A DNA stretch of 64,000 bases from Paramacrobiotus metropolitanus (taxonomy: Eukaryota; Tardigrada; Eutardigrada; Parachela; Macrobiotidae). The notes under the pieces were generated by a model. The model had not been told where the DNA came from and did no database searches. It worked only from the letters and a program-made list of their open reading frames with translations. The number at the start of each line of letters is the position of its first letter. Position 1 is the stretch's first letter. Positions 1 to 64,000 of the stretch are shown piece by piece. The stretch is from assembly GCF_019649055.1 (NCBI RefSeq), contig NW_026570398.1, positions 124,001-188,000 on the forward strand. Direction: 5' to 3'. Position numbers and translations under genes: made by a program.

Positions 1-231
1 AAACTGTTTCGTGTTTATTATTTTTCTTAACAAAGCTTGCAGTTTATAATTATAAAAAATCGACGCCATTTTGTGTACTTAATTTTGCTTTATGTACTTA
101 AACTTTGTCACTTATACTGTCGGAGGATTGTAGTCATATACTCATATACATATTGGTTATGTAGAATAAATTTTGAGAGTACCAAAAATTATTTATTCTC
201 CAGTGTATTTGACAGAACATTTTTTTGTCAG

Positions 232-532
232 ATGTATGAGCACCCCAGCCGGGTTTGCGGCCATCCCCATGGCGATGCCGTTCATCATGCAGACACTGTA
301 CGCTCAGAGCTTCCAGGGGTGGTTTGCCAATCGCACGGTGCCACGAATCGGCGATCTGGAGCCCGGTGGCACCAATCAGACTGCCAGTCAAGACAGCGTG
401 CCGGTACCACTGCGATCCGAACCGGGACCGTCCTCCTCGGCTGAATGGGTCGTTCCTCGTTCGTCTCAGTGGGTCGGATTATTGTTAGCTCTCTTAAGCA
501 CCGCACTTGATGCGAAGTTAATACAGAGATAA
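232..532 (+). CDS. Terminal exon of a trypsin-like serine protease (gene enters from the left)
   Basis: The exon opens after a pyrimidine-rich tract ending in CAG at 231. Its first residues align position by position with the last exon of the neighbouring minus-strand protease: a Cys three residues before Pro, the segment P-F-I-M-Q-T-L-Y, then F-Q-G-W-F-A-N-R-T-V-P. In chymotrypsin-fold enzymes this stretch is the final Cys (pairing with the Cys near the active Ser) and the C-terminal helix. An extra tail of about 65 residues ends in a hydrophobic run (V-G-L-L-L-A-L-L), so a membrane or GPI-type tail is possible. No catalytic residues lie in this exon; they must be left of the window. The two genes converge tail to tail, which suggests an inverted duplication. 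The S1 identity rests on the paralogue. Confidence 0.65.
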
Positions 533-1880
533 GCCCTCCATTTATCCGTGTTTTTATTGAGGTTTTATGGTGTTTATTTGTCTGTTTCTGGTGCTTGTCG
601 GGAAATCAGAGGGTCAATGTACATAATTATGAGAAAAATCAACGTCCTTTTGTTAGGTTTTTTGTATTAAAACAGGATCGAGACACATAACAGCGCATAA
701 AAGTTAGCCACACTATGCAAGTCTTTAGTAAAAAATTCTCTCGCAGGATAACATTGCCGGCGGAGGTATCAGTAGCGTTCACTCCTTCCTGCATTCTTAA
801 CATCCTGTTCCCGTCGATCAACGGGGTACTGGACAGCGGAACGGTGCGATTCGTCAACCAGCCTTGAAAACCATCCGCGAAGACGGTCTCCATGATGAAC
901 GACATGACCGCGGGTACTCGCAGGAACAAGCTCGGTGTATTGCCGCACATCGTGGCCAGGTCTCTACAGGCAAATGCTTTACCGGTAACGTCTGCTCGAT
1001 GCGCACACGGGTGTTTCTAAGGCGGTCGAGTTGGCCGTATTACGGCCCATCACTTACCCCAACCCCGCCGACACTACTCCAAACAAGATTCATTGATTCG
1101 CACCTAAAAACATGATACAATTGCTCAATTCAAGTTTCTGGTAATCATTTTTCAATTTATCAATAAAGTGCTTTGTTTGCGAAGCTATTCCCTTTCCGGT
1201 GGATCGCCAAACCAACAGATCGGCTGTCCAGAATTGCAACGGTAAAGCCGATGTTTACTGTGCTCGCTTCAATAAAAACGCCTGCTTCAATCGGTTTAAT
1301 CGCGTTTAATGTCACATCCACTCTTACGTACGCTTTCTGCGAACGAGCTACCGATTCTGCAGTGCATTTTAAGGAATATCACGGTAATAGGTGGCAGAAA
1401 GGGTATACTGTCCTAAGTCATAGGGATCACTAAAGCGTTGTCCGCACCTGGGCTATCCTTTTGGCATACAAGTGGTCCTCCGCTATCTCCGTTGCACCTG
1501 GCAAAAAAATCACAGTGTCTCACTAACCCAACAATTATAAATCATTCTGCCGTACATGCTCTTTCCACTTTGACTGTTATCGTACGCTTGACCGGCGCAT
1601 AGCTTTTCCCGCGTCAACGGGAATCCACAATCCGAATCGCGGATGGGCAGCGCCAGTTGCAGCAGATCCGTCGGCGCTCCGGTCTCGGTGCGGCCACACC
1701 CACCGGCGTAGCACATCTCGCCGACGGTCAGCACAATGTTGGGCAGCGGCAGGCAGATGGGCTGCACGGTTGTCGGGCTAAACGCAATTTCCTGGGACCG
1801 ATTGCTAAAAGTGACCACTATGATGACACAGTGCGGAATCTTACAGAGGATAAAAACAGTATAGCAGCGTCCCATACTGC

Positions 1881-2116
1881 GCTGTGCCCGATGCCCTTCC
1901 ATAAAGGGTGGAGAAAGATTCGCTGGACGGTAATGGATGTGGCCGTTCTGGAGCGACCGCTGTGCCCGTTGCCCTTCCATAAAGGGTGAAGAAAGATTCG
2001 CTGGACGGTAATGGATGTGGCCGTTCTGGAGCGACCGCTGTGCCCGTTGCCCTTCCATAAAGGGTGAAGAAAGATTCGCTGGACGGTAATGGATGTGGCC
2101 GTTCTGGAGCGACCGC
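1881..2116 (-). repeat. Three tandem copies of a 78-bp unit inside the protease exon
   Basis: The string GCTGTGCCCG recurs at 1881, 1959 and 2037, and the intervening sequence is almost identical. 78 bp is 26 codons, so the protease frame stays open through all copies. Each copy encodes the strand that normally precedes the catalytic Asp (S-I-T-V-Q-R-I-F-L-H-P-L-W). Only the last copy in reading direction is followed by the Asp motif. Confidence 0.95.
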
Positions 2117-2912
2117 AGTTGTGCGGCATGAACGTAACCACGGCCTGTGGGTTTAATCCTTGTCTGCAGCGTACCACGTTTAGATCAACCTTCTATTAAG
2201 ATTTCCAGTACAAAAACAGCAGCAATGGGTTACGCCAATACAGGTACATATTCCAATATCTTTGGTTATTTTGGCGTACGCAAGGAAATTGACTCAATTC
2301 CTCTCCACCCCCTGTGACGTAGATCACACGTGCTGGCGTGTAGACCATGTTAACTGCCATAGAAAATCTACACGCCAAGCCAAACCACGTGTTACCCGAC
2401 CAATCAGGATTGTTGGTCCAGCCTTTGGAATAGTGTCAATTGGTGCGATTGAACACCAGCCTATCAACACAATGTGCCGCCGTAATGACCCATTTGGGAG
2501 CGATCTGAAAAGGAGGCAATATCCTCTTTCCATCACGTACTCAGCTTAACCAAAGCCAAATAAATTTTACGTTCGTGCAAAGCGTGCGCAGCTCAGATTA
2601 AGTTTATATCTCACGTATATAATAACCGCCATCAAACGCTTATCACAGTGCCACCACATTGGCCGTACAACTGGTATGAGGCGTTGTTGTTGAATGGCCC
2701 AGTCCGCAGGAAGACTTGCCAGGGCCAGCTATCAGGTTGGGCCTGGTGAACAAACAGTTTTCCGTCTGGTTAACTGGGATATTACCGTCAGAATCCATTT
2801 TAACTACCTAAAGAACTTCAGTAACTAACCGCTGTCCCACCGAAGATGCGCAGATTTTCAGCCGCGTCGATAACGCCGGCATGGTGGCCGCAGTCCATGC
2901 TGCATACCTCGT

Positions 2913-2956
2913 CCGAAGACGGTATACGGTCCGACTGTACCGTATACCGTCTTCGG
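2913..2956. repeat. Perfect 18-bp inverted repeat with 8-nt loop
   Basis: CCGAAGACGGTATACGGT at 2913-2930 is exactly complementary to 2939-2956, around the loop CCGACTGT. A second small inverted pair (TATTGTA/TACAATA) follows directly. It lies at the upstream edge of the protease pro-region exon. It may be a hairpin insertion or the end of a small mobile element. Confidence 0.9.
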
Positions 2957-5438
2957 TAGTATTGTAACTACAATAGTACGGTAAGCTGAGCTCGGTTAGC
3001 TCATATATTTTAAATGAGTAAGCTGCCTTCGTACTTATTAAGTCTTTTAGTGTATGATGCGAAGCATTTCCTATAGGCTATAGCACAGTGTAGAATTTAT
3101 TTCTGAATTTCTGTTTTGGCCACGCCCTGCTGACCATGGCACATGAAATAGTTTTTTAAGCATCCTACATAGTTGCTCTACCTTTTTGCAAAAAATGAGA
3201 TTTTTCTGAATTTATAGCCTCGGTATGTGCCCTGGTAAGGTTTTTTTCTGATATCATACTGTAGTTGTTGATTGAGATACTGTACATAGATGCAGCGTTG
3301 GACAAAAACAAGCAGATGCATCATTTCAGCGTAATCTGCGAAAAGAAGCGCTTCTTTGTTCGGTCTGAGTGTTGGCGATTTGTGAGCAATTGAGCATTAT
3401 CATTCTATGTTCGTATTGCACTTGTAATTATTTGTTTTGCTTATTGGTTTGATTACTTAATTTCTGAGCCGCGGACCGACGGGCCGAATTTGAGTTTTTT
3501 GTTATTATATAACTGCTATCTTTGGCTTTTCGTGAATGCACGTTTCACTTGTCGGTATTAACGACAACTGTCAGCAGATTTTCCTACCGTCACATATTCA
3601 CATATTTGTGCCTGAGTCAGACACGTCCGGTTCGACCGATCCGATGCGCACCCCACCGGAGCGGAACGATTGCACGGCACCGCTACAAATATGGGGATAG
3701 ATTAAGACGTTCTCTGAACATTAGCCGGTGTACACATCAGTTCCATCTGGAAAAAGTATTGCGACAGCATGGCCGACATCGCGATGGGTTGAATAATCTG
3801 CAATGATAAAATTATATTTTCACTGGCCCAGAGCTCGATCGAAGTCGATTTTGCCGAAGCTGGATGATACGCACAATGGTGTAGCTGAAAGATACAACTT
3901 TCACCGGGTCCTGACCGCATGCGTACGCTATTGGGTTGGCACGAACTGCAATGTAGTACCGGCTAAGTTTAATGTTTTACAGCTGACGGTGAGCCGAAAT
4001 AAAATTTGGCGTCGCACAAAATGTAACGTAGCGTTTAGTCTGGGTTCAGTGAATCGCGCCTGACGGACACCGACCACGTACGTACGTTGCTTCAAAAATC
4101 TGATAATAATTATTATATATAATAATTATTATATAGCACCTAATTAAGCGTACTTGTACGTGCGGTAGCTTCGCAAGAAATAAGATTAGTACAACATGGG
4201 TGCGATTAATAATTCAACTACCAGCTGTACTGCTGTAAGTACCGGTACGTACAAGTACAGGTGCAATCAGCCTGTTAGGTGTATTGTACATACTCTGAGC
4301 ATCCCAAACGTTGACGCGATCGAAGTCGCAGCCGTCTTTATCGGCTTTGAGTGTTTCGTATTGTGTGCCGTAGGAGAAGTTGTTGAGCGAATCTGAAACC
4401 ATCTCGATATATTAGCGTTCTTCAAATGCGACATGATAACGTTAACGTACTTAAACAAGTGACCCGGAACTTAAACCAGAGCCGTGCAAATGCCGAAATT
4501 AGTCTTTTACACCAAGCTACGGTTGGAGCACGCTTTTTAGTTTTCAAGTGAATTGTGAAAATCTTAAAGTTTACTTGAAAAAAAAATAATGATCTTCATA
4601 TGAGTAAAATAATAATCTTCATACCTATGTGCATTTATCTGCGAAATTTGACGAAGATACGTTCATATTGGGACTTTTAGCAGACCGCTTCACGTTTAAA
4701 TCTTTGGGACATTTATTTCTCCCAAAGTCCAACCGGATGCTGCGCACACAAGCGGTTTTCCCGCTAATGTAAGCAAACTGTTTCTTTCAAAACCTCATGA
4801 AGTCTAAGCCTCGTTGTGGATTGATCTTCGAGCCTTGCTGAATAACGCTCATAAATAAAGCGGCTTTTTTGCAACGGACTGAGGATTATCGATGGATCTT
4901 ATTATTTATGAATGGATTTTATTATTATTTATCAATGGTTGCAATGGATCTTATTATTTTCAGATCTACTCGTGTAGATGTTATACCTTTTATTATATCT
5001 CCTCTTATTGTACCTCCTTATAGTCTTATTATACCTCCTTAAACAGGATGTTAGCTGCCCGAAGCGTAAACTGTTTTAACGCCAGGCTATACAGATACAA
5101 AATCACAAACCATTGGGACTTACGATTCGTAAGTAACGGCCCTGGAATTTTATATCAGTACTGTACTTTATATCAATTTCGCCCATAAATAACTGATGCT
5201 TTGTCGGCTGTCGATGTGTTTCGTGTTTGTATGTTGCTGTCATCACATGATCACAAACTTTGATTTCTACGCTTAAATGGCAAGTGTATTGTCGTCGTTA
5301 CCGTAATTTTTATGCTTGCAGAAAAAAAACGACTGGAGTGTAAAAGCCAAAAATCCTTTCGAAATACTCGTTTGTAAAGTTGCTGTCATATCAACTTAAA
5401 TTCTACGTAGTCATACCACTAATTCATGCCACTGAGTC
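2957..5438. other. Mostly non-coding stretch with a few weak exon-like pieces
   Basis: No convincing gene is seen. On the minus strand, pieces at about 3960-3800, 3790-3710 and 3680-3590 are preceded by intron-like CAG/TAG ends. The last of these reads through a Gly/Ser-rich stretch to a stop, but their phases do not join, so no gene is called. AT-rich sequence dominates from 4550 to 5350. Confidence 0.4.
4103..4132. repeat. 30-bp perfect AT palindrome
   Basis: ATAATAATTATTATA followed directly by its own reverse complement, with no spacer. Such sequences can extrude as cruciforms, but in AT-rich DNA they also arise by simple slippage. Confidence 0.85.
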
Positions 5439-6776
5439 ATGCCACTGATTCTTCGGGAATCCAGTTGGGATCAGAACGATTCGCACGTCTTCGTCACCAT
5501 CGTCTTCAACCATGTCAACCCAAAATCCGCAGATATTTTCACCTCGCCGAAGTATGTGAAGGTCTCTCTGTCCCCGTATTTTTACGAACTCTACTTGTTC
5601 GCCGAGATCGATGACTTGCGCAGCATCGCCGAAATTTCCTCCAACCAGATCGTCTTACGCTTACCCAAAGCCCGATCCCAACGGTGGGAATCACTGCGAC
5701 ATGAGAAATCTAATGATCCTGAGATTATGCGACAAGTTCGTGCAGAAGCGATGGAGTACGCTGCTGCGCGTCTCACTGCCGAGGCCGCAGGCAGAAAAGA
5801 AGCGAAACGGGAGAAACAAGGATTTGCCGTTACGGAACACACTGCCGTCGAGACTTCACGGAAGGCGCTTCTCCAAAAAGCAAAAGACGAAGAAAAAACC
5901 AAGACCTTACAATCGTACTCGTTTTCCGATGAGCCAGGAAGCGATTCTACAGTAAGAGCCCCACCCAACGAAACAGACGAGCTCTCCGACGAAGAAACCG
6001 AGCAGGAACTTCTTCGCGAACTCGGATTGCTCGAAGACCCTGTCAACGCCAAAGACCCTACAAAATCCGAAGTTCCCAGTGAAGCCTTTCAAGAGCTTTT
6101 ACAGAAGATCGCTGCAGTTGATTCCCGTCGTCCGACAAAAAAGACAGCAAAGGTCACCAGTCTCCCAGACGTCCGCTCCGCGGGTACCATCACGTTTACG
6201 CCCACCGAGCGCGTCTTCCCGACACCGCGCCGAGAATCCAAAATCGCCGAAGAGGAAGAGTGGCTGAAAAAGCAGGCATCGTACAAAACGCTGCTCAACA
6301 GCGAGACCACAGGTCTGAAACTCAGTCCCGCTGAGCGCGACCCCGTCTTGCTGAAAAGCAAAGCCGACAGTTTTCTCCAATCCAGAGACTACGATTCTGC
6401 GTTATCGTGCTATGGATTGGCGGTGTATCTCGGGTGTAAATTACCGGAGATTTTTTTAAATCGTGGGTTGTGCCATCTACTGCGTGGGAATCTCCATAAA
6501 GTCCTGGAAGATATGGAGAAAGCGTTGGAGTATCTGGATCCGCCGGTGGAAGAGAACCGGCGTCAGCGGATGGTGGCGTACTGGCGGCGCGGCATTGCGT
6601 TCTTCGGACTGAAGTTGTATACTGAAAGTCTAATCGAGCTCAGTGGTGCGCTGAATCAAGGGGAGGTATCCGAATTAGAGAAGGCCGCGCAGAAAGTGCG
6701 ACATGTTGTGGAAAGCGGCGAAGAAGTGCACGAATACAGTTGGATGATGGTGGAAACCGTTTCACACCCGGATTAG
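5439..6776 (+). CDS. DNAAF4: Dynein axonemal assembly factor 4 (DYX1C1 family)
   Basis: A 445-residue single-exon gene. The N-terminus M-P-L...S-W matches the vertebrate start and supports ATG 5439. Residues about 1-90 form a CS/p23-like domain (K-V-S-L-S-P-Y-F-Y-E-L-Y-L). A charged, coiled middle section (about 95-240) follows. The family DYX block lies at about 246-285 (T-I-T-F-T-P-T-E-R-V-F-P-T, then E-S-K-I-A-E-E-E-E-W-L). Three TPR-like helical pairs span about 305-425 (N-R-G-L-C-H-L, R-R-G-I-A-F-F). The length is close to the 420 residues usual in vertebrates. Known role: a cytoplasmic co-chaperone with HSP90/HSP70 that preassembles outer and inner dynein arms before import into motile cilia or flagella. 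Its presence implies that the organism makes motile axonemes. The absence of introns contrasts with its neighbours; retroposition is possible, although the ORF is intact. Confidence 0.93.
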   Translation: MPLILRESSWDQNDSHVFVTIVFNHVNPKSADIFTSPKYVKVSLSPYFYELYLFAEIDDLRSIAEISSNQIVLRLPKARSQRWESLRHEKSNDPEIMRQVRAEAMEYAAARLTAEAAGRKEAKREKQGFAVTEHTAVETSRKALLQKAKDEEKTKTLQSYSFSDEPGSDSTVRAPPNETDELSDEETEQELLRELGLLEDPVNAKDPTKSEVPSEAFQELLQKIAAVDSRRPTKKTAKVTSLPDVRSAGTITFTPTERVFPTPRRESKIAEEEEWLKKQASYKTLLNSETTGLKLSPAERDPVLLKSKADSFLQSRDYDSALSCYGLAVYLGCKLPEIFLNRGLCHLLRGNLHKVLEDMEKALEYLDPPVEENRRQRMVAYWRRGIAFFGLKLYTESLIELSGALNQGEVSELEKAAQKVRHVVESGEEVHEYSWMMVETVSHPD

Positions 6777-7958
6777 GCTCATACGCTTATCGATCTGGCC
6801 CTTTTTGTCACCTCTGTTTGGGCTCTAGCTGCAAACCAGCTGAGCGTTTCCCAGCATTGTGAAAAGTCATTTCATAGCTGACCTTTATGTATCTCTTATG
6901 GAAGAAGGGATGCTTGTTGGCCGGTCAGCGCCACGACCTACTAAGTGGATTTAGTGGCAGGGTTGACTGACGGCATGGCCTAACGGAACTGTGCGAAGGA
7001 TGCCAGCTGAGCGTGTTGCGTAAAATGATGTTATGTTATTACTGTAGATATGACTTGTTTTTGGTTTTGTTTTATTGGCCTTGTTATTTTATTGGCACAA
7101 AATGCAGTATACCAGCTGTATTTAACACAATTCCCATATGTCGCTGTTGTGGAAAAACACCACGCGGACCAGTTGTAAAGCAGTCCACAATGATATGCCT
7201 TGCAAAATAAAGTGCAGCCTTTTCAGTACCGTATTTAGTTTGCCTGGCATCCGATACAAGAATGCCACACTGCTGAAGCTACGTGCTCTGCACTCATGTT
7301 GTATTACCGTGTCGGCGGTATCGCTTCTCCCTTCTCCGGATTGATGAACTCCGTTTCCACGGCAACCTGCTTAATTCCCTTGCATTTCTTACTTAAGCAC
7401 ACTTTCTTATTTAAAAATAGGTGCTAAATCTGTACTGTATTGTGAACTTTAATACAGCAACAAAGAACAATAACAACGAGAAAACTGGGAATTAAAATTA
7501 ATTTAAATGTTAAAAGTTGGTAGTTACGCCACGATAGAATAATATTTGCTGGCAGCTATTGATATTTAATAACTTTTTTAATCCTGATGAGTTCGGTTTG
7601 CTCTACGGCACTTTGGAGAATTATTTCACCGCAGTAATTATTTTCAGAAGACGCTTTATTAACAACTAAACCGTCACCACAAACTCTACGAGAACGCCTT
7701 TTTTGGGAAACGGGAAACAGCGTCGCGATTTTCATACTGAGATTATTTTCAACTCACGCTGCGCTACGTGCTAATGGTCTAATGCTAACCGGAGGCTGGG
7801 GGATTTCGGTAGTTTCGACTCTCCAGTTTCGAGAGCGCCAGTGTGACAGCATCCGGCCATAATTTACCCCTTAACTGCATGCTGCCGAATTGGCCTCCAT
7901 CTTTTACTGAGTATGGACCCGGTTCGCGAGGGCGTTCTGTACTGGACCATACGCCTAA
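6777..7958. other. Intergenic region without recognisable genes
   Basis: It holds the DNAAF4 3' flank with one AAAGGTCA octamer (minus strand, at 6879) and AT-rich sequence from 7380 to 7760. The short ORFs here show no family motif and no splice context. Confidence 0.5.
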
Positions 7959-9712
7959 ATGGCTGCATTGGGGACTGATCATGGGACAGTCACAGTCGTC
8001 CCTCCATGCGTGTGTCCTATGCAGGGAAATTTTGGCCGGCGCAGCCTCCTTCAAACTGCGCCTTCTGCCGAGCAATGCCGAGACTGTGCCGCCAACCGAT
8101 ATTACCTCGACCGTCTGGCGACGGTCTTTGAGATTGTTAACGCCGCAAGCACGTTTACGGGATTTGGAGGTAATATTACAGTACAAGATCCAGCATTTTA
8201 AACACAAAAATTTAAAACAAAGCGTGCCGTCGGAAGGTCAAACGCAGCTGCCTGTCTGTCGTACTCGATATCAACGTAATGACGATCTAAAACTTTAAGA
8301 AATCCACCGATAACAAAACGCTAAATGCAAAATGCTACAAAGACTTTACTTACTTAATTGAGTCTTCGTAGCATTTTGCACTGTGTAAGCGGTTCACCGG
8401 TTAGTTTCTATGCTTTCGGCTTCTATCGCGGCTGATAGTCCAGAACATTACACAGGACCGTAGACAACATCCACCTAGAAATATATTTGTTCAAGTAATT
8501 TAACTGTAATTTTTCGATAGCGTTGATTGGGTATGTCGACCACCTATGGACGAACCTCAGCCTGGTATCCATCTTTGTCTGGTCCTTCACCATCGCCATC
8601 GGGACGGCGCAGTTGGACGAGCATACCACCAAGCCGTCGACGCGTCTGGCTACCGCCAATCTCTTTATGTACCTCCTGCTCTTTTCCGTGCTGACCAGTG
8701 CGGGTCCTTTGGCTGTGATTGCGTATCAGTTTTGGGTGGAAGCGTACAACGCCCTGACGTCCGATGCAACGGTCGACGTGTGGAGAGCCAACACTATGCC
8801 GCCGGGATCTGTGCGGCAGGTAGCGGAATGTGATTCCCAGGAGACGCTCAAACTCGCGCAGACCGCACTGCGTGCCAATGCGAGTTCGGTGCTGGAAGGG
8901 TGTCGATACGAGAGCGTCCCGGTGGTACCAACTGTAAGTGAACGAAACCAGAATTTCTGTCCATGAAAGCGTGCAAGTTGGATTGCTGTGCATTCGGGTC
9001 CCGACAATATGTTGTTTCTTATACTATTCATTTTTGTATTTTAAAATTCCTTTATATTTTCTTAAATTTTACCGTATTTTGTTTTTTTTTGGGTTTTGTT
9101 TTTTACGTAAGTTTAATCTTTCCATTTTTTTAACAGTTATCATAGTTAAACTTAATCCCATTAATGTACTTTATATATACTTTTATTTAATCGAGCTTTT
9201 ACATTTATTGCCTTTTGTGCAGAATTTCTTTTCCTGAGCTTCCAGTTTTGCCATTAACAACGAACACATTGATCTGGGATCTTGAACGCCTTAACTGTTA
9301 CGGTCTGTTTATGGTGGTGCATTCAACCAAATCCATTTTGCAGTGGCAGTCATTGAGTATCGCGAAATGGACAGCGTACGGTGTGACCTTGATCAGTCTA
9401 TCTGTGGGCGTCGCAGTCTGGTTGTACGGCGTGCACTGCTATTTTGCGCGACTGCGCCATGTCCAACGCATCCTCGACAACGGCGGCTACATCGACTGCA
9501 TACCGTCCTATCTCAGTTCGGATGAACCTATCCATACAGCCAGCCATATCGGCGATCCGGTCCTCGAGAAGAAATTGGCCGAATACTTCAGTAAAGCGGA
9601 TGCCGATAAAGAGAGCCTGGAAGATTTTCTTGAGCGCACCATCAATGAGATTTGTCGTAGCGGGCAGTCAGAACTTGTCAGTGATTTATGTGGTTATAAA
9701 AAACGGCGATAA
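7959..9712 (+). CDS. Four-transmembrane protein of unknown function
   Basis: Three exons join in phase: 7959-8169 (donor GGAG|GTAATA), 8521-8933 (acceptor GATAG; donor ACT|GTAAGT) and 9239-9712 (acceptor CTGAG). A start at ATG 7959 is plausible but not certain. The protein has a Cys pair (C-R-D-C) and then hydrophobic segments: one across the first junction, S-L-V-S-I-F-V-W-S-F-T-I-A-I-G, F-M-Y-L-L-L-F-S-V-L-T-S-A-G, and a last one, Y-G-V-T-L-I-S-L-S-V-G-V-A-V-W-L. A loop of about 100 residues containing Cys and a possible N-glycosylation site (N-A-S) separates TM3 and TM4. A cytoplasmic, acidic tail of about 100 residues ends in K-K-R-R. I do not recognise the family; the layout is tetraspan-like, but the tetraspanin CCG motif is absent. 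AT-rich intron 2 (8934-9238) is low complexity. Confidence 0.6.
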
Positions 9713-9824
9713 CAGCTACAAGTCATGTTTATCAGTTTTGATGTTTTTTATTCAAAATTCAAAAAGAAATACTGAAACCTGAAAATACTGAAACGCGTGC
9801 TATTCAAAGAGATTTTTGAAAACT

Positions 9825-11083
9825 CTAAAGTAAAAACAATGTATTCAGCAGTCGAATACAAACAAACGTGACAATCAAAGAAACCATAGATAAAAAATCA
9901 GTTGAATTCTGCACTCCGTGATCTTTCATAAAAGTTCTTCCCGACTCTTCGGATGCGTTTTTTCCTCCTCCGCAGTCGCAGTACGCACTCCGATGGCAGG
10001 CGTGGTACGGCACGGATTTGACGCGAAACTCCTTCACACCGGTGTCCACATAGTAGGAATGGTTGTAGGAAAAGCTGCACGTGCACTCAATGTGGTGGTC
10101 GTTGGTAATGTGGTCAAAGATTAAGACACCGGTGCAACCTTGGTACGCCCATTGCGCATCTGCAACACAAAATGACAGAAAGTTCAGGCAACGATAATAT
10201 GGAAAACAACGAGAGACAACAATAAAAAGTCAATAATAATCGAAAGAGTTCTGACCTTTAGAAAAGTACAAATACGAAAAGTTCATAGAAAAATACAAAT
10301 ACGTGACCTTTAAAAAAATACAAATGCAGAAAGTTTATAGAGAAGCAAGAGAAACAATAGAAAACCGACGATGAAATTTTCATAAATCAATATCGGCCTT
10401 TAAAAATCACAGATGCAGAAAGTATATACTTTTGAAGTATACTACATACAAAAAGTGAGAAAAGCAGTGCAAAACGATTCTATTCAAAGCAGTTCAGAAA
10501 ATCGCCAAAAATGTGATTTAAATTAAAGTTTTTTTAGAAAGACGAAATCTCCTTATATTCGGTTAAGTACCGTGAACACATGCGGGTCCAGGAGGACCTC
10601 GTACCCGCAACACCGTATTGCGAATCCGCTACCTGGACAGCCGACTTCGTGAACGGACACTCGCAGGGTCCGTGGGCAAATCGGCAGCTAATATAGTCCA
10701 CATATGCCGCGAACGGCTCCGTCTGCTGGAGATACGGTTGCAGCTCTTCATATTCATACTCCGCAAAGATATCCAGATCCCACGTCGACACATTGAACTC
10801 CCGCAGATCGTACACGGAACGGCAGAAGCACATATTCCCGTCACTCTCGGCGTGGTAGATGTCGGTGGCACTGCAGTTGTAGTAGGCGAACTCCGAGGGC
10901 TGACTATTCACCGCTGCATACAACGGTAATCAGCTTTAACAGTTCGCTCAGTGTTTTACTGGTGCATCTGTTACCTTCTTGCAACGCTGTCAAATTGCTG
11001 CAGTAACACGACGTCCAGAGCAGTAAAAAGCAAACGAACCAGGCAATGTAATTATTCTGTGTGACACCGCCACATGAGATCAT
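9825..11083 (-). CDS. Secreted Cys-rich protein with hydrophobic tail (possible GPI anchor)
   Basis: Three exons join with agreeing phases: 11083-10975, 10913-10605 and 10159-9825. ATG 11083 gives a signal peptide (W-F-V-C-F-L-L-L-W). The upstream in-frame TTG is not a credible start. The mature part has about ten Cys, among them C-F-C-R and C-E-C, and a last exon with C-T-C and C-D-C-G-G-G followed by a C-terminal hydrophobic run (M-V-S-L-I-V-T-F-V-C-I-R-L-L) of the kind removed on GPI attachment. The gene sits beside another secreted protein and the LU cluster, and is probably part of a local family of surface proteins. Family not recognised. Introns are 61 and 445 bp; the larger holds short imperfect repeats and two AAAGGTCA sites. 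Confidence 0.68.
10252..10440. repeat. Imperfect repeats in an intron (CTTTA-AAATACAAATRC)
   Basis: Three units start at 10252, 10304 and about 10396 (TGACCTTTA, TGACCTTTA, CGGCCTTTA). Each is followed by A-rich sequence with ACAAAT or ACAGAT and GAAAGTT/TATA. The first two contain the minus-strand octamer AAAGGTCA. The spacing is uneven (52 and about 92 bp). Confidence 0.65.
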
Positions 11084-11341
11084 CAGAGATGAACAGCCCG
11101 CAACAAGCAAGGTTCCTCATGATTCACGCTACATTTTCTGTTAGTCACTTCGATCATAATCGCCGCAGTAATCAACGGTAAATTTCCAATTTGTTGCTTG
11201 GAGAGAGTATTTTGTTAATTTTTCAAATAATTTAATTATAATTAATTGTTATTTTCAACGGTTCATACGAAATTTATTTTTTTAGAACCAGCCATTCCCG
11301 GAAAGAATAACAATATTCAACACAAATATTTACACACAAAA

Positions 11342-12004
11342 TTAAGGTGCTAAATTTAGAGCATAAAATCTATAAAGCTGCTGAAAAACAAACAGCCAAG
11401 CAGTGCAATTAAGAACACTCCACAACGCCATATTCTTTCGGGCAGAACTGACATTAAGACTAAGCAGGTAAGCTTCCAGTTCCTCGTCCAGCGTCAGTTG
11501 GACGTTCTGAAAACACGGCGCCGTTAAACACTTCACATCATCCTTACACGCCGCGACGGTGAGGTAGTCGCCGGACCGCGCCGGCACCGTGGAGCAGTTT
11601 TGGTCTTTATTGATGCATTCCCTGTATGGCTCAACTAATAACAATATCCTTATTTCAACGTTACGGAGCATAAACGGTTCAGCGCTGTGTGGATACTCAC
11701 ACTGCTCGGCATCGCTGCGTTTCACCATAGCAAACAGGCAGGTCTGATTGCGCTGGCATTTCTGCTGGCTATCATCCCGATTGTACTGATTTCCGTACAA
11801 AGAGAGATCCTTAAGACATTCGCGGGCGGTGTAGTTGATGCTCTTCGGTCCGCAGAAGAAACATTCGTTCGGCAACCCTAGAACGATGTTTTAAGAGAAC
11901 TACCTTAACTGTTTGGGAAAGGTCACAGCGAAAACTTTACTTTGACTGGATATGAAGAATATGGGCACAGTCACCAAACCCAAAATCAGCTGGCACGCTG
12001 GCAT
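11342..12004 (-). CDS. Secreted Cys-rich surface protein, LU-like
   Basis: Exon 1 (12004-11941) encodes M-P-A-C-Q and a hydrophobic signal peptide. A 63-bp intron ends in CTAG, and exon 2 runs 11877-11342 in agreeing phase. The mature protein starts L-P-N-E-C-F-F-C-G, like the C-F-x-C opening of LU domains. It has 12 or so Cys and several N-x-S/T sites, and ends in a hydrophobic stretch (W-L-F-V-F-Q-Q-L-Y-R-F-Y-A-L) compatible with a GPI signal. It lacks the C-C-N-S-W signature seen in the four LU genes to the right, so membership is uncertain. The intron carries an AAAGGTCAC at 11918. Confidence 0.62.
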
Positions 12005-12528
12005 CGATACGAGCAGACTAATGTCAGGATACGGTTGGCGAAACGCAGCATTCCAAATCTTTCCAAGAAAATGTGTCTCAGTGATCGGACGAATTACACG
12101 TCACGGCGTCAAATTGCAAATCTAATGCGACTCCTGTCTGTCACGCTAAGTGGCCTCATCGGTACCCGACTAAAAGCATTAACATTAAGTCACTGACTAA
12201 ACTAGTGCCGAAATTTTTTTATGGAAGAATAATCGTAATAATTTTAATCGCAGTTACGGTATTTGTCTCGATTAGCACTAAGTCTTTTTAACTTTATAAC
12301 ACAACAGTACTTGCATTGCGATATAACTGCGTACATTCCAATAAATATGTATGTTGCTATAGGCTGTCCGCGTTGCATTTAAGTACGTAATCACGGATCG
12401 TCTTATCCATTAGCATAGTTACTTATTTGTTATTATTTTACTTACTTATTATTTAAAATATGGAGAGATAGCAAAGTACCACCATAAAGTTAAAAGGCGT
12501 GTGCTGTATTCCCATGATCTAAGCAAAA
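12005..12528. other. AT-rich intergenic stretch
   Basis: This is the common upstream region between a minus-strand and a plus-strand secreted-protein gene, so it may contain a bidirectional promoter. No specific element is recognised. Confidence 0.4.
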
Positions 12529-13790
12529 ATGCATGGATATTTGTCATACTACTTCCTGATTCCATTACTGCATTTTGGTAAGGAAACCTTGCTGATCAAG
12601 TTAGCAGACACAATAATCCATGGCGAATTGTCCAAGGTTATAGCGTGGTGGCAGCGGATGGCCTGTATGGATCCACATGCGCCGTGCCTATCGTACCCAC
12701 TGCACAGCTCGTGACCCCGCAAAAGGTATGTATATGTATTCCGTATTTTGGAAACATTTTTGCATAGTCTTCATATAGGTCCTTCCTGTAATTAATCAGT
12801 GGGAGATTTCGGGAAATAAACGTTTTCGTTTATCTTTTCTGAAAAAAGGCTACGAATATTGTAAAAGACACTGAACAACAGTTACAATTTCTATCTCTCC
12901 TCAGGAAATGGCAAAAGACTCCGTTTAGCCACAGTCTTTTTCTTCAATTTGCTAAACTGAAGCGCTTCTTCAGGAAACAGTTGAGATTCGGCAGTTATTT
13001 TCCGAAATGTCCCACCCCTTAAATACCTGAAGAACCTTGAGGAATAATGCGTATCTGGTAGTGGGACCGTGGCTGCCTGCTTAGGTGTTTGAACGCAGCT
13101 GCCTATTAAGTGGATGAGTCATTTGTGAATAACGATTATTGTTGGATTTGGCAGACAACGGGAACATGGTACGGCTACCTCTCCCGTCGGGGCAGCGGTC
13201 TCGCTATTCCGCGCTACAACGAAGTCCTGACCTACACCGGACAAGGCCAGACCGTCCTCCCGGGTTCTATCACTTCTGCGGAGGCGGTCATGGAGGAGAT
13301 CTACTATTTCGCCGGCGCCAACGGCACGGACTGTAAAGCCAAATGGGCCGAGAAATACTTCACCATCATCGGCACACAGTTCGGGATCGGCATGACGTCC
13401 GACACACCGTCACCAAGTAAACAACCAAACCGTTAAAATCTTCTGAGTTTTACTGTGTTTTCTTATACAGAATTTGAGGCGACGTTCACATTGTACCAAG
13501 ACTATGATACACTGGAGATTCTGTACCAGTGCGCCAAGCCAAATTACATCACCACACGGTGCGATGATCCGCACATCTTTGTCAACTCCCGGAAACGGCC
13601 GGATCAGATGAGCGGCGCGGATAAAGAATACACACTGCAAATTATCAACGCGGTGCTGGATCCGTACTGCTTGTCGCATAAGAGGCTGACCGCGGTTATT
13701 TGGGATTCTAAGCGGGAGACCTGTACAGTGCCGCATCCGGCGTTTTTTGACGATCTCGTCAACGGAGTGAAAGCTACTTTGACGGCATAG
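12529..13790 (+). CDS. Lipocalin-like secreted protein
   Basis: The core exons join in phase: ending 12725 (CAAAAG|GTATGT), 13155-13416 and 13471-13790. The first exon is unclear: ATG 12529 opens a signal-peptide-like run (Y-Y-F-L-I-P-L-L-H-F), but the next frame connects only by a very small gap (about 30 bp), so either the true junction or an indel is not resolved. Lipocalin signs are G-T-W-Y-G-Y-L-S-R (the G-x-W strand A motif), strand pairs around E-A-T-F-T-L-Y-Q and L-E-I-L-Y-Q-C, then D-P-H-I-F-V-N-S-R, and Cys residues suited to two disulphides. Known role of the family: extracellular binding of small hydrophobic ligands. The ligand cannot be told. It is not one of the tardigrade SAHS proteins as far as I can see. 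Confidence 0.6.
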
Positions 13791-14001
13791 AAATGAATTT
13801 TTTAAGACAACCGTGGCCAAGCTTTCTCGGTGTTTAAGTTTGACGAAAAATGTGCGCCGTAAATACCTGTGCGCTTCATTCGAAAATCTTGCATTTTTTT
13901 TTAAAAAATAAAGAAAAAACTTTTTTCATGCAGCTAAGATTTTCACAAACGTCAAGGAACCAACTGTACATTAAACATTACCAAGGTAGATTTTTATTCA
14001 A

Positions 14002-14535
14002 TCAGAAAAACCGTCCAACGTTGAACAGTACCAAAGAACAAATTAAAACCCTACACAATGAACAATTCCCAACCGCGCTCTCCGTTGTGGTCGGTTCAGA
14101 CTTGGGCTCCTCAGTGCGACAGCCACTCCTCGAGCTCTCGGGCAGCTCCGTATCATACTCGTTTTCCTTCATCGCCAGGAAGCCCCACGAATTACAGCAG
14201 TCCGTATTGCACCGACAGGTCTTCCGCACCCTGTTCCCTTTCACTAATTCCCGGGTACAACGCGGCTCACCGCCCAGGGAGGTATTTTCCGTGCAGCGCT
14301 GCTCCAGGGAGCTCATCGAGGACCCCGTCATCGGCCACTCCGCTGTGGCTTCACAGAACTGTTGCGCTTTATCGCACTCGAACTGCAGGACCGCCTGGAA
14401 GTCCGTGCAGGAGACCGGGTCGTCCTCGGACCAGTGGTTGGGTCCGTTACAGTCGTAACAACGCAGGCACACCGTTGGCTTACTACTTAGAAGAGCGTAG
14501 ACGATGGTCAGGAGAAGGGAGAGCCGCTGCTCCAT
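14002..14535 (-). CDS. Ly6/uPAR-like (LU) domain protein A
   Basis: A single exon of 177 residues. ATG 14535 gives a signal peptide ending near V-C-L-R, then L-R-C-Y-D-C-N-G starts the LU domain (residues about 23-125). The domain closes with C-R-C-N-T-D-C-C-N-S-W. This matches the three-finger consensus (start C-x-x-C, end C-C-x(3-5)-N), with an enlarged middle. The last residues (L-C-R-V-L-I-C-S-L-V-L-F-N-V) form a hydrophobic tail, as in GPI-anchored LU proteins. An AAAGGTCAC on the coding strand lies about 70 bp upstream of the start (14607). The gene is divergent to, or clustered with, three relatives to the right. The LU family acts in cell-surface signalling or as receptor modulators; the specific role is unknown. 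Confidence 0.8.
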   Translation of the reverse strand: MEQRLSLLLTIVYALLSSKPTVCLRCYDCNGPNHWSEDDPVSCTDFQAVLQFECDKAQQFCEATAEWPMTGSSMSSLEQRCTENTSLGGEPRCTRELVKGNRVRKTCRCNTDCCNSWGFLAMKENEYDTELPESSRSGCRTEEPKSEPTTTESAVGNCSLCRVLICSLVLFNVGRFF

Positions 14536-14981
14536 TTATGCGGAGAGTGTATGACGAACCGCATTGCGCATAATTACTCCGCATTGATCATTTAATACTT
14601 TTCCGGTGACCTTTCACAAAACATTCTGCTCTTAACTTGTCCCGCTCGTCAATCAACTCATTTCTGCATCCCAAACATACTGCAATTCACAGCAGTGAAA
14701 AGCGTTTTTATGAAACAGCCAGGAATGCGAAAATCAAAGGAAAATTATGATTTTATTAAATAATACGTATTGTACGTATAATCATGCATTACCAACATGT
14801 GCTTGTTTGTTGCTGATGTTGCTGCATGAATGCGTGTATTCAAGCTCTCAGTAACGTTTGTGCAAGTTAATGACGTACAAGCTGGTGCGTTGCTAGGCAT
14901 TTGTTCCGCTCCAACTGAAACAGGCCCGATTTGCACCCAAAAATGAGATAAAAATAATATGGAACGAAAATATAAAAACAT

Positions 14982-15815
14982 TTACGAAAACTGTGGATTA
15001 TAAAAATTTAAAATTAATGTAAAATAATATTCCAGTGTGCAGGAAAGCCGATATTCGGCACTTTTTACATCCTCTTTCTCTGTTACATAAGCGCCGTGAA
15101 ACGCCCCACAACTTATCTGCAGTGACGAACCAGCACCAGAATAAAATAAGGAAAGATCGGCAAAAACATAAGACCAAGAAGAACACAACGCAAGTACGGC
15201 TCGCAACACGCTGATCCACACAATACAAGACACGATCGCACTTAAACGCAGCCCGACGGCGCTATCCCTCTCATCCATCACCACCTCCTCGGTGCTGGTC
15301 GTCGGCTCCGTCGGGTATGTCACCGGGCAGCTGGTCATCTCCGCCTCCGGCATCTGCAGCGGTGGCGGCGGCAGGATATTCCCGCGGCCGCACGTCATCA
15401 TCTGCGCAAACTTCCATGCATTACAACAGTCCGCGCGGCAGCGACAGCGTATCACGTTCGTCGTGCGGTTGTTCAGCGCCGCCTCGGTGTGCAGTGCCCC
15501 GTAGTTGTTCCGCGTCACCAGAACCCCGTCAGCGAACGCATCACACTCGGGGGTCGTTTCATCTGGGCGCGCGCAGCCGCGTTTCAGGGTGGAGGGTTCG
15601 TTGGAGAGTTTGGGATCGCCGTAGCGGACTTCCACGTAGCACTGACTGATGGCGCCATCGCAGGTTAAAAATGAGTAGTCGGGCATCAGATCGCAGAATT
15701 TATTGGTGACCTTATCCAAGTTGTTGGGTCCCTGGCAGGTTAGGCATTTTAGGGCAATGAGGGTACGGATTAGACAGCAAAAGCTCCATAATGTGCGCAG
15801 GAACCAGTAATCCAT
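14982..15815 (-). CDS. Ly6/uPAR-like (LU) domain protein B
   Basis: A single exon of 277 residues from ATG 15815. The signal peptide ends at I-A-L-K, then L-K-C-L-T-C-Q-G begins the LU domain, which ends C-R-C-R-A-D-C-C-N-A-W. The C-terminal third is longer than in its relatives: a hydrophobic region (L-R-L-S-A-I-V-S-C-I-V-W-I-S-V-L) where the others end, then about 65 extra residues. Those may be coding, or the reading frame may simply run on into former 3' UTR. A GPI signal would normally be terminal, so if the extension is translated this paralogue may be transmembrane instead. Confidence 0.78.
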   Translation of the reverse strand: MDYWFLRTLWSFCCLIRTLIALKCLTCQGPNNLDKVTNKFCDLMPDYSFLTCDGAISQCYVEVRYGDPKLSNEPSTLKRGCARPDETTPECDAFADGVLVTRNNYGALHTEAALNNRTTNVIRCRCRADCCNAWKFAQMMTCGRGNILPPPPLQMPEAEMTSCPVTYPTEPTTSTEEVVMDERDSAVGLRLSAIVSCIVWISVLRAVLALCSSWSYVFADLSLFYSGAGSSLQISCGAFHGAYVTEKEDVKSAEYRLSCTLEYYFTLILNFYNPQFS

Positions 15816-16712
15816 AACTTAGCAAGCATCGTTACGCAGCGCGTAATTCACTTCCTCAGCCATATAATTCCAGTTGCTATGTACATCTTCGTTGCGCCGT
15901 CTGGTGTTTGCACCAGCCGTCAATCGATAAACAGCTGCTTTCTGTTTCTTATCTTCTTAATGTTTTGGAAAAAAACCTATTGTTAACAATATCCGTAAAT
16001 GCCTATCAAAATTTTTAATGCTATCTGTAAAGGCATAAATTAAAGAGTTCGCAATCTTAGCGGTGTGTGTGTAACTAACAGTGTAATCAGTGTAAGTACT
16101 GTATGAGTTACCGTATTAAATTTTTCCGGTTGTCACTAGGATACACCGAAGCAAAATACCAGGTTAATATCCGTCTGGTGAGAATAAACTTCGAAGACGA
16201 AATAAACTGCTGACTTCTGTAAGTACGTTTACTGTACGCACGGTATTTCCATACAAACAGGCTACCTCCGCGCGTTATTTGACTGCCATTCCGTAATCAT
16301 TCTTAAGACATACAGCACCTACACAAAAAGTTATTTAAAAACTGGGAAATATGCAGTTAGGATGAAGCGTTTACAGATATCCACCGTTCAGCATCTGCTA
16401 TGAGTGCATTTTTTTTAAAATTTGCTGGTTTAACAATAAGTACTAAGTAGTATTATTGTTTTTACTTTTTACCAAAGGGTTTTTTATCCGTTAGTAAAAA
16501 CCGAAGGATTTGATTTTTTAAATGTCGGTTTTGATAATCAGAAAAAATTTAAAAAATAAAATGATAATCATCGTATAAAATCGGAAAAAGTAATACAAGT
16601 AGACTGTTTTTGGCTTGTGTTCCGCAGGCCAAGAGCTTAAAAAAATTTTGTTCGGGGAAATTCAGATTGCTTCTGTTAGGTGTACCAAGCTGTAATTTAA
16701 GCAGTGGATACA
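15816..16712. other. Intergenic region between divergent LU genes
   Basis: The upstream regions of LU gene B (minus) and LU gene C (plus) meet here. The sequence is AT-rich, with runs of A and T from 16380 to 16680. No specific regulatory motif is recognised. Confidence 0.4.
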
Positions 16713-17276
16713 ATGTCATTTCCCTGGTGTAACGCGCTGCTTCCCTCCATCATTACCTCGTCGCTCTTCGTCGTCACATACGCTATAAAATGCTTCGACT
16801 GCCGGCGTCCCTACGCCTTCCTCGACTCGATGCAGTGCGAGAACTTTCAAGTCATGAAAATCCGTAACTGCCCGAACACCACGACCCACTGCCGCGCCAT
16901 GGCCGTCTGGTACTATAACACCTACCGGCCCAGCACCCTCACCATGGGCTGTGCGCCCCTCGGCGACATCGCCCCCTCCAGCGCGGTCTGTATCCGCAGC
17001 CCGGAGACCACCAGCAACGAGTACATGAGCACCGTCTGCTACTGCAAAACGGACTGCTGCAATTCTTGGCGTTTCTTAACTCTCATGAACCACACAGATA
17101 TGCAGCAGCTACCCAACGCTACGTCGGCGTGTACCGGGAACCTCATCCCGGATGACGGGATTGATACCGAGGAAGAGGAACCCGGAGGCACGACCTGGTC
17201 CATTCCGATGGACCATGCCAATAATATTTCTCAAAAAATCTTCCTAATTTTGTTCCCGGTGTTGCTAAGGATATGA
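16713..17276 (+). CDS. Ly6/uPAR-like (LU) domain protein C
   Basis: A single exon of 187 residues. ATG 16713 is the first ATG; the in-frame GTG nine bases earlier is ignored. The signal peptide (S-L-F-V-V-T-Y-A) is followed by I-K-C-F-D-C-R-R, and the domain ends C-Y-C-K-T-D-C-C-N-S-W. The C-terminus is hydrophobic (I-F-L-I-L-F-P-V-L-L-R-I). The stop codon TGA overlaps the ATG of LU gene D in the string ATGA at 17273-17276. There is thus no space for a terminator, polyadenylation site or promoter between the two coding regions. Either the mRNA is bicistronic or the downstream gene uses an internal promoter. Confidence 0.82.
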   Translation: MSFPWCNALLPSIITSSLFVVTYAIKCFDCRRPYAFLDSMQCENFQVMKIRNCPNTTTHCRAMAVWYYNTYRPSTLTMGCAPLGDIAPSSAVCIRSPETTSNEYMSTVCYCKTDCCNSWRFLTLMNHTDMQQLPNATSACTGNLIPDDGIDTEEEEPGGTTWSIPMDHANNISQKIFLILFPVLLRI

Positions 17277-17851
17277 AGAACCTTCTGGAAAGAGTTTTCT
17301 GGATGATGCTTTTATATGGAATTCCAGCTGTTGTTTTATTCGCTCGCGTGGAATCCCTGCGGTGTTTTAATTGTTCAGGAAACGTCACGGATACCGAACC
17401 ATGTCAGCAGTTCGCCAATTTAACTGTGGTGGAATGTGTGGCGAATGCGTGCCAAGCGTCGCTCTTGTTTGATGCGGAAGGCCTCAATACCGAAGCGTAT
17501 GTTCTCGAATGTGCTGCGCTGGACGTAGCCGACGGCCGCAGTCAGTGCCAGGATCTAGCGCCATCGGAGGATCAAAACGGGCGACGGACCTGCCGCTGCA
17601 CGACGGACTGCTGTAACTCATGGAACCTCACTGAACTAACAGAGCTAAATCTACTGTACCAAACACCAGCGATGCCTCAGTTCGGTTGTACCGGAAAAGC
17701 ATCGTTGGTGCAGCCAGATGCAAAAAGCGGGGATTTTCTTACCCGACTGGTTGAGGTTAATGTTACAGATGTGGAGGACTCGGCGCGCTCTTTAAGCAGT
17801 TCCCTGTATTTTCTGTTATTGGTTTTTACAAGAATAATGACTGTGCCGTGA
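17273..17851 (+). CDS. Ly6/uPAR-like (LU) domain protein D
   Basis: 192 residues from ATG 17273, or about 182 from the ATG-ATG at 17303, which begins a tighter signal peptide (M-M-L-L-Y-G-I-P-A-V-V-L-F). The LU domain opens L-R-C-F-N-C-S-G and ends C-R-C-T-T-D-C-C-N-S-W. Several N-x-T/S sites and a hydrophobic tail (L-Y-F-L-L-L-V-F-T-R) follow. It is closest in layout to gene C, consistent with tandem duplication. Its start overlaps the stop of gene C by four bases, or lies 27 bp after it if the second Met is used. Confidence 0.8.
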   Translation: MKNLLERVFWMMLLYGIPAVVLFARVESLRCFNCSGNVTDTEPCQQFANLTVVECVANACQASLLFDAEGLNTEAYVLECAALDVADGRSQCQDLAPSEDQNGRRTCRCTTDCCNSWNLTELTELNLLYQTPAMPQFGCTGKASLVQPDAKSGDFLTRLVEVNVTDVEDSARSLSSSLYFLLLVFTRIMTVP

Positions 17852-17924
17852 AAAAAGGCCGAATATTATTGTCAAATACCAGGAAAGAAGTGAAGTAAAT
17901 ATAATTAACGAACGATAAATAGAT

Positions 17925-19887
17925 CTACTTGGTTTTCTTTTTTCCTTTCTTGGCTTCCGGTTCCGGTGGCGCCGGCTCCCGGTACGCAAAGGGATCGTTG
18001 GCGAGCGCCGTCCCTACCGCATCAGCTCCCAATGTTTTAATCAAAATTTCATCGACTTTTTGCAGTTGTGAACCGAGGCGTTCGCGAAGGTGTTTCAATT
18101 CCACATCAACCTGGGCGGCGATGACCTTTTCCAGTTCGGCCAGGTGTGGCGACTTGGTCGCCGCATCTTCTGTGATGAAAAATAAAAACACGTAACGGGG
18201 AACTCATTACCAACGCGCATTTCATTCATAATCGATCGAATCGGAGAAGAAAAGTGTTCCAAAAAAGCAAAATAAATTCATGAATTTACACGAAATTTAC
18301 CCGTTGTCGGAGACACTTTGTCGTCAACGCGTTCCACTTTCTCCACGTCGTTTGGCGCTGCTTTGCTGACGGGTGCAACTGCGGTGGGTACCTGATTCTC
18401 CATATCGATGTCCTGCAGAACCTCTTGTAAGGTCATCGGCGCGTTTGTTACAGGATTCATCATTGTGATTTTGTCTATCAAGAGAAAGTCATATGAACGC
18501 TGCGCTGGATCAGCATCGGTGTTAAACCGTTACCAAACGAAAGAGCTTCGAATTCTTCCGGTGGAAAGCGTGGTTCTTCCCTTCGCTGGTAATCAATTGA
18601 CAGATCCATAATGACCTACTAAGACCAACCATGGTGATTACTCCGATCTGAACAGTAACAAAATTTGCGTTGCCGTGCATAAAACCGAACCGTTGGCGTA
18701 AAAACGTGTTTGTACATATGGAAGTAGCGGATGTAATTGCGGATGACAAACTGCCGGGCGTCCTTGGCTTGCTCTTCGGAGAAGATCCTTGCGGACCACG
18801 GTGGACGCTACGAGAATTAAGGATTGATCTTTTTTGGATTGACCGAGAACGGGACGAGAACGGAACGAGAATTAAGGATTGATCTTACATATCAAACACA
18901 AAAAAAGCTTATCAGGGAAATTCTACGATGTACCTTAATTACATGAAGGCAAAATAAATTGTCCATGTATTCCAAACATTCCACGAGATTATCGACCGGG
19001 GTTTCTAAAATTATTATTCAAGTAAAAAAAATTGCATGATAAATAAAATACAAATGGCATAAATATTTTTATTCATAACAACGACGAACACATCCTTTAC
19101 CTAACGTTTTCTCGTGCATTTCCTGTACGATCCCAAATATCGATGAAGTCTGGGCAAAATCGAACTTCTTCTGTGTGGCGTATCGAATCACCTGACAGTA
19201 CAGATCCAGCACGATAGCATCCTGTGGATGCGCATCGTCATCCAGCAAAGCGAAATGCTCACCTAAAACACTGTCATGCGAAACGTTCACTAAAAATTTT
19301 CACCTAAGGAGCTTTGATTTATGCACATACCTTCGTATTTCCTTCACGTTGCTTGCTGCATGGAGCTTCTCCACGGCAGGAAATGGTAGGTGCTTCCATA
19401 CGACTAAACCTGGTTCCCGCTCACAGGGCTACCTGATTTGCACAAAGTCTCAGCATAAAATTTACTGCATGAAAAAGTAAACATATTTCTACATTTCTTG
19501 AAGGAAGCAATTAAATTATTACAGATTTATGACCTTATAGAATGGTTCCAGGCCGTGCACCACGGGAACGCGGGTGCTCCGTAAAGGTCGCCGTATTTCC
19601 GTGGCCTTAATTTCCTCGATCAGGGTGTCGAGTTTGGTTTTCACCGTTTCGAAAACTTCGTTTTGTGATACTTCAGGGGTTATGTGCTCATCTGCTGCGG
19701 ATGATCGAACTAACACGAGAAAAACCGTAACTTGGAACGCAGGAGCAATGTACGATATAGGAAGTATACCTGAAGCAGGGGACGCATTCGCTGCATTCTG
19801 TTCGGTTAAGACCGCTATTGGATTATCCGCGGTTTTATCTGTATGACCGTCTTTCGGTTTAGCTGCATGTTTTTCCTTCGGTGGCAT
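17925..19887 (-). CDS. CFAP119/CCDC189-like flagellar protein
   Basis: A multi-exon gene starting at ATG 19887 (M-P-P-K-E-K). Recognisable exons are 19887-19770, 19709-19534, 19428-19331, 19270-19101, about 18825-18690, 18474-18301 and 18169-17925; most junctions are canonical and several phases agree. The exon at 19270 carries D-A-I-V-L-D-L-Y-C-Q-V-I-R-Y-A and Q-T-S-S-I-F-G-I-V. The exon at 18825 carries R-P-P-W-S-A-R-I-F-S and N-Y-I-R-Y-F-H-M-Y-K-H-V-F-T. These two blocks match the DUF4464 domain of CFAP119 (CCDC189), a sperm-flagellum/radial-spoke-associated protein, as I remember it. The tail is Lys-rich (K-K-G-K-K-K-T-K). The join between the exons ending 19101 and starting near 18825 is not solved; a small exon may be missing. 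A 20-bp direct repeat (18811 and 18866) lies at that acceptor. It fits the axonemal theme set by DNAAF4. Confidence 0.68.
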
Positions 19888-20550
19888 GTTAAAAAAAATG
19901 CGAAATATACTCAAATAAAGCGCGTTTCTGCGCTGGGTGAATCTGATGTACAGTCATTGTATCGGATTTTTTGCTGTTCGCGCGGTTGCTAGAATACGAT
20001 TATGGCCATCTGGAATGCACATACACCGCTATGGAAAAGCTTGAACAGAAAAAGAGGAGTGTGTTTTTATAATAAAAATTACGCTGCCAATTTCGACGAA
20101 GATTTGAATAAATATGCCGAATACCGGTGTTTTTTTTTTTATTAATTTTTACCTACTGACATTTAATTATTACCTAGGGATTCACTGACAACAAAAAATC
20201 GCATTCACTTAGGAGCGTAGGACATCTGGACAACTCGAAAACAAACGCAGTCTGCAGCTGCAGTATAACCAACACCATTGAAGGTAATTGAACAATCTAA
20301 AATGCACGATATACGAATGGTCACTCCTCCATGGTTTACGAACAGTTTAATAGTCTAAATGTCATGTTCTTCATAAAGTAAACGAATACGGAGAAGAACG
20401 GCTGCAGAGTGCGGCGGCTCCCAACAATGTCAAATCGCCACAGTATGCGGCAGCCGGTCAGAATGTGTCTTTAGACTTTAGGTCCGTTCAAACCGCTTCC
20501 ATCGCAATCCAGTTGTTGCCAAAGCTCTTCATGCAGATCGGTCGGAGATG
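19888..20550. other. Intergenic, no gene seen
   Basis: This is the upstream flank of the CFAP119-like gene, with a poly-T run near 20130. Nothing else is recognised. Confidence 0.4.
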
Positions 20551-20784
20551 TTACCGGCAAAAGTACTCAATGCAGTCAGCATTGTGAATATGAACTGAAT
20601 GCAGATCGAAATGTGCCTTTATCAGCCGACATTGCGTTCGCACCATTTCCGTCAGGTAGTGCAGCGTCATGTGGGACATTTTCTTCGGCCGCACTTCTGT
20701 CAGTCCGTCCAAGCACCACTGCGTTCCGTGATCCTCTGGCGTCGGACGCGGCTTAGCGTTGTGCAGCATGCACAACATCTGCAA
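20551..20784 (-). CDS. Exon fragment of the F-box/LRR-like family
   Basis: An acceptor (GGTTGCAG) precedes M-L-C-M-L-H-N-A-K-P, and the frame stays open for about 75 codons to a TAA. The family copy at 40.4 kb has L-C-T-M-H-N after a similar acceptor, so this is the same domain junction. In that copy the exon precedes the region homologous to 24.5 kb, whereas here it lies downstream of it. This piece therefore probably belongs to another, partly lost family member rather than to the gene at 22.5-26.5 kb. Confidence 0.4.
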   Translation of the reverse strand: MQMLCMLHNAKPRPTPEDHGTQWCLDGLTEVRPKKMSHMTLHYLTEMVRTQCRLIKAHFDLHSVHIHNADCIEYFCR

Positions 20785-21911
20785 CCAACAATCATTTCAC
20801 TGGAACTGCTTCTGACAATCGGTTTTCTACTATAACTTTTATTAAAGAGGTACTGTAGTGTCAAGTAAATTCCGGACCATTTCGTAATGCGTGATACCTT
20901 GGAGTTGTATGTGGGGTTGAGCGTTGCTCACTATTAAAAAATTGTTCCTGGTTCGAAACGGCTGTCTATCTGCTATCAAGATTTATAGACCTGAATCTAA
21001 TCAAAAATAAATTCTCACAGTTTATGTTTACAAAACATGCAAACAGTATTACGTGATAATATCTAGCTGCTGGTTCAAAAATTGCTTTGTCGTACCCGCA
21101 CGTACTACTGAATATGGTACCGATAGAAGTTGTACAATCCATAAGACCACCCAGTTATGATTCATCATGACGTTATGAATTCTCTTTATTTTACCGGCTA
21201 GCTGTTCTTCTTTACAATTTCTACAATTCATTCTTGTCTCAGCTTGTTACAGCTTGCATCAGCTTGATCAGCTTGTTCCGCTTGTTAAACCCTTGTCTAA
21301 ACCTTGCTCCCTGTTTTGCACTGTTCTTGCCATTAAACATGCCGTGAACTTCCGTTGTTACGTTCAGTAATTGTGTTACGTCAGTAAGAGCAGTCCCGGC
21401 CAGCATCGTTGCCGGCCGTGCCAACCTTTCATCCCAACAGACCACACAACATCGTGGTACGGTCAACACGCCAACCCACTAGAACAGCAGCCAGATCGGT
21501 TACTGTTACAGTAAGAACTATTTCAAATTGCTTGGTCAGCCAGTTCATATGCCTATAGTTAGTGAACCCACTGAACGCTAGAGCCGTTCATACAGCGCTT
21601 GTCTTGCTGTACGAAAAAGTGCGGATTTTACTTGACACCACAGTACATATTTGCGTCTGTATTCGTTTGGAGAGAGTATTGTACATCAACGTGCAACGAG
21701 CAATCGCATGAGTGGAACGCTGCTTGATACGTCAGCTGTCGAAGATTACATTAGCATTTACTGTATTGCTATTTGGTCCCGGCGAAATAATCTGCTCCTA
21801 TCTAATTTAATGCCATTTGAAATTTGTAGCCTACCTCTGCGTGATAGTTATTGACGTTTTGCCAAATTCGGACAATCCATCCTTATACCTATTACAAATG
21901 TATGCTGGGTA
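20785..21911. other. Intergenic/intronic stretch with CAGCTTG slippage repeat
   Basis: No supported gene. At 21238-21280 the heptamer CAGCTTG recurs several times at irregular spacing. The rest is unremarkable. Confidence 0.4.
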
Positions 21912-22251
21912 TGTACAAGCTTGTCCGGTAATTTCCTACGTAAAGGTACAGCTAGCGCAAAATTTGCGCTTAAAATGATGGCCACGTCACTACGCTTATC
22001 TGATTGGCTAAATGCGCTCCGCAGTTAGATCGTCCATTACCACACCGACCGTTTCTTAGCCACCTTACGCCAGGCAGTTACTGTTATTATCATTGAATTA
22101 TATGGGTGTACCAAGCCACCAGCCAGCCAAATGCAAGTTACGTGTTTCAACAGTGTGGCGTGGCGCGCCGTAGTGTGAAGTTTGGCGTAACACGCAAATT
22201 TGTGTAGTTCGCTGTATTGATTCGTCAGAAATTACCGGACAAGCTTGTACA
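21912..22251. mobile_element. MITE-like element with 24-bp terminal inverted repeats
   Basis: The left end TGTACAAGCTTGTCCGGTAA (21912 on, 24 bp matched) is the exact reverse complement of the sequence ending at 22251. The 340-bp body has no coding capacity and includes a short palindrome (GCGCAAA-A-TTTGCGC near 21956). No clear target-site duplication is seen, so the superfamily is not assigned. Confidence 0.75.
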
Positions 22252-22440
22252 AGCTAATTTCTATCGTAAAGATATAATTTCAGGTAAATTATTAAGGAGA
22301 AGAATGAATGATATCGATAGTTTATATTTCAGATCGTTATTTGACATGCATCAGACAAGCTGGATGCATGTAAAGCGTAACTAGTGTGGCACGGCGCGCC
22401 GCAGTATGGAGTTTGGCGGAATCCGTAAATCTGTATTGTG
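22151..22440. repeat. Diverged direct repeat, about 55 bp, two copies
   Basis: AGTGTGGCGTGGCGCGCCGT at about 22151 and AGTGTGGCACGGCGCGCCGC at about 22385 begin two alignable segments of about 55 bp (AGTTTGGCG, then CGTAAAT or CGCAAAT, follow in both). One copy is inside the MITE-like element and the other just outside, as if two related elements were nested or chained. Confidence 0.6.
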
Positions 22441-22840
22441 TTAATGCGATAGAACTATGGTACAAGCTTATACACATTTTCCCCATAATTAAACGCTCCC
22501 TCGCGGCGGACCATATTCTTACCTTACGGTGTGACTTGGCGCACACAGTCACACCCACAAAGTGGTGTTCGCTGACGGACAGCCAGGCCAGATACCGCGA
22601 CAACAAATCTAACTGCTCTTTACGGAGTGCCGGCAGCGCCATGTCCATAACGTTCCACATCGCGCTATCCAGATCATCAGCCAGCAACACGCGCCCAGTG
22701 GGGATCCTAACAAGCAGCTTAGGCCACGAAGCTTCCAGCATAGTGAAATTACTACTAGGAAAGTGCACTCGCTTCTGGCGGGCACTGCATGACCGAAGCG
22801 TAGCGGTAAATTTATACGATTATGAAGTATGCAAAGATAA

Positions 22841-23778
22841 ATCACGGTGAGGTCTCCCAGACATATAAATATTCCGCTGTTCTCGGAACATGGCAAAAAT
22901 TTTGGATGAGTCATTTTTTCCGGGTTTATTGAAAAATTTCTCCAAAGCCTACTTCGAGAAAATTATTGCTGTCTCAGTTACGGCAACTGCCGGCGGATGC
23001 ATGAGTTCACCATCTGTAGACGTTTTCTGGACAATATTTAATGCAGTTTCCAAATTTCATCTTTGACGAATCGGGTATCTTCAAGCCATGTTTGTTTTAC
23101 CCGGTTACCATTCGAGTAGACGACGGTAACTTCCCGACGAAATACTTGCTCATTTGCACCGAGCGCGAAGCGGGAGGTGCTGCAATTAACTGATCGCCAA
23201 GAGCATAAAGTTGTCTGACGCTCACGAAGAGCGTCACGGCTCACTTTTCCAGTTCCACAAACCCAGTACCACTACTCAGCGGTATTGGCGCCCGCGCTCG
23301 TGCAATAATGCGGTTAACAACCACAGCTAGTTTTCTGCATTAAGTGATTGTTAAATGCGGTTTGATAGCTTGCCCATGCCGGTATTGCGCTTGTCCCACT
23401 GAGCAGTTGTTACCGTACTTCCGGGCTTTGTATTCAAATTCATGGAGCGGTTCAAACATTCAAAGTTATTTTAGCAGCAAATTGTGTAATGGTAGAAGGA
23501 TACTGCTGTATAGGTAACCAAAAAAGAACTCATGGTTGTCGCAAGCCACAAGTATAAACTGATTTGCACCTTTTACGTTTTTAAGTAGGGTGATGGTGAC
23601 CGATGAGCCAATGCAATCGTTTACGTATGGACCGGTATGGTGTAAAGATAGGAACGCAAAATGGAAACTTAGAATTATTTCAGAGAAATATATTTCTGAA
23701 ACGTCAGTAGGCCACACAGCAATTGCATCTGTATACAGCTACCGGGCCTCCGGACACTTTACAAAGAGAGACGGTGGC
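22841..23778. other. Intron or intergenic stretch
   Basis: It lies between the last two recognisable blocks of the F-box-family gene. ORFs here have no motif. The segment is unremarkable. Confidence 0.35.
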
Positions 23779-23825
23779 CTATGGATGCCACATATCACAT
23801 TTTACACCGACGTTCGTGCCGTTCA

Positions 23826-24049
23826 CCGACGGACACCGCGGTCTGCAAGCGCCCTGAGTATGTCTGTATGCGCGCGTGGGTGCATTTGATAGTAGGGAGG
23901 CCGCGCATGTGTGCATGAGGTGGCGGTGACCGACAGACACCACAGTTTGCAAGCGCCTTGAGTATATACGGCCAGCGCGCATGTGTGCACTTGATAGTAA
24001 GAAGGCCGCGCATGTGTGCATTAGGTGGCGGTGACCGACAGACACCACA
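23826..24049. repeat. 105-bp tandem repeat, two copies plus a partial
   Basis: CCGACRGACACC starts at 23826, 23930 and 24035. Between them lie GCAAGCGCC, TGAGTAT, two GCGCATGTGTGCA-like segments and GGTGGCGGTGA in the same order. 105 bp is 35 codons, so the minus frame stays open through the array, which falsely lengthens the ORF. Confidence 0.9.
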
Positions 24050-24789
24050 TTTTTCATGAACGCTGAACATAGAGGACCTTCGCTACGCTTCGGTCGATGA
24101 TGAGACTGCAGATGCGCTTTACAGTTGACCAGGTAGACGGCATCGCACACACCAGTACGCAGTGCCGCCATGAAATCAACGACGGTACACTTGCTGGTGG
24201 CGAGGTCACCCCGTTCAAAGCGCATCACCAGATTTGGTAAGCGCAGATCGTCCGGCCGATGCATCGGGCACGCCGTATGGTGAATGTCATTTGTGCCAGT
24301 TTCCATCATGAGTTCCAGGCGTCGGCCTACCAAGTAGACTGCGTTTACGTGAATCCCGGAATTGCGCTTCTTCACGAAATGCAGGATATCGACAATCTGA
24401 CGGTAATCGCCGGCATCCAGTCGTCCATGCCGCGTCACCACTATAAGCCGTTTTGTCGTTGGGCCCAGACACTTGAAAATGGGAGCCAGCAGCATGTAGG
24501 TTAGCACACCACCTTTTGGAAAATCCCCGCCCAGTTCGTGTAATCAGGAGATTCGTGGTCAGCTGCGGCGCTTGTAAGATGTTGTTCCATGTGTAGCACA
24601 CGGTGCGCCGTTCAGTTTGCTTTAATGCATCCAAATAAGAAAACACCTCCAGCAACAGGTCAACTGTTAATGCGCTAATGTCACACGAATTCTCGATAAA
24701 GTCAGGTTTTGTCATCGTTGTTGCCGTCATCCGTGAAAGAAATGCAATCAGTTCCTTTTCGAACAGTTCTGGATCTATCTGCACATGCG

Positions 24790-25484
24790 GAAATTTATCA
24801 GATTCTTAGAGTAAGCAGTACACAGTCAACGGCTACGAGAACGGTTCCATTCTTTTACTGTCGATTCAGCCTTTCTTGCTCTTAGAATTATTCGGCTGAC
24901 ATGTGCCGCTTACTCGAATGTAATTTATGAACACCAACGAAGGTTACCGGCAGGCTACCGATCACTTCGGCTGTATAGATTTCGGCCTCATCCACTCCGG
25001 CCACGGTAGATCTCTGCTTAGGCATGTGAAAACACGAGAAAAAATAGCACAAGAAGTAACAACATAAGAAAACTTTAGAACTTAAAAAAGCAGAATAACT
25101 TGGTACACGAATATAGACGCCGAAATGAGCGATGGCCAAATTGAGCGCTGGCCGAACCGGAATGACCATTAACTGGAGCCGGAATGACCCCTGACCGAAG
25201 TGATCGCACGCGGCCGCAATGTAACGCAGCCCATGTGATCGGATGCATACCTGGAGAATGTTCTTCGTGAAGTACCGTTAGTTATCGAATTCTAAGACCT
25301 GGGTCACAAATATTTCGAACGCCTCACAGAGGGGCAAAATTAAAATCCTATCTACTGCGCCCTGGCAGTTCTCAGTGTCAGTTGCCGCCCAACCGGTTTA
25401 CGAACTATGCTTGCGAACCAAATCTAATTCGCGTCTCATATTCGCGGTTACACTTATACGGACAGAAGTAATTACGGAGGCGGA
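24790..25484. other. Intron-like stretch
   Basis: Between the F-box exon and the preceding exon of the same gene. It contains a motif-less minus ORF at 25169-24888, which I do not support as a gene. Confidence 0.35.
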
Positions 25485-26501
25485 CTAAGAATGATAAAAG
25501 CACAAGGGACAATCAAGGAACATAGAAAGTTTCTTTACCGCAAACGGTTCCTGCTGAAGAATGTACCACAAGTTTCCATCGGTAATACCCACGCAGCCCG
25601 CCTTCCATTTCCCATCTACCAACCATTTTTCACTGTTTAAGCGCTTGAGCAGGTCTTTGCTGGATGTTGAACAATTGTAAAGATGACTCGGTAAAAACAC
25701 GCATATCTTTACATATCTCCGCTGGGTCACGCGTTCGGGATCCTTACCGTAGCAGATTACGGCTGAAATAGTCGAAAGCAACAAGGAAATCAGACACGCT
25801 GTGATTCTTTCAAGACTTACGTACTCCGCTTACTTAAAACTGCATTTCGCCAGGCGATATTGCCTGTGCAAAAACCTAACTGAAAGTGCGTATTATCATG
25901 CAGTGTGCAGTGAAGTAGGCGGGCGCATAACAGATTAACTATGCGCTATGAAATTTCCAGACGCATAGCACTTTCGAACATAAAACTATGTCACATGTGA
26001 TATTATGTAGTGTGAGTACAGGGCCGCACCTCTTCCGAAGCAGGAATATGCATTTGGAACTGTTTGACCGATGCTGGTCCACCACATCCTGGGCGTTGCC
26101 CAGTGAGTCCGGTTCAATGGGAAAACGTCCGTGCGACAACAGCATTCTGCATTCCACCATTGCACCACAACCATATCATACATACGGTAACTGCCGGCAT
26201 CCGTAAAATACAGTATTTCGGCTGGGAACCACGTCCACGGTCTGGTTGGCGTCTCGCGTGTTAGCACCTCGATAGGAATGGGCAAACGGCGATACCGAAA
26301 AATGTCCGCCAGGTCGTTCTCGTCCTGTGGAAGTGGGAACAGGAAAAGTTGGTTGAACGACGCTAGCTCGCGACGTTGGTTGGGACAGAGGAAGTCGATA
26401 ACGAGGCCCGTGTCCGCCACATCCACTACATGTCCGTAGCGAAGAAGGCCGTCGTCTCCCAAAACATCGACACGGTTCCAGCGGGACACTACATTCGACA
26501 T

Positions 26502-27720
26502 GGCTGATGATACGGTTGATGATGATAATCACCGGGGCGGCACGAAAACTCTGGATAGTTATCTAATATTAATGACAGCAAATGCACGATGTACCGTATT
26601 CTCAAATTATTTACTAAGTCATGAGCGCGCAAACAGCCGTGACAGGAGAAAACTGGGGAAAATATTAATTTCAGATACTTTGACTCGAGTGTGAGTACTG
26701 GCGAAATAAATGTTGCTGATTGGGCTTTAAAGATGTTCGTTTAACTGCGCTAAATCGCTTGCGTTGTTGATCTTTTATTTAAGAGTCCAAATCACTATTT
26801 TGACTATATTCTCAGAAGAATGTTTTCGTTTGCATCATTCTTGGCAGTTCTCGTTTGCCGAATTTCTGTCAACCGTTATATTAACGGCCGAGATTAGAGG
26901 AAATTGTGTAAGCACACAGTGAATTTTAGATTTTCCTTCGAAATCAGTTTTATTACGAGTAGGGTTGTTAATGGTGCGATTTGGTGCGGTGCAGTGAAGT
27001 CACGGTGCAACTTCTAAGTAAAACCGCACCACAGACAACGGTGGATCTACAAAATTTTCACCGCCGGTGCGGTGCGGACATGGAAATTCCACCGCGGTGC
27101 ATTTCACCGCATCGCACCGCACCGGACCGGACCGGTGTGCACCGTTCACAACCAATTCGGTGCGCACCGGTAAAGTTTGTAAAGATAGACTTTTATTACT
27201 TTTCGCGAGGCGCACGCTGACTTGTTAACTCAGTACAACTAACGTTATTGAATATAAACAGCAACACAGGAGAAGAGGCTACAGTAAAACAATTTCCTCT
27301 AATTTTTCGTGATCCGGTATTGTACCCATCCCGCACATGGCACTGGCAGTTGCCTCTTTGGATCTGGATGGAAATCCGCTGCCGGAATTCTTTCGCGCGT
27401 GGTTGTCCTGTCTATCCAAGTGCGACGGGGAAATGCGTTATGTGTTATGGGCACGATCCCCGAGCAGGATAGCATTGAAGAAGTGTTTTCGTTATGAATT
27501 TTGTTTTAGTACTCAGTATGTACTTGTATGTGATGCTTATTAAAAGTAAGAACGTCCTGTAGCGATTGCGATAAGTATCCTGCTTCATCAACCAGCTTTT
27601 TTATTCCATTTCCCCAAGTTTGTAATGTATTTGGTACAAAAACAGTACTAGTAAATTTGTAACAAAATAAAAATTCTCAGTTTTTGTCGAACTGCTCCTG
27701 ATATTTGTACGAAAATCTCG
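26502..27720. other. Intergenic, with GGTGCGGTGC-rich low-complexity block at about 26970-27170
   Basis: The block is built from short GGTGCGG, ACCGC and CACCGCAC words on both strands (for example CACCGCATCGCACCGCACCG near 27107), so it is partly self-complementary. This resembles the subterminal repeats of hAT elements and may be a remnant end, but no matching terminal repeat was found. Confidence 0.45.
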
Positions 27721-30700
27721 TCATTCCTCCTCCAGAACGATCACTTGCTGACAACTCGACAAAACTGTATGCCAAGATTTCAAGCACATCACTGCCTGCA
27801 CCGCGTCAGACAGCAGACGATTTCTCTCTTTTGTAACGAGCTTCCCACTTTTCGAAAACCAACGTTCTGACTCAACGGACGAAACGCAGCAACTGAAAAA
27901 ATCTACCGCCATACGACTTAGTCCGCTGTAGTTCTTGCTGTTTCTTTTCCAATAGTCCAAGACGTCGCACTCAGGCTCAATCGCGCTGCCCAGGTAGCGG
28001 TCAACTTCGTTGCCGGTGGCAACAGAAGTTGTACTCATTCGGCTCAAAAATTTGGATCTGATTGATCCAGATGCCGCTGGTATGGCTGGCAGCGGTTGAA
28101 CATCCGCTTCGTAAAAGGAGTAATACTTTTTCAGCAATTCTGAAATCATGTAAAATACTCGTAATTATTTACTGTGAACTTCAGCATCAATTTTGCTTAT
28201 CATGCGGTTGTACTGGCAATCGTGCATAAAAGATACTGCGAAAAATGGCCAACATCCAGCGGAAGATTATTAGAACATCGTTACTGAGCCGGAAGTTACA
28301 AGGTTTACTTACCGGTAGCCTCTTTCCGCTTCTCGGCACTTTCATGGTTTTCGATTTTTACATATGGATCAAGCATCTGACCAACAAGAACAACTTCTTG
28401 ATTCCATCCATCGCCTTCCATTGCTACCAGTTTATCTCTCATTTTTTCTGCGACATGTCGAATCCAAATTATCTAAAAATTTACAATTCAAGTTATGCTA
28501 CACATAGACATATTATACGCTACATAAACGAGCAAATATATTATATCAACCAGCACATACCGCGTTAAAATTGTACTTGAACGATTCCAAATGAGTCTGC
28601 ATTGTATGGAAACAGGGTTTCGCAAAATGGAACGTCGGGTAGTCGTTCCCGGAACAATCACGAGTGACCTGATCCAAAGGCTTCAGCAAATCGACCAGAC
28701 ATTTTACATCCTCCCACTCCAGTTCAGTCAAGATATTTTTCTGCACGTCGGCAGTAACATGTCTACTCAGGAAGCGTCCTAAATCGTTTCGTGCCGCATA
28801 CGCTTCCTCCAGCATCTTCAGTTTGCTATTCCAACGTGTCTTAACGTCTAAAGACAATTTAGCGTCTCGTTGCTTCGTGAAGGCTCGATACTCCTTCTTG
28901 GCTTTTGGGCGCTTTACATATTTCACCATTTCTCGCACACGCTGAACTTGGCGTTCTTTATCCCAAAAGCAGACGTCCACCATATTATGGGTGATATGGC
29001 AAAGGCATCGAAGACGGAACTCAGGCACTGCAGACCGGAAACATTGGTATAATATGAACAGCGCGGCCAGAATGTCACAACGTAAAAGTTGCATACTGTA
29101 GCATAAATAATTTATTACTGCTATGCTTTACCAGTGTACCTCTGGCTTTTCCATTCCCGTCTGTTCGCTGCATTTGCAGCCAAAGAAACAGCTCTTCGCA
29201 GAAGGATTTCATTACATTCGCCCCGTCCACTGTAATTCCCAAGATCTTGTGCGCGATGCCATAGCCGTTTACAATTTGTGCGACAGCGGTCTTGAAGGTG
29301 TTGGTGTTATGCTCGATGACAGGATCTATAAAGTCCAGAAGTATTCGGACGATCTTGAATTCATCATTGACCCAATGTGCGGTAACGGCCATGAAAGATT
29401 CCTGGCTGACGGACGTCCACGCGTCGATGGTCAGACTGACTTTTCCGGGAGTTTCTTCCAGAACTTTTTTAATCTGAAATATTGATAGCTATGCACAATA
29501 ATGGACTTCATATAACCTGTACGCCTATGGCACGGGTAGTACACGCTTAATTTTTTTGCCATGTGTTAGGTACAGTTTTTCCACGGTATGCCATAGTATC
29601 CTGTACGTATCCTCCAAATTGATTACTTTTTTGAATCACTACAGTATCCCACCGCATCTCTGAAGTGTTCTTTGTGCATCCAGAATGATGTAAGTTATGT
29701 GAATACTTGACGGATACATTAAGGATACGTTTTGATGCTGCAGGAACTGGTGACCTTTAAACGCGCATTCAATACGATACGAGAGAATGATACATTTAGG
29801 ATACTGTGGGATACTGTGGTTTTCAAGATGATACGCATCCAAACATCACTTGTCTGTAGCATGTATACAGTATACGTAATTTGTTTGTAGTATGTACTTT
29901 GCAAGAAATGCAAATATGTTAACAAGATTCATGTGGGATACACAAAGAATAGTGCGGAGATGCGGATGGATACGATAACAATTAAACAGAAGTAAAAAAA
30001 ATGTAACAATACACGAGGGAACAGAGAGATACGTAAAGGATACCGTGGGATACGGCGGGATACTTCCGATACGATCAAAAAGAGATTCATCGAAAATTTT
30101 AACGCGTACAAAGTTGTCAAGGTCTGAACCTGTTACTTCGATTCGATTTTCGCGGTGGAACAACAAGACATTGTACTGAACGTATCCCTGCTTACGTTTT
30201 CCAGCGCAAACTGTTCTTGTCTGTTTACGTTGGTCAATGACCGTAAGAAAACAACAGGAAGTTATTAAACGTTACTAACAAACTAAATGGCTACAATTAT
30301 TACGCATTCTTTTTTACACGAAAAGTTTATACGCATTTACGTAGTGTTGTGAACTGACATACCTTAAGTTTCGTGGTGCTGTACTCATCCAGGATGGCCT
30401 TTTTCAAAGTTTGGCGGCAAGGAATCTCGTAAACCGGGTTCAGCTCACGAAACAGTTCAACCAGTTCGTCCAGATCAGTGATACGAAAGGACAAATTGGC
30501 TGCGAGTATCAGCTTCCGAAGCAGTCCATCAATACGCTTTTGCTTCTTCTGGTCCAGTTTCGGCTTTCCCAGAAAACTTTCGGGTAAACCACGTTTCTGC
30601 CCTTTCGTATCAGTGGCTAGCTTGCTGCTGTGTTCTTTTTTTACGTGCGCCCATAACGCTGAAGTGGAATTCGTATCCTTGTAAAAGTTTGCACAATAAC

Positions 30701-30776
30701 GGCAGACGAATTTCTTTTTAGCTGTATCGTGAGTGAAATGGCTCCATATGTGTCCTGTTTCCCAGTGCACCGACAA
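27721..30776 (-). CDS. BED zinc-finger hAT-family transposase, five exons
   Basis: Exons 30776-30363, 29473-29140, 29027-28561, 28472-28313 and 28139-27721 all join with GT-AG ends and matching phases into a frame of roughly 590 codons. Exon 1: BED finger (W-S-H-F-T, C-R-Y-C, L-W-A-H-V-K-K-E-H). Exon 2: the RNase H-like core with L-T-I-D-A-W-T-S (first Asp) and I-T-V-D-G-A-N-V (second Asp). Exon 3: C-H-I-T-H-N-M-V-D and the R-W-N-S motif. Exon 4: M-L-D-P. Exon 5: the C-terminal dimerisation block (S-V-E-S-E-R-W-F-S-K-S-G, then R-N-R-L-L-S-D-A-V-Q-A-V). The start is uncertain: exon 1 has no in-frame ATG at its front, so a 5' exon is probably missing. Known role: cut-and-paste transposition; an intact, spliced copy could also be a domesticated ZBED-type host gene. 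No terminal inverted repeats were found around it. Confidence 0.85.
29590..30080. repeat. Clustered GATAC words in intron 1 of the hAT gene
   Basis: About 17 GGATAC/GATACG-type words (either strand) fall in about 490 bp, for example GGATACTGTGGGATACTGTGG near 29798 and GGATACCGTGGGATACGG near 30037. Spacing is irregular, so this is a degenerate satellite or a binding-site cluster rather than a clean tandem array. Confidence 0.6.
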
Positions 30777-33052
30777 TGACCACTCAACCGGATCGTCTAG
30801 GCAGGCTGTAATGTTAATGACCTAGATGGTCGTTTTCATGTTAATGAAGAATTGCTGTAAAAAGGGTATAATTATGTATATCTATGATATAACTATATCT
30901 GAGATAATGATGTATTGCGGATACAGTAATTCGACTGAAAATTAACTCCACTGAATACTTGCTCAGCATCCGCCCGCATTTCATACCTGCATTTATACCG
31001 TCGATGTGACGGTTCTGGCATTTCCAGGAAAAGCTATTAATAGAAGCAACGCTCACAAAATTTGTAATTCGTAATGGTGCTAAGTCTAACATTTAGACGC
31101 AAGCGCGGCCAGCACGCGAAGATTATTTCTATGCCGTCAGCAATATAAAATAAGCACTATCACTCATTGGCGGGTTTAGGCGTTTAGTTATTTTTTGACT
31201 CAGAACTTTTCGTTTTACACTTAAATGAAGTCGGATCGCAAAACTAATACATATTCGGAATCGAGGAATTTTTTCTGATACAGAAACCATTTAAAAAAAT
31301 AGAATTTTCGTTTCGTGACAATTTGTATAGGCCGCTAACATGCACTCGGGGCCTTCAAAAATTGTATGCAGCTTGCTCGGTGTTTGGTGCCGTCAGCGCC
31401 GCCTCCGGGATATCCGACATCGCGGTGTCCAAATCATCGATCCCACCGATTTGCCAAACGGGAGCGCTAACTACCAGCTCAGGCACTACATCCTACCTAT
31501 ATGCACCGCACTAAACCGATAAAAGAACACCTTCTCGCTCTTTTCGACTGGGTGCGCCACTTATAGCTCGGGAGCTGTAAGTAACCTTAGATCGATCACC
31601 ACGTGCCTTCTTTCGTTAAACGTGCGAATACAGATGCAATCTAACAAATACAAAAGAGACATTACAATCATTATAAATTTAACAACCAGCGGAAACATGC
31701 GGCGGAAGCACAGAGAACATTTGATCTAAATTAGCCGAGGCTGGTGCCGTTCCCAGGATGGATGCCGCATTTCCACGTTGGATTTCGATGCTGAATCACT
31801 GGCGCAGATATTCCGTTGCACGTTTCACCAGGTTATTCACAAATATACGTAGTATTGCTGGGACATTGCCGCTCTACATTAGTAATTTAGTGCGGACAGA
31901 CAGAGTCAGTCCTGATTTCAGTTCCGCTCTACAATAGTGCACACTGACTCTGCCTGTGTGCACTATTGTAGAGCGGGAATGGCTGGGAGTATGCAGCGAT
32001 TGCGATCTGTGTGATGAATGTGTATTCAACTTGACTACGGTCAAGAAAGAGCGACAAAACTGCTACTCTTCTTCCCGCGGCTATGCCGGACTAATAGGAC
32101 AGGCAGAGGTGTGTACGTAGCCTGGCTGGACTGTTCACTGACCAGTCCTCTTCTTCCCCACTAGCGAGGAAAACACTATCGATCCATAATCTGCCAAACT
32201 GAAAGGACAGGAATGCGCTATTTGGATTACTGTAGTGGCATTCTCTGTGTCAAGTGTACCATTGATAGACTGGGAGCATGCCGCTGAAAGTGTAGCTGCA
32301 TGGATCGTGCCATTTCAGTTTGGCTGACACCATTGTACGTACAGAGTACATTGTGTGTATGTGATAACTGCAACTGATCGGAAGAAATAGCGTTGAAACA
32401 AGAGATTATTTTCGTGGGACCTTTTGTATTTAGATGTTAAAAACTTGGAAAGGTACCGTTAAACAGTCTGCTCACATCAATTATCTATACGCTCCGCTTA
32501 TTCTGGATAATCAAATTTATTCCAACGTATAAAACGAGGAAAATAAGGCTGAAGAATTATCTCGAATAGTTGTGGGAAAGGAAGCTGGAAGAGAAAGGGG
32601 CCTGAGCTATGACTGCAGATGTGGGCGAATATTTTCCGAATTCCAGATTTAAATATTGGAGCCGTGGTGTGGAGACCTGTTTTAGAAAGGCGTCCAGATT
32701 TTTTCCTCGGTGTGGAAATCACTTCGGGCCAGGTGGTCAAACATGCTGTAAGCATTTTAGCCCTCGTTGCAAAACTGTCCAGAACCGGGCAGGGACTCAC
32801 GATACTTTGCTAATAATTTGTAACCACTGAATATAAAATTACCCAAAGTACCCAGCGCCGGAAGTATTATCGTCAAGCTTTTGTCCTTGTTGGGCCGAAA
32901 TCTTAGGATCACCCATTATATACGCGCTCACACACGCAGTCGTGTATCAACTCAGCAGGTTGCCCGCCGTGTGGCGCAGCAGGTAGTCACGATCAGAATT
33001 GTATTCGAAAAATGTTTTTGTAATTAATGAAATTAATTAATTCATTCTGCAG
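30777..33052. other. Long region without a supported gene
   Basis: Plus-strand frames at about 31340-31520 and 32600-32810 look weakly coding (hydrophobic/charged alternation), but neither has splice partners or motifs. The part around 31860-32330 is rich in inverted repeats, such as CCAAACTGAAA near 32196 against TTTCAGTTTGG near 32316, and looks like decayed small transposons. Confidence 0.4.
31924..31976. repeat. Perfect 21-bp inverted repeat with 11-nt loop
   Basis: The arm CCGCTCTACAATAGTGCACA(C) at 31924-31944 is exactly complementary to 31956-31976. The same arm start (CCGCTCTACA) recurs at 31869 with a diverged continuation, and CAGACAGAGTCAGT nearby is almost complementary to the loop region. 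It is a strong hairpin, possibly the core of a foldback element. Confidence 0.9.
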
Positions 33053-33566
33053 CACTGCGTGGAGGCGTATCTAGCTGGTGTGGGAAATTCAGTGCAGGCT
33101 ATAGCCGCCCATTACGCCAGTAATCCCACTGTAGGTGACAGCTCGACGCCAAAACCATCCATGGGGGCAAGGATTGCTGCAATACCGGCAGTAAGCTTTT
33201 ATTTAATCTTGTTGTCCATCTTATTCCTGTTTCGTATGTTTGTTTGCCACGTGATAGCTGCAAGACTGCAACAACTGAAGTATTACGAAACGATTTTTCT
33301 CTGATTAAGCAAAAACGTTTGTTTCCAATAAAAATTCTTTCAATTTCTGTTGTCATTCGTTGTTTGGAATATATATGGTCTAACTAATCACTATTTCTAT
33401 TTTCCAGCAACCAAAATGGCATCCATGCTTACGATTTGGCGCCCAACAACTATCGAAATTATTGGTCCGGATTAAAATCAGATTGGCGGAAGCTGGTCGT
33501 AAAACAATTCTCTCTTTATCTGCATGGAATTCAAAATTTAAAAACTGGGCGAAAGATGAGAGATGA
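33053..33566 (+). CDS. Two C-terminal exons of an unknown small gene
   Basis: The exon at 33053-33190 (acceptor TCTGCAG, donor CCGGCA|GTAAGC) joins in phase 0 to 33408-33566 (acceptor TTTCCAG, stop TGA). The reading has a first part with V-Q-A-I-A-A-H-Y-A and a basic second part (L-S-K-L-L-V-R-I-K-I-R-L) likely to be helical. I do not recognise it, and upstream exons were not found. The support is splice consensus and open frame only. Confidence 0.4.
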
Positions 33567-33864
33567 GCCTAAAGGCACCGGTCTGCCTAGAAGTAGAGGC
33601 TACGATTTTTTGGAGAACGATTACACTTCCTCGTATAGTTTAGCTTGTTTGTTTTTCAGTCATCCATTGCATTACAATGTTTTGATACTTTCACTTTCCA
33701 CGACACGATTCGAGTCATGTCAGCTGAGGAAGAGCTACAGCTCACCAGAAAAGTTGTATTTCGGCGCACATTCAGCAAAGACTGAGACTTGTACCACTGA
33801 GTATGATAAAATTTGTAATACCGTAGTTTAATAAATTTTTGTATTCCGATAAGTATCACTAAGC

Positions 33865-34610
33865 ACAGCCCTGGGCAGCCAAGTTGGGGCAGTAATAAAA
33901 ATTCCCCAGCTTTCACCATTGCAATCGAATATATTTGTTTTACTTTTGCGTTATACCTCTTGGTCCAGAGTATCTTTGTAACCGTGTTTCTATGCAAAAA
34001 GTTAAAGGTCAAGAAGTGAGAGCTAAAATTTTAATTTCATTTTTTTCACAAAATCCGCGTTGCTTATTAAGAAATAATCACGTCCATTCGATAATGCTTT
34101 TAAAATAGTTTAAGCTTGAGACCGGCAAAAGTAGTATGGCGATTTACTAATGGTCTCTTTCTTGCTTCCGTTTTATCACTCACGTCGTGCCTAAAGCGTC
34201 CAGTACGCTAAGCAACCCTGTTCTTCTATCCCGGCTATTTAACATACAAGCCTATGGGAGAAAGATTAGTTTCGAATGCCCCTCTCCCACTGATCGCGCA
34301 AGGATGCTCTGTTTACCCGTAACAGAGACCTTCTGGACCACTCAACAGTTCCCAAAAAGGTCCAGAGAAAAATAGCGGCTGGTGGTTTTATGGGAGGTGC
34401 ATTTATAAGCCCCCTAAAAATGGCCACTACCCCAACTCCTTAATTGCCCCTTGGCTCCTTACAGGCACGCCGAAAGATTTCAGTTTTAACACTGCTGGAT
34501 GCGCGATAAAAAGTTTCACTAAAAAAGTGTAAAAATAAAAGCGAAATCGTATATGGGAATATTTGTAATTTATTTTACAAAACAGCACCAACTTGGCTGC
34601 CCAGGGCTGT
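33865..34610. mobile_element. MITE-like element with 23-bp terminal inverted repeats
   Basis: ACAGCCCTGGGCAGCCAAGT at 33865 (23 bp in full) is the exact reverse complement of the sequence ending at 34610. The 746-bp body has no intact ORF. Flanks show no obvious target-site duplication. The CAG...CTG ends could suggest hAT, but the missing 8-bp duplication argues caution. Confidence 0.78.
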
Positions 34611-36296
34611 ATTTGTAATTCAAAGTAAGTATGGAAGAACGTTCGGTGACGTGAACGCGCGCACATAAAAAATGTCAACCATCGACGCATCAGAGATACC
34701 GATCTTTTACAACGCTGCTCGCGATTATGGCAGTTACACCATGCGCACTTCAACCTCCGCATGGCTATCAGTCAGATACATAGATAAATCCTGTTTCAAT
34801 TTTTGCTGGTCTGCAGCCCTCTGCGTCCTGCTTTACTAAATTTCACATGAACTGTTCTTATAGAGTTATGATCATAAAAAATATTACAAAGCCAACGTTA
34901 GCCGTTAGGTACCACAAACGTTACCACATTTCTGAAAGCAGAAATTTTTTTTTGAATAAAGTCAGAAAGTTGGGAAAAGTAAAGGGATTGGGGGAATAAA
35001 AGTGAAGCTAAAGCCAGAAGTGTATTCTTCCTTGACCTTTTCACCAGTCAGCTTATTGAAGCAGACCATAGGGTGTTCTCGTCCTAACGCCAGTGTGCCA
35101 AAAACAACTTTATAACAACGTCCCAAACGTTGCTAAAAATTACCGAAATGCAATTCCATTACAGTGTATATAAACACTGACTACAGTCATTGAAGACACA
35201 AGTAAAATCTGTTTCCGGTTGGTATCACTGGCCGGCACTAATACTATTGACATTAACGGAACAAGTACAACTAAAAGCTCTGGTGATAACCCTAGCCCAG
35301 GTGAAAACAGGCTGGAAGTGTCTTTCTCTTGCGGGTGTACATTTTCAAGGGTAAAAGCACAGCGCCAAAGAAGTTTACCGGGTCTGCTGGTCCAGGCGAC
35401 ATTAGCATAGGTACTTGGAAATGCGCCACGTAGGATGCGACATGCACTCCTAAATTATTCTCCGAGTAACAATTTACCTAAACCTTTGCAATCATCACAA
35501 CTTAAATAAAGGGTGCCTGTAATAAACAGAGTGCCGGGAGGGGTGCCTGTAAGGGTACCTTAATTTATCATGCCATGCGGCATCCAACACTTTCGTATTT
35601 ACAAATTGGTTTCTACTCCGACAAAGGCCTTGCGCGCTGCAGTGCTGAGTTTTCTGCAAATAACTGATTCAGAAGAACCAAAGTTGCGTTTACTTTCAAT
35701 TAGGTGATAATGGATCTGTCGACCTATATTTATACAAGCTTTTCCTGCAATATTTATACAGTTATATACATATGCTGTCCCGCTACGCTTCGGTCGTGCA
35801 GTGTCCGCAAAAAGCGAGTGCACTTTCCTAGTAATAATGGTCTAACGCTGTATTTACGATAAGCATTTGGCGTACTTGTAACTGTACTTCTTCGGCAGAT
35901 TAAACCTCACAGGCGAATTTTTTAACGAACGCGTTGGTGACCTTTAAGAAAGTTCTGCTTTGTACTGACATACTGATTAAACACCAGGGCGTGCCCGCTG
36001 CAGTGCCGCCATTCGGTAAAACGATACCCAACAACAGACTTGTCGGAAAACCACTAAACCAACCAAATAACTGGTAAGTCGCTAACATACGTCGAACAGT
36101 AAGGGGGTTTGATTCCCTTAATCATTCTTGCGAGTTTTCTTACTTTCCGGTACTGTCCTGTATGATTGTAGTTTATTTATGATATTGTTGTGCCTCGTCG
36201 CGCTCTATGTAGTGTGTCGCGTCCCGTAGCGATTTCACATCACTGCTGTCGCGCAACAAGATCTTGGTACCGATTGAGTCAGTCCTAATTTTTCAG
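34611..36296. other. Intergenic region without recognisable genes
   Basis: Minus-strand ORFs at 35823-35599 and 36088-35900 have no motifs. Segment 35779-35840 is a diverged inverted copy of 22740-22806 (shared words CGCTACGCTTCGGTC and AGCGAGTGCACTTTCCTAGTA). Confidence 0.45.
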
Positions 36297-38080
36297 CAAC
36301 AAATCATCTTGCCGGACGGAGAGTTGTCCCGGGATATCATCGGGACATCAGGTACCTGATCGACCCGCATAACACGGTGGCCCAGAGCATTATGATTCGA
36401 CATCGGAAAACGTTTGCTTTTTTTTCGGAGAACAAATTACACACCTAGTCGAACCCATTCGGAAACATTATTTTAATTCTCCCTTCAGAACGAAGCTTAT
36501 TGACTGGAAAATCTCGCGGCCTGAAGAGCCAGTCACAGGGGAACCTTGTTTTAAAATGACAAAGCGAGGTTTTATCGAAGGGATAGTAGCCATGTCGATT
36601 GTTGGCGCTGCCGGGGTTACCGGAGGAGTTTTCTTGGTTCTATGGTTTTTTCAGAATGATAATCCGAATACCTGTGCCGCAGCGCTACTATGTCTGACTC
36701 TTTTTGGTGCGTTGCCCCTGGCTTTCGCGGTATTCTGGACCATTGAGGTTTGCTCCGGACATGTTCTGCCAGCATCGAAAGAAGATTCTTTCGAAATGGG
36801 ACACGTGAAGGCAGACCCCGCACTACCGAAACGTCTTAAACTGCGTGCTCGTCGCTTTTCCCGTCAGGCTACCAAGGGAGTACGCTGGAAAGACTGCCAG
36901 TCCGTGAGTTCAACAATTCCTGAGCCCAAACCCGTCGGGTCTGTACCGTGCATCGCATCTAGCGGTTTAATTTCGTCGGATCCTGCACCCCAGCTTGCGG
37001 TCGCAGCGGAAGGTATGAGAACTACCATGTACCAGAGCGGTAGTATGATTTAATCTGCATTGAGAGTTATTGTCATCCAGTTTCAAGCCTACTGTTTTGC
37101 TTAAACTTTTCTACCTAGTTGTTTAATGCACACAATCTTGCGTCTGTAATCGCAACGCCGACCTGTCACAACCGCCACCTTTAAATTATTTGTACTGCAG
37201 TTAATTTGGTAGCTATAAAGCCTGTACTGGAGGAAGCAGCAAATGAGGTCGATCCGTCGGTTCTGCATGACAAAAGCAAAGGAATGTCGACCGTGACCAC
37301 CATGGTCAGTTGAGCGTTGTTCTCATTGTATATTTCAGTAACACTAACTTGTGTAATAGTGGGTTTTAATAATATAAAGAAGACACGAGAGACTGACCGT
37401 ACTGTATCTTTATTGATGGTACATGATGACTGTACGCAGATGGTACAATGCTAGCATGCATACAGATGACTAGAGATCTCTATGTAGATGACATGTAGAT
37501 GACTGTCTGTAGATGGTACAACAGTGCACAGCTTATATAGCTAAAGAGAGATGGAAGTAGACGTGAATACCTAGCGGGTATCCCGGGTCGCATAAGCGCC
37601 GGTCATAGACCTATATGCTAAGTCCGCTTAGATCGTGCGGCGTGTGATCACAAAATGATCACATCACATTTTTCATATGACACTTGCTATCAGTGTTGCT
37701 TACAGATTTATGATCACATCATCAAAGCCGGAGAAGAGGTGTCCAAGTCCGACATCTTCCATGAACTGAACCAGTCTTCTCCGGAAGGCATAGAGTAAGC
37801 GCTCAAGGCACGGCGCATCGTCCATATGTAATGGTTTCAAACCATTTTGTCCGGACTTGAATGGAGTAATATTTATTCGACAGGATCGGAATTTGTTTCA
37901 CTAATAGTTTTTTTTTGTTAAGTTTTCAGATATATTACTGAAACTGCTTAATTATTCAAGCGATTTGCCAGTGAGGTATAAAAATTATTTCGCTGCAGGA
38001 AAGCCTTAGACTCCCTTGAAAAGGCGGAGTTTATTCGGAAGACCGGCGAGGCCAGATATCGTCTGTTCGATTCAGAATGA
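36297..38080 (+). CDS. Winged-helix protein, four C-terminal exons
   Basis: Exons 36297-36351, 37201-37304, 37706-37794 and 37999-38080 have canonical ends, and all three junctions agree in phase. The last two exons make a compact domain of about 58 residues: I-Y-D-H-I-I-K-A-G-E-E-V-S-K-S-D-I, helix H-E-L-N-Q-S-S-P-E-G-I-E-K-A-L, then A-E-F-I-R-K-T-G-E-A-R-Y-R-L-F. This is the helix-helix-recognition-helix-wing pattern of winged-helix DNA/RNA-binding or complex-scaffold domains. Helix 3 and the G-E-A-R-Y wing are clear. I cannot name the family; it could resemble RNA polymerase III RPC6-type or Z-alpha-like domains. Upstream exons are not found. The first intron (849 bp) contains a separate ORF, and the second has a GATGAC repeat. 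Confidence 0.6.
36556..37053 (+). CDS. Small two-transmembrane protein, possibly nested in an intron
   Basis: 165 residues from ATG 36556, uninterrupted. Two strong hydrophobic segments (V-G-A-A-G-V-T-G-G-V-F-L-V-L-W-F and A-A-A-L-L-C-L-T-L-F-G-A-L-P-L-A) form a hairpin with a short N-rich loop. A basic, Ser/Pro-rich tail of about 90 residues follows. The frame is open far beyond chance for this composition. It lies wholly inside the first intron of the winged-helix gene on the same strand, so it is either a nested gene or an alternative first exon of another transcript. Family not recognised. Confidence 0.55.
   Translation: MTKRGFIEGIVAMSIVGAAGVTGGVFLVLWFFQNDNPNTCAAALLCLTLFGALPLAFAVFWTIEVCSGHVLPASKEDSFEMGHVKADPALPKRLKLRARRFSRQATKGVRWKDCQSVSSTIPEPKPVGSVPCIASSGLISSDPAPQLAVAAEGMRTTMYQSGSMI
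37380..37560. repeat. Degenerate AGATGAC/AGATGGTAC repeat
   Basis: Words AGATGAC, TAGATGAC, AGATGGTACA and TGATGACTGTA recur about eight times in 180 bp inside an intron. This is a decayed minisatellite. Confidence 0.6.
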
Positions 38081-39165
38081 AGCGTGTGTGGGAAATTTAC
38101 ATCACCAGCATTTGCTGTCCTTCCTGAATCCTGCAACGTTGCTATATTAGGGTTTTCAAGGAAGGGTTTCCACTGCGCCTCCCCATGTTTTGTGGTTTGC
38201 AGCTCCATATGGTTTGCCAACCATCGCGCCTTCATTTTTTTGCGGTAATGGGGTTGTTTTTCTTTTGTAAGCACAGTACCACTTCGAGAGCTGTAGACGT
38301 ACAACTAGTTGCTCGGTACATGGTAAAGCTTCCAAGTCAGCTAAATTTTATTTCTCCATCTGCAGATGATCTGTCGGCTTAGCAGCCCTTTTACATATTC
38401 CTGCGTGTTAATTTAGGAAAAAAAATTTTCTGCTCTCGGGCCATGAGGACATCTTCTAAGACTCAAGCAAAAATCTCGGCCACAGATCAACTCAACCACA
38501 GCATGCGGAAGAGACTAGAAGACACTACGATTACTGGTCGTAAACTGGTAACAGTTTACGATCACCAAATTAAGAAATGGTTTCACTGAGCACAAAGAGA
38601 TTAACAAGCCAGCAAACGGCTAAGTTTGGGTCCTGCGCACCACGCTTACTGCTTGCGTTGTAGCCGTAAGTCAGTAACAACTACGAAGGACAGAAATGAG
38701 TGGGCGCTTAAGCCGGCTTTGGAATACCGACGCTTGTACCGCTGGGTGTTTGAGTGCTATAATTTATTATCTCAAAGCTTCAACCTCCACTGTATTGGTT
38801 GTAGGGCCGGCCAAAACTTCCAACAAGTAAGGGCCACTACCATGCTGTTGTATCTCTGAAAACTCAGCGGAGCGCACTTATCAGTGCAGTCTGTCATCAT
38901 CGCAAAAACGGTGTTGTTCAACAACGATTTGGTCTTGATTCACCACTGCATCAGAACGGGTACGTATTTTTACCATATTTTTTATATACAGGAAGCAAAA
39001 AGGTTGCTTGCAACAAAATGCAGCATATTGCTAAGCCAAAAAAGTGTTTTTAGTGCATACTGACGTCACATAAATTCCCAGGAAAAACTGTCCTGGGGAT
39101 CTTATCAACCGGTATAAGAGGCGCTGACTTACTAAACTAAAGCAGAAAATTATGTAGCGAATCAA
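38081..39165. other. Intergenic, no gene seen
   Basis: Only short motif-less frames are present. Inverted words CCCAGGAAAAACTGTCCTGGG near 39079 form a small hairpin. Confidence 0.4.
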
Positions 39166-41141
39166 TTAAAATCTGTACATACAATCTAAAGATATGCCAA
39201 AAATGCGCGCAGTGTTAACGATAGCAAAAACCCAAGAGCAACCAACCGCCAGATTGGGATTATTGAGCCGTATCCTTTTCCAGCTCCACGAGAAAGTGCC
39301 GGGTGATGCGTCTGCCTGCACCAGTTGCAAGCCTTCCATGCGTCCACGCACCACTGCTTCCCGCGAAAATGCGCCGACGCCCGCGAATTGGCCGTCTGCG
39401 TCGCGCACAGAGTCTGCAAACACAATCACGACTGACAGATATCTTTCACAAGTGGGAGATTTGTTTGTAAGCAAAAATCCTAACTTTAAGATGATTTACT
39501 CGAACATTTTGCATCCATTTCAGTCCTTCCCGAAGTCTGCGCAGTTCTTCCTCCGTCCGTGCAGGCAGCGTGACTTCCAGTGTATCCCGAAAAGGGTAGC
39601 GGATATCCCGGCCTTGCGAGAATCGCGCTGCGGGAATTTTCACCGCAATAGGATATCCACACGATCGCGTGAATCCCGGGTAAAGAAGAGCAGCATACAC
39701 CACACGCACGATGCAATTGGCCAAGTGGACGGTTTCGCAAGGAAGACTGCCGCACACCGCAAAAAACTCGTCTAACGGATAATAGCTACGAATTTCGTCC
39801 GATATAGTTTTGGAAGGATCCGGCTGGCACACTTCCGTTTACGTAGGTTCAACACCCCAGCTGATATGCAGGTTCGGTTCGCAACGGCTGAGCAATAGAC
39901 TGCACAGACGGATTCCGGGACGCTGCTGCGCCACATAGTGAATCAGGTCAAACACGCGCACCCGCCAGTTTCTACCGTCAATTACAATGGTCGTGTGCCA
40001 CGGTCCAAGCGTTTGTACACCCTCGCCAACCAGAAGAAATCCGCGAATCGGTCCTTGAAAATTGAACAATCCCCAATCAGAATACAGCTGCGCAGCACTG
40101 GCGCTTCCCTGTCGTGTTCCACGCCGTGCATTCCATGGGCACGTCCATTTGCGTCACCGTGCCCAGGTCCGAAAACACTTTCAGCTATAATACTACCGAC
40201 AGCGCCGTATTAGCGTTATTTTATGCCACTTTATGGGATATCTGAGACAATATTCCCACGTGGACCTAGCTCAGTAAGCCGTCGAGAAATGTCGGTTGAT
40301 CGATGAGGTCTCGCACAGACGCTATCACCGGCAATCAGCAAGTAATCCAGATTGTGCATCGTGCACAACCTGCAAACAATCGGAAACAAAAACACGAAAA
40401 ACATGAAGAAAAAATTGGTTTTCTAAAAAGTCCATATCGCTGAAAGATTTCTAGTGACAGCTACAAAATTGTATTTTAATCAGATCTTCGAAAAGAAAAA
40501 CTCTGTTCACGGGCGGACTGAACAAGACGTTTCGTGATTCCCCTTCCGTGATCATCTGCGAGATTAAATCCGAGTCCGCAGCGGCGTTTTTCCCCAACAT
40601 AATATCCATCTACGAACGACAGACACCATTAAAGTAAAAATGATCCGATTCCACCAAAACTGCAGAAACATGGTATTGCTTACGTAGAACACGTGGTTAT
40701 GTGCAAATGGTCTTTAACCGAAGCAAAACTGTCTTTAATTTTTAGAAAAACTGGAAATTACGAAAATATAGAAAACCAGTATTACGGTTTATCCCTGTAC
40801 AAACCTCGACTGGCTCATCCTTCATCTTCAGTTCTTCCAAGACAAATTCCTTCATGTCTGCAACGCTAACGACCTCGGGATCCGCCGTAAGCATCAAGCA
40901 GTAGGAACCGCCGACGGCAAAGCACCAGAAGGCTGCAAATTCAGTGCTTCCTGTACAGACAGCACAAGAACGGACCCACACACTCCCGTTTCCGCTTTTC
41001 TCCGCGCTCTTTTCGTCGTCGTGCGCTTGTCCTGGAACCACACTTGCAAGCGCTTTCTCTATTAATGCCACTTTCTACAATCAATTCCGCAATACGCTGA
41101 AACTCCGGGTGTATAGGTCCGTTCAGCCGATCACGCAGCAT
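39166..41141 (-). pseudogene. Second F-box/LRR-like family member, with in-frame stop
   Basis: Blocks in order: possible N-terminal exons at 41141-40741 (N-terminus unlike the other members); an exon at about 40372 beginning L-C-T-M-H-N; a region before 39842 (Q-T-L-G-P-W-H-T-T-I-V-I, then V-F-D-L-I-H-Y-V-A) homologous to the block after the F-box at 24.5 kb; L-D-E-F-F-A-V-C-G-S-L and I-A-V-K-I-P-A-A-R-F matching the later blocks of that gene; and a C-terminal exon at 39474-39166. Between S-W-G-V-E-P-T and the continuing homologous frame lies a single TAA at 39841-39839 in the same frame, so the copy looks like a pseudogene unless that codon is spliced out. No F-box was identified in this copy. 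Confidence 0.48.
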
Positions 41142-41199
41142 TATGGTGAGTCGTGCTGAATGTAAGCATGGTAAGTTCGAAATCGCGCTTCAACATGCA

Positions 41200-41510
41200 C
41201 GAGGCGGCAGCTATATATTAAAAATCACTGATTGCAAGTCAGTGGCGCAATCACTGGGTTTAAATCTCTGATTTCATCGACGATTGACAATCATTGTTTC
41301 GAGATCACTGATCCAAAATCAGTGATTTCCGATTCAGTTCGCCCTGAAACCCATGAATCATGAAGCGAACATCATTGAATTGACTGAACATAAATCATAC
41401 TGAACTTAAATCAGTTGGTTTTTGATAATTGATTGTGAATCAAACTTCAATAAATCGTTGACCTGCAACCTTCGATTTCAATTCAAGCAAACGAAAATCA
41501 ACCTTTAAAA
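41200..41510. repeat. Degenerate AATCACTGAT/ATCAGT repeat region
   Basis: About 15 ATCACTGAT-, ATCAGT- or TTGATT-like words occur in 300 bp. One perfect inverted pair (ATCACTGAT-CCAAA-ATCAGTGAT) lies at about 41304-41326. It is probably a decayed satellite upstream of the pseudogene. Confidence 0.55.
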
Positions 41511-41975
41511 TCACCAAAAACTGTGGCACGTTTGGCCATCCATACGAATTTGTACTTAATTTGCGGATAAAACATTAGCCACAAATCCGGTTTAATGTGC
41601 TGTACTAGTAACGGCCAGTCATATTCGCTCTCCATTCGTCTTCCGCTTTGCCCGCCAACGCGCAGCCCAATGAGCTGAATCCACACTCGCGTAATTACTG
41701 CTAAATCATTTTTGTCATTCGGTGACATACTCAACGGTTGAAGGCGAAAATCTAGTCTTGTATTTTGAATTTGTTGCTTTACTTACCGTTAAGTGTTACG
41801 GAACCGCTTACGTTGTCTGACAACGGACAATCTGGAACTCAAGTAAAAGTCATTTCCGCTAAATGAGATAGATAGCAGTGGTAGTAAAAGGGAAGTTAAA
41901 ATTAATTTTTACACTTTGAAATTGCAGTAGCTGCCTAGAACCATCAACCGCAAACGGAGCACTCCAGTGTCAGCC

Positions 41976-42735
41976 ATGGTCGACGCAGTTCACCTCAGCA
42001 ACAGTGTGGATGTTCTGGGAGACGACAGCCTGCTGCGCTACGGGCGCGTGGTGGACGTGGCCAAGACCGGACTCTTCATCGACTTCCTCTGTCCCCAACG
42101 ACGACGCGAGTTCACGCCGTTCAATCAGGTTTTCGTACGTGATGCATCACCTGCTGCTGCGCTTATCCATTCCCTTATGGCTCACCGCCACGGACCTCGC
42201 GGTTTGTCCAAACCTCCGGGTCTGACCAAACCTGTGGAACTGCTGATACGGGAGACTGCGTCCGGCCCATGGATGTGGTTACCGGCCGAAGTTCTTGACT
42301 TGTCGGACGGTGTTCCACACTCCCAGGATGACGTGGCCTTCGTTAAATGGTGGAATAAGGGACGCTGGTGCGTCGATATTTTCCCACGGAATCGGACTCG
42401 TCCCCGAACGGGGATGCAATGGTGGACGAAAATCGGTCGGCCGATTCCAGCGGCGTATTTGTCCGATTCCAGCGGCGTATTTGTCCGATTCCATGGAATC
42501 CGGGGGTCGCGAGAACGAGCCTCTGATTGTGCGCGAACGGGATTATCAAATGTGGAGCGTGCCGTTGCCCGATAATCACGACCGTCTTTCCGCCGAAGAA
42601 TTGCTTAAACGCGTGAAAAGCGATACATGGGTGCTACTGAAAAAGCAGAGGATAGCGGCTTGCGTCAAGATCGCCAACGGACACTTGTGGTACATTGTTC
42701 CACGGGAAAGGGAAACGGATGACATGTCTTTCACG
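41976..42735 (+). pseudogene. Third F-box-family member, N-terminal part only, frameshifted
   Basis: From ATG 41976 the frame matches the gene at 26.5 kb: D-V-L-G-D-D-S-L-L-R-Y-G-R-V-V-D-V, F-I-D-F-L-C-P, W-M-W-L-P-A-E-V-L-D-L, V-K-W-W-N and F-P-R-N-R-T. After a tandem duplication of 22 bp at 42441 the frame slips by one, and the homologous second domain (E-E-L-L-K-R-V-K-S-D-T-W; H-L-W-Y-I-V-P) continues in the other frame to a canonical donor at 42735 (TTTCACG|GTAAGAG). No F-box exon follows before the large retroelement begins about 1.2 kb downstream. The remaining exons may lie beyond that insertion or be lost. Confidence 0.6.
42441..42493 (+). repeat. 22-bp tandem duplication that breaks the frame
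   Basis: CCGATTCCAGCGGCGTATTT starts at 42441 and again at 42463, and CCGATTCCA starts a third time at 42485. 22 is not a multiple of three, so each added copy changes the frame. Confidence 0.95.
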
Positions 42736-43975
42736 GTAAGAGTAGCGCTGAGACCACATTGCGACCAGGGAAAACTGCATGAAAGAGCTGATTTTTCGTC
42801 CAGTCCATGATGACCTTTTGACAACCACTGCAAGCGTGACTAAAGCGTTGCTCAGCTAAAACTTCAGAAAGAGATATCATGGTGGGAGTGTTGAAACATT
42901 TGGGTGGCTGGTATGGGAGCCGCGATTTCGGGTGCAAAATAGGCGCCCGCAATAGGGCGTTAGAGCTCTTCAACATACCGACTTATACAAGCATCCTATA
43001 TCGGCTGCCTTTCAGTTTACTACTAGGTCACCGTTGTGAGATCGATGGTTTGCCCACACAGAAACCGTGCGTGCTGTCCACACAGAAATCGATGGTCTGC
43101 CCACACAACTTTCACACAGAAATCGTGTGCTTTGTCTACGACAAACTAAAATGGCTCGATTTTCTCTTAGATCCCATAAAGGATGACCTGTTTGGTATCA
43201 AAATTCTTGAAATTTTTTTGTCTTTCTTTTGAGATATCGCTTGGTGGTTTTCGTTGGGAAATGCGCCAGGAACAAGTGTTTGTATTCTTGCGCGTTTTCT
43301 GTTTATTGTTCATTTGGTCCTGGCCATTTATTTTTGTTGGTCATTCGGTCCTGGACCGGATGTAAGACAATCTAATGGTAGATCCAGAATAGATCCACAG
43401 ACGGAGACAGAAACGGAATCTATCCCGTAGAAGTGAGCGATACGACCTGGATCGCGAACTATGCGGAAACACAAACGTCGCACCGTAAATCGCTGACTTT
43501 TCAATATTGAAAAGTCTGGAGAACAGAAAATCAACAATGATCGGCGCAGCTCGATCGTAAAGCGTGGAGCCCATTCAACAGTGTGTAACACTGTGCAGCA
43601 CGTGCTATGCCGCGCCCACTAACACAACTCAAGCCAATCAAAAGAGACACAACACAGACACGTAATCCAGTGGCGTAGCGTTGCGGACGTGAACGCTAGT
43701 GAACCCCGCTCACATGCCTCTGGGGATGCCGAGCTCCTGTGAGGCTGGACACACTCGAATCCACGAAACGACGGTCGCCGGTGTCTGTGCGTGCTCAAGA
43801 ACATCAAATTCTCTTAATCCATTTTATCACATCAATTCCGTAAGGCACAATTCCGTTTAATACAATGTGAAATAAAGAGATCCAATTATAAAATACTATC
43901 AAATCATTAGAACAGATCAACAGTAACAGATCAACAAAGTATTAATCAAATTGTAGACTAGGATCCTCCATTTCT
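42736..43975. other. Region between the truncated gene and the retroelement
   Basis: Short words CACACAGAAATCG and CCACACAGAAACCG recur at 43055-43130. No gene is supported. The left end of the retroelement probably lies in 43.6-43.98 kb, but no TG...CA boundary could be fixed. Confidence 0.4.
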
Positions 43976-44092
43976 GACTCGCAAAGGTCACAGGTCCTGT
44001 CCACCGTTTGCCGCACATTGGCCCATTCCGCTCTGTTGAGCAATCCTGCGCATCCATAATGCGACTTTTCATCACAATCCGCTTGAGAATCA

Positions 44093-44480
44093 GGTGCGTA
44101 TCAAGTACGACTTAGGAATACTGCTTCAATCTTTGGAATATGGTGCGTATCATTCGTACGACTTCAAAATGAGATCCAATAAAGGTCATGGAGGGACGTC
44201 AATGAAGACAAGCGTAGTTCGCTTCCTCCCTAGTAAAGGTCATCCTTTGTTGAGATGATCCGTTGAGATGTGCGACTCATTTTGGGTAAATGGTCCCAAA
44301 GGTCATGCGACTTGAATTCCAATACGGTGACTCTTGTTGGGCAATTGATGATCCCAAAGGTCATCCGACTTTTCGTCAAACTTCCATTAAAGGTCATGGA
44401 GGAACTTAGCCAATTTTCTGCGGCTTTCAAGCACTTCTTTGCTTGCCTCCCTGGTAAAACTTGCAGTTTGACCTTTACGT
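44093..44480. repeat. Repeated modules with AAAGGTCAT and paired hairpins in the element tail
   Basis: The word GGTGCGTATCA-(3 or 4 nt)-GTACGACTT occurs twice (44093 and 44141). AAAGGTCATGGAGG occurs at 44181 and 44389. Each of these opens a hairpin whose other arm is CCTCCCT followed by A/G-GTAAA (near 44226 and 44448), with an inner AAGC/GCTT pairing in both. AAAGGTCATGCGACTT and AAAGGTCATCCGACTT (44298, 44356) make a further pair. Confidence 0.7.
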
Positions 44481-44513
44481 CGCACATTCAACTTCAGTAT
44501 GCCTCGAGCGGCC

Positions 44514-44963
44514 AGAGTGCCGGCAAGTTTACCGTAGCATCTCTGATGGGGCCGGCTAGTTACCGCATTAAGTTTACCCCATGAAATTTCCACCTTAAAT
44601 CTTTTACTCTTGTTCGCCGCTTGTGGCTTACGTTATTACGAGAAATCCGGCTTGGTTACCGTAGTTTTTCTCGTTTTAATTTTAGCACTGAATTGCTTAA
44701 AAAGAGTGCCGGCATAGTTTACCGTAACAACTCTAATGAGGCCGGCTAGCTGCCGCATTAAGTTAACCTCATCAATATTCCACCTGTTGTCTTTCTCTTT
44801 TTCGCCGCTTGTGGCCCCGTTTCGTATTCAAGAGATCCGGCTTGATTACCGTAGTTTCTCTTGTGCATTTATAACACTGAGTCGCTTAGAGAGGAGGGCC
44901 GGCTAACTGCCGTAGCAACTCCCTTGGGGCCGGCTTTATAGACCGAATCAATTTCAACCCCAA
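44514..44963. repeat. Array of eight stem-loops with conserved loop and covarying stems
   Basis: Stem-loops lie at 44514-44544, 44546-44582, 44638-44674, 44703-44734, 44736-44772, 44829-44863, 44893-44922 and 44924-44963. They fall in a repeat of about 189 bp (2.5 copies). All loops contain CCGGC, then 4-6 nt, then ACCG or GCCG, then T/C-A. Stem pairs differ between equivalent hairpins but stay complementary: AGAG/CTCT against GGAG/CTCC; ATGGGG/CCCCAT against ATGAGG/CCTCAT against TTGGGG/CCCCAA; ACGAGAAA/TTTCTCGT against CAAGAGA/TCTCTTG. The pairing is canonical on either strand. Confidence 0.85.
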
Positions 44964-45149
44964 TAGATATTCCACATGATTTCTTTTAGGCAATTCTGTG
45001 CTATAAACGCTGCAAACAACAAATACACAAATACAGTTAATGTTAACATGTCACGTGTCACGCCCTTTATACAACACCATTTTCATCTTTGTGACGTACC
45101 GACAAATGCCGTAGACGTCCTTTTAATAGTGTGATCCTAACGATCAGCA

Positions 45150-45629
45150 CTATTCCATTTCATTGGAATCGCCCTCGCCATCTCTCGGCGGGCGTTTCTT
45201 AACGCTTTCCGGTTGGTTTCGATCGGAAGTTCGGTCAACTGGTTCCGTCGAGTCAACTTCCATGACCTTTGTCGGGTCAACTTCGCGCTGGCCACGACCT
45301 TTACCTTGGCGACTTCGTTTAACCGCCTCAAGTCGATGGCGTGCGTCATTTTCTTCGAGTCGCAGTCTTCGGTTATCAGGGTCTTCCGCCAATCGACGCT
45401 GCACGTCGGCGAGATTATCCCGCAGCTGTTGGTTTCGTATGCCGCGTCGTCCCATCTGGTTAGGCGCACGGTCTGGGCGACGGTTACTTTTCTTCACCAA
45501 GAATTCATCAATGTAGGTTTCGATTCCGTCCACCGGTTCGACGTAGTCGCTTCCCAGAGAATCTTTGATCTTATTAATCCTTTCTTCTACTTGGGAGGCA
45601 TGGCGCTGTATCAAGTTGCCCTTTTCCAT
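45150..45629 (-). CDS. Retroelement accessory ORF: charged coiled-coil-like protein
   Basis: A 159-codon open frame (from M-E-K-G-N-L-I-Q) without known motifs. It is rich in Arg, Asp and Glu, with heptad-like stretches (N-L-A-D-V-Q-R-R-L-A-E-D) that suggest a coiled coil. It is the last coding frame before the structured tail. It may be the C-terminal part of the preceding frame after a frameshift near 45.65 kb. One AAAGGTCA (45263) is in it, read as T-K-V-M. Confidence 0.5.
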   Translation of the reverse strand: MEKGNLIQRHASQVEERINKIKDSLGSDYVEPVDGIETYIDEFLVKKSNRRPDRAPNQMGRRGIRNQQLRDNLADVQRRLAEDPDNRRLRLEENDARHRLEAVKRSRQGKGRGQREVDPTKVMEVDSTEPVDRTSDRNQPESVKKRPPRDGEGDSNEME

Positions 45630-45700
45630 TCGTGTCTTACACTTTTTCAGCGCCTTTCGAGCTGTGCGCTATGCTGATATGTTCCATCGGTTGTCCCAAT

Positions 45701-46543
45701 TTAGCGACACAGAGCTCGGAAGAACGGTGGAATGTCGTCCTTCATAGTATTAGACACCAATTGATTCTGTGTCTTGTAATGTGCCAGTCTCGCGGCAAGA
45801 CCTTTTTGCCCCATCCTTTTTGCGGCATAGTCCTTAGGATCCACCTGTAGTCCTATCGATGCTCTTGCTGCAAGCAACTTGAAGCTGGATTCATGTCGTA
45901 AAACAAACTGAGCCACGTATTCTTGTCGTTCAGGATAGTCTCTGTAATAGAACTGTGTGTCATCCCGATTGGTCAGTTGTGTCCGTAGTACATCAATAAA
46001 CAAATCCACCAAACTGTAGCCCATTCCGTCGGATAGGAGATAACAGTCCATGCTGAATCGCGGTGGATGAATAACCGACGGAAAAGTCCTTGTTCCACTC
46101 CTGTTTAATCTCTTTCGCGTATCGAGTCAAGTAAGAATTGGCTCAGCTGTCTCAGAATTGTGCCAATTTTGTATGACCGAATCCGATTCAATACCAAAGT
46201 ATCGACAAATTTCGACCGTTTGCTCATCAATATCAGTCGTGTTGTATTCCATATCAATACTTTCAGGACGTCGGTTGTCAAATCTGGAGTTCTGTCGCTG
46301 ATCAGCCTGGCGATGATTATCCGGTTCTCGTTGACCTTCCAGTTCGCGTTGTTCTCCTGACTCGGGCTGCGACGGTTCATTACTCGCCGGTGAAGCCGGT
46401 TGAAGGTCACTATCCAAAATCACGTTTCGTCGATGGGTCACGTTTTCTTGAGGAGCTTCCGCAATCGAGCTAGTCCCTTCCATCGCATCGTCTTCTTGTA
46501 CGACGCTCACAATTGGATCCACAACGTGAACCATTGACTCCAC
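45701..46543 (-). CDS. Retroelement accessory ORF in two frames
   Basis: An open frame from 46543 to 46127 (acidic, Glu/Gln-rich, disordered in look) is followed by one from 46051 to 45701 (L-V-D-L-F-I-D-V-L-R-T-Q-L; more globular). The two are probably one protein broken by a frameshift near 46.09 kb, since both have clean codon character and no signals between them. No family recognised. Confidence 0.45.
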
Positions 46544-46979
46544 CCGCTGATACTTTGGGGTGAATCTTCCGTTCAGTGCTTGATGACCTTTACTTGCGCC
46601 TGATCAAGGTCGCATAAAATACAGCTCTCTGTTGCCATCTTTTATCCTGTAGGTCGGTGTTCGATTCCGCGTTTGTTCGCGTCTTTGTCCCATGACCTTT
46701 CAGGTGTTGACATTTTGATTGCGATTCCGGAATGCAACTCCCATCGGCACCTGATGTCCTTGCTTCTCGGGTTCTGTACGGAATGTCTCCGCACGCCGTT
46801 TCTCTTCACGTCCTCTTGTGGGTTGCCAAGATCTTTGCCGTATCGATTTTCCTCTGAACACCTGTTCTGTTACTTCATTTTCCATGGCGCACCCATCCTC
46901 TTCCGCCACCACATTAATCGGTCGCGAGAGTGTTCGCGTGACCTTTCGCTGTAGTAGTCACGTGTTCTTTCACGAGTGT

Positions 46980-47888
46980 TCACGTGACCTTTCGCTGTCT
47001 TTCAGAAATCCGTTCATGTTCGTGAATGTCCGCGTGACCTTTCTCTATGCGGAGGCGATCGAGGTCGATGAAACCTTCGTCCCGTTTAAAACTTCTGAGT
47101 GCTTGCAGCACATCGCTTTCGGTTCGGCGAGATTTACGTAGGTCATCCATACGTCTTTCGACTTCCTTCTTTATGTAGGGTGCCGGCGCGAACCCGTCTT
47201 GAAGTCGTTTCTTCTCCCGCAACAGCATTTTGAATATCTCGTCTGACATGGCAGCTGGATCTTTCGTTATCGTTTCAATTTGTATGATAAGCGACTGTCG
47301 TACGAGTTGCATTTCGTCTTCATTAAGGCTGGCCATGCCCGTAGGTGCAACTAAACTCGATGTGCTGGGAAGCCCCTCTCGTGCAGCCTGTTCACTTGCT
47401 CTCTTATTTTCCGCATTAATTTTCGCGCGGATTTCGTCTTCCATCTGCTGAGCTCGCATCTTCGCTTGGTCTTCTTCAAATTTCTTCCGATACGCGTCTG
47501 TCTGTGGACACTTCAACGGCTCCAAGGTGTCATCCCAGCCAGGTTCGTTGTTTCGGATCGCTTCTCGATAACGATCTTCGAATAGCATTCGCTCTTCTAC
47601 TGGGATGCTGCCGTAATTTCTTGCGCTTATGAGATTTCGAAAAACGTCCAAGTTCCCACGTTTGGCTTCCATGACCCCAACAAGCGTGACGGTATGTGGG
47701 TCTTCCAGCTTGTGAATACAAGTGTAGCAAGGGAATTTCTTGTCAACCTTTTTGTTGTTCCTTAAGCAGTCCGGACACTTTGGATTATAGCCCGTAAACT
47801 GATCGATGTCTGCCGCCATTCCCGAACGTTTAGAAGGGGCTTGACCTTTTTGTGCCATCTTTCTCTTCAATCTGCAATTATAAAACAA
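46980..47888 (-). CDS. Retroelement accessory ORF with zinc-ribbon-like Cys pairs
   Basis: 302 codons. Near the N-terminus lies C-P-D-C followed 13 residues later by C-Y-T-C, a C-x2-C...C-x2-C arrangement that could bind one zinc ion. The rest is helical and charged (a long Glu/Lys/Arg-rich stretch in the middle). The last codons run through two closely spaced AAAGGTCAC words (46985, 47035), read as K-V-T and K-G-H. Role unknown; a nucleic-acid-binding protein would fit. Confidence 0.55.
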   Translation of the reverse strand: MFYNCRLKRKMAQKGQAPSKRSGMAADIDQFTGYNPKCPDCLRNNKKVDKKFPCYTCIHKLEDPHTVTLVGVMEAKRGNLDVFRNLISARNYGSIPVEERMLFEDRYREAIRNNEPGWDDTLEPLKCPQTDAYRKKFEEDQAKMRAQQMEDEIRAKINAENKRASEQAAREGLPSTSSLVAPTGMASLNEDEMQLVRQSLIIQIETITKDPAAMSDEIFKMLLREKKRLQDGFAPAPYIKKEVERRMDDLRKSRRTESDVLQALRSFKRDEGFIDLDRLRIEKGHADIHEHERISERQRKVT

Positions 47889-48187
47889 TCCATCATAGTA
47901 ACCTTTTCGACGTTAATCCTTTCCATGTTAAGGCTTTTCTATCATTTTTACGCCTATTCCGTTACTGAGCTGAGACTTTCCTAGCTCCTGTTGCCTTTTC
48001 TATCACTGTAACGTGGTGACCTTTCTCACGTTATCAGCACTTTCTGACTACTGTGACCTTTTCTATTAGTCCTAGTACTGCTTTCAGTTGACCTTTCGTA
48101 ACACTTTTCGCTTTCGTTTTAAACTGTTTTATGCTTTTTCTGTAATATGCAGGGTTCATTACTCGCTGCATATTACACTATATTAGT

Positions 48188-48568
48188 TCACTCGGATTCT
48201 TTCGTCGATGGTTTATACGGCTTAAAATCGATTCGGCCATCTGGCTTAATATGAAGCACTTCGTCCGAGATCAAGGCTTCAACGGCATTCTTAATCCACT
48301 CCTTATCGCTTTCAATATTCAATTCTCCCAATTCATAATTGACGGCCATGAAGTTCGAAAGGTCATTCCATGACGCTCCATTTGTACCGCCGATGGCGTC
48401 CAAAGCCACATCTGTGATGGCTATCTTCCAGGCCTCCAGTTCCATTTTCAGTCTGGGCGTTCGTTCCGTGCCCTGTTTCGGAAGGTAGTAAACGACTTTG
48501 TTATCCTTATTGTATTTACATCCCAGCTTTCCTTCTTTATATGCTCGTTTCAGAGCTCGTTCAGTCAT
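48188..48568 (-). CDS. Retroelement accessory ORF, winged-helix (linker-histone-like?) protein
   Basis: 126 codons from ATG 48568. Residues about 40-115 look like a winged helix: helix I-A-I-T-D-V-A-L-D-A-I, then G-A-S-W-N-D-L-S-N-F-M-A-V-N-Y, a third helix W-I-K-N-A-V-E-A-L-I-S-D, and a wing V-L-H-I-K-P-D-G-R-I-D-F. The order and the final strand resemble the globular domain of linker histones H1/H5, but similarity is by eye only. If right, the element would carry its own chromatin- or DNA-binding protein. Three AAAGGTCA words cluster upstream (48017-48096) and one lies inside (48358). Confidence 0.5.
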   Translation of the reverse strand: MTERALKRAYKEGKLGCKYNKDNKVVYYLPKQGTERTPRLKMELEAWKIAITDVALDAIGGTNGASWNDLSNFMAVNYELGELNIESDKEWIKNAVEALISDEVLHIKPDGRIDFKPYKPSTKESE

Positions 48569-48613
48569 GTTAAGTGACGACCTTCCGTTCTGAATTTATT
48601 GCCACTTGTCTCT

Positions 48614-51367
48614 TCAGATCTGTACCAAGCATCTCTTTTCTCGGATGATCTGGAGCGCGTTCTGGACTTCGTTCCATGTACGATTATTCACGTCCAATGC
48701 CGGCCCTAACATGTAATCTGTAGCCTCCTTAGCCGGTGTACCGCTACTTTTCTGGGAGGATGTCGAGTCCGTTGGGTCAGCCGTCGCTGTCTCGTCGATC
48801 CTCAGCTTTGCCAGTGATCCTGATGATGACCCCGCCGATTTTGGTTCGGCTGTCTTCTTCTCCTCCTGTGGCAAAGTCTCTTGACCTTTTAAATCGCCGA
48901 CCGACTTCGATCGTTCCTTCTCAAAGACGTCCTTTAATGGTATGAACAGTGATTTGTGAAACACCTGGCGCGCCGAATCCGCTTCAGCTTCTGCCGCTGC
49001 CTTATCCATCGGGAGCATGACCTTTTCTTTCTCCCGTTTATCTGACGTCTCATGACCTTTCGGTTGATCTTCTGCGGTAGTTCCAGATGTTTCTTGACCT
49101 TTCGACTGTTCATCTTTTTCTGTCGTAAGTCCAGAAGGAGCCGTTGTTGTAGTATCGTCATCACTTCCCGATTCCGAGTCCATTGGGCCTTTTGTCTTCG
49201 ATGAAACTGTGACCTTTTCCATGTCCTGACTGTCGGACATATTACAGTGGATCTGTCTTTCCGGTGGTATTAGACCGACTCTCGTGTATCGGATCGGGTG
49301 TCCTTTATGTGCGTTTGTCGTGGCAAGGACGTTCTGTTTAATCAACTTTGGCAATACGCGCTCGGTTGCCGTGTCGATCTCCTTTATCATTCCATTTCCG
49401 TCGTTCCAAACTGCGTTGATGTATTGGCTAATCCGGTGACTCGTTGATCCTAACGGGCTTGTCATTCCTGCGATTGCCCTTTCTACTCGCATTGGGACCG
49501 CTTCATTCGGAGTTGTCAGCGCTTTATCCGAGCTGGCTGGTCTGAACAACTTGGCTTCATACGAGAAACTCGGGTGCTTCTGTATAAGTTTTCCTGCGTT
49601 CCGCGCGAATTCCAATACGACGTCGAACTTTTGTTTAGTGAAGCTACGATGTTGTTTCTTCAAATACGTCTTCAGGCCTGCTTTAAATTTGGATGTCACC
49701 GATGCTGTTCTTATTCGTGTGAAATTCTTTTCAGCTCCGTTATACGCTCTGATTACTTCATCGACCGTGTTCAAATTATCATCATCGGGACCATCAAATT
49801 CTTCGTCTGAGGTGAAGTCCAGTTCACTCTCTCCATCTGGTTCAGTGTAATTAACCGTCGCTAATGCGTCGATTTTCGTGACTGTCTTGCCCTTTCCTTT
49901 GGTCTTAACGGGTTCGCTCTTTGCTTTTTTCCCTTTATCCAGAGCTTCCGCTAAGCTTCTTGGTTCAGTGGTTCTTGATCGTGTCGTTTTCGAGTCCGTG
50001 TGTGACCTTGCACTGACCGTCGAAGTGCTTGGAAGGCTCACTTCCGATGCCTCCGATTCACGCGACGTCTCCCGTTTCGCTTTTTCGCGAATCTGTTTGT
50101 CCTTGCGCTCCTTTGGCGTGGATGCGGAAATGACAATGGGGACAGCTTGTTTCACCGCTATGACCTTTCCTTTGAGTTTTGATGGCTCTGCTGTAGCCGA
50201 TTGAATAACTTTCTTTGACTTCGTAGGTGTCGATGACCTTTCTTCAACTTCGCCAACTGACTCGTCCAATATCTCGACATCATGCGACGCTGGTTCATCT
50301 CTTTTCTTCTTCCCGGTGCTTGTGCTATCGCTTTCGTCACCGCTCTTCTTCTTCTTATCTTCTTCCTCCTGTCGTTTCTTCTTATCTTCTTCCTCCCGTC
50401 GTTTCTTGAGAAAATCGCCTTTCTTAACCTTGTCACGGTTCATGGCCTCTTCCAATCTGGGCGCTTTTCTCGATTTGACTTTTGAGGGCTTCGCTTTTGA
50501 GGGCTTTTTATGCTTGTCGGCCATTTCTTCGTCTGAGCCTTCTTCCTCAGGTGGGTCCTCGTCTTCCGACTCTGGTTCGTCGTCACCAGGTGGATTACAA
50601 TAGCCACAGTTTGGTTCATCACACTGAAGGTGCTCATGACTTCCTTGGGCAATCTCGAGTACTCTTTGTAGCGAGCGTCTGGCCCCTCCTGTTTCGGTTA
50701 CGTTTGCCGGCGTGCCCTGCGCCTCTTCCGTCTCTCCGGCTCCGCCTTCTTGTGCCGGGGGATGAATTTCCAAGTGTCTTGTCTCTTTCGGAGATCCCTG
50801 TGAGGCGACCTCCCACAAAGGGTTCTTCTTAGCGTCGTAAAATACCGTTTTGTACGACCCGTCTTCCATTCGTCTTGTCAGTCGGAAATGTGCTCCATCG
50901 ATTTCCGCTCGATGCCGCATCATGCTGATCAGTGTACTCGCTTGAACCACGGCATCTTTTCGGTCGCTTTCAGGTATCAGATCCCATAGCTGGTCAATAG
51001 CTGCCTGATTCGCATTTCGGGCGCTCTCTTCTGATACATCCCATGGGGCATATGGGACCGGGTCTCCTGTTATTGGGTCCACTATCACCGCAGTTATGGT
51101 TTCCACAGCTTCTCCATTACCAGCGAAAAGTCTGAGGGTGACCTTTCTGCTTGTCGCCTCTGTATACCTCAGGACCGACTCATAATCATCTGACGATCGT
51201 TTCTTCGGATCTGGATCCGCCGTCGGTTTTGAGCGAGTTCTCTCTTTGATCAACAGTTTGCCGTCCGTTGTGTATGTATATGCCAAGTGGTCATCATCTG
51301 TGCCCACTTTGATACGGATCCATGCATCTTCTTCGGTTGCAACTTTAGATACCACGTGCTTCATCAT
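48614..51367 (-). CDS. Retroelement large accessory ORF (917 codons)
   Basis: This is the longest open frame of the window. The N-terminal ~190 residues look globular (W-I-R-I-K-V-G-T-D-D-D-H-L-A-Y; I-T-A-V-I-V-D-P-I-T-G-D-P). A Cys cluster (C-D-E-P-N-C-G-Y-C) is followed by a long Lys/Glu/Ser-rich disordered region, then a second globular block at about residues 525-680 (V-I-R-A-Y-N-G-A-E-K-N-F; R-I-S-Q-Y-I-N-A-V-W-N-D), then a Ser/Glu-rich C-terminus. There is no signal peptide or TM segment and no recognised family. AAAGGTCA words are used in all three frames here: as K-V-T (51139), K-G-H (49053) and E-R-S (50234). Uninterrupted length over 2.7 kb, while gag and pol are broken, is notable. 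Confidence 0.65.
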   Translation of the reverse strand: MMKHVVSKVATEEDAWIRIKVGTDDDHLAYTYTTDGKLLIKERTRSKPTADPDPKKRSSDDYESVLRYTEATSRKVTLRLFAGNGEAVETITAVIVDPITGDPVPYAPWDVSEESARNANQAAIDQLWDLIPESDRKDAVVQASTLISMMRHRAEIDGAHFRLTRRMEDGSYKTVFYDAKKNPLWEVASQGSPKETRHLEIHPPAQEGGAGETEEAQGTPANVTETGGARRSLQRVLEIAQGSHEHLQCDEPNCGYCNPPGDDEPESEDEDPPEEEGSDEEMADKHKKPSKAKPSKVKSRKAPRLEEAMNRDKVKKGDFLKKRREEEDKKKRQEEEDKKKKSGDESDSTSTGKKKRDEPASHDVEILDESVGEVEERSSTPTKSKKVIQSATAEPSKLKGKVIAVKQAVPIVISASTPKERKDKQIREKAKRETSRESEASEVSLPSTSTVSARSHTDSKTTRSRTTEPRSLAEALDKGKKAKSEPVKTKGKGKTVTKIDALATVNYTEPDGESELDFTSDEEFDGPDDDNLNTVDEVIRAYNGAEKNFTRIRTASVTSKFKAGLKTYLKKQHRSFTKQKFDVVLEFARNAGKLIQKHPSFSYEAKLFRPASSDKALTTPNEAVPMRVERAIAGMTSPLGSTSHRISQYINAVWNDGNGMIKEIDTATERVLPKLIKQNVLATTNAHKGHPIRYTRVGLIPPERQIHCNMSDSQDMEKVTVSSKTKGPMDSESGSDDDTTTTAPSGLTTEKDEQSKGQETSGTTAEDQPKGHETSDKREKEKVMLPMDKAAAEAEADSARQVFHKSLFIPLKDVFEKERSKSVGDLKGQETLPQEEKKTAEPKSAGSSSGSLAKLRIDETATADPTDSTSSQKSSGTPAKEATDYMLGPALDVNNRTWNEVQNALQIIREKRCLVQI

Positions 51368-51429
51368 CTGAACGATAACTCTTGGGTTATGACGTTCTTC
51401 TGGAGGAATAAACTGTAGCGCCTCATTGA

Positions 51430-52088
51430 CTATCGTTTTGACTCTTTCCCAATGGCATCCTTGACTGACCTATCCGCGAGGGGATTATACGAGTCGATCT
51501 CTTTGTTCGTTTTCTTATCGACTATTCGTGCAGTGACCTTTCGTTCTTTATGATCTTCCCCAGTGTATTTGGCCGTGAAACTTCTACACTTCGGGAATCG
51601 AATCTGACCTTCTGTTCCTTTCGGCGTGGGTGGTACACTCTTTCTACCCACTGGAATCGGGGCCTGTGGCTTTGCCGGCTCAGCTGGTGTTGCTTTGCTT
51701 TCTGTGGGCTTCTTTGTTCGCTGCCCTTTCTTATCAGTTTCTTTTGGGCTTGTCGTCGGTGATCTCACTCTTTTCCACTCTTCGTGGTGCCACTGGATGG
51801 TTCTGTGACCGAACTAGTACGTCCACGTCCTGATCCTGCAACCGAGCTGGCCCGTGACCTTTCTGCTCGTTCCGTTAATACGGCATCAATCTTCTGCTTT
51901 GTGGCCAAAAGGTCCTCGTCCGTCATTTCATCAACCGGGGCATCTTTTTCAGCTCTGGGTTTAGATGGTCCCGCGACGCTGGTAGGATGCATCTGTCTTG
52001 TTTCCGGGAACACTTTAAGATACTTAAGGATCTTTTCGACGATCGAAGGCCATGGCCTACCATTTAGCGACGGGTGGTATTGCCACAT
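51430..52088 (-). CDS. Retroelement accessory ORF, two overlapping frames
   Basis: 52088-51765 (W-Q-Y-H-P-S-L-N-G-R-P-W; then a helix with D-L-L-A-T-K-Q-K-I) and 51768-51430 (Pro/Lys-rich, then F-T-A-K-Y-T-G-E-D and K-V-T-A-R-I-V-D-K-K-T). The end of the second frame resembles the start of the 917-codon protein (I-T-A-V-I-V-D-P-I-T-G), so the two ORFs may be duplicated modules or parts of one protein separated by an indel. Confidence 0.45.
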
Positions 52089-52099
52089 CGACGCAACTT

Positions 52100-53074
52100 T
52101 TATCGCGTATTCCCTGCGCTCTTTTCAATCAGTTTTGTCTTTTCCTTCAGGGCGATATGACATGGTTTAATAACGGCTTCCAGGCTGATCAACTTTCCGT
52201 ACCATGCGTGCTCGTCTTCAACTCGCATGTGAATTCTATAAAGTTCGCGGCATTTTCGATTAAATTCTCGGATAGCTTCCAAATCGTTTTCCGTCAGTTT
52301 GTCCTCCTTATTCGGAATCATATTTAAGCTTGCGTCGTCTTCTCTCAAATCCAAAGGAAGCTTCGGTGCGTATGCGTGTATTGAAGGTTCACCTGGAGGC
52401 GTAAGCCGTAAACCATCTGGTCCAGTCTCGTCCAAGTTTGGACCCAGTGACGGTAGAATGCCTCTCGGTCGCCTTCCTCCTCTGTGTGGCGAATTACGAT
52501 GAGGGCGCTGCGCTCCAAGTTGCTGCGGTGTTCTCATGCGAGGCGCTCCGATGTCCGACAGTGACAAGCCTCCCGTCTCCGGAAAAGGCGGTAATATCGG
52601 AGATGACCTTTGTGATCGTGGTGGAGTTCCGCTGAATCCTCCATGTCCCGTAAATCGATTCGGTGGAGTCTGTTGCGGTGGCGGCATCAACATTCTTGCC
52701 GGTCCCATCATTATCTGTGATGGTCCCATCGGTGGGGTATACGATCCTGGATACGGTTGATACGGGGCGCCCGTTACTTGTCCCGAATACTGGGTTCCGG
52801 CAGGTGAGCCGTGGTGCACCCAGTTAACCGTGTCCTGATAACTCGTCTGCTGTCCTGGATCGTGATACACGTAATATCCCTGGCCGCCATAGTAACCTCC
52901 TTGACTTGTTCCAGGTTCGTTCTGAGCCGTTCCCACTGACGACGTCGATCCTTCACCATATGAAGTGTCATAGCCGTATTCACCTTCCATTCTTATAGGT
53001 GTTGATGCTTTTAGTGGGTTTCCAATACTTTCCGAGTCAGAATTATCCGAGTTTTGTCGTTCCAATCTGTCCAT
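52100..53074 (-). CDS. Retroelement accessory ORF, Pro/Gly/Tyr-rich
   Basis: 324 codons from ATG 53074. The first ~230 residues are low complexity (Gly-Tyr-Gln, then Pro-rich with P-P-P-Q-Q-T-P-P), and the last ~90 are charged and helical (L-E-A-I-R-E-F-N-R-K-C-R-E-L-Y). It follows the integrase after a gap of about 330 bp with no clear coding, so it probably starts a separate protein, perhaps translated from a spliced or subgenomic RNA. No family recognised. Confidence 0.55.
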   Translation of the reverse strand: MDRLERQNSDNSDSESIGNPLKASTPIRMEGEYGYDTSYGEGSTSSVGTAQNEPGTSQGGYYGGQGYYVYHDPGQQTSYQDTVNWVHHGSPAGTQYSGQVTGAPYQPYPGSYTPPMGPSQIMMGPARMLMPPPQQTPPNRFTGHGGFSGTPPRSQRSSPILPPFPETGGLSLSDIGAPRMRTPQQLGAQRPHRNSPHRGGRRPRGILPSLGPNLDETGPDGLRLTPPGEPSIHAYAPKLPLDLREDDASLNMIPNKEDKLTENDLEAIREFNRKCRELYRIHMRVEDEHAWYGKLISLEAVIKPCHIALKEKTKLIEKSAGNTR

Positions 53075-53404
53075 TAACTGTGCTTACCTTCTATAAAACG
53101 AAACAATAAAAGTTAACTTTTTGCACAGTGGTGACCTTTTCTTTTGCCTTCCCGACTCCTATTTTTAATTTATTGTGACCCCTTATTTATGTCTATGTGG
53201 TTATTTGTTCTCTCGTCCTTTAGTTATCCGATCAAGAAGTTCTTTCTCGGCTGCATCCTCAGGTTCGCCTTTTGGGTCAATAAGTCCGTAGGGGTCGGTT
53301 TCTTTTTCTTCTGTTTGGCTTTCCGCTCGTTAATTGCTTTCGCTATATCACGGCCCAATTGTTCAGCTTTTGATTTGACCGCTTCTATCTCCTCTTCTCT
53401 CTTT

Positions 53405-54244
53405 TTATGAGGTCATTCTCATTACCGGTAACAGTGCGTGGTTCGAAAAATTCGGGTCACGCTCTGACATCTCAGCGTCCGTACGCTGTTTCGAAAGGTC
53501 ATCCTTATCTTCGGTAGCAGTGCGTGGTTCGAAAAAGGATTGTTGCAGGTCCTTTTTGGAGGTACGCTCTGGTACTTTAGAGGTCGGTTCGTTGTCTTGT
53601 TCCAGTGACCTTTCTGCCAAATTACCAGCCTCCGCGTTCAACTTGATTGTGACTGCTGTTTCGAAATCCTTATCCTCTTTCTTCTTTCTTCCTCTTTTCT
53701 TTGTAGATTTGTTTTCTTTTTCCATTTCAGGTAGCGGAGGTGGTTCGAAAAAGGTTCTTTTGAGGAGTATGCTCTGCGCCCTTATCCACTTTTTCCCTTT
53801 CAGGTAGCAGAGGTGGTTCGAAAAATTGATTGGTACCATTTTTCGAAGCAAGCTCGGCTTCTTCCGTTTCTTTTTCGTTCAACGTTCGTTGCGAATCTTT
53901 CTCGTCGGGTAATGGCGGATGCCACGGCTTTAACCGATCAATGGAAACCACTTTTAGATCCGCTTCCTTCTTCGGATTCTGCTCGATGACCTCCGCTTCG
54001 TTTGTTCGCGGGAAGCTAAGAATTTTCCACACTTTATCGTATTTCGACTTGAAGTCCGACTGGTTTTCTTTTTTCCCTTGTTTAGTATCTTTTGGAAGTC
54101 GTATAAGTACCAAATCGCCCACTTTGAAATTCGGTCTGATTTCTTCTTATTATAAATTTCCGCATTTTTCTCATATGCGTCTTTGATGTTACATCTCGCC
54201 ACTTCTTCGGCAAAGGTCAAGTTCTTTTCATGGTCTCCACCCAT
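53405..54244 (-). CDS. Integrase C-terminal region and Glu/Lys-rich tail
   Basis: The frame at 54122-53727 carries V-L-I-R-L-P-K, then K-Y-D-K-V-W-K-I-L-S-F and V-V-S-I-D-R-L-K-P-W, the small beta-barrel (GPY/F-like) domain that follows the DDE core in Ty3/gypsy integrases. A neighbouring frame (54244-53954) covers the linker, and 53851-53405 continues as a charged tail, so at least two frameshifts lie here. Four copies of the F-F-E-P-x motif (GGTTCGAAAA at the DNA level) occur in the tail. Confidence 0.6.
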
Positions 54245-55920
54245 TCGTCTGGAGTTCCGTAATCATCGGGTATATTCGTTTTTGTAACCACATCTTCCGG
54301 CATTGTCATTTCTCTGCCGTGTAGCATATAGTATGCTGAATATCCCGTTGTGGCGTGCACGACTCTGTTCATCGCCGAAATAACATATGGGAGATACTTG
54401 TTAAACTTTCGCTCATTTCCCGCTTTTAGGTATTGCGCCAAGCCATCAGCAATCGTCTGCATCTGTCTCTCCACTTGGCCTTGACCTTCTGGGTGATACG
54501 CCGTTCCAAATGTGTGTTTAATTTTAAACACATTGGTGACCTTTGCCAATACTTCAGCTGTAAAGTGTCGTCCGCGATCCGTATGCAGGATGTGCGGTGC
54601 TCCGTGTACCAATATCACGTGCTTCACGAACACTTTAGCGAATTCTTTAGCCGTTGCTGTTTTCATTGGTACCGCAATCACATATTTCGTCAGTTGGTCG
54701 ATAAACACCGCTATGTACTTGTATCCACGTTTCTTCGTCGGTAACAAAGGTCCTTTCAAGTCAGCATATACTCGGAAGAACGGATGTCCCACTTTAATCT
54801 CTTGCAATTTTCCAGGTGGACATTTCCTCGGTGTTTTACGGAACTGACATCCTTGACAGGCGAGTATGTAATTCTTCACGTCTGTACTCATCCTGTCCCA
54901 GTAATATCGGAGTCTTATTGCTGACAATGTTTTCTCAAATCCCAGATGTCCCGCTGCTTTCTCGTCGTGCAATGCGTGGATTATTGCTCTTCGCATTGAC
55001 AACGGTACAACATATGACCTTTCAAGTTTTCCATTTTTATCCTTTACTCGGTATAATATACCATTCCATAACTGGTAATGCACTTCAAATTTCGATCTTG
55101 TTTCCGCGTCTGGTAGGTGTTCCAATTCGTCTATGATCATTGCCAGATGGGGATCTTTCAACTGTTTATTCCGCAATTGCAAGTTTGAGTCATCAACCTC
55201 TTCTTCGTCACCTTGCAGGTTGACAATGCGAACTGTCGCTGTACTGAGTTCATTCCAATCCTTGATGACCTTGCATCGTGGTAACGGTTTATACCGCTTT
55301 TTCGCCTGTTTTGGGAATCTCAACAGTTTGATTGGGCATTCGTTCAACGCTTGTGCCACTTTGTCCGTTTCCCAAAGGTCATCTCTATTCTCCGCTCTAT
55401 CATCAAGTCCCGTGACCTTTCCATTCTGCATTTGAGATTCCGCGTCAAGTCCGGTGACCTTTAAGTCACTAACGGCGGGCAACCAGCTTCTCACTCGGTT
55501 CACTTTTGCTTCGTTTTCAGCCGACTCGTTCGCCGTAGCTGAAGTGACCTTTAATCGTTTCTCCCTCTGTTCCACCATCTGCAGGAACAGCTGTCCAACT
55601 TCAATTGCCGGTTCCTTCGTATCAAACTCCTTCTTGTAATCCTCGAAATTCGGAATCTCGTCAAATTCTTCTTCGTGACACGTCGGACCTTCAATTGGCG
55701 CTCTTGATAACGCGTCCGCGTTGTCACAATATTTTCCCGGTTTGTATTCGATTTTAAATTGGTGACCTTGTAATGCCATTGCCCATCTTGTCAAACGCGG
55801 GTTCATTCCAACTTTGTTCGTCTCTGACCTTAGCAAATTGGTCAGCGCCTGATGATCCGTCCTTACGGTGAATTCCAGCATAATCAATGTACGGCTTGAA
55901 TTTCCTGACAGCGAACACAA
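54217..55920 (-). CDS. RNase H C-terminal end and integrase
   Basis: 567 codons. At the start lies the last RNase H catalytic block (R-T-D-H-Q-A-L-T-N-L-L). The integrase has the zinc-binding HHCC motif (H-D-E-K-A-A-G-H ... C-Q-G-C) and the DDE core: first Asp in Y-A-D-L-K-G-P, second in H-T-D-R-G-R-H-F, Glu in G-Q-V-E-R-Q. All catalytic residues are present. Between them, about 150 residues of linker contain repeated K-V-T and D-L words from AAAGGTCA octamers (55374-55545). The enzyme inserts the cDNA into host chromosomes. Confidence 0.85.
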   Translation of the reverse strand: MCSLSGNSSRTLIMLEFTVRTDHQALTNLLRSETNKVGMNPRLTRWAMALQGHQFKIEYKPGKYCDNADALSRAPIEGPTCHEEEFDEIPNFEDYKKEFDTKEPAIEVGQLFLQMVEQREKRLKVTSATANESAENEAKVNRVRSWLPAVSDLKVTGLDAESQMQNGKVTGLDDRAENRDDLWETDKVAQALNECPIKLLRFPKQAKKRYKPLPRCKVIKDWNELSTATVRIVNLQGDEEEVDDSNLQLRNKQLKDPHLAMIIDELEHLPDAETRSKFEVHYQLWNGILYRVKDKNGKLERSYVVPLSMRRAIIHALHDEKAAGHLGFEKTLSAIRLRYYWDRMSTDVKNYILACQGCQFRKTPRKCPPGKLQEIKVGHPFFRVYADLKGPLLPTKKRGYKYIAVFIDQLTKYVIAVPMKTATAKEFAKVFVKHVILVHGAPHILHTDRGRHFTAEVLAKVTNVFKIKHTFGTAYHPEGQGQVERQMQTIADGLAQYLKAGNERKFNKYLPYVISAMNRVVHATTGYSAYYMLHGREMTMPEDVVTKTNIPDDYGTPDEWVETMKRT

Positions 55921-56116
55921 CTGCCAGACATTCCCATTCTGTTACACCGTAATTCTTTCTCCGCTCCATGTAGGACACGACTGGCGTACGCGATCGGATG
56001 TCCATCTTGTGACAGTACGGCTCCGATTCCTTCTTTGCTCGCGTCGCATTCAATGACGGTCGGTTTCGCGGGTCAAACTTTGCCAGTACTGGACCTTCAC
56101 ACAACAACTTCTTCAA
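55754..56116 (-). CDS. RNase H N-terminal part, frameshifted
   Basis: The frame begins L-L-C-E-G-P-V-L-A-K-F-D-P in the tether. The expected catalytic block (D-A-S-K-E-G-I-G-A-V-L) sits in a neighbouring frame between about 56065 and 55975. The first frame then resumes (V-T-E-W-E-C-L-A-V-V, the Glu motif) before passing to the integrase frame at about 55865. At least three indels fall within 250 bp, so no continuous RNase H can be made from this copy. Confidence 0.65.
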   Translation of the reverse strand: MKKLLCEGPVLAKFDPRNRPSLNATRAKKESEPYCHKMDIRSRTPVVSYMERRKNYGVTEWECLAVVFAVRKFKPYIDYAGIHRKDGSSGADQFAKVRDEQSWNEPAFDKMGNGITRSPI

Positions 56117-56898
56117 ACTATTGAACTCTTCTTCATGTACTGCCGTCCAGTCCTTTTCACGTGTTTATCTTGTCTCAGCAACTCATACAAGTGGCAAGTC
56201 TTCTGTGCGTATCCCATTATGAACTTGCGATAATAATTCGCCAGTCCAAGGAATGACCTTAACTGCCTTTCTGTTTGAGGCCGTTTGAACTCTGAGACCG
56301 CGGTGACCTTTTCCGGGTCCATACGAATTCCGTCCTCGCTGAGTATATGACCCAGAAATCCCATTTGTCTCATTCCAAATTCGCATTTCGTTGGCTTAAT
56401 CGTGAATCCCGCTTCCACCAGACTCATTAAAACATTTCGCAGATTCTGCATGAAAATTTCCCAAGTTTTTCCGGCGAAGATCACGTCGTCGATATACCCG
56501 AAAACGCAACCCTTTCTTTTCGCTTTCGAAAGTACTTTGTCCATACACAATTGAAATGTTGCTGGTCCGTTGCATACGCCAAATGGCATCCTTTTAAATC
56601 GGTACATTCCATCTTGTGTTACAAAGGTCGTCTTGTTGATTGACGCTGGATCCATTGGGATCTGCCAGAATCCACTTTGTAAGTCCATTTTTCCGTAATA
56701 TTTGTTGCCTGCGCACGCGTCGAGCAACTCATCCGGATTTGGTAACGGGTAATTATTCTTTCTCGTTAGCTTGTTAAGCATGATGTAATTGACGCAAAAT
56801 CTTGTTCCCATTGTTCCGTCGCCATTTTTCTTTACTGCCAATACGACTGGGAAACTCCACTCGGCGTCTGACGGTTCAATTACATCTTGTGCCAACAT
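56113..56898 (-). CDS. Reverse transcriptase core
   Basis: 261 codons. Fingers/palm: D-V-I-E-P-S-D-A-E-W-S-F-P-V-V, F-C-V-N-Y, L-P-N-P-D-E-L-L-D. The first catalytic Asp is in K-M-D-L-Q-S-G-F-W-Q-I. The Y-I-D-D box (G-Y-I-D-D-V-I-F-A-G) has both further Asp, then L-G-H-I-L-S-E-D-G-I and F-L-G-L-A-N-Y-Y-R-K-F. These are the standard Ty3/gypsy RT blocks. The start shown is only the first Met in this frame; the domain begins upstream, after a frameshift in a G-run at about 57005. Confidence 0.9.
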   Translation of the reverse strand: MLAQDVIEPSDAEWSFPVVLAVKKNGDGTMGTRFCVNYIMLNKLTRKNNYPLPNPDELLDACAGNKYYGKMDLQSGFWQIPMDPASINKTTFVTQDGMYRFKRMPFGVCNGPATFQLCMDKVLSKAKRKGCVFGYIDDVIFAGKTWEIFMQNLRNVLMSLVEAGFTIKPTKCEFGMRQMGFLGHILSEDGIRMDPEKVTAVSEFKRPQTERQLRSFLGLANYYRKFIMGYAQKTCHLYELLRQDKHVKRTGRQYMKKSSIV

Positions 56899-56983
56899 CT
56901 CTTCGATATGCTTTGTTATAAACTCGCGGCCTGTCCAACTCGTTCTGGCCGGGTTACATTTTACTGGTTTCGCATCTCCCGTA

Positions 56984-57989
56984 TCAATTACGTGGGTGAC
57001 CCCCTTTCACATCTCCATACGGTTTCTTTGATGTGGGTAAGACTTTCCAGAATTCCCAAAACGCGTTGTACACGTCGTTTTTCTGCTCTTGGGTAAGGTC
57101 AGGTCCCAATTTCAGGTTTTCGATTATCTTTTTAAGTTCAGCTTTCGTTGTCTCATCCACCTCAGGGTCTTCGAGTACGTTCTTTACTGTCCCTGCGTTG
57201 ACCTTTACATTCTCCATATGTTCATACGGCTCAACGTAGCCGAGAAGCTGATTTTTCTTCACGATTCGGTATTTGCTACTGTGATTTGCGATAACGATTT
57301 CGAAGTATTTTCCCCTGTGGTCCGTCACTCCTGCCAACGGTTGCACTTCAGTTTCCACTTGTGGGACCGGTGTAAACATCAACTTGTTTTGTGCCGGTGC
57401 ATATTTTCCCATCTTGACCTTTACACGTGTGCAGTTTGACGGTTTCAACTTGATTCGTTGGTCGCTGTAGACTTTGATCACGTCCTTCGACATTCTAGCT
57501 TTTTCCACTTTCAATCTTCTGACTTTAATATCCTTTTCTTTTTCCTCATCTACTTCGTCATCTTCATCCAAGTCCATTAAATCCTCTTGCTCCGAAAGGT
57601 CACTTACACCTGAATCTTCCGAAGTTGTTGAGTTATCGCTTGAACTCGTCCACTCGGAGTCGGAGTTACTGCTCTCATATTCTTGTGCAGTGGCTTGACC
57701 TTTGTCAGCCTTTTTCGAGTGGACGCTCATCAACTCCTTCATCTTCTGATGAAAGGTCACTTTCGTTTTCCCGCGAATCGCTAAGTTTTTCGCTTTCGAA
57801 TTTTTGAGCAGGGTTTGTCCCTTCTTTTGCCTTTCGCCCATTTCGTGCGGCGACTCTTGGGTGACTCCTTGCTACCCGAATTCTCGTTGGTGACCTTTCT
57901 GATTGGTCGGAGTTTGACCTTTCTTCGTCCGATTTTGACTTTTCCAGTTCATTTATTTCTTCGCGGCTCGTTAATGGCTTTTCGGTCAA
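56984..57989 (-). CDS. Pre-RT linker region, acidic
   Basis: Two frames (57989-57705 and 57841-56984) overlap. Coding character passes from the first to the second near 57715, which implies a frameshift. The N-terminal half is Glu/Ser/Asp-rich, with heavy AAAGGTCA content (57595-58023). The second half is a small beta-rich block (Y-F-E-I-V-I-A-N-H-S; L-L-G-Y-V-E-P-Y) of the kind often found between protease and RT in Ty3-like polyproteins. Confidence 0.55.
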
Positions 57990-58188
57990 CTCGACCGGCG
58001 GACATTCCTCACCGTTATCGAGTGACCTTTCCCGTTTTTTGCCTCAGTTACTGGGTTTTGTTGTTCGTTCGATATCCTTTCAACTTCCTCTTTAAACCTT
58101 TTCCACATTTCACCTCTGTCCGTTAACATCTGCGCAATATCGAAAGCCGACTTTGAACTTTCTTCTGTTTCATTCGATTGTCCTTCGG

Positions 58189-59174
58189 CTATCTCTTTAA
58201 CTGGTTCTCTTTCTCTGCTTCTTTGACAGTCCCTTTATTGTTTTCATCCTGTTGAACTGTTTCGTAACCTTTAGGTCGTTTAGGACCAACGAAAATGCAG
58301 TTTGCCATCAGTTCTTCGGTGACCCATTCATCATTCGGAATCGTTTCATACATGCACCATGTATCACCACCTCGTTCTGGGTAGTCCACTCCATCTGGAT
58401 CTGGTGCAAAGGTCACCTTTTTCTTTTGCACTAATCCCGGTAACCTTCTTTTCCGGGTAACCTGTAGTTCTCGCATCTCTTTTACGTCAAATTTGGGGAT
58501 TTCTTCCTCGAATTTCTTCCAGTATTTCTCGAATGCTTTTTCGTTTCCCTCTTTTAACGCGTTGTAGTACACTTCAAGTGATTCGTAGACAGGTGTACCA
58601 AGTCCTGCCGGGAAGATGATCGTTCTCCTTCACCTTTATACATGTGGTTCACACGGAAGTCCCAGAAAAGGTCAACTCTCGCTTCTTCCCACATTTCTCC
58701 TTCCTCGGTCATTTCTTCTATCTCTCGTTCAAATCTCCTTTCTGTTGCTACCGGATCGAGAGGATCTTGGATTCCTTTCTCGACACGTTGCAACCAATGG
58801 TTTAGCCATCTGCCTCTTCCAATTATAAAACTTTCCACACATGACAACCACGTTCGATATCTATTCCAATGATACCGTTCGATGTGTGGTTTCCACATTT
58901 CGTTTGTCCGCATGATGCTTTTCGCTTTCTTTTGGGCATGACCTTTAAGGTCTGCTAATGCGGCATTACATCTTGGCCATTCTGAAGGGTCATCTTGAGA
59001 GGCATTTTCACAACATTCCGCGCATTCCCATTGTGGTTGCACTCTGCACGGATCCTCAAAGTAACCGTGGTGACAACTCCCGGCTCGTTCTTCTGGAGTT
59101 AATGTCCTTTGACTCGCTTCAGGTTTAACCTGTTCCTGTACTGTGGTATCTTCCTCACATTCGATTGGAGTCAC
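58189..59174 (-). CDS. Retroelement ORFs of unknown function between protease and RT
   Basis: 59174-58554 (206 codons) contains a Cys/His-rich segment (C-H-H-G-Y; C-A-E-C-C) and then a Trp-rich helical part (H-W-N-R-Y-R-T-W; G-R-W-L-N-H-W-L). 58572-58189 (127 codons) has a core with G-G-D-T-W-C-M-Y. The two frames overlap by about 20 bp, so they may be one protein with an indel. Such an insertion between PR and RT is not usual for Ty3 elements. The Cys/His segment could be a zinc site. Confidence 0.45.
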
Positions 59175-59298
59175 GCTTTTATCCTCAGAGGATATTTCAA
59201 TGACCTCTGGTTCTTTTCTGTTCGGTGACCTTTCAATTGTTCGAGTGCCTTGTCGCGGATTTCGCTTGTAAACATCTGTTCCTCTTCAACTATTCGTT

Positions 59299-60396
59299 TC
59301 AAAACTCGTAACCTTTCACTCTTTTATCCTTCCCCACTTTAGCCGTCTTTATTTCCAGTGCCTCTGGTACTGGGATAGGCTTTGCCCACTCCATGTCTGG
59401 CACAAGAGATTGTTTCGCTGCAACTGCCGCTTCTTTCTGTGTGGCAATTATCTCTTCAATCGTTGGTGACCTTTCGGTAGCAGGTCGTGGTTCGAAAAGG
59501 GTTCCTTTGAGAGTCACGTTCTGTTACTTCCTCTTTGGCTTTATCTGGTAGCCTTTCATTTTGGGTAGCAGATCGTGGTTCGAAAAGGTTCGAATTACGC
59601 CTGGTTCCAAGTTCTCAGTTGCTGGTGACCTTTCGTCTTCCTTTCCCAGTGCCTCTGGTACTGGATAACTTTTCACTTTCTTTTCCTCATTTCCGATCTC
59701 TTCTTCCGTGTGTTGTCTACTTCTTTTCTTTTTTTTTTTCTTTTCTCCGGTGCCTCTGGTACTGGATAATCTGTTCTGCTGCACTTTTGTCATTCCTGGT
59801 GCCTCTGGTACTGGGATGACTTTTCTCTTCCTTTGTGTCAGCATAGTCCGATTTAATGTCTTTTCGATCTCCTGCTGAATCATTTGCAACTGCTCAAATG
59901 GTGACAATTCTTTTCGCGTCATCTTTTTCTTTTCGTTTCCCGGTGCCTCTGGTACTGGGATTAGCGTTTTATTAACCGTTTGAGCATTTCCCGTCTGTTT
60001 TACAAGTTCGGTGACCTTTCCGACTTGAACTTTGGCGACTGGTTTGGGGTCATCTTCTTTTTCTTCTTCACCTTCATTATCCATCAGTACGAATTTCTTT
60101 TCCAAGAAGTCAAATCCCAATAACACTTGTACGTCGTCACACTTCGGTCGGACGTAGAATGAATGTTCGCTTGTCTTCTTCCTTAAGGTCACTGGTGCTA
60201 CGCAGTAATGCGTCACCAGGAATCCTGACGTTCCGCTAATTCCGTTTATTTTCACCAATCTGTCTGGTGGCAATGGGAGCATATGAAGTCCATTCTTCTC
60301 GCAAAACGGTTTGCTGATCAGCGACGTCTCAGCGCCGGTGTCCAACATTGCGTTGACCTTTATGTCTCCCACTTTCACTTCGTGTGTATGCTTCAA
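59299..60396 (-). CDS. Retropepsin (aspartic protease) with repeated tail
   Basis: From 60396, D-I-K-V-N-A-M-L-D-T-G-A-E-T-S-L-I holds the catalytic D-T-G-A. A flap-like G-I-S-G-T-S-G-F follows, and V-L-L-G-F-D-F-L matches the conserved I-L-G-x-D-x-L end. The mature protease is about 110 residues. The tail (59.5-60.05 kb) contains several copies of I-P-V-P-E-A-P-G, from the DNA word CCAGTACCAGAGGC, plus a copy of the F-E-P/F-S-N word (GGTTCGAAAA). A further fragment at 59517-59299 continues in another frame. Role: cleavage of gag-pol polyproteins. Confidence 0.82.
59369..59962 (+). repeat. Dispersed GCCTCTGGTACTGG word, five copies
   Basis: Copies lie near 59369, 59650, 59751, 59799 and 59944. 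On the coding strand most are read V-P-E-A; one is read S-S-T-R-G-T in another frame. They cluster in the protease tail and are interleaved with AAAGGTCA and GGTTCGAAAA words. Confidence 0.7.
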
Positions 60397-60440
60397 TTCT
60401 CTTGGGCAATTTTCCGTTTTGAATCTTCAAAGTGTGAATC

Positions 60441-60887
60441 TTACATTTCACAGGGAATGAGCGATACTGGTCCTGGATCCATATCGGGAAGCACTTGTCC
60501 TTTTGCTGGAGTGCTATGACCTTTCAGTATCTCGCTCAACTTATCAATCCTATGTGGAACATTAGTCCGAACATCGTAATATTTTCGCGGCTTTTCTTTA
60601 TTTGTTCGCTTCTCTGTAGCCATTTTACCACTGGTGACCTTTCCACATTCTGCACTTGCTCATTTGCTTTTGTGCTATCCCATGTGACCTTTAGTCACTT
60701 CATTTATCGTCTGATGGATCAGTTCCTCTTTACGGTTTTCATTTCGTTTATCTCTCAGCTTCTCAATGACTTCACTTGTTATTTGGTCCGCTTGCTTCAG
60801 TTCGTCTTCTTCGCTATCTTTCATCTCATCTGGTGACCTTTCATATGTAACCATGTCATATCCCTTTTCGGTCATCCATTCGATCAC
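60441..60887 (-). CDS. Small retroelement ORFs upstream of protease
   Basis: 60887-60675 and 60623-60441 are short, charged frames (E-D-E-L-K-Q-A-D-Q-I-T-S-E-V-I-E-K-L is helical). They probably bridge the 475-codon frame and the protease with indels between. Three AAAGGTCA octamers fall here (60635, 60685, 60834). Confidence 0.35.
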
Positions 60888-60899
60888 TTTGCAGACACT

Positions 60900-62327
60900 T
60901 CATTGTTCGTTTTCGTTGATCAATTTGCGAAGACATCCCGTCTGTTCGGGCTGGTGACTTGTCATTGGCATCCTTTTGCAGTGCTTGCGATAAGTCCCGT
61001 GACCTTTCAACTGCGCTACTCTGTTGCGTTTGCGCCATCTCATTTGACCGTCCTTTTGTTCATTTTGCGCTAAGTCCTGTGACCTTTCGTTGCGCTTCAT
61101 GACAAATCCGCCGTTCGTCAGCTTTTGTATGGGGACTTTTTCTCCATAATTCGGCGGTTTATCCTGTGGTGGAGCATTACGTGAATGATTCCAGTCAGCG
61201 AATGTCTTCTTATATTCCTCTGGATTGAATACTGGGACTGGGTTCGGTGACCCTTGCGCTGGTTTCCCGGTAACCAACTCTTCCAGTCGCTTTCTTTCAC
61301 ATTGCGTTCGCAACTGTTGCATGTCCCAGTAGTCCTCTTGTGACATTCTCGCTTTCTGCTTTGCTTTTGGCGTTACGGGTATCCACATCCCGTGATTGCC
61401 GTTCGGTCTGTAGGCCACTTTTTGCCACTTCTCCTTCTGTTGTAGTGTTACTGCGTCCACAAGTGAGTCGTCGGAGTTCTGTGCCATTTCATTATTCTTT
61501 TGCTGCGCTGTTCGCAGTGTCAAGTCTGTTTCTTGACCTTTTAACACGACGCTGTCGCCGTGACCTTTCACATTCGCACTCGCTCCTTGACCTTTCACTT
61601 GGACTTTTCCAACAGAAGGTGACCTTTCATCTTTACTAATAACGTTGATATTCTGCTTAATCCATTCTTGCCTTATTCGCTTCTCTTCTTCGTCTTCTGA
61701 ACAATTCCAAAACTTTGGCTTTGGCTCCCCGTAACAATCGCAACTTGGCTCCTTCGCCTTATCGTTTTCTGCCAAAAATTTCCGGAATTTCGCGTGTTGC
61801 TCATTTTCCTCTTGCGCAGTATCGTTCTGCGGTGGTGAATTTTGGTCTTTCGATTTGCCATTTATCTGTTTCCGAAACCATTCGTGGTGCATTTCCACTT
61901 CTTCTGCGGTATCAGTTTGCGGTTTCTTTTGGTTTAACAGCGCTTGTCGAATCTTGGCATTACGTAATGCACGACGTTCAGCTAACACTTTCTCGCTGCA
62001 ATACGGTGACCTTTCATTTTGCTGCACTTTTTGCAGTGTCGCGCTACCGTCACGACAATTTCCACTCGCAGTACCATTCTGCGGTGACCTTTGGTCCCGT
62101 TGCGCGTTTCCACTCGCAGTACCATTCTGCGGTGACCTTTGATTCTGTGACGGTATCCCTATAACCGTTCCATTTCCTTTTTGCGATGACGGCATCCATA
62201 TAGCCGTTTCTCTTTGCTGTGGCGGCATCCATCTAGCCGTTTCTTGTGGTTGCGGCATCCATATAGCCGGTCCATTTTGCTTTTTCGCTGACGGCATCCA
62301 TATAGCCGTTGCAGTGGTCACATTCAC
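60900..62327 (-). CDS. Retroelement ORF rich in Gln/Lys/Arg with short repeated words
   Basis: 475 codons, with no recognised domain. The N-terminal part repeats A-I-W-M-P four times (the DNA word GGCATCCATATAGCC on the plus strand at 62190-62310) and S-P-Q-N-G-T-A-S-G-N twice. The middle has K-G-H, K-G-Q, E-R-S and Q-R-S words, each coming from an AAAGGTCA octamer in a different frame. Lys/Glu-rich helices and W-I-P-V occur later. It lies between NC and protease, where Ty3 elements normally have nothing this long. It could be an extended gag p-domain or linker. Confidence 0.55.
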   Translation of the reverse strand: MNVTTATAIWMPSAKKQNGPAIWMPQPQETARWMPPQQRETAIWMPSSQKGNGTVIGIPSQNQRSPQNGTASGNAQRDQRSPQNGTASGNCRDGSATLQKVQQNERSPYCSEKVLAERRALRNAKIRQALLNQKKPQTDTAEEVEMHHEWFRKQINGKSKDQNSPPQNDTAQEENEQHAKFRKFLAENDKAKEPSCDCYGEPKPKFWNCSEDEEEKRIRQEWIKQNINVISKDERSPSVGKVQVKGQGASANVKGHGDSVVLKGQETDLTLRTAQQKNNEMAQNSDDSLVDAVTLQQKEKWQKVAYRPNGNHGMWIPVTPKAKQKARMSQEDYWDMQQLRTQCERKRLEELVTGKPAQGSPNPVPVFNPEEYKKTFADWNHSRNAPPQDKPPNYGEKVPIQKLTNGGFVMKRNERSQDLAQNEQKDGQMRWRKRNRVAQLKGHGTYRKHCKRMPMTSHQPEQTGCLRKLINENEQ

Positions 62328-62407
62328 TGCAGTACCATTCTGCAGTGGTGACCTTTCCCTTTTATCCGGTGGTTTAGGGTCGGGTCGATCAGTAGGCTCA
62401 CCGGTGC

Positions 62408-63334
62408 CTACTGATCTTGCCCGTTTCCCTGAACCGGCGCCCCTCCTTGTTGCGCGCCCTGCACATTTCCCTGTTGTTGTCCGATATCATTTGCCGGGTT
62501 AGGATTCTGTCCGCCACCGTTATTATATTGGCCGCCACCCTGTTGGTAGTTTCCTTGGCCGCCGCCATTGTTTTGGCCTCCTCTGAAGTTTCCGCGGCCG
62601 AAGCCTCTGTTTCTTCCTCTGAAGCCGCCGCGGCCGAAGCCACCACGGCCGTAGCCACCGTTCTGGCCACCGCCATTTCCATTTCCATAGTTCCCGTTTC
62701 CATTCCCTTGTTGGTTTTGGAAGTTTGCTTTGTGCTGATACCATTGGGTGATGAGGTCATATCCGTTTGCGACCGCTGGGCGCCAGCCACCTATAGCTCG
62801 GAGGCGTTGCCACTCGTTAAAGGCAAACAGATTCGGGTTCTGTTCTGGTGGTGTATTGGCGAACTTGCACCCCTGTGTCTGATGGTTGCCGTACATACAG
62901 TACTGGCACATCTGCGCGTTGTTCGCCACCCATCCGTCAATCATCTGGAACTTGAATTCAGTTCGTGACCCTTGTTGCTGTTGGTTTCCTCTGAAGTTTC
63001 CTTTGACCTTGACCTTGTCCCTGATTCTGGAAGTTTCCTTGACCTCCATTCCAATTTCCGTTTCCGTATCCATTTCCGCCAAAGTTTCCGTTACCCCTCC
63101 TTGTTGTGGTAACCCGACATTCATAGACCATATTCTGAGGTGCAGGTGGGGCTACATTCTGGGAGCCACATTCTGGGCTACTGGTCTCACCTGAGCTGCT
63201 GCCTGTATCGCCGCCACCATTGCGTATGTTAACGGTTGCCCGGTCTGACTGTCGATAAAGGTCACTTCTTTGTGACCTCTCTGCCGGCGCCTCCTGCGGT
63301 ATTCGACCGGCTGCTGGACTGGTGCAGCTGCCAT
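62408..63334 (-). CDS. Gag nucleocapsid region with zinc knuckle and RGG-rich tail, frameshifted
   Basis: One CCHC knuckle is clear: C-Q-Y-C-M-Y-G-N-H-Q-T-Q-G-C (C-x2-C-x4-H-x4-C). It is followed by W-Q-R-L-R-A-I-G-G-W and a Gly/Arg/Asn-rich tail (G-R-G-G-F-G-R-G-G-F-R-G-R) typical of RNA-binding. N-terminal to the knuckle, the frame with Gly/Asn repeats (63150-63015) is shifted relative to both flanks, so two indels surround it. One is at a near-duplicate of CAGAATGTGGCTC at about 63170. Role: packaging of the element's RNA. Confidence 0.7.
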
Positions 63335-63419
63335 CCTCTGTTGCGGTACATTTCGACTTGACCTTGGCGGATGGTCACGTATTCCTGATTACGTTGACCT
63401 TTAGGCGCTTTATATTTAT

Positions 63420-64000
63420 CTTCTCCCGCTGACCAGTGACGGAAGAAATCTTACTCGGTTGGAGTCCTGCACTTTTATGCGCGCAGTGCTTTGTAGAGTT
63501 CACTGTCCACTCTACATCCTTCGATCAGGAAACCGACTGCTTGCTTTTCAGTGATGATCCTTTTCGCTTTGAATCATCATCGCTTGATAAAACTGGTCAA
63601 GCGATTCTTTTCCGAGTTCAATTTCTTTTGCATAGGCTTCTCGTAAGCCAAGACTTCTTCATCTCGATCTCCATATTCATCTTTGAATTTGGCCATCCAT
63701 TCCGTTATTGTATATTCTGCTCTCCTGGAGTGCGATCTCTCTCTCCTTCGAACCAGGTTTTCGCTGGTCCTTTCACCGCGCTGGCTATCTCAATTAATAT
63801 CTGGTCGTCGGTGAGGTGGTACGTCTTTGGGTTTCTTTCACCAGTTGTGTCCACCCATTCACTGTGTCACGACTGCCGTCAAAGGTCATGAGTGGTGTTT
63901 TCGTTCACTAATCTCTGTGTCGCATCATTGTCTTCTGCCGTACTGGAGTCACTATCATCGTCCTTATTTCGCTTCGCTTTTCCGTAGCGGGACTTCCTTG
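63420..64000 (-). CDS. Gag capsid-like region, broken, cut by the window edge
   Basis: A frame near 63.85-63.72 kb reads L-T-D-D-Q-I-L-I-E-I-A-S-A-V-K-G-P-A-K-T-W-F, the capsid-type motif (helix, then G-x-A-x-x-W). It then changes frame to W-M-A-K-F-K-D-E-Y-G-D, and later to E-S-L-D-Q-F-Y-Q-A-M-M. These blocks appear in the usual gag CA order, but in three frames. The gene starts beyond 64 kb. Confidence 0.5.

Follow-up and report, generated by a model that had tools for sequence, protein, structure and literature searches.

The question raised by this locus is why one eight-base word, AAAGGTCA, should recur through a retroelement of the tardigrade Paramacrobiotus metropolitanus in all reading frames and in both orientations. 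The window analysed here is a stretch of 64 kb of genomic DNA, and its two strands together contain 85 exact copies of the octamer, against a mean of 2.84 and a maximum of 7 in 100 dinucleotide shuffles.

The retroelement

The element is a degraded LTR retroelement copy of at least 24.4 kb that is classed as Ty3/Gypsy-type from its domain matches, the order of its pol domains and database hits. Protease, reverse transcriptase, RNase H (a match just under the cut-off) and integrase follow one another along the minus strand from 60426 to 54220. The LTRs form a direct pair 24.1 kb apart, and the 5' LTR is cut by the contig end. The initial annotation let the element stop at 63888, but it continues beyond the window as far as the end of the contig, at window coordinate 67760, with 21 additional octamers beyond 63888. 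No Rfam families or tRNA were found within the window. A nematode host was rejected, as neither four TTAGGC units in a row nor an SL1 sequence with up to one mismatch turned up. The parts of the element are as follows.

43367..64000, minus strand: retroelement, part inside the window (LTR pair, pol domains, octamer density)
43367..43630, minus strand: inner part of the 3' LTR, 89.4% identical over 265 columns to 67508-67760 (contig end)
46983..47912, minus strand: second-ORF piece without Pfam match, about 43-47% identical to pieces of copy L073
48191..48595, minus strand: second-ORF piece with linker-histone-like winged helix (Linker_histone E=0.017, below cut-off)
48617..51469, minus strand: second-ORF piece of 951 aa, charged, without Pfam match
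52103..53083, minus strand: 327-aa stop-to-stop frame between pol and the second ORF, without Pfam match
54220..55941, minus strand: RNase H end piece and integrase, zinc-binding and core (Integrase_H2C2 2e-20, rve 2.3e-12, RT_RNaseH 9.4e-5, the last just under cut-off)
56116..57006, minus strand: reverse transcriptase (RVT_1 1e-26)
59527..60426, minus strand: aspartic protease (gag-asp_proteas 1.1e-8)
60903..62486, minus strand: 528-aa frame upstream of the protease, with 10 sense octamers and no significant Pfam match

The winged-helix ORF that had been suspected here is real and linker-histone-like. Its counterpart in L073 matches Linker_histone at 25.7 bits, above the cut-off of 22.4, and the predicted structure of the domain resembles H1/H5. 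The structure model was uninformative for the middle of the second ORF (mean pLDDT 37), and a search for outside homologues of the 135-aa ORF gave none at E 0.001 (five candidates).

Abundance and coding context of the octamer

Between 43983 and 63888, where about 70 octamers had been claimed with about one fifth inverted, we count 73 of the 85 in the window. The minus strand (element sense) carries 57 and the plus strand 16 (22%, antisense to the element), whereas a first-order Markov model predicts 0.79 and 0.17. The octamer is the top 8-mer by count in this interval. Its 24 one-mismatch variants, pooled, are seen just 43 times against 21 expected, and the excess is consequently a property of the exact word. 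The whole element copy on this contig, a 24,460-nt stretch that runs to the contig end, holds 94 octamers. They occur about once per 260 bases, are seldom less than 24 nt apart and leave a largest gap of 1,321 nt; no strong period was found among the ten tried. Clusters that are wholly antisense to the element stand at both of its ends, and one of them falls inside the window.

43983..44396, plus strand: cluster of six octamers at the element 3' end, each antisense to the element; copy L073 has the cluster as well, at 7940-8384
44469..63888: remaining 67 window octamers of the element, 57 sense and 10 antisense

The annotated window ORFs contain 45 of the 73 octamers (39 sense, 6 antisense). 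The sense octamers in these ORFs fall 12, 12 and 15 times in the three phases and are read as KGH/KGQ, ERS/QRS or KV-type peptides, in agreement with the claim that one word encodes different peptides in different places. The word profile is sharp, with tolerance at positions 1 and 3 and H after the word; because the next base is rarely G (9 of 269 cases), the motif is AAAGGTCAH. We take this profile to resemble that of a receptor half-site extended on its 5' side.

The recurrence of the peptides KGH/KGQ, ERS and KVT at octamers might suggest that the word arises incidentally from codon choice, peptides that repeat or tandem duplication, and direct repeats do hold a few octamers: of the three families of at least 40 nt, two have them (both D3 copies carry one, and one D2 copy starts within one). 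However, synonymous shuffles fail to yield the excess. In copy L072, an open frame of 2,567 aa contains 41 octamers where the shuffles average 4.09 (maximum 11, n = 500), and nine of the ten window ORFs of at least 240 aa lie above their shuffle means, the tenth having no octamer. Three frames and the antisense strand are also in use, synonymous codons are held, and the next base avoids G, which leaves a by-product highly improbable. Chance or composition as the source of the octamers is excluded by the shuffles (85 against a mean of 2.84 with dinucleotides preserved, 41 against 4.09 with codons preserved).

Conservation of the octamer

The octamer is likewise enriched in other copies of the element, and alignment of copies reveals that it is conserved above both its flanks and other 8-mers. 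Across 29 copies, 406 of 432 octamers are intact (302 of 317 sense, 104 of 115 antisense), compared with 58.7% of background 8-mers. In three stretches at 74-76% identity, 67-87% of octamers are kept, in both orientations, against 10-11% for background. The counts kept in diverged stretches are 13/15, 17/20, 12/18 and 4/6, against 0.113, 0.111, 0.104 and 0.227, respectively. In four of six comparisons, codons within octamers retain the same synonymous form, and the other two have no signal.

Taken with the synonymous shuffles and the use of three frames and both strands, these comparisons indicate that purifying selection acts on the octamers at the DNA level, as the initial annotation had argued against an origin in protein constraint. 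Retention of the word beyond what the proteins need points to a DNA-binding protein that would read the whole element. Conservation of sense and antisense octamers alike also favours the proposed recognition of double-stranded DNA. A signal in the element transcript, acting in packaging, in stability or as a small-RNA site, would fit the 57 of 73 octamers on the sense strand, but it would not account for the conserved antisense octamers. Moreover, the sense bias is within composition (Markov expectation 0.79 against 0.17; synonymous shuffles 3.89 against 0.25, observed 34 against 7), and we regard an RNA-level role as improbable.

Candidate DNA-binding proteins

Our tentative preference, held at somewhat less than even confidence, is that the octamers are dispersed double-stranded AAAGGTCAH sites over the coding sequence and both end regions that are most likely bound by a host NR4A protein, which would coat and activate the element. 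AAAGGTCA is the NBRE, the monomer site of NR4A receptors, and three NBREs act synergistically in the reporters described (PMC3554661). An NR4A gene is present in the host: its exons lie on contig C45, and their best matches to a typed HR38 domain are 83, 76 and 67% identical; the third of these carries the A-box, GRRGRLPTKPK. Identity of the word with the NBRE, together with retention of such a gene by the host, favours an NR4A-class binder and bears out the suggested NR4A link at the level of sequence. If this reading is correct, a sequence-specific protein, probably a nuclear receptor of the HR38/Nurr1 class for which AAAGGTCAC would be the bound word, would occupy each site as a single monomer. 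The activator could coat the integrated copy or its cDNA so that the element stays open, and in response to a hormonal, stress or germline cue it might drive transcription of the coated element. Such coating would be a form of anti-silencing over the whole element body.

Two ERRs and FTZ-F1 are also encoded by the host, and such receptors bind words similar to the octamer. The ERR site is TNAAGGTCA; it was rejected as the target, the T preceding just 21 of 94 octamers (14/73 plus 7/21). An FTZ-F1-type signal, TCAAGGTCA, occurs four times against 0.7 expected in 62.7 kb and was rejected as too rare.

Octamers also occur elsewhere in the host. Positions 1-43300 of the window do not match the element families at the nucleotide level, and there too the octamer ranks first among 8-mers, with 12 copies where 1.38 are expected. 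A clear host excess is absent from eight receptor-gene loci, two of which, L076 and L067, overlap; with L076 set aside, they hold 4 octamers compared with 5 controls. At L074, a locus chosen for being a cluster, further octamers are grouped in DNA that looks noncoding.

The excess in positions 1-43300 and the cluster at L074 count in favour of the NR4A reading. Against it, sites in coding sequence would be superfluous for a promoter or enhancer, the receptor-gene loci lack a clear excess, ERRs and FTZ-F1 are alternative binders, and two of the six codon comparisons are null. A related family with its own word and no octamer would suit a reader encoded by the element.

Such a VANC-like reader, with the second ORF and its linker-histone-like winged helix as the candidate, is the main rival and is possible, though we think it rather unlikely. 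The related family (L062/L063) resides in the same host nucleus, and its ORFs have no octamer. Its own enriched word is AGGGCCAA (15 against 1.05 expected), GGGCCAA is found 20 times in its ORFs against 4.78 (maximum 9 in 100 shuffles), and it encodes a homologue of part of the second ORF that is 27% identical. A different word accompanies a diverged protein in that family, whereas in the octamer family the word is constant and the winged helix differs: the octamer is unchanged between the window element and L064/L073, yet their winged helices are just 43% identical and the third helix is conserved little beyond core positions. H1-type domains, furthermore, mostly bind DNA without sequence preference. 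GGGCCAA reads Gly-Gln in a single phase at 10 of 30 places, so that this second word may partly reflect peptide repeats, and the octamer excess in positions 1-43300 lies outside the element altogether. The precedent for an element-encoded reader is the enrichment of YAGTATTAY in VANDAL21 (PMC5735166).

The sites might instead recruit a different host DNA-binding protein that insulates or anchors the element; an insulator protein, an architectural factor or one acting in chromosome pairing would be examples. The gypsy retroelement provides a precedent, with 12 Su(Hw) sites in its 5' untranslated region (PMC2374998), and the wholly antisense clusters at both ends would be consistent with this role. 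Nevertheless, the sites span the body rather than one end region, no gap exceeds 1,321 nt, and the word matches a receptor site. We consider such a factor unlikely.

Implications

A selected array of sites spread over ORFs in an animal retroelement, using all frames and both strands, is a second code above the protein code. The different words of sister families (AAAGGTCA, perhaps GGGCCAA) would further imply that every lineage labels its DNA with a word of its own, whether to evade silencing or to be switched on. The 24-kb DNA would then be a landing strip for one regulator, with a site about every 260 bases through genes whose proteins still work. We hold this broader idea of a whole-element recognition code to be doubtful, but if it is true, marking by lineage would occur in an animal LTR element. 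The array makes three questions directly testable: how elements resist silencing, how site arrays arise mostly without tandem duplication, and whether, in an animal that tolerates desiccation, retroelements are woken by a factor of the hormone-receptor type. No earlier description of such an octamer-laden retroelement was found in searches of one open-access library.

Comparison with known systems

Known NBREs are promoter sites, whereas the predicted sites here are dispersed through a retroelement. The word itself is identical (PMC3554661).

Giant Gypsy-like elements with extra ORFs or domains include planarian Burro (>30 kb) and plant Ogre (16-25 kb) (PMC6431247). The tardigrade element is similarly giant and has an extra ORF, a likeness of description, and it differs from both, as described there, in its dispersed sequence word (PMC6431247).

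Clusters of regulator sites in transposons are known, in the accounts cited, from untranslated parts (PMC5735166, PMC2374998). The gypsy insulator likewise belongs to a Ty3/Gypsy-type element, and its array consists of sites for the host protein Su(Hw), compared with putative sites here. Its 12 sites lie within 340 bp, in contrast to 94 octamers over 24 kb that include coding sequence (PMC2374998).

In Arabidopsis, VANDAL transposons encode VANC proteins that recognise short motifs accumulated in the transposons' own copies and lift silencing (PMC5735166, PMC10398659). Motif density matters there, and related VANCs have other motifs (PMC5735166). As these sources describe VANDAL21 and VANC21, the tardigrade case is alike in having a word of nine bases that is heavily enriched in one transposon family, rare in the host's other transposons and sporadic elsewhere (PMC5735166, PMC10398659). 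Both elements have one-orientation motif arrays, which in the tardigrade element occur at the ends only. VANDAL21 is a DNA transposon, whereas the tardigrade element is an LTR retroelement with candidate octamer readers. VANDAL motifs are described mainly from noncoding tandem repeats, while the octamers run through ORFs in three frames and on both strands, with few in repeats.

Octamer Excess

The exact octamer AAAGGTCA, counted on both strands, occurs 85 times in the window, compared with a mean of 2.84 and a maximum of 7 in 100 dinucleotide shuffles. The initial annotation had noted about 72 octamers in some 20 kb with about one fifth inverted, and both figures hold: positions 43983-63888 contain 73, with 57 on the minus strand and 16 on the plus strand, and it is the commonest 8-mer there. 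All 24 one-mismatch words pooled reach only 43 in this interval (21 expected), so the excess belongs to the exact word. The sense-strand surplus of sites is at or below the level predicted from composition. Genome-wide (169.8 Mb, 533 contigs), the count that had been proposed gives 42,562 octamers versus 15,522 for the reversed control, and 4,042 versus 2,427 when G follows. A tandem array on contig C1 (G000:C1:2537724-2538368) has eight copies of AAAGGTCAG, which contains the octamer followed by G, at 90-91-base spacing.

Element Structure and Copies

The 73 octamers of 43983-63888 lie in a Ty3/Gypsy-type element with these features (window coordinates; the window spans C178:124001-188000):

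Within 43983-63888, minus strand: aspartic protease, reverse transcriptase, RNase H piece (just below cut-off) and integrase
43367-43630 and 67508-67760 (contig end): matching LTR pieces (89.4% over 265 columns)
66193-66651 (C178:190193-190651, in L061, beyond the window): 5' end region, cluster of 10 octamers, all antisense
43983-44396: other element end, cluster of six octamers, all antisense

The LTR pair implies an element of at least 24.4 kb, with the contig stopping inside the 5' LTR; the 24,460-nt stretch that includes the contig-end part holds 94 octamers. The limited match between the two LTR pieces (89.4%) makes a recent insertion improbable, even though very long open frames persist in other copies. 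Of 1,530 first-look candidates for the reverse transcriptase, 132 were scored, every one at E <= 1e-20; 131 are 77-100% identical and the remaining one, on contig C7, is 73%. The window copy is broken into many short frames, whereas many reverse transcriptase copies have open frames of >1,000 aa, so the window copy is degraded and intact-looking copies exist.

Selection on the DNA Sequence

One retroelement lineage carries the octamers as a DNA signal that is under selection and independent of orientation. In 29 reverse transcriptase loci, with that of the window left out, 406 of the 432 octamers that could be aligned remain intact, compared with 58.7% of other 8-mers; summed from the per-site list, 302/317 sense and 104/115 antisense sites are kept. 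The cross-copy comparison that the initial annotation had called for points the same way in diverged stretches of other copies: 13/15 octamers are kept in L072 (background 0.113), 17/20 in L071 (0.111), and 12/18 and 4/6 in L064 and L073 (0.104 and 0.227), which are two pieces of a single copy. A separate 15-locus count agrees for the large loci (11/13, 16/19 and 12/17). Small C1 loci in this count give 3/6, 1/2, 2/3 and 5/8, which are few, less clear and partly from overlapping loci, and the related family keeps 0/1.

Codon usage was compared only where both copies share the amino acid. Octamer codons are preferentially preserved in four of six comparisons, which share sequences and are not independent.

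Codons unchanged between element copies (pair: octamer codons; other codons; p)
L072-window: 36/41; 508/1059; 1.8e-7
L071-window: 48/57; 585/1200; 5.5e-8
L072-L071: 57/64; 829/1231; 7.5e-5
L072-L064: 42/50; 637/1064; 2.9e-4
L071-L064: 70/76; 1391/1596; 0.13 (no signal)
L064-window: 2/5; 266/589; 0.75 (no signal)

Amino acids are no better conserved within octamers (41/62) than outside them (1106/1629) between L072 and the window, and the constraint is therefore not on the protein. Sense octamers in the listed ORFs fall in all three phases (12, 12 and 15). A DNA-level signal beyond protein coding, as originally proposed, is thus borne out.

Shape and Spacing of the Signal

The pooled family sequence (window element, L064, L073, L071 and L072; 62,741 bases) contains 269 octamers where 3.04 are expected. 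The next base is C in 137, T in 65, A in 58 and G in 9; as background, G follows TCA in 558/2302 places. Variants with T or C at position 1 or G at positions 2, 3 or 6 exceed expectation more than five-fold, those with G at position 1, T at 2 or G at 8 four- to five-fold, and GG-core variants less than two-fold. Summed over the five sequences, neighboring octamers are separated by <24 nt in 3 cases (18.0 expected) and by 24-63 nt in 89 (39.7 expected), a spacing compatible with a single protein per site that would have a footprint of about two turns. By eye, 9 of the 10 5'-end octamers have the form AAAGTGACCTTT, a near-palindrome unlike sites elsewhere.

Candidate Readers

PMC3554661 identifies the octamer as the NBRE, the NR4A monomer site, and describes synergistic activation by an NR4A protein from multiple NBREs. 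Contig C45 of the host carries an NR4A gene (L077), with two zinc-finger exons and a third encoding GRRGRLPTKPK; two ERR-type nuclear receptors (L067 and L070) are also present in the host. On sequence grounds, we put the chance that a host NR4A-class receptor reads the octamers at slightly below even.

The next candidate would be an element-encoded protein resembling VANC, the Arabidopsis VANDAL anti-silencing protein, possibly the second ORF downstream of pol. This region is open for ~1,600-1,850 aa in many other copies. The winged helix originally assigned to a piece of it is upheld in L073, where the Pfam Linker_histone score of 25.7 bits exceeds the cut-off of 22.4, but the window piece scores below it (15.7 bits). 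When the window piece was modeled with AlphaFold from two aligned sequences (pLDDT 71), the closest structural matches were globular domains of H1 and H5 (best E 0.043, probability 1.00), although none reached E 0.001.

An element-encoded reader is expected to have a word that differs between families, and a related family at L062-L063 (C7:905001-925000) may have its own. Its reverse transcriptase is 73% identical, and part of the second ORF has a homologue there (27% identity across 137 columns). It contains one octamer in 20 kb, at L063:8990, past the retroelement frames that end near L063:5400. Its top word is AGGGCCAA (15 versus 1.05 expected), and its ORFs contain 20 copies of GGGCCAA, versus 4.78 (maximum 9) in 100 synonymous shuffles. 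Together they occur in more than one frame and on both strands, and GGGCCAA may partly reflect peptide repeats because it reads Gly-Gln in a single phase in 10/30 places. Genome-wide, AGGGCCAAA shows no excess (1,067 versus 1,632 reversed). By eye, on the contigs covered by the first 100 matches listed, it lies within 15 kb of 3/3 related-family copies and of 0/8 copies of a third subfamily.

Against such a reader, L064/L073 and the window share the same octamer though their winged helices are only 43% identical, which suits a constant host reader. Octamer reading might act on open chromatin, transcription or cDNA handling. With a host NR4A receptor, we favor opening of the whole element body for transcription because of the synergism described in PMC3554661.

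Octamers outside the Element

The octamer is also the most over-represented 8-mer in window positions 1-43300 (12 versus 1.38 expected). This stretch shows no nucleotide similarity to the element families, and its octamers lack the avoidance of a following G (2/12). This part of the window includes a 445-aa ORF with CS and TPR matches (5439-6776). L074 (C1:331001-333000), chosen because of its octamer cluster, has four plus one octamers at 774-1080, three of the five in the form ATATAAAGGTCACC, in AT-rich, noncoding-looking sequence between GC-rich stretches and unrelated to the element. Eight receptor-gene loci show no clear excess (4 octamers versus 5 controls, leaving out L076, which overlaps L067). 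Together these observations only weakly suggest that the host uses the octamer.

Comparison with Known Systems

VANDAL/VANC and the gypsy insulator are the closest precedents. Whereas the available portions of the sources describe no sites on a comparable scale over coding sequence for VANDAL/VANC or for the gypsy insulator, this element carries them there.
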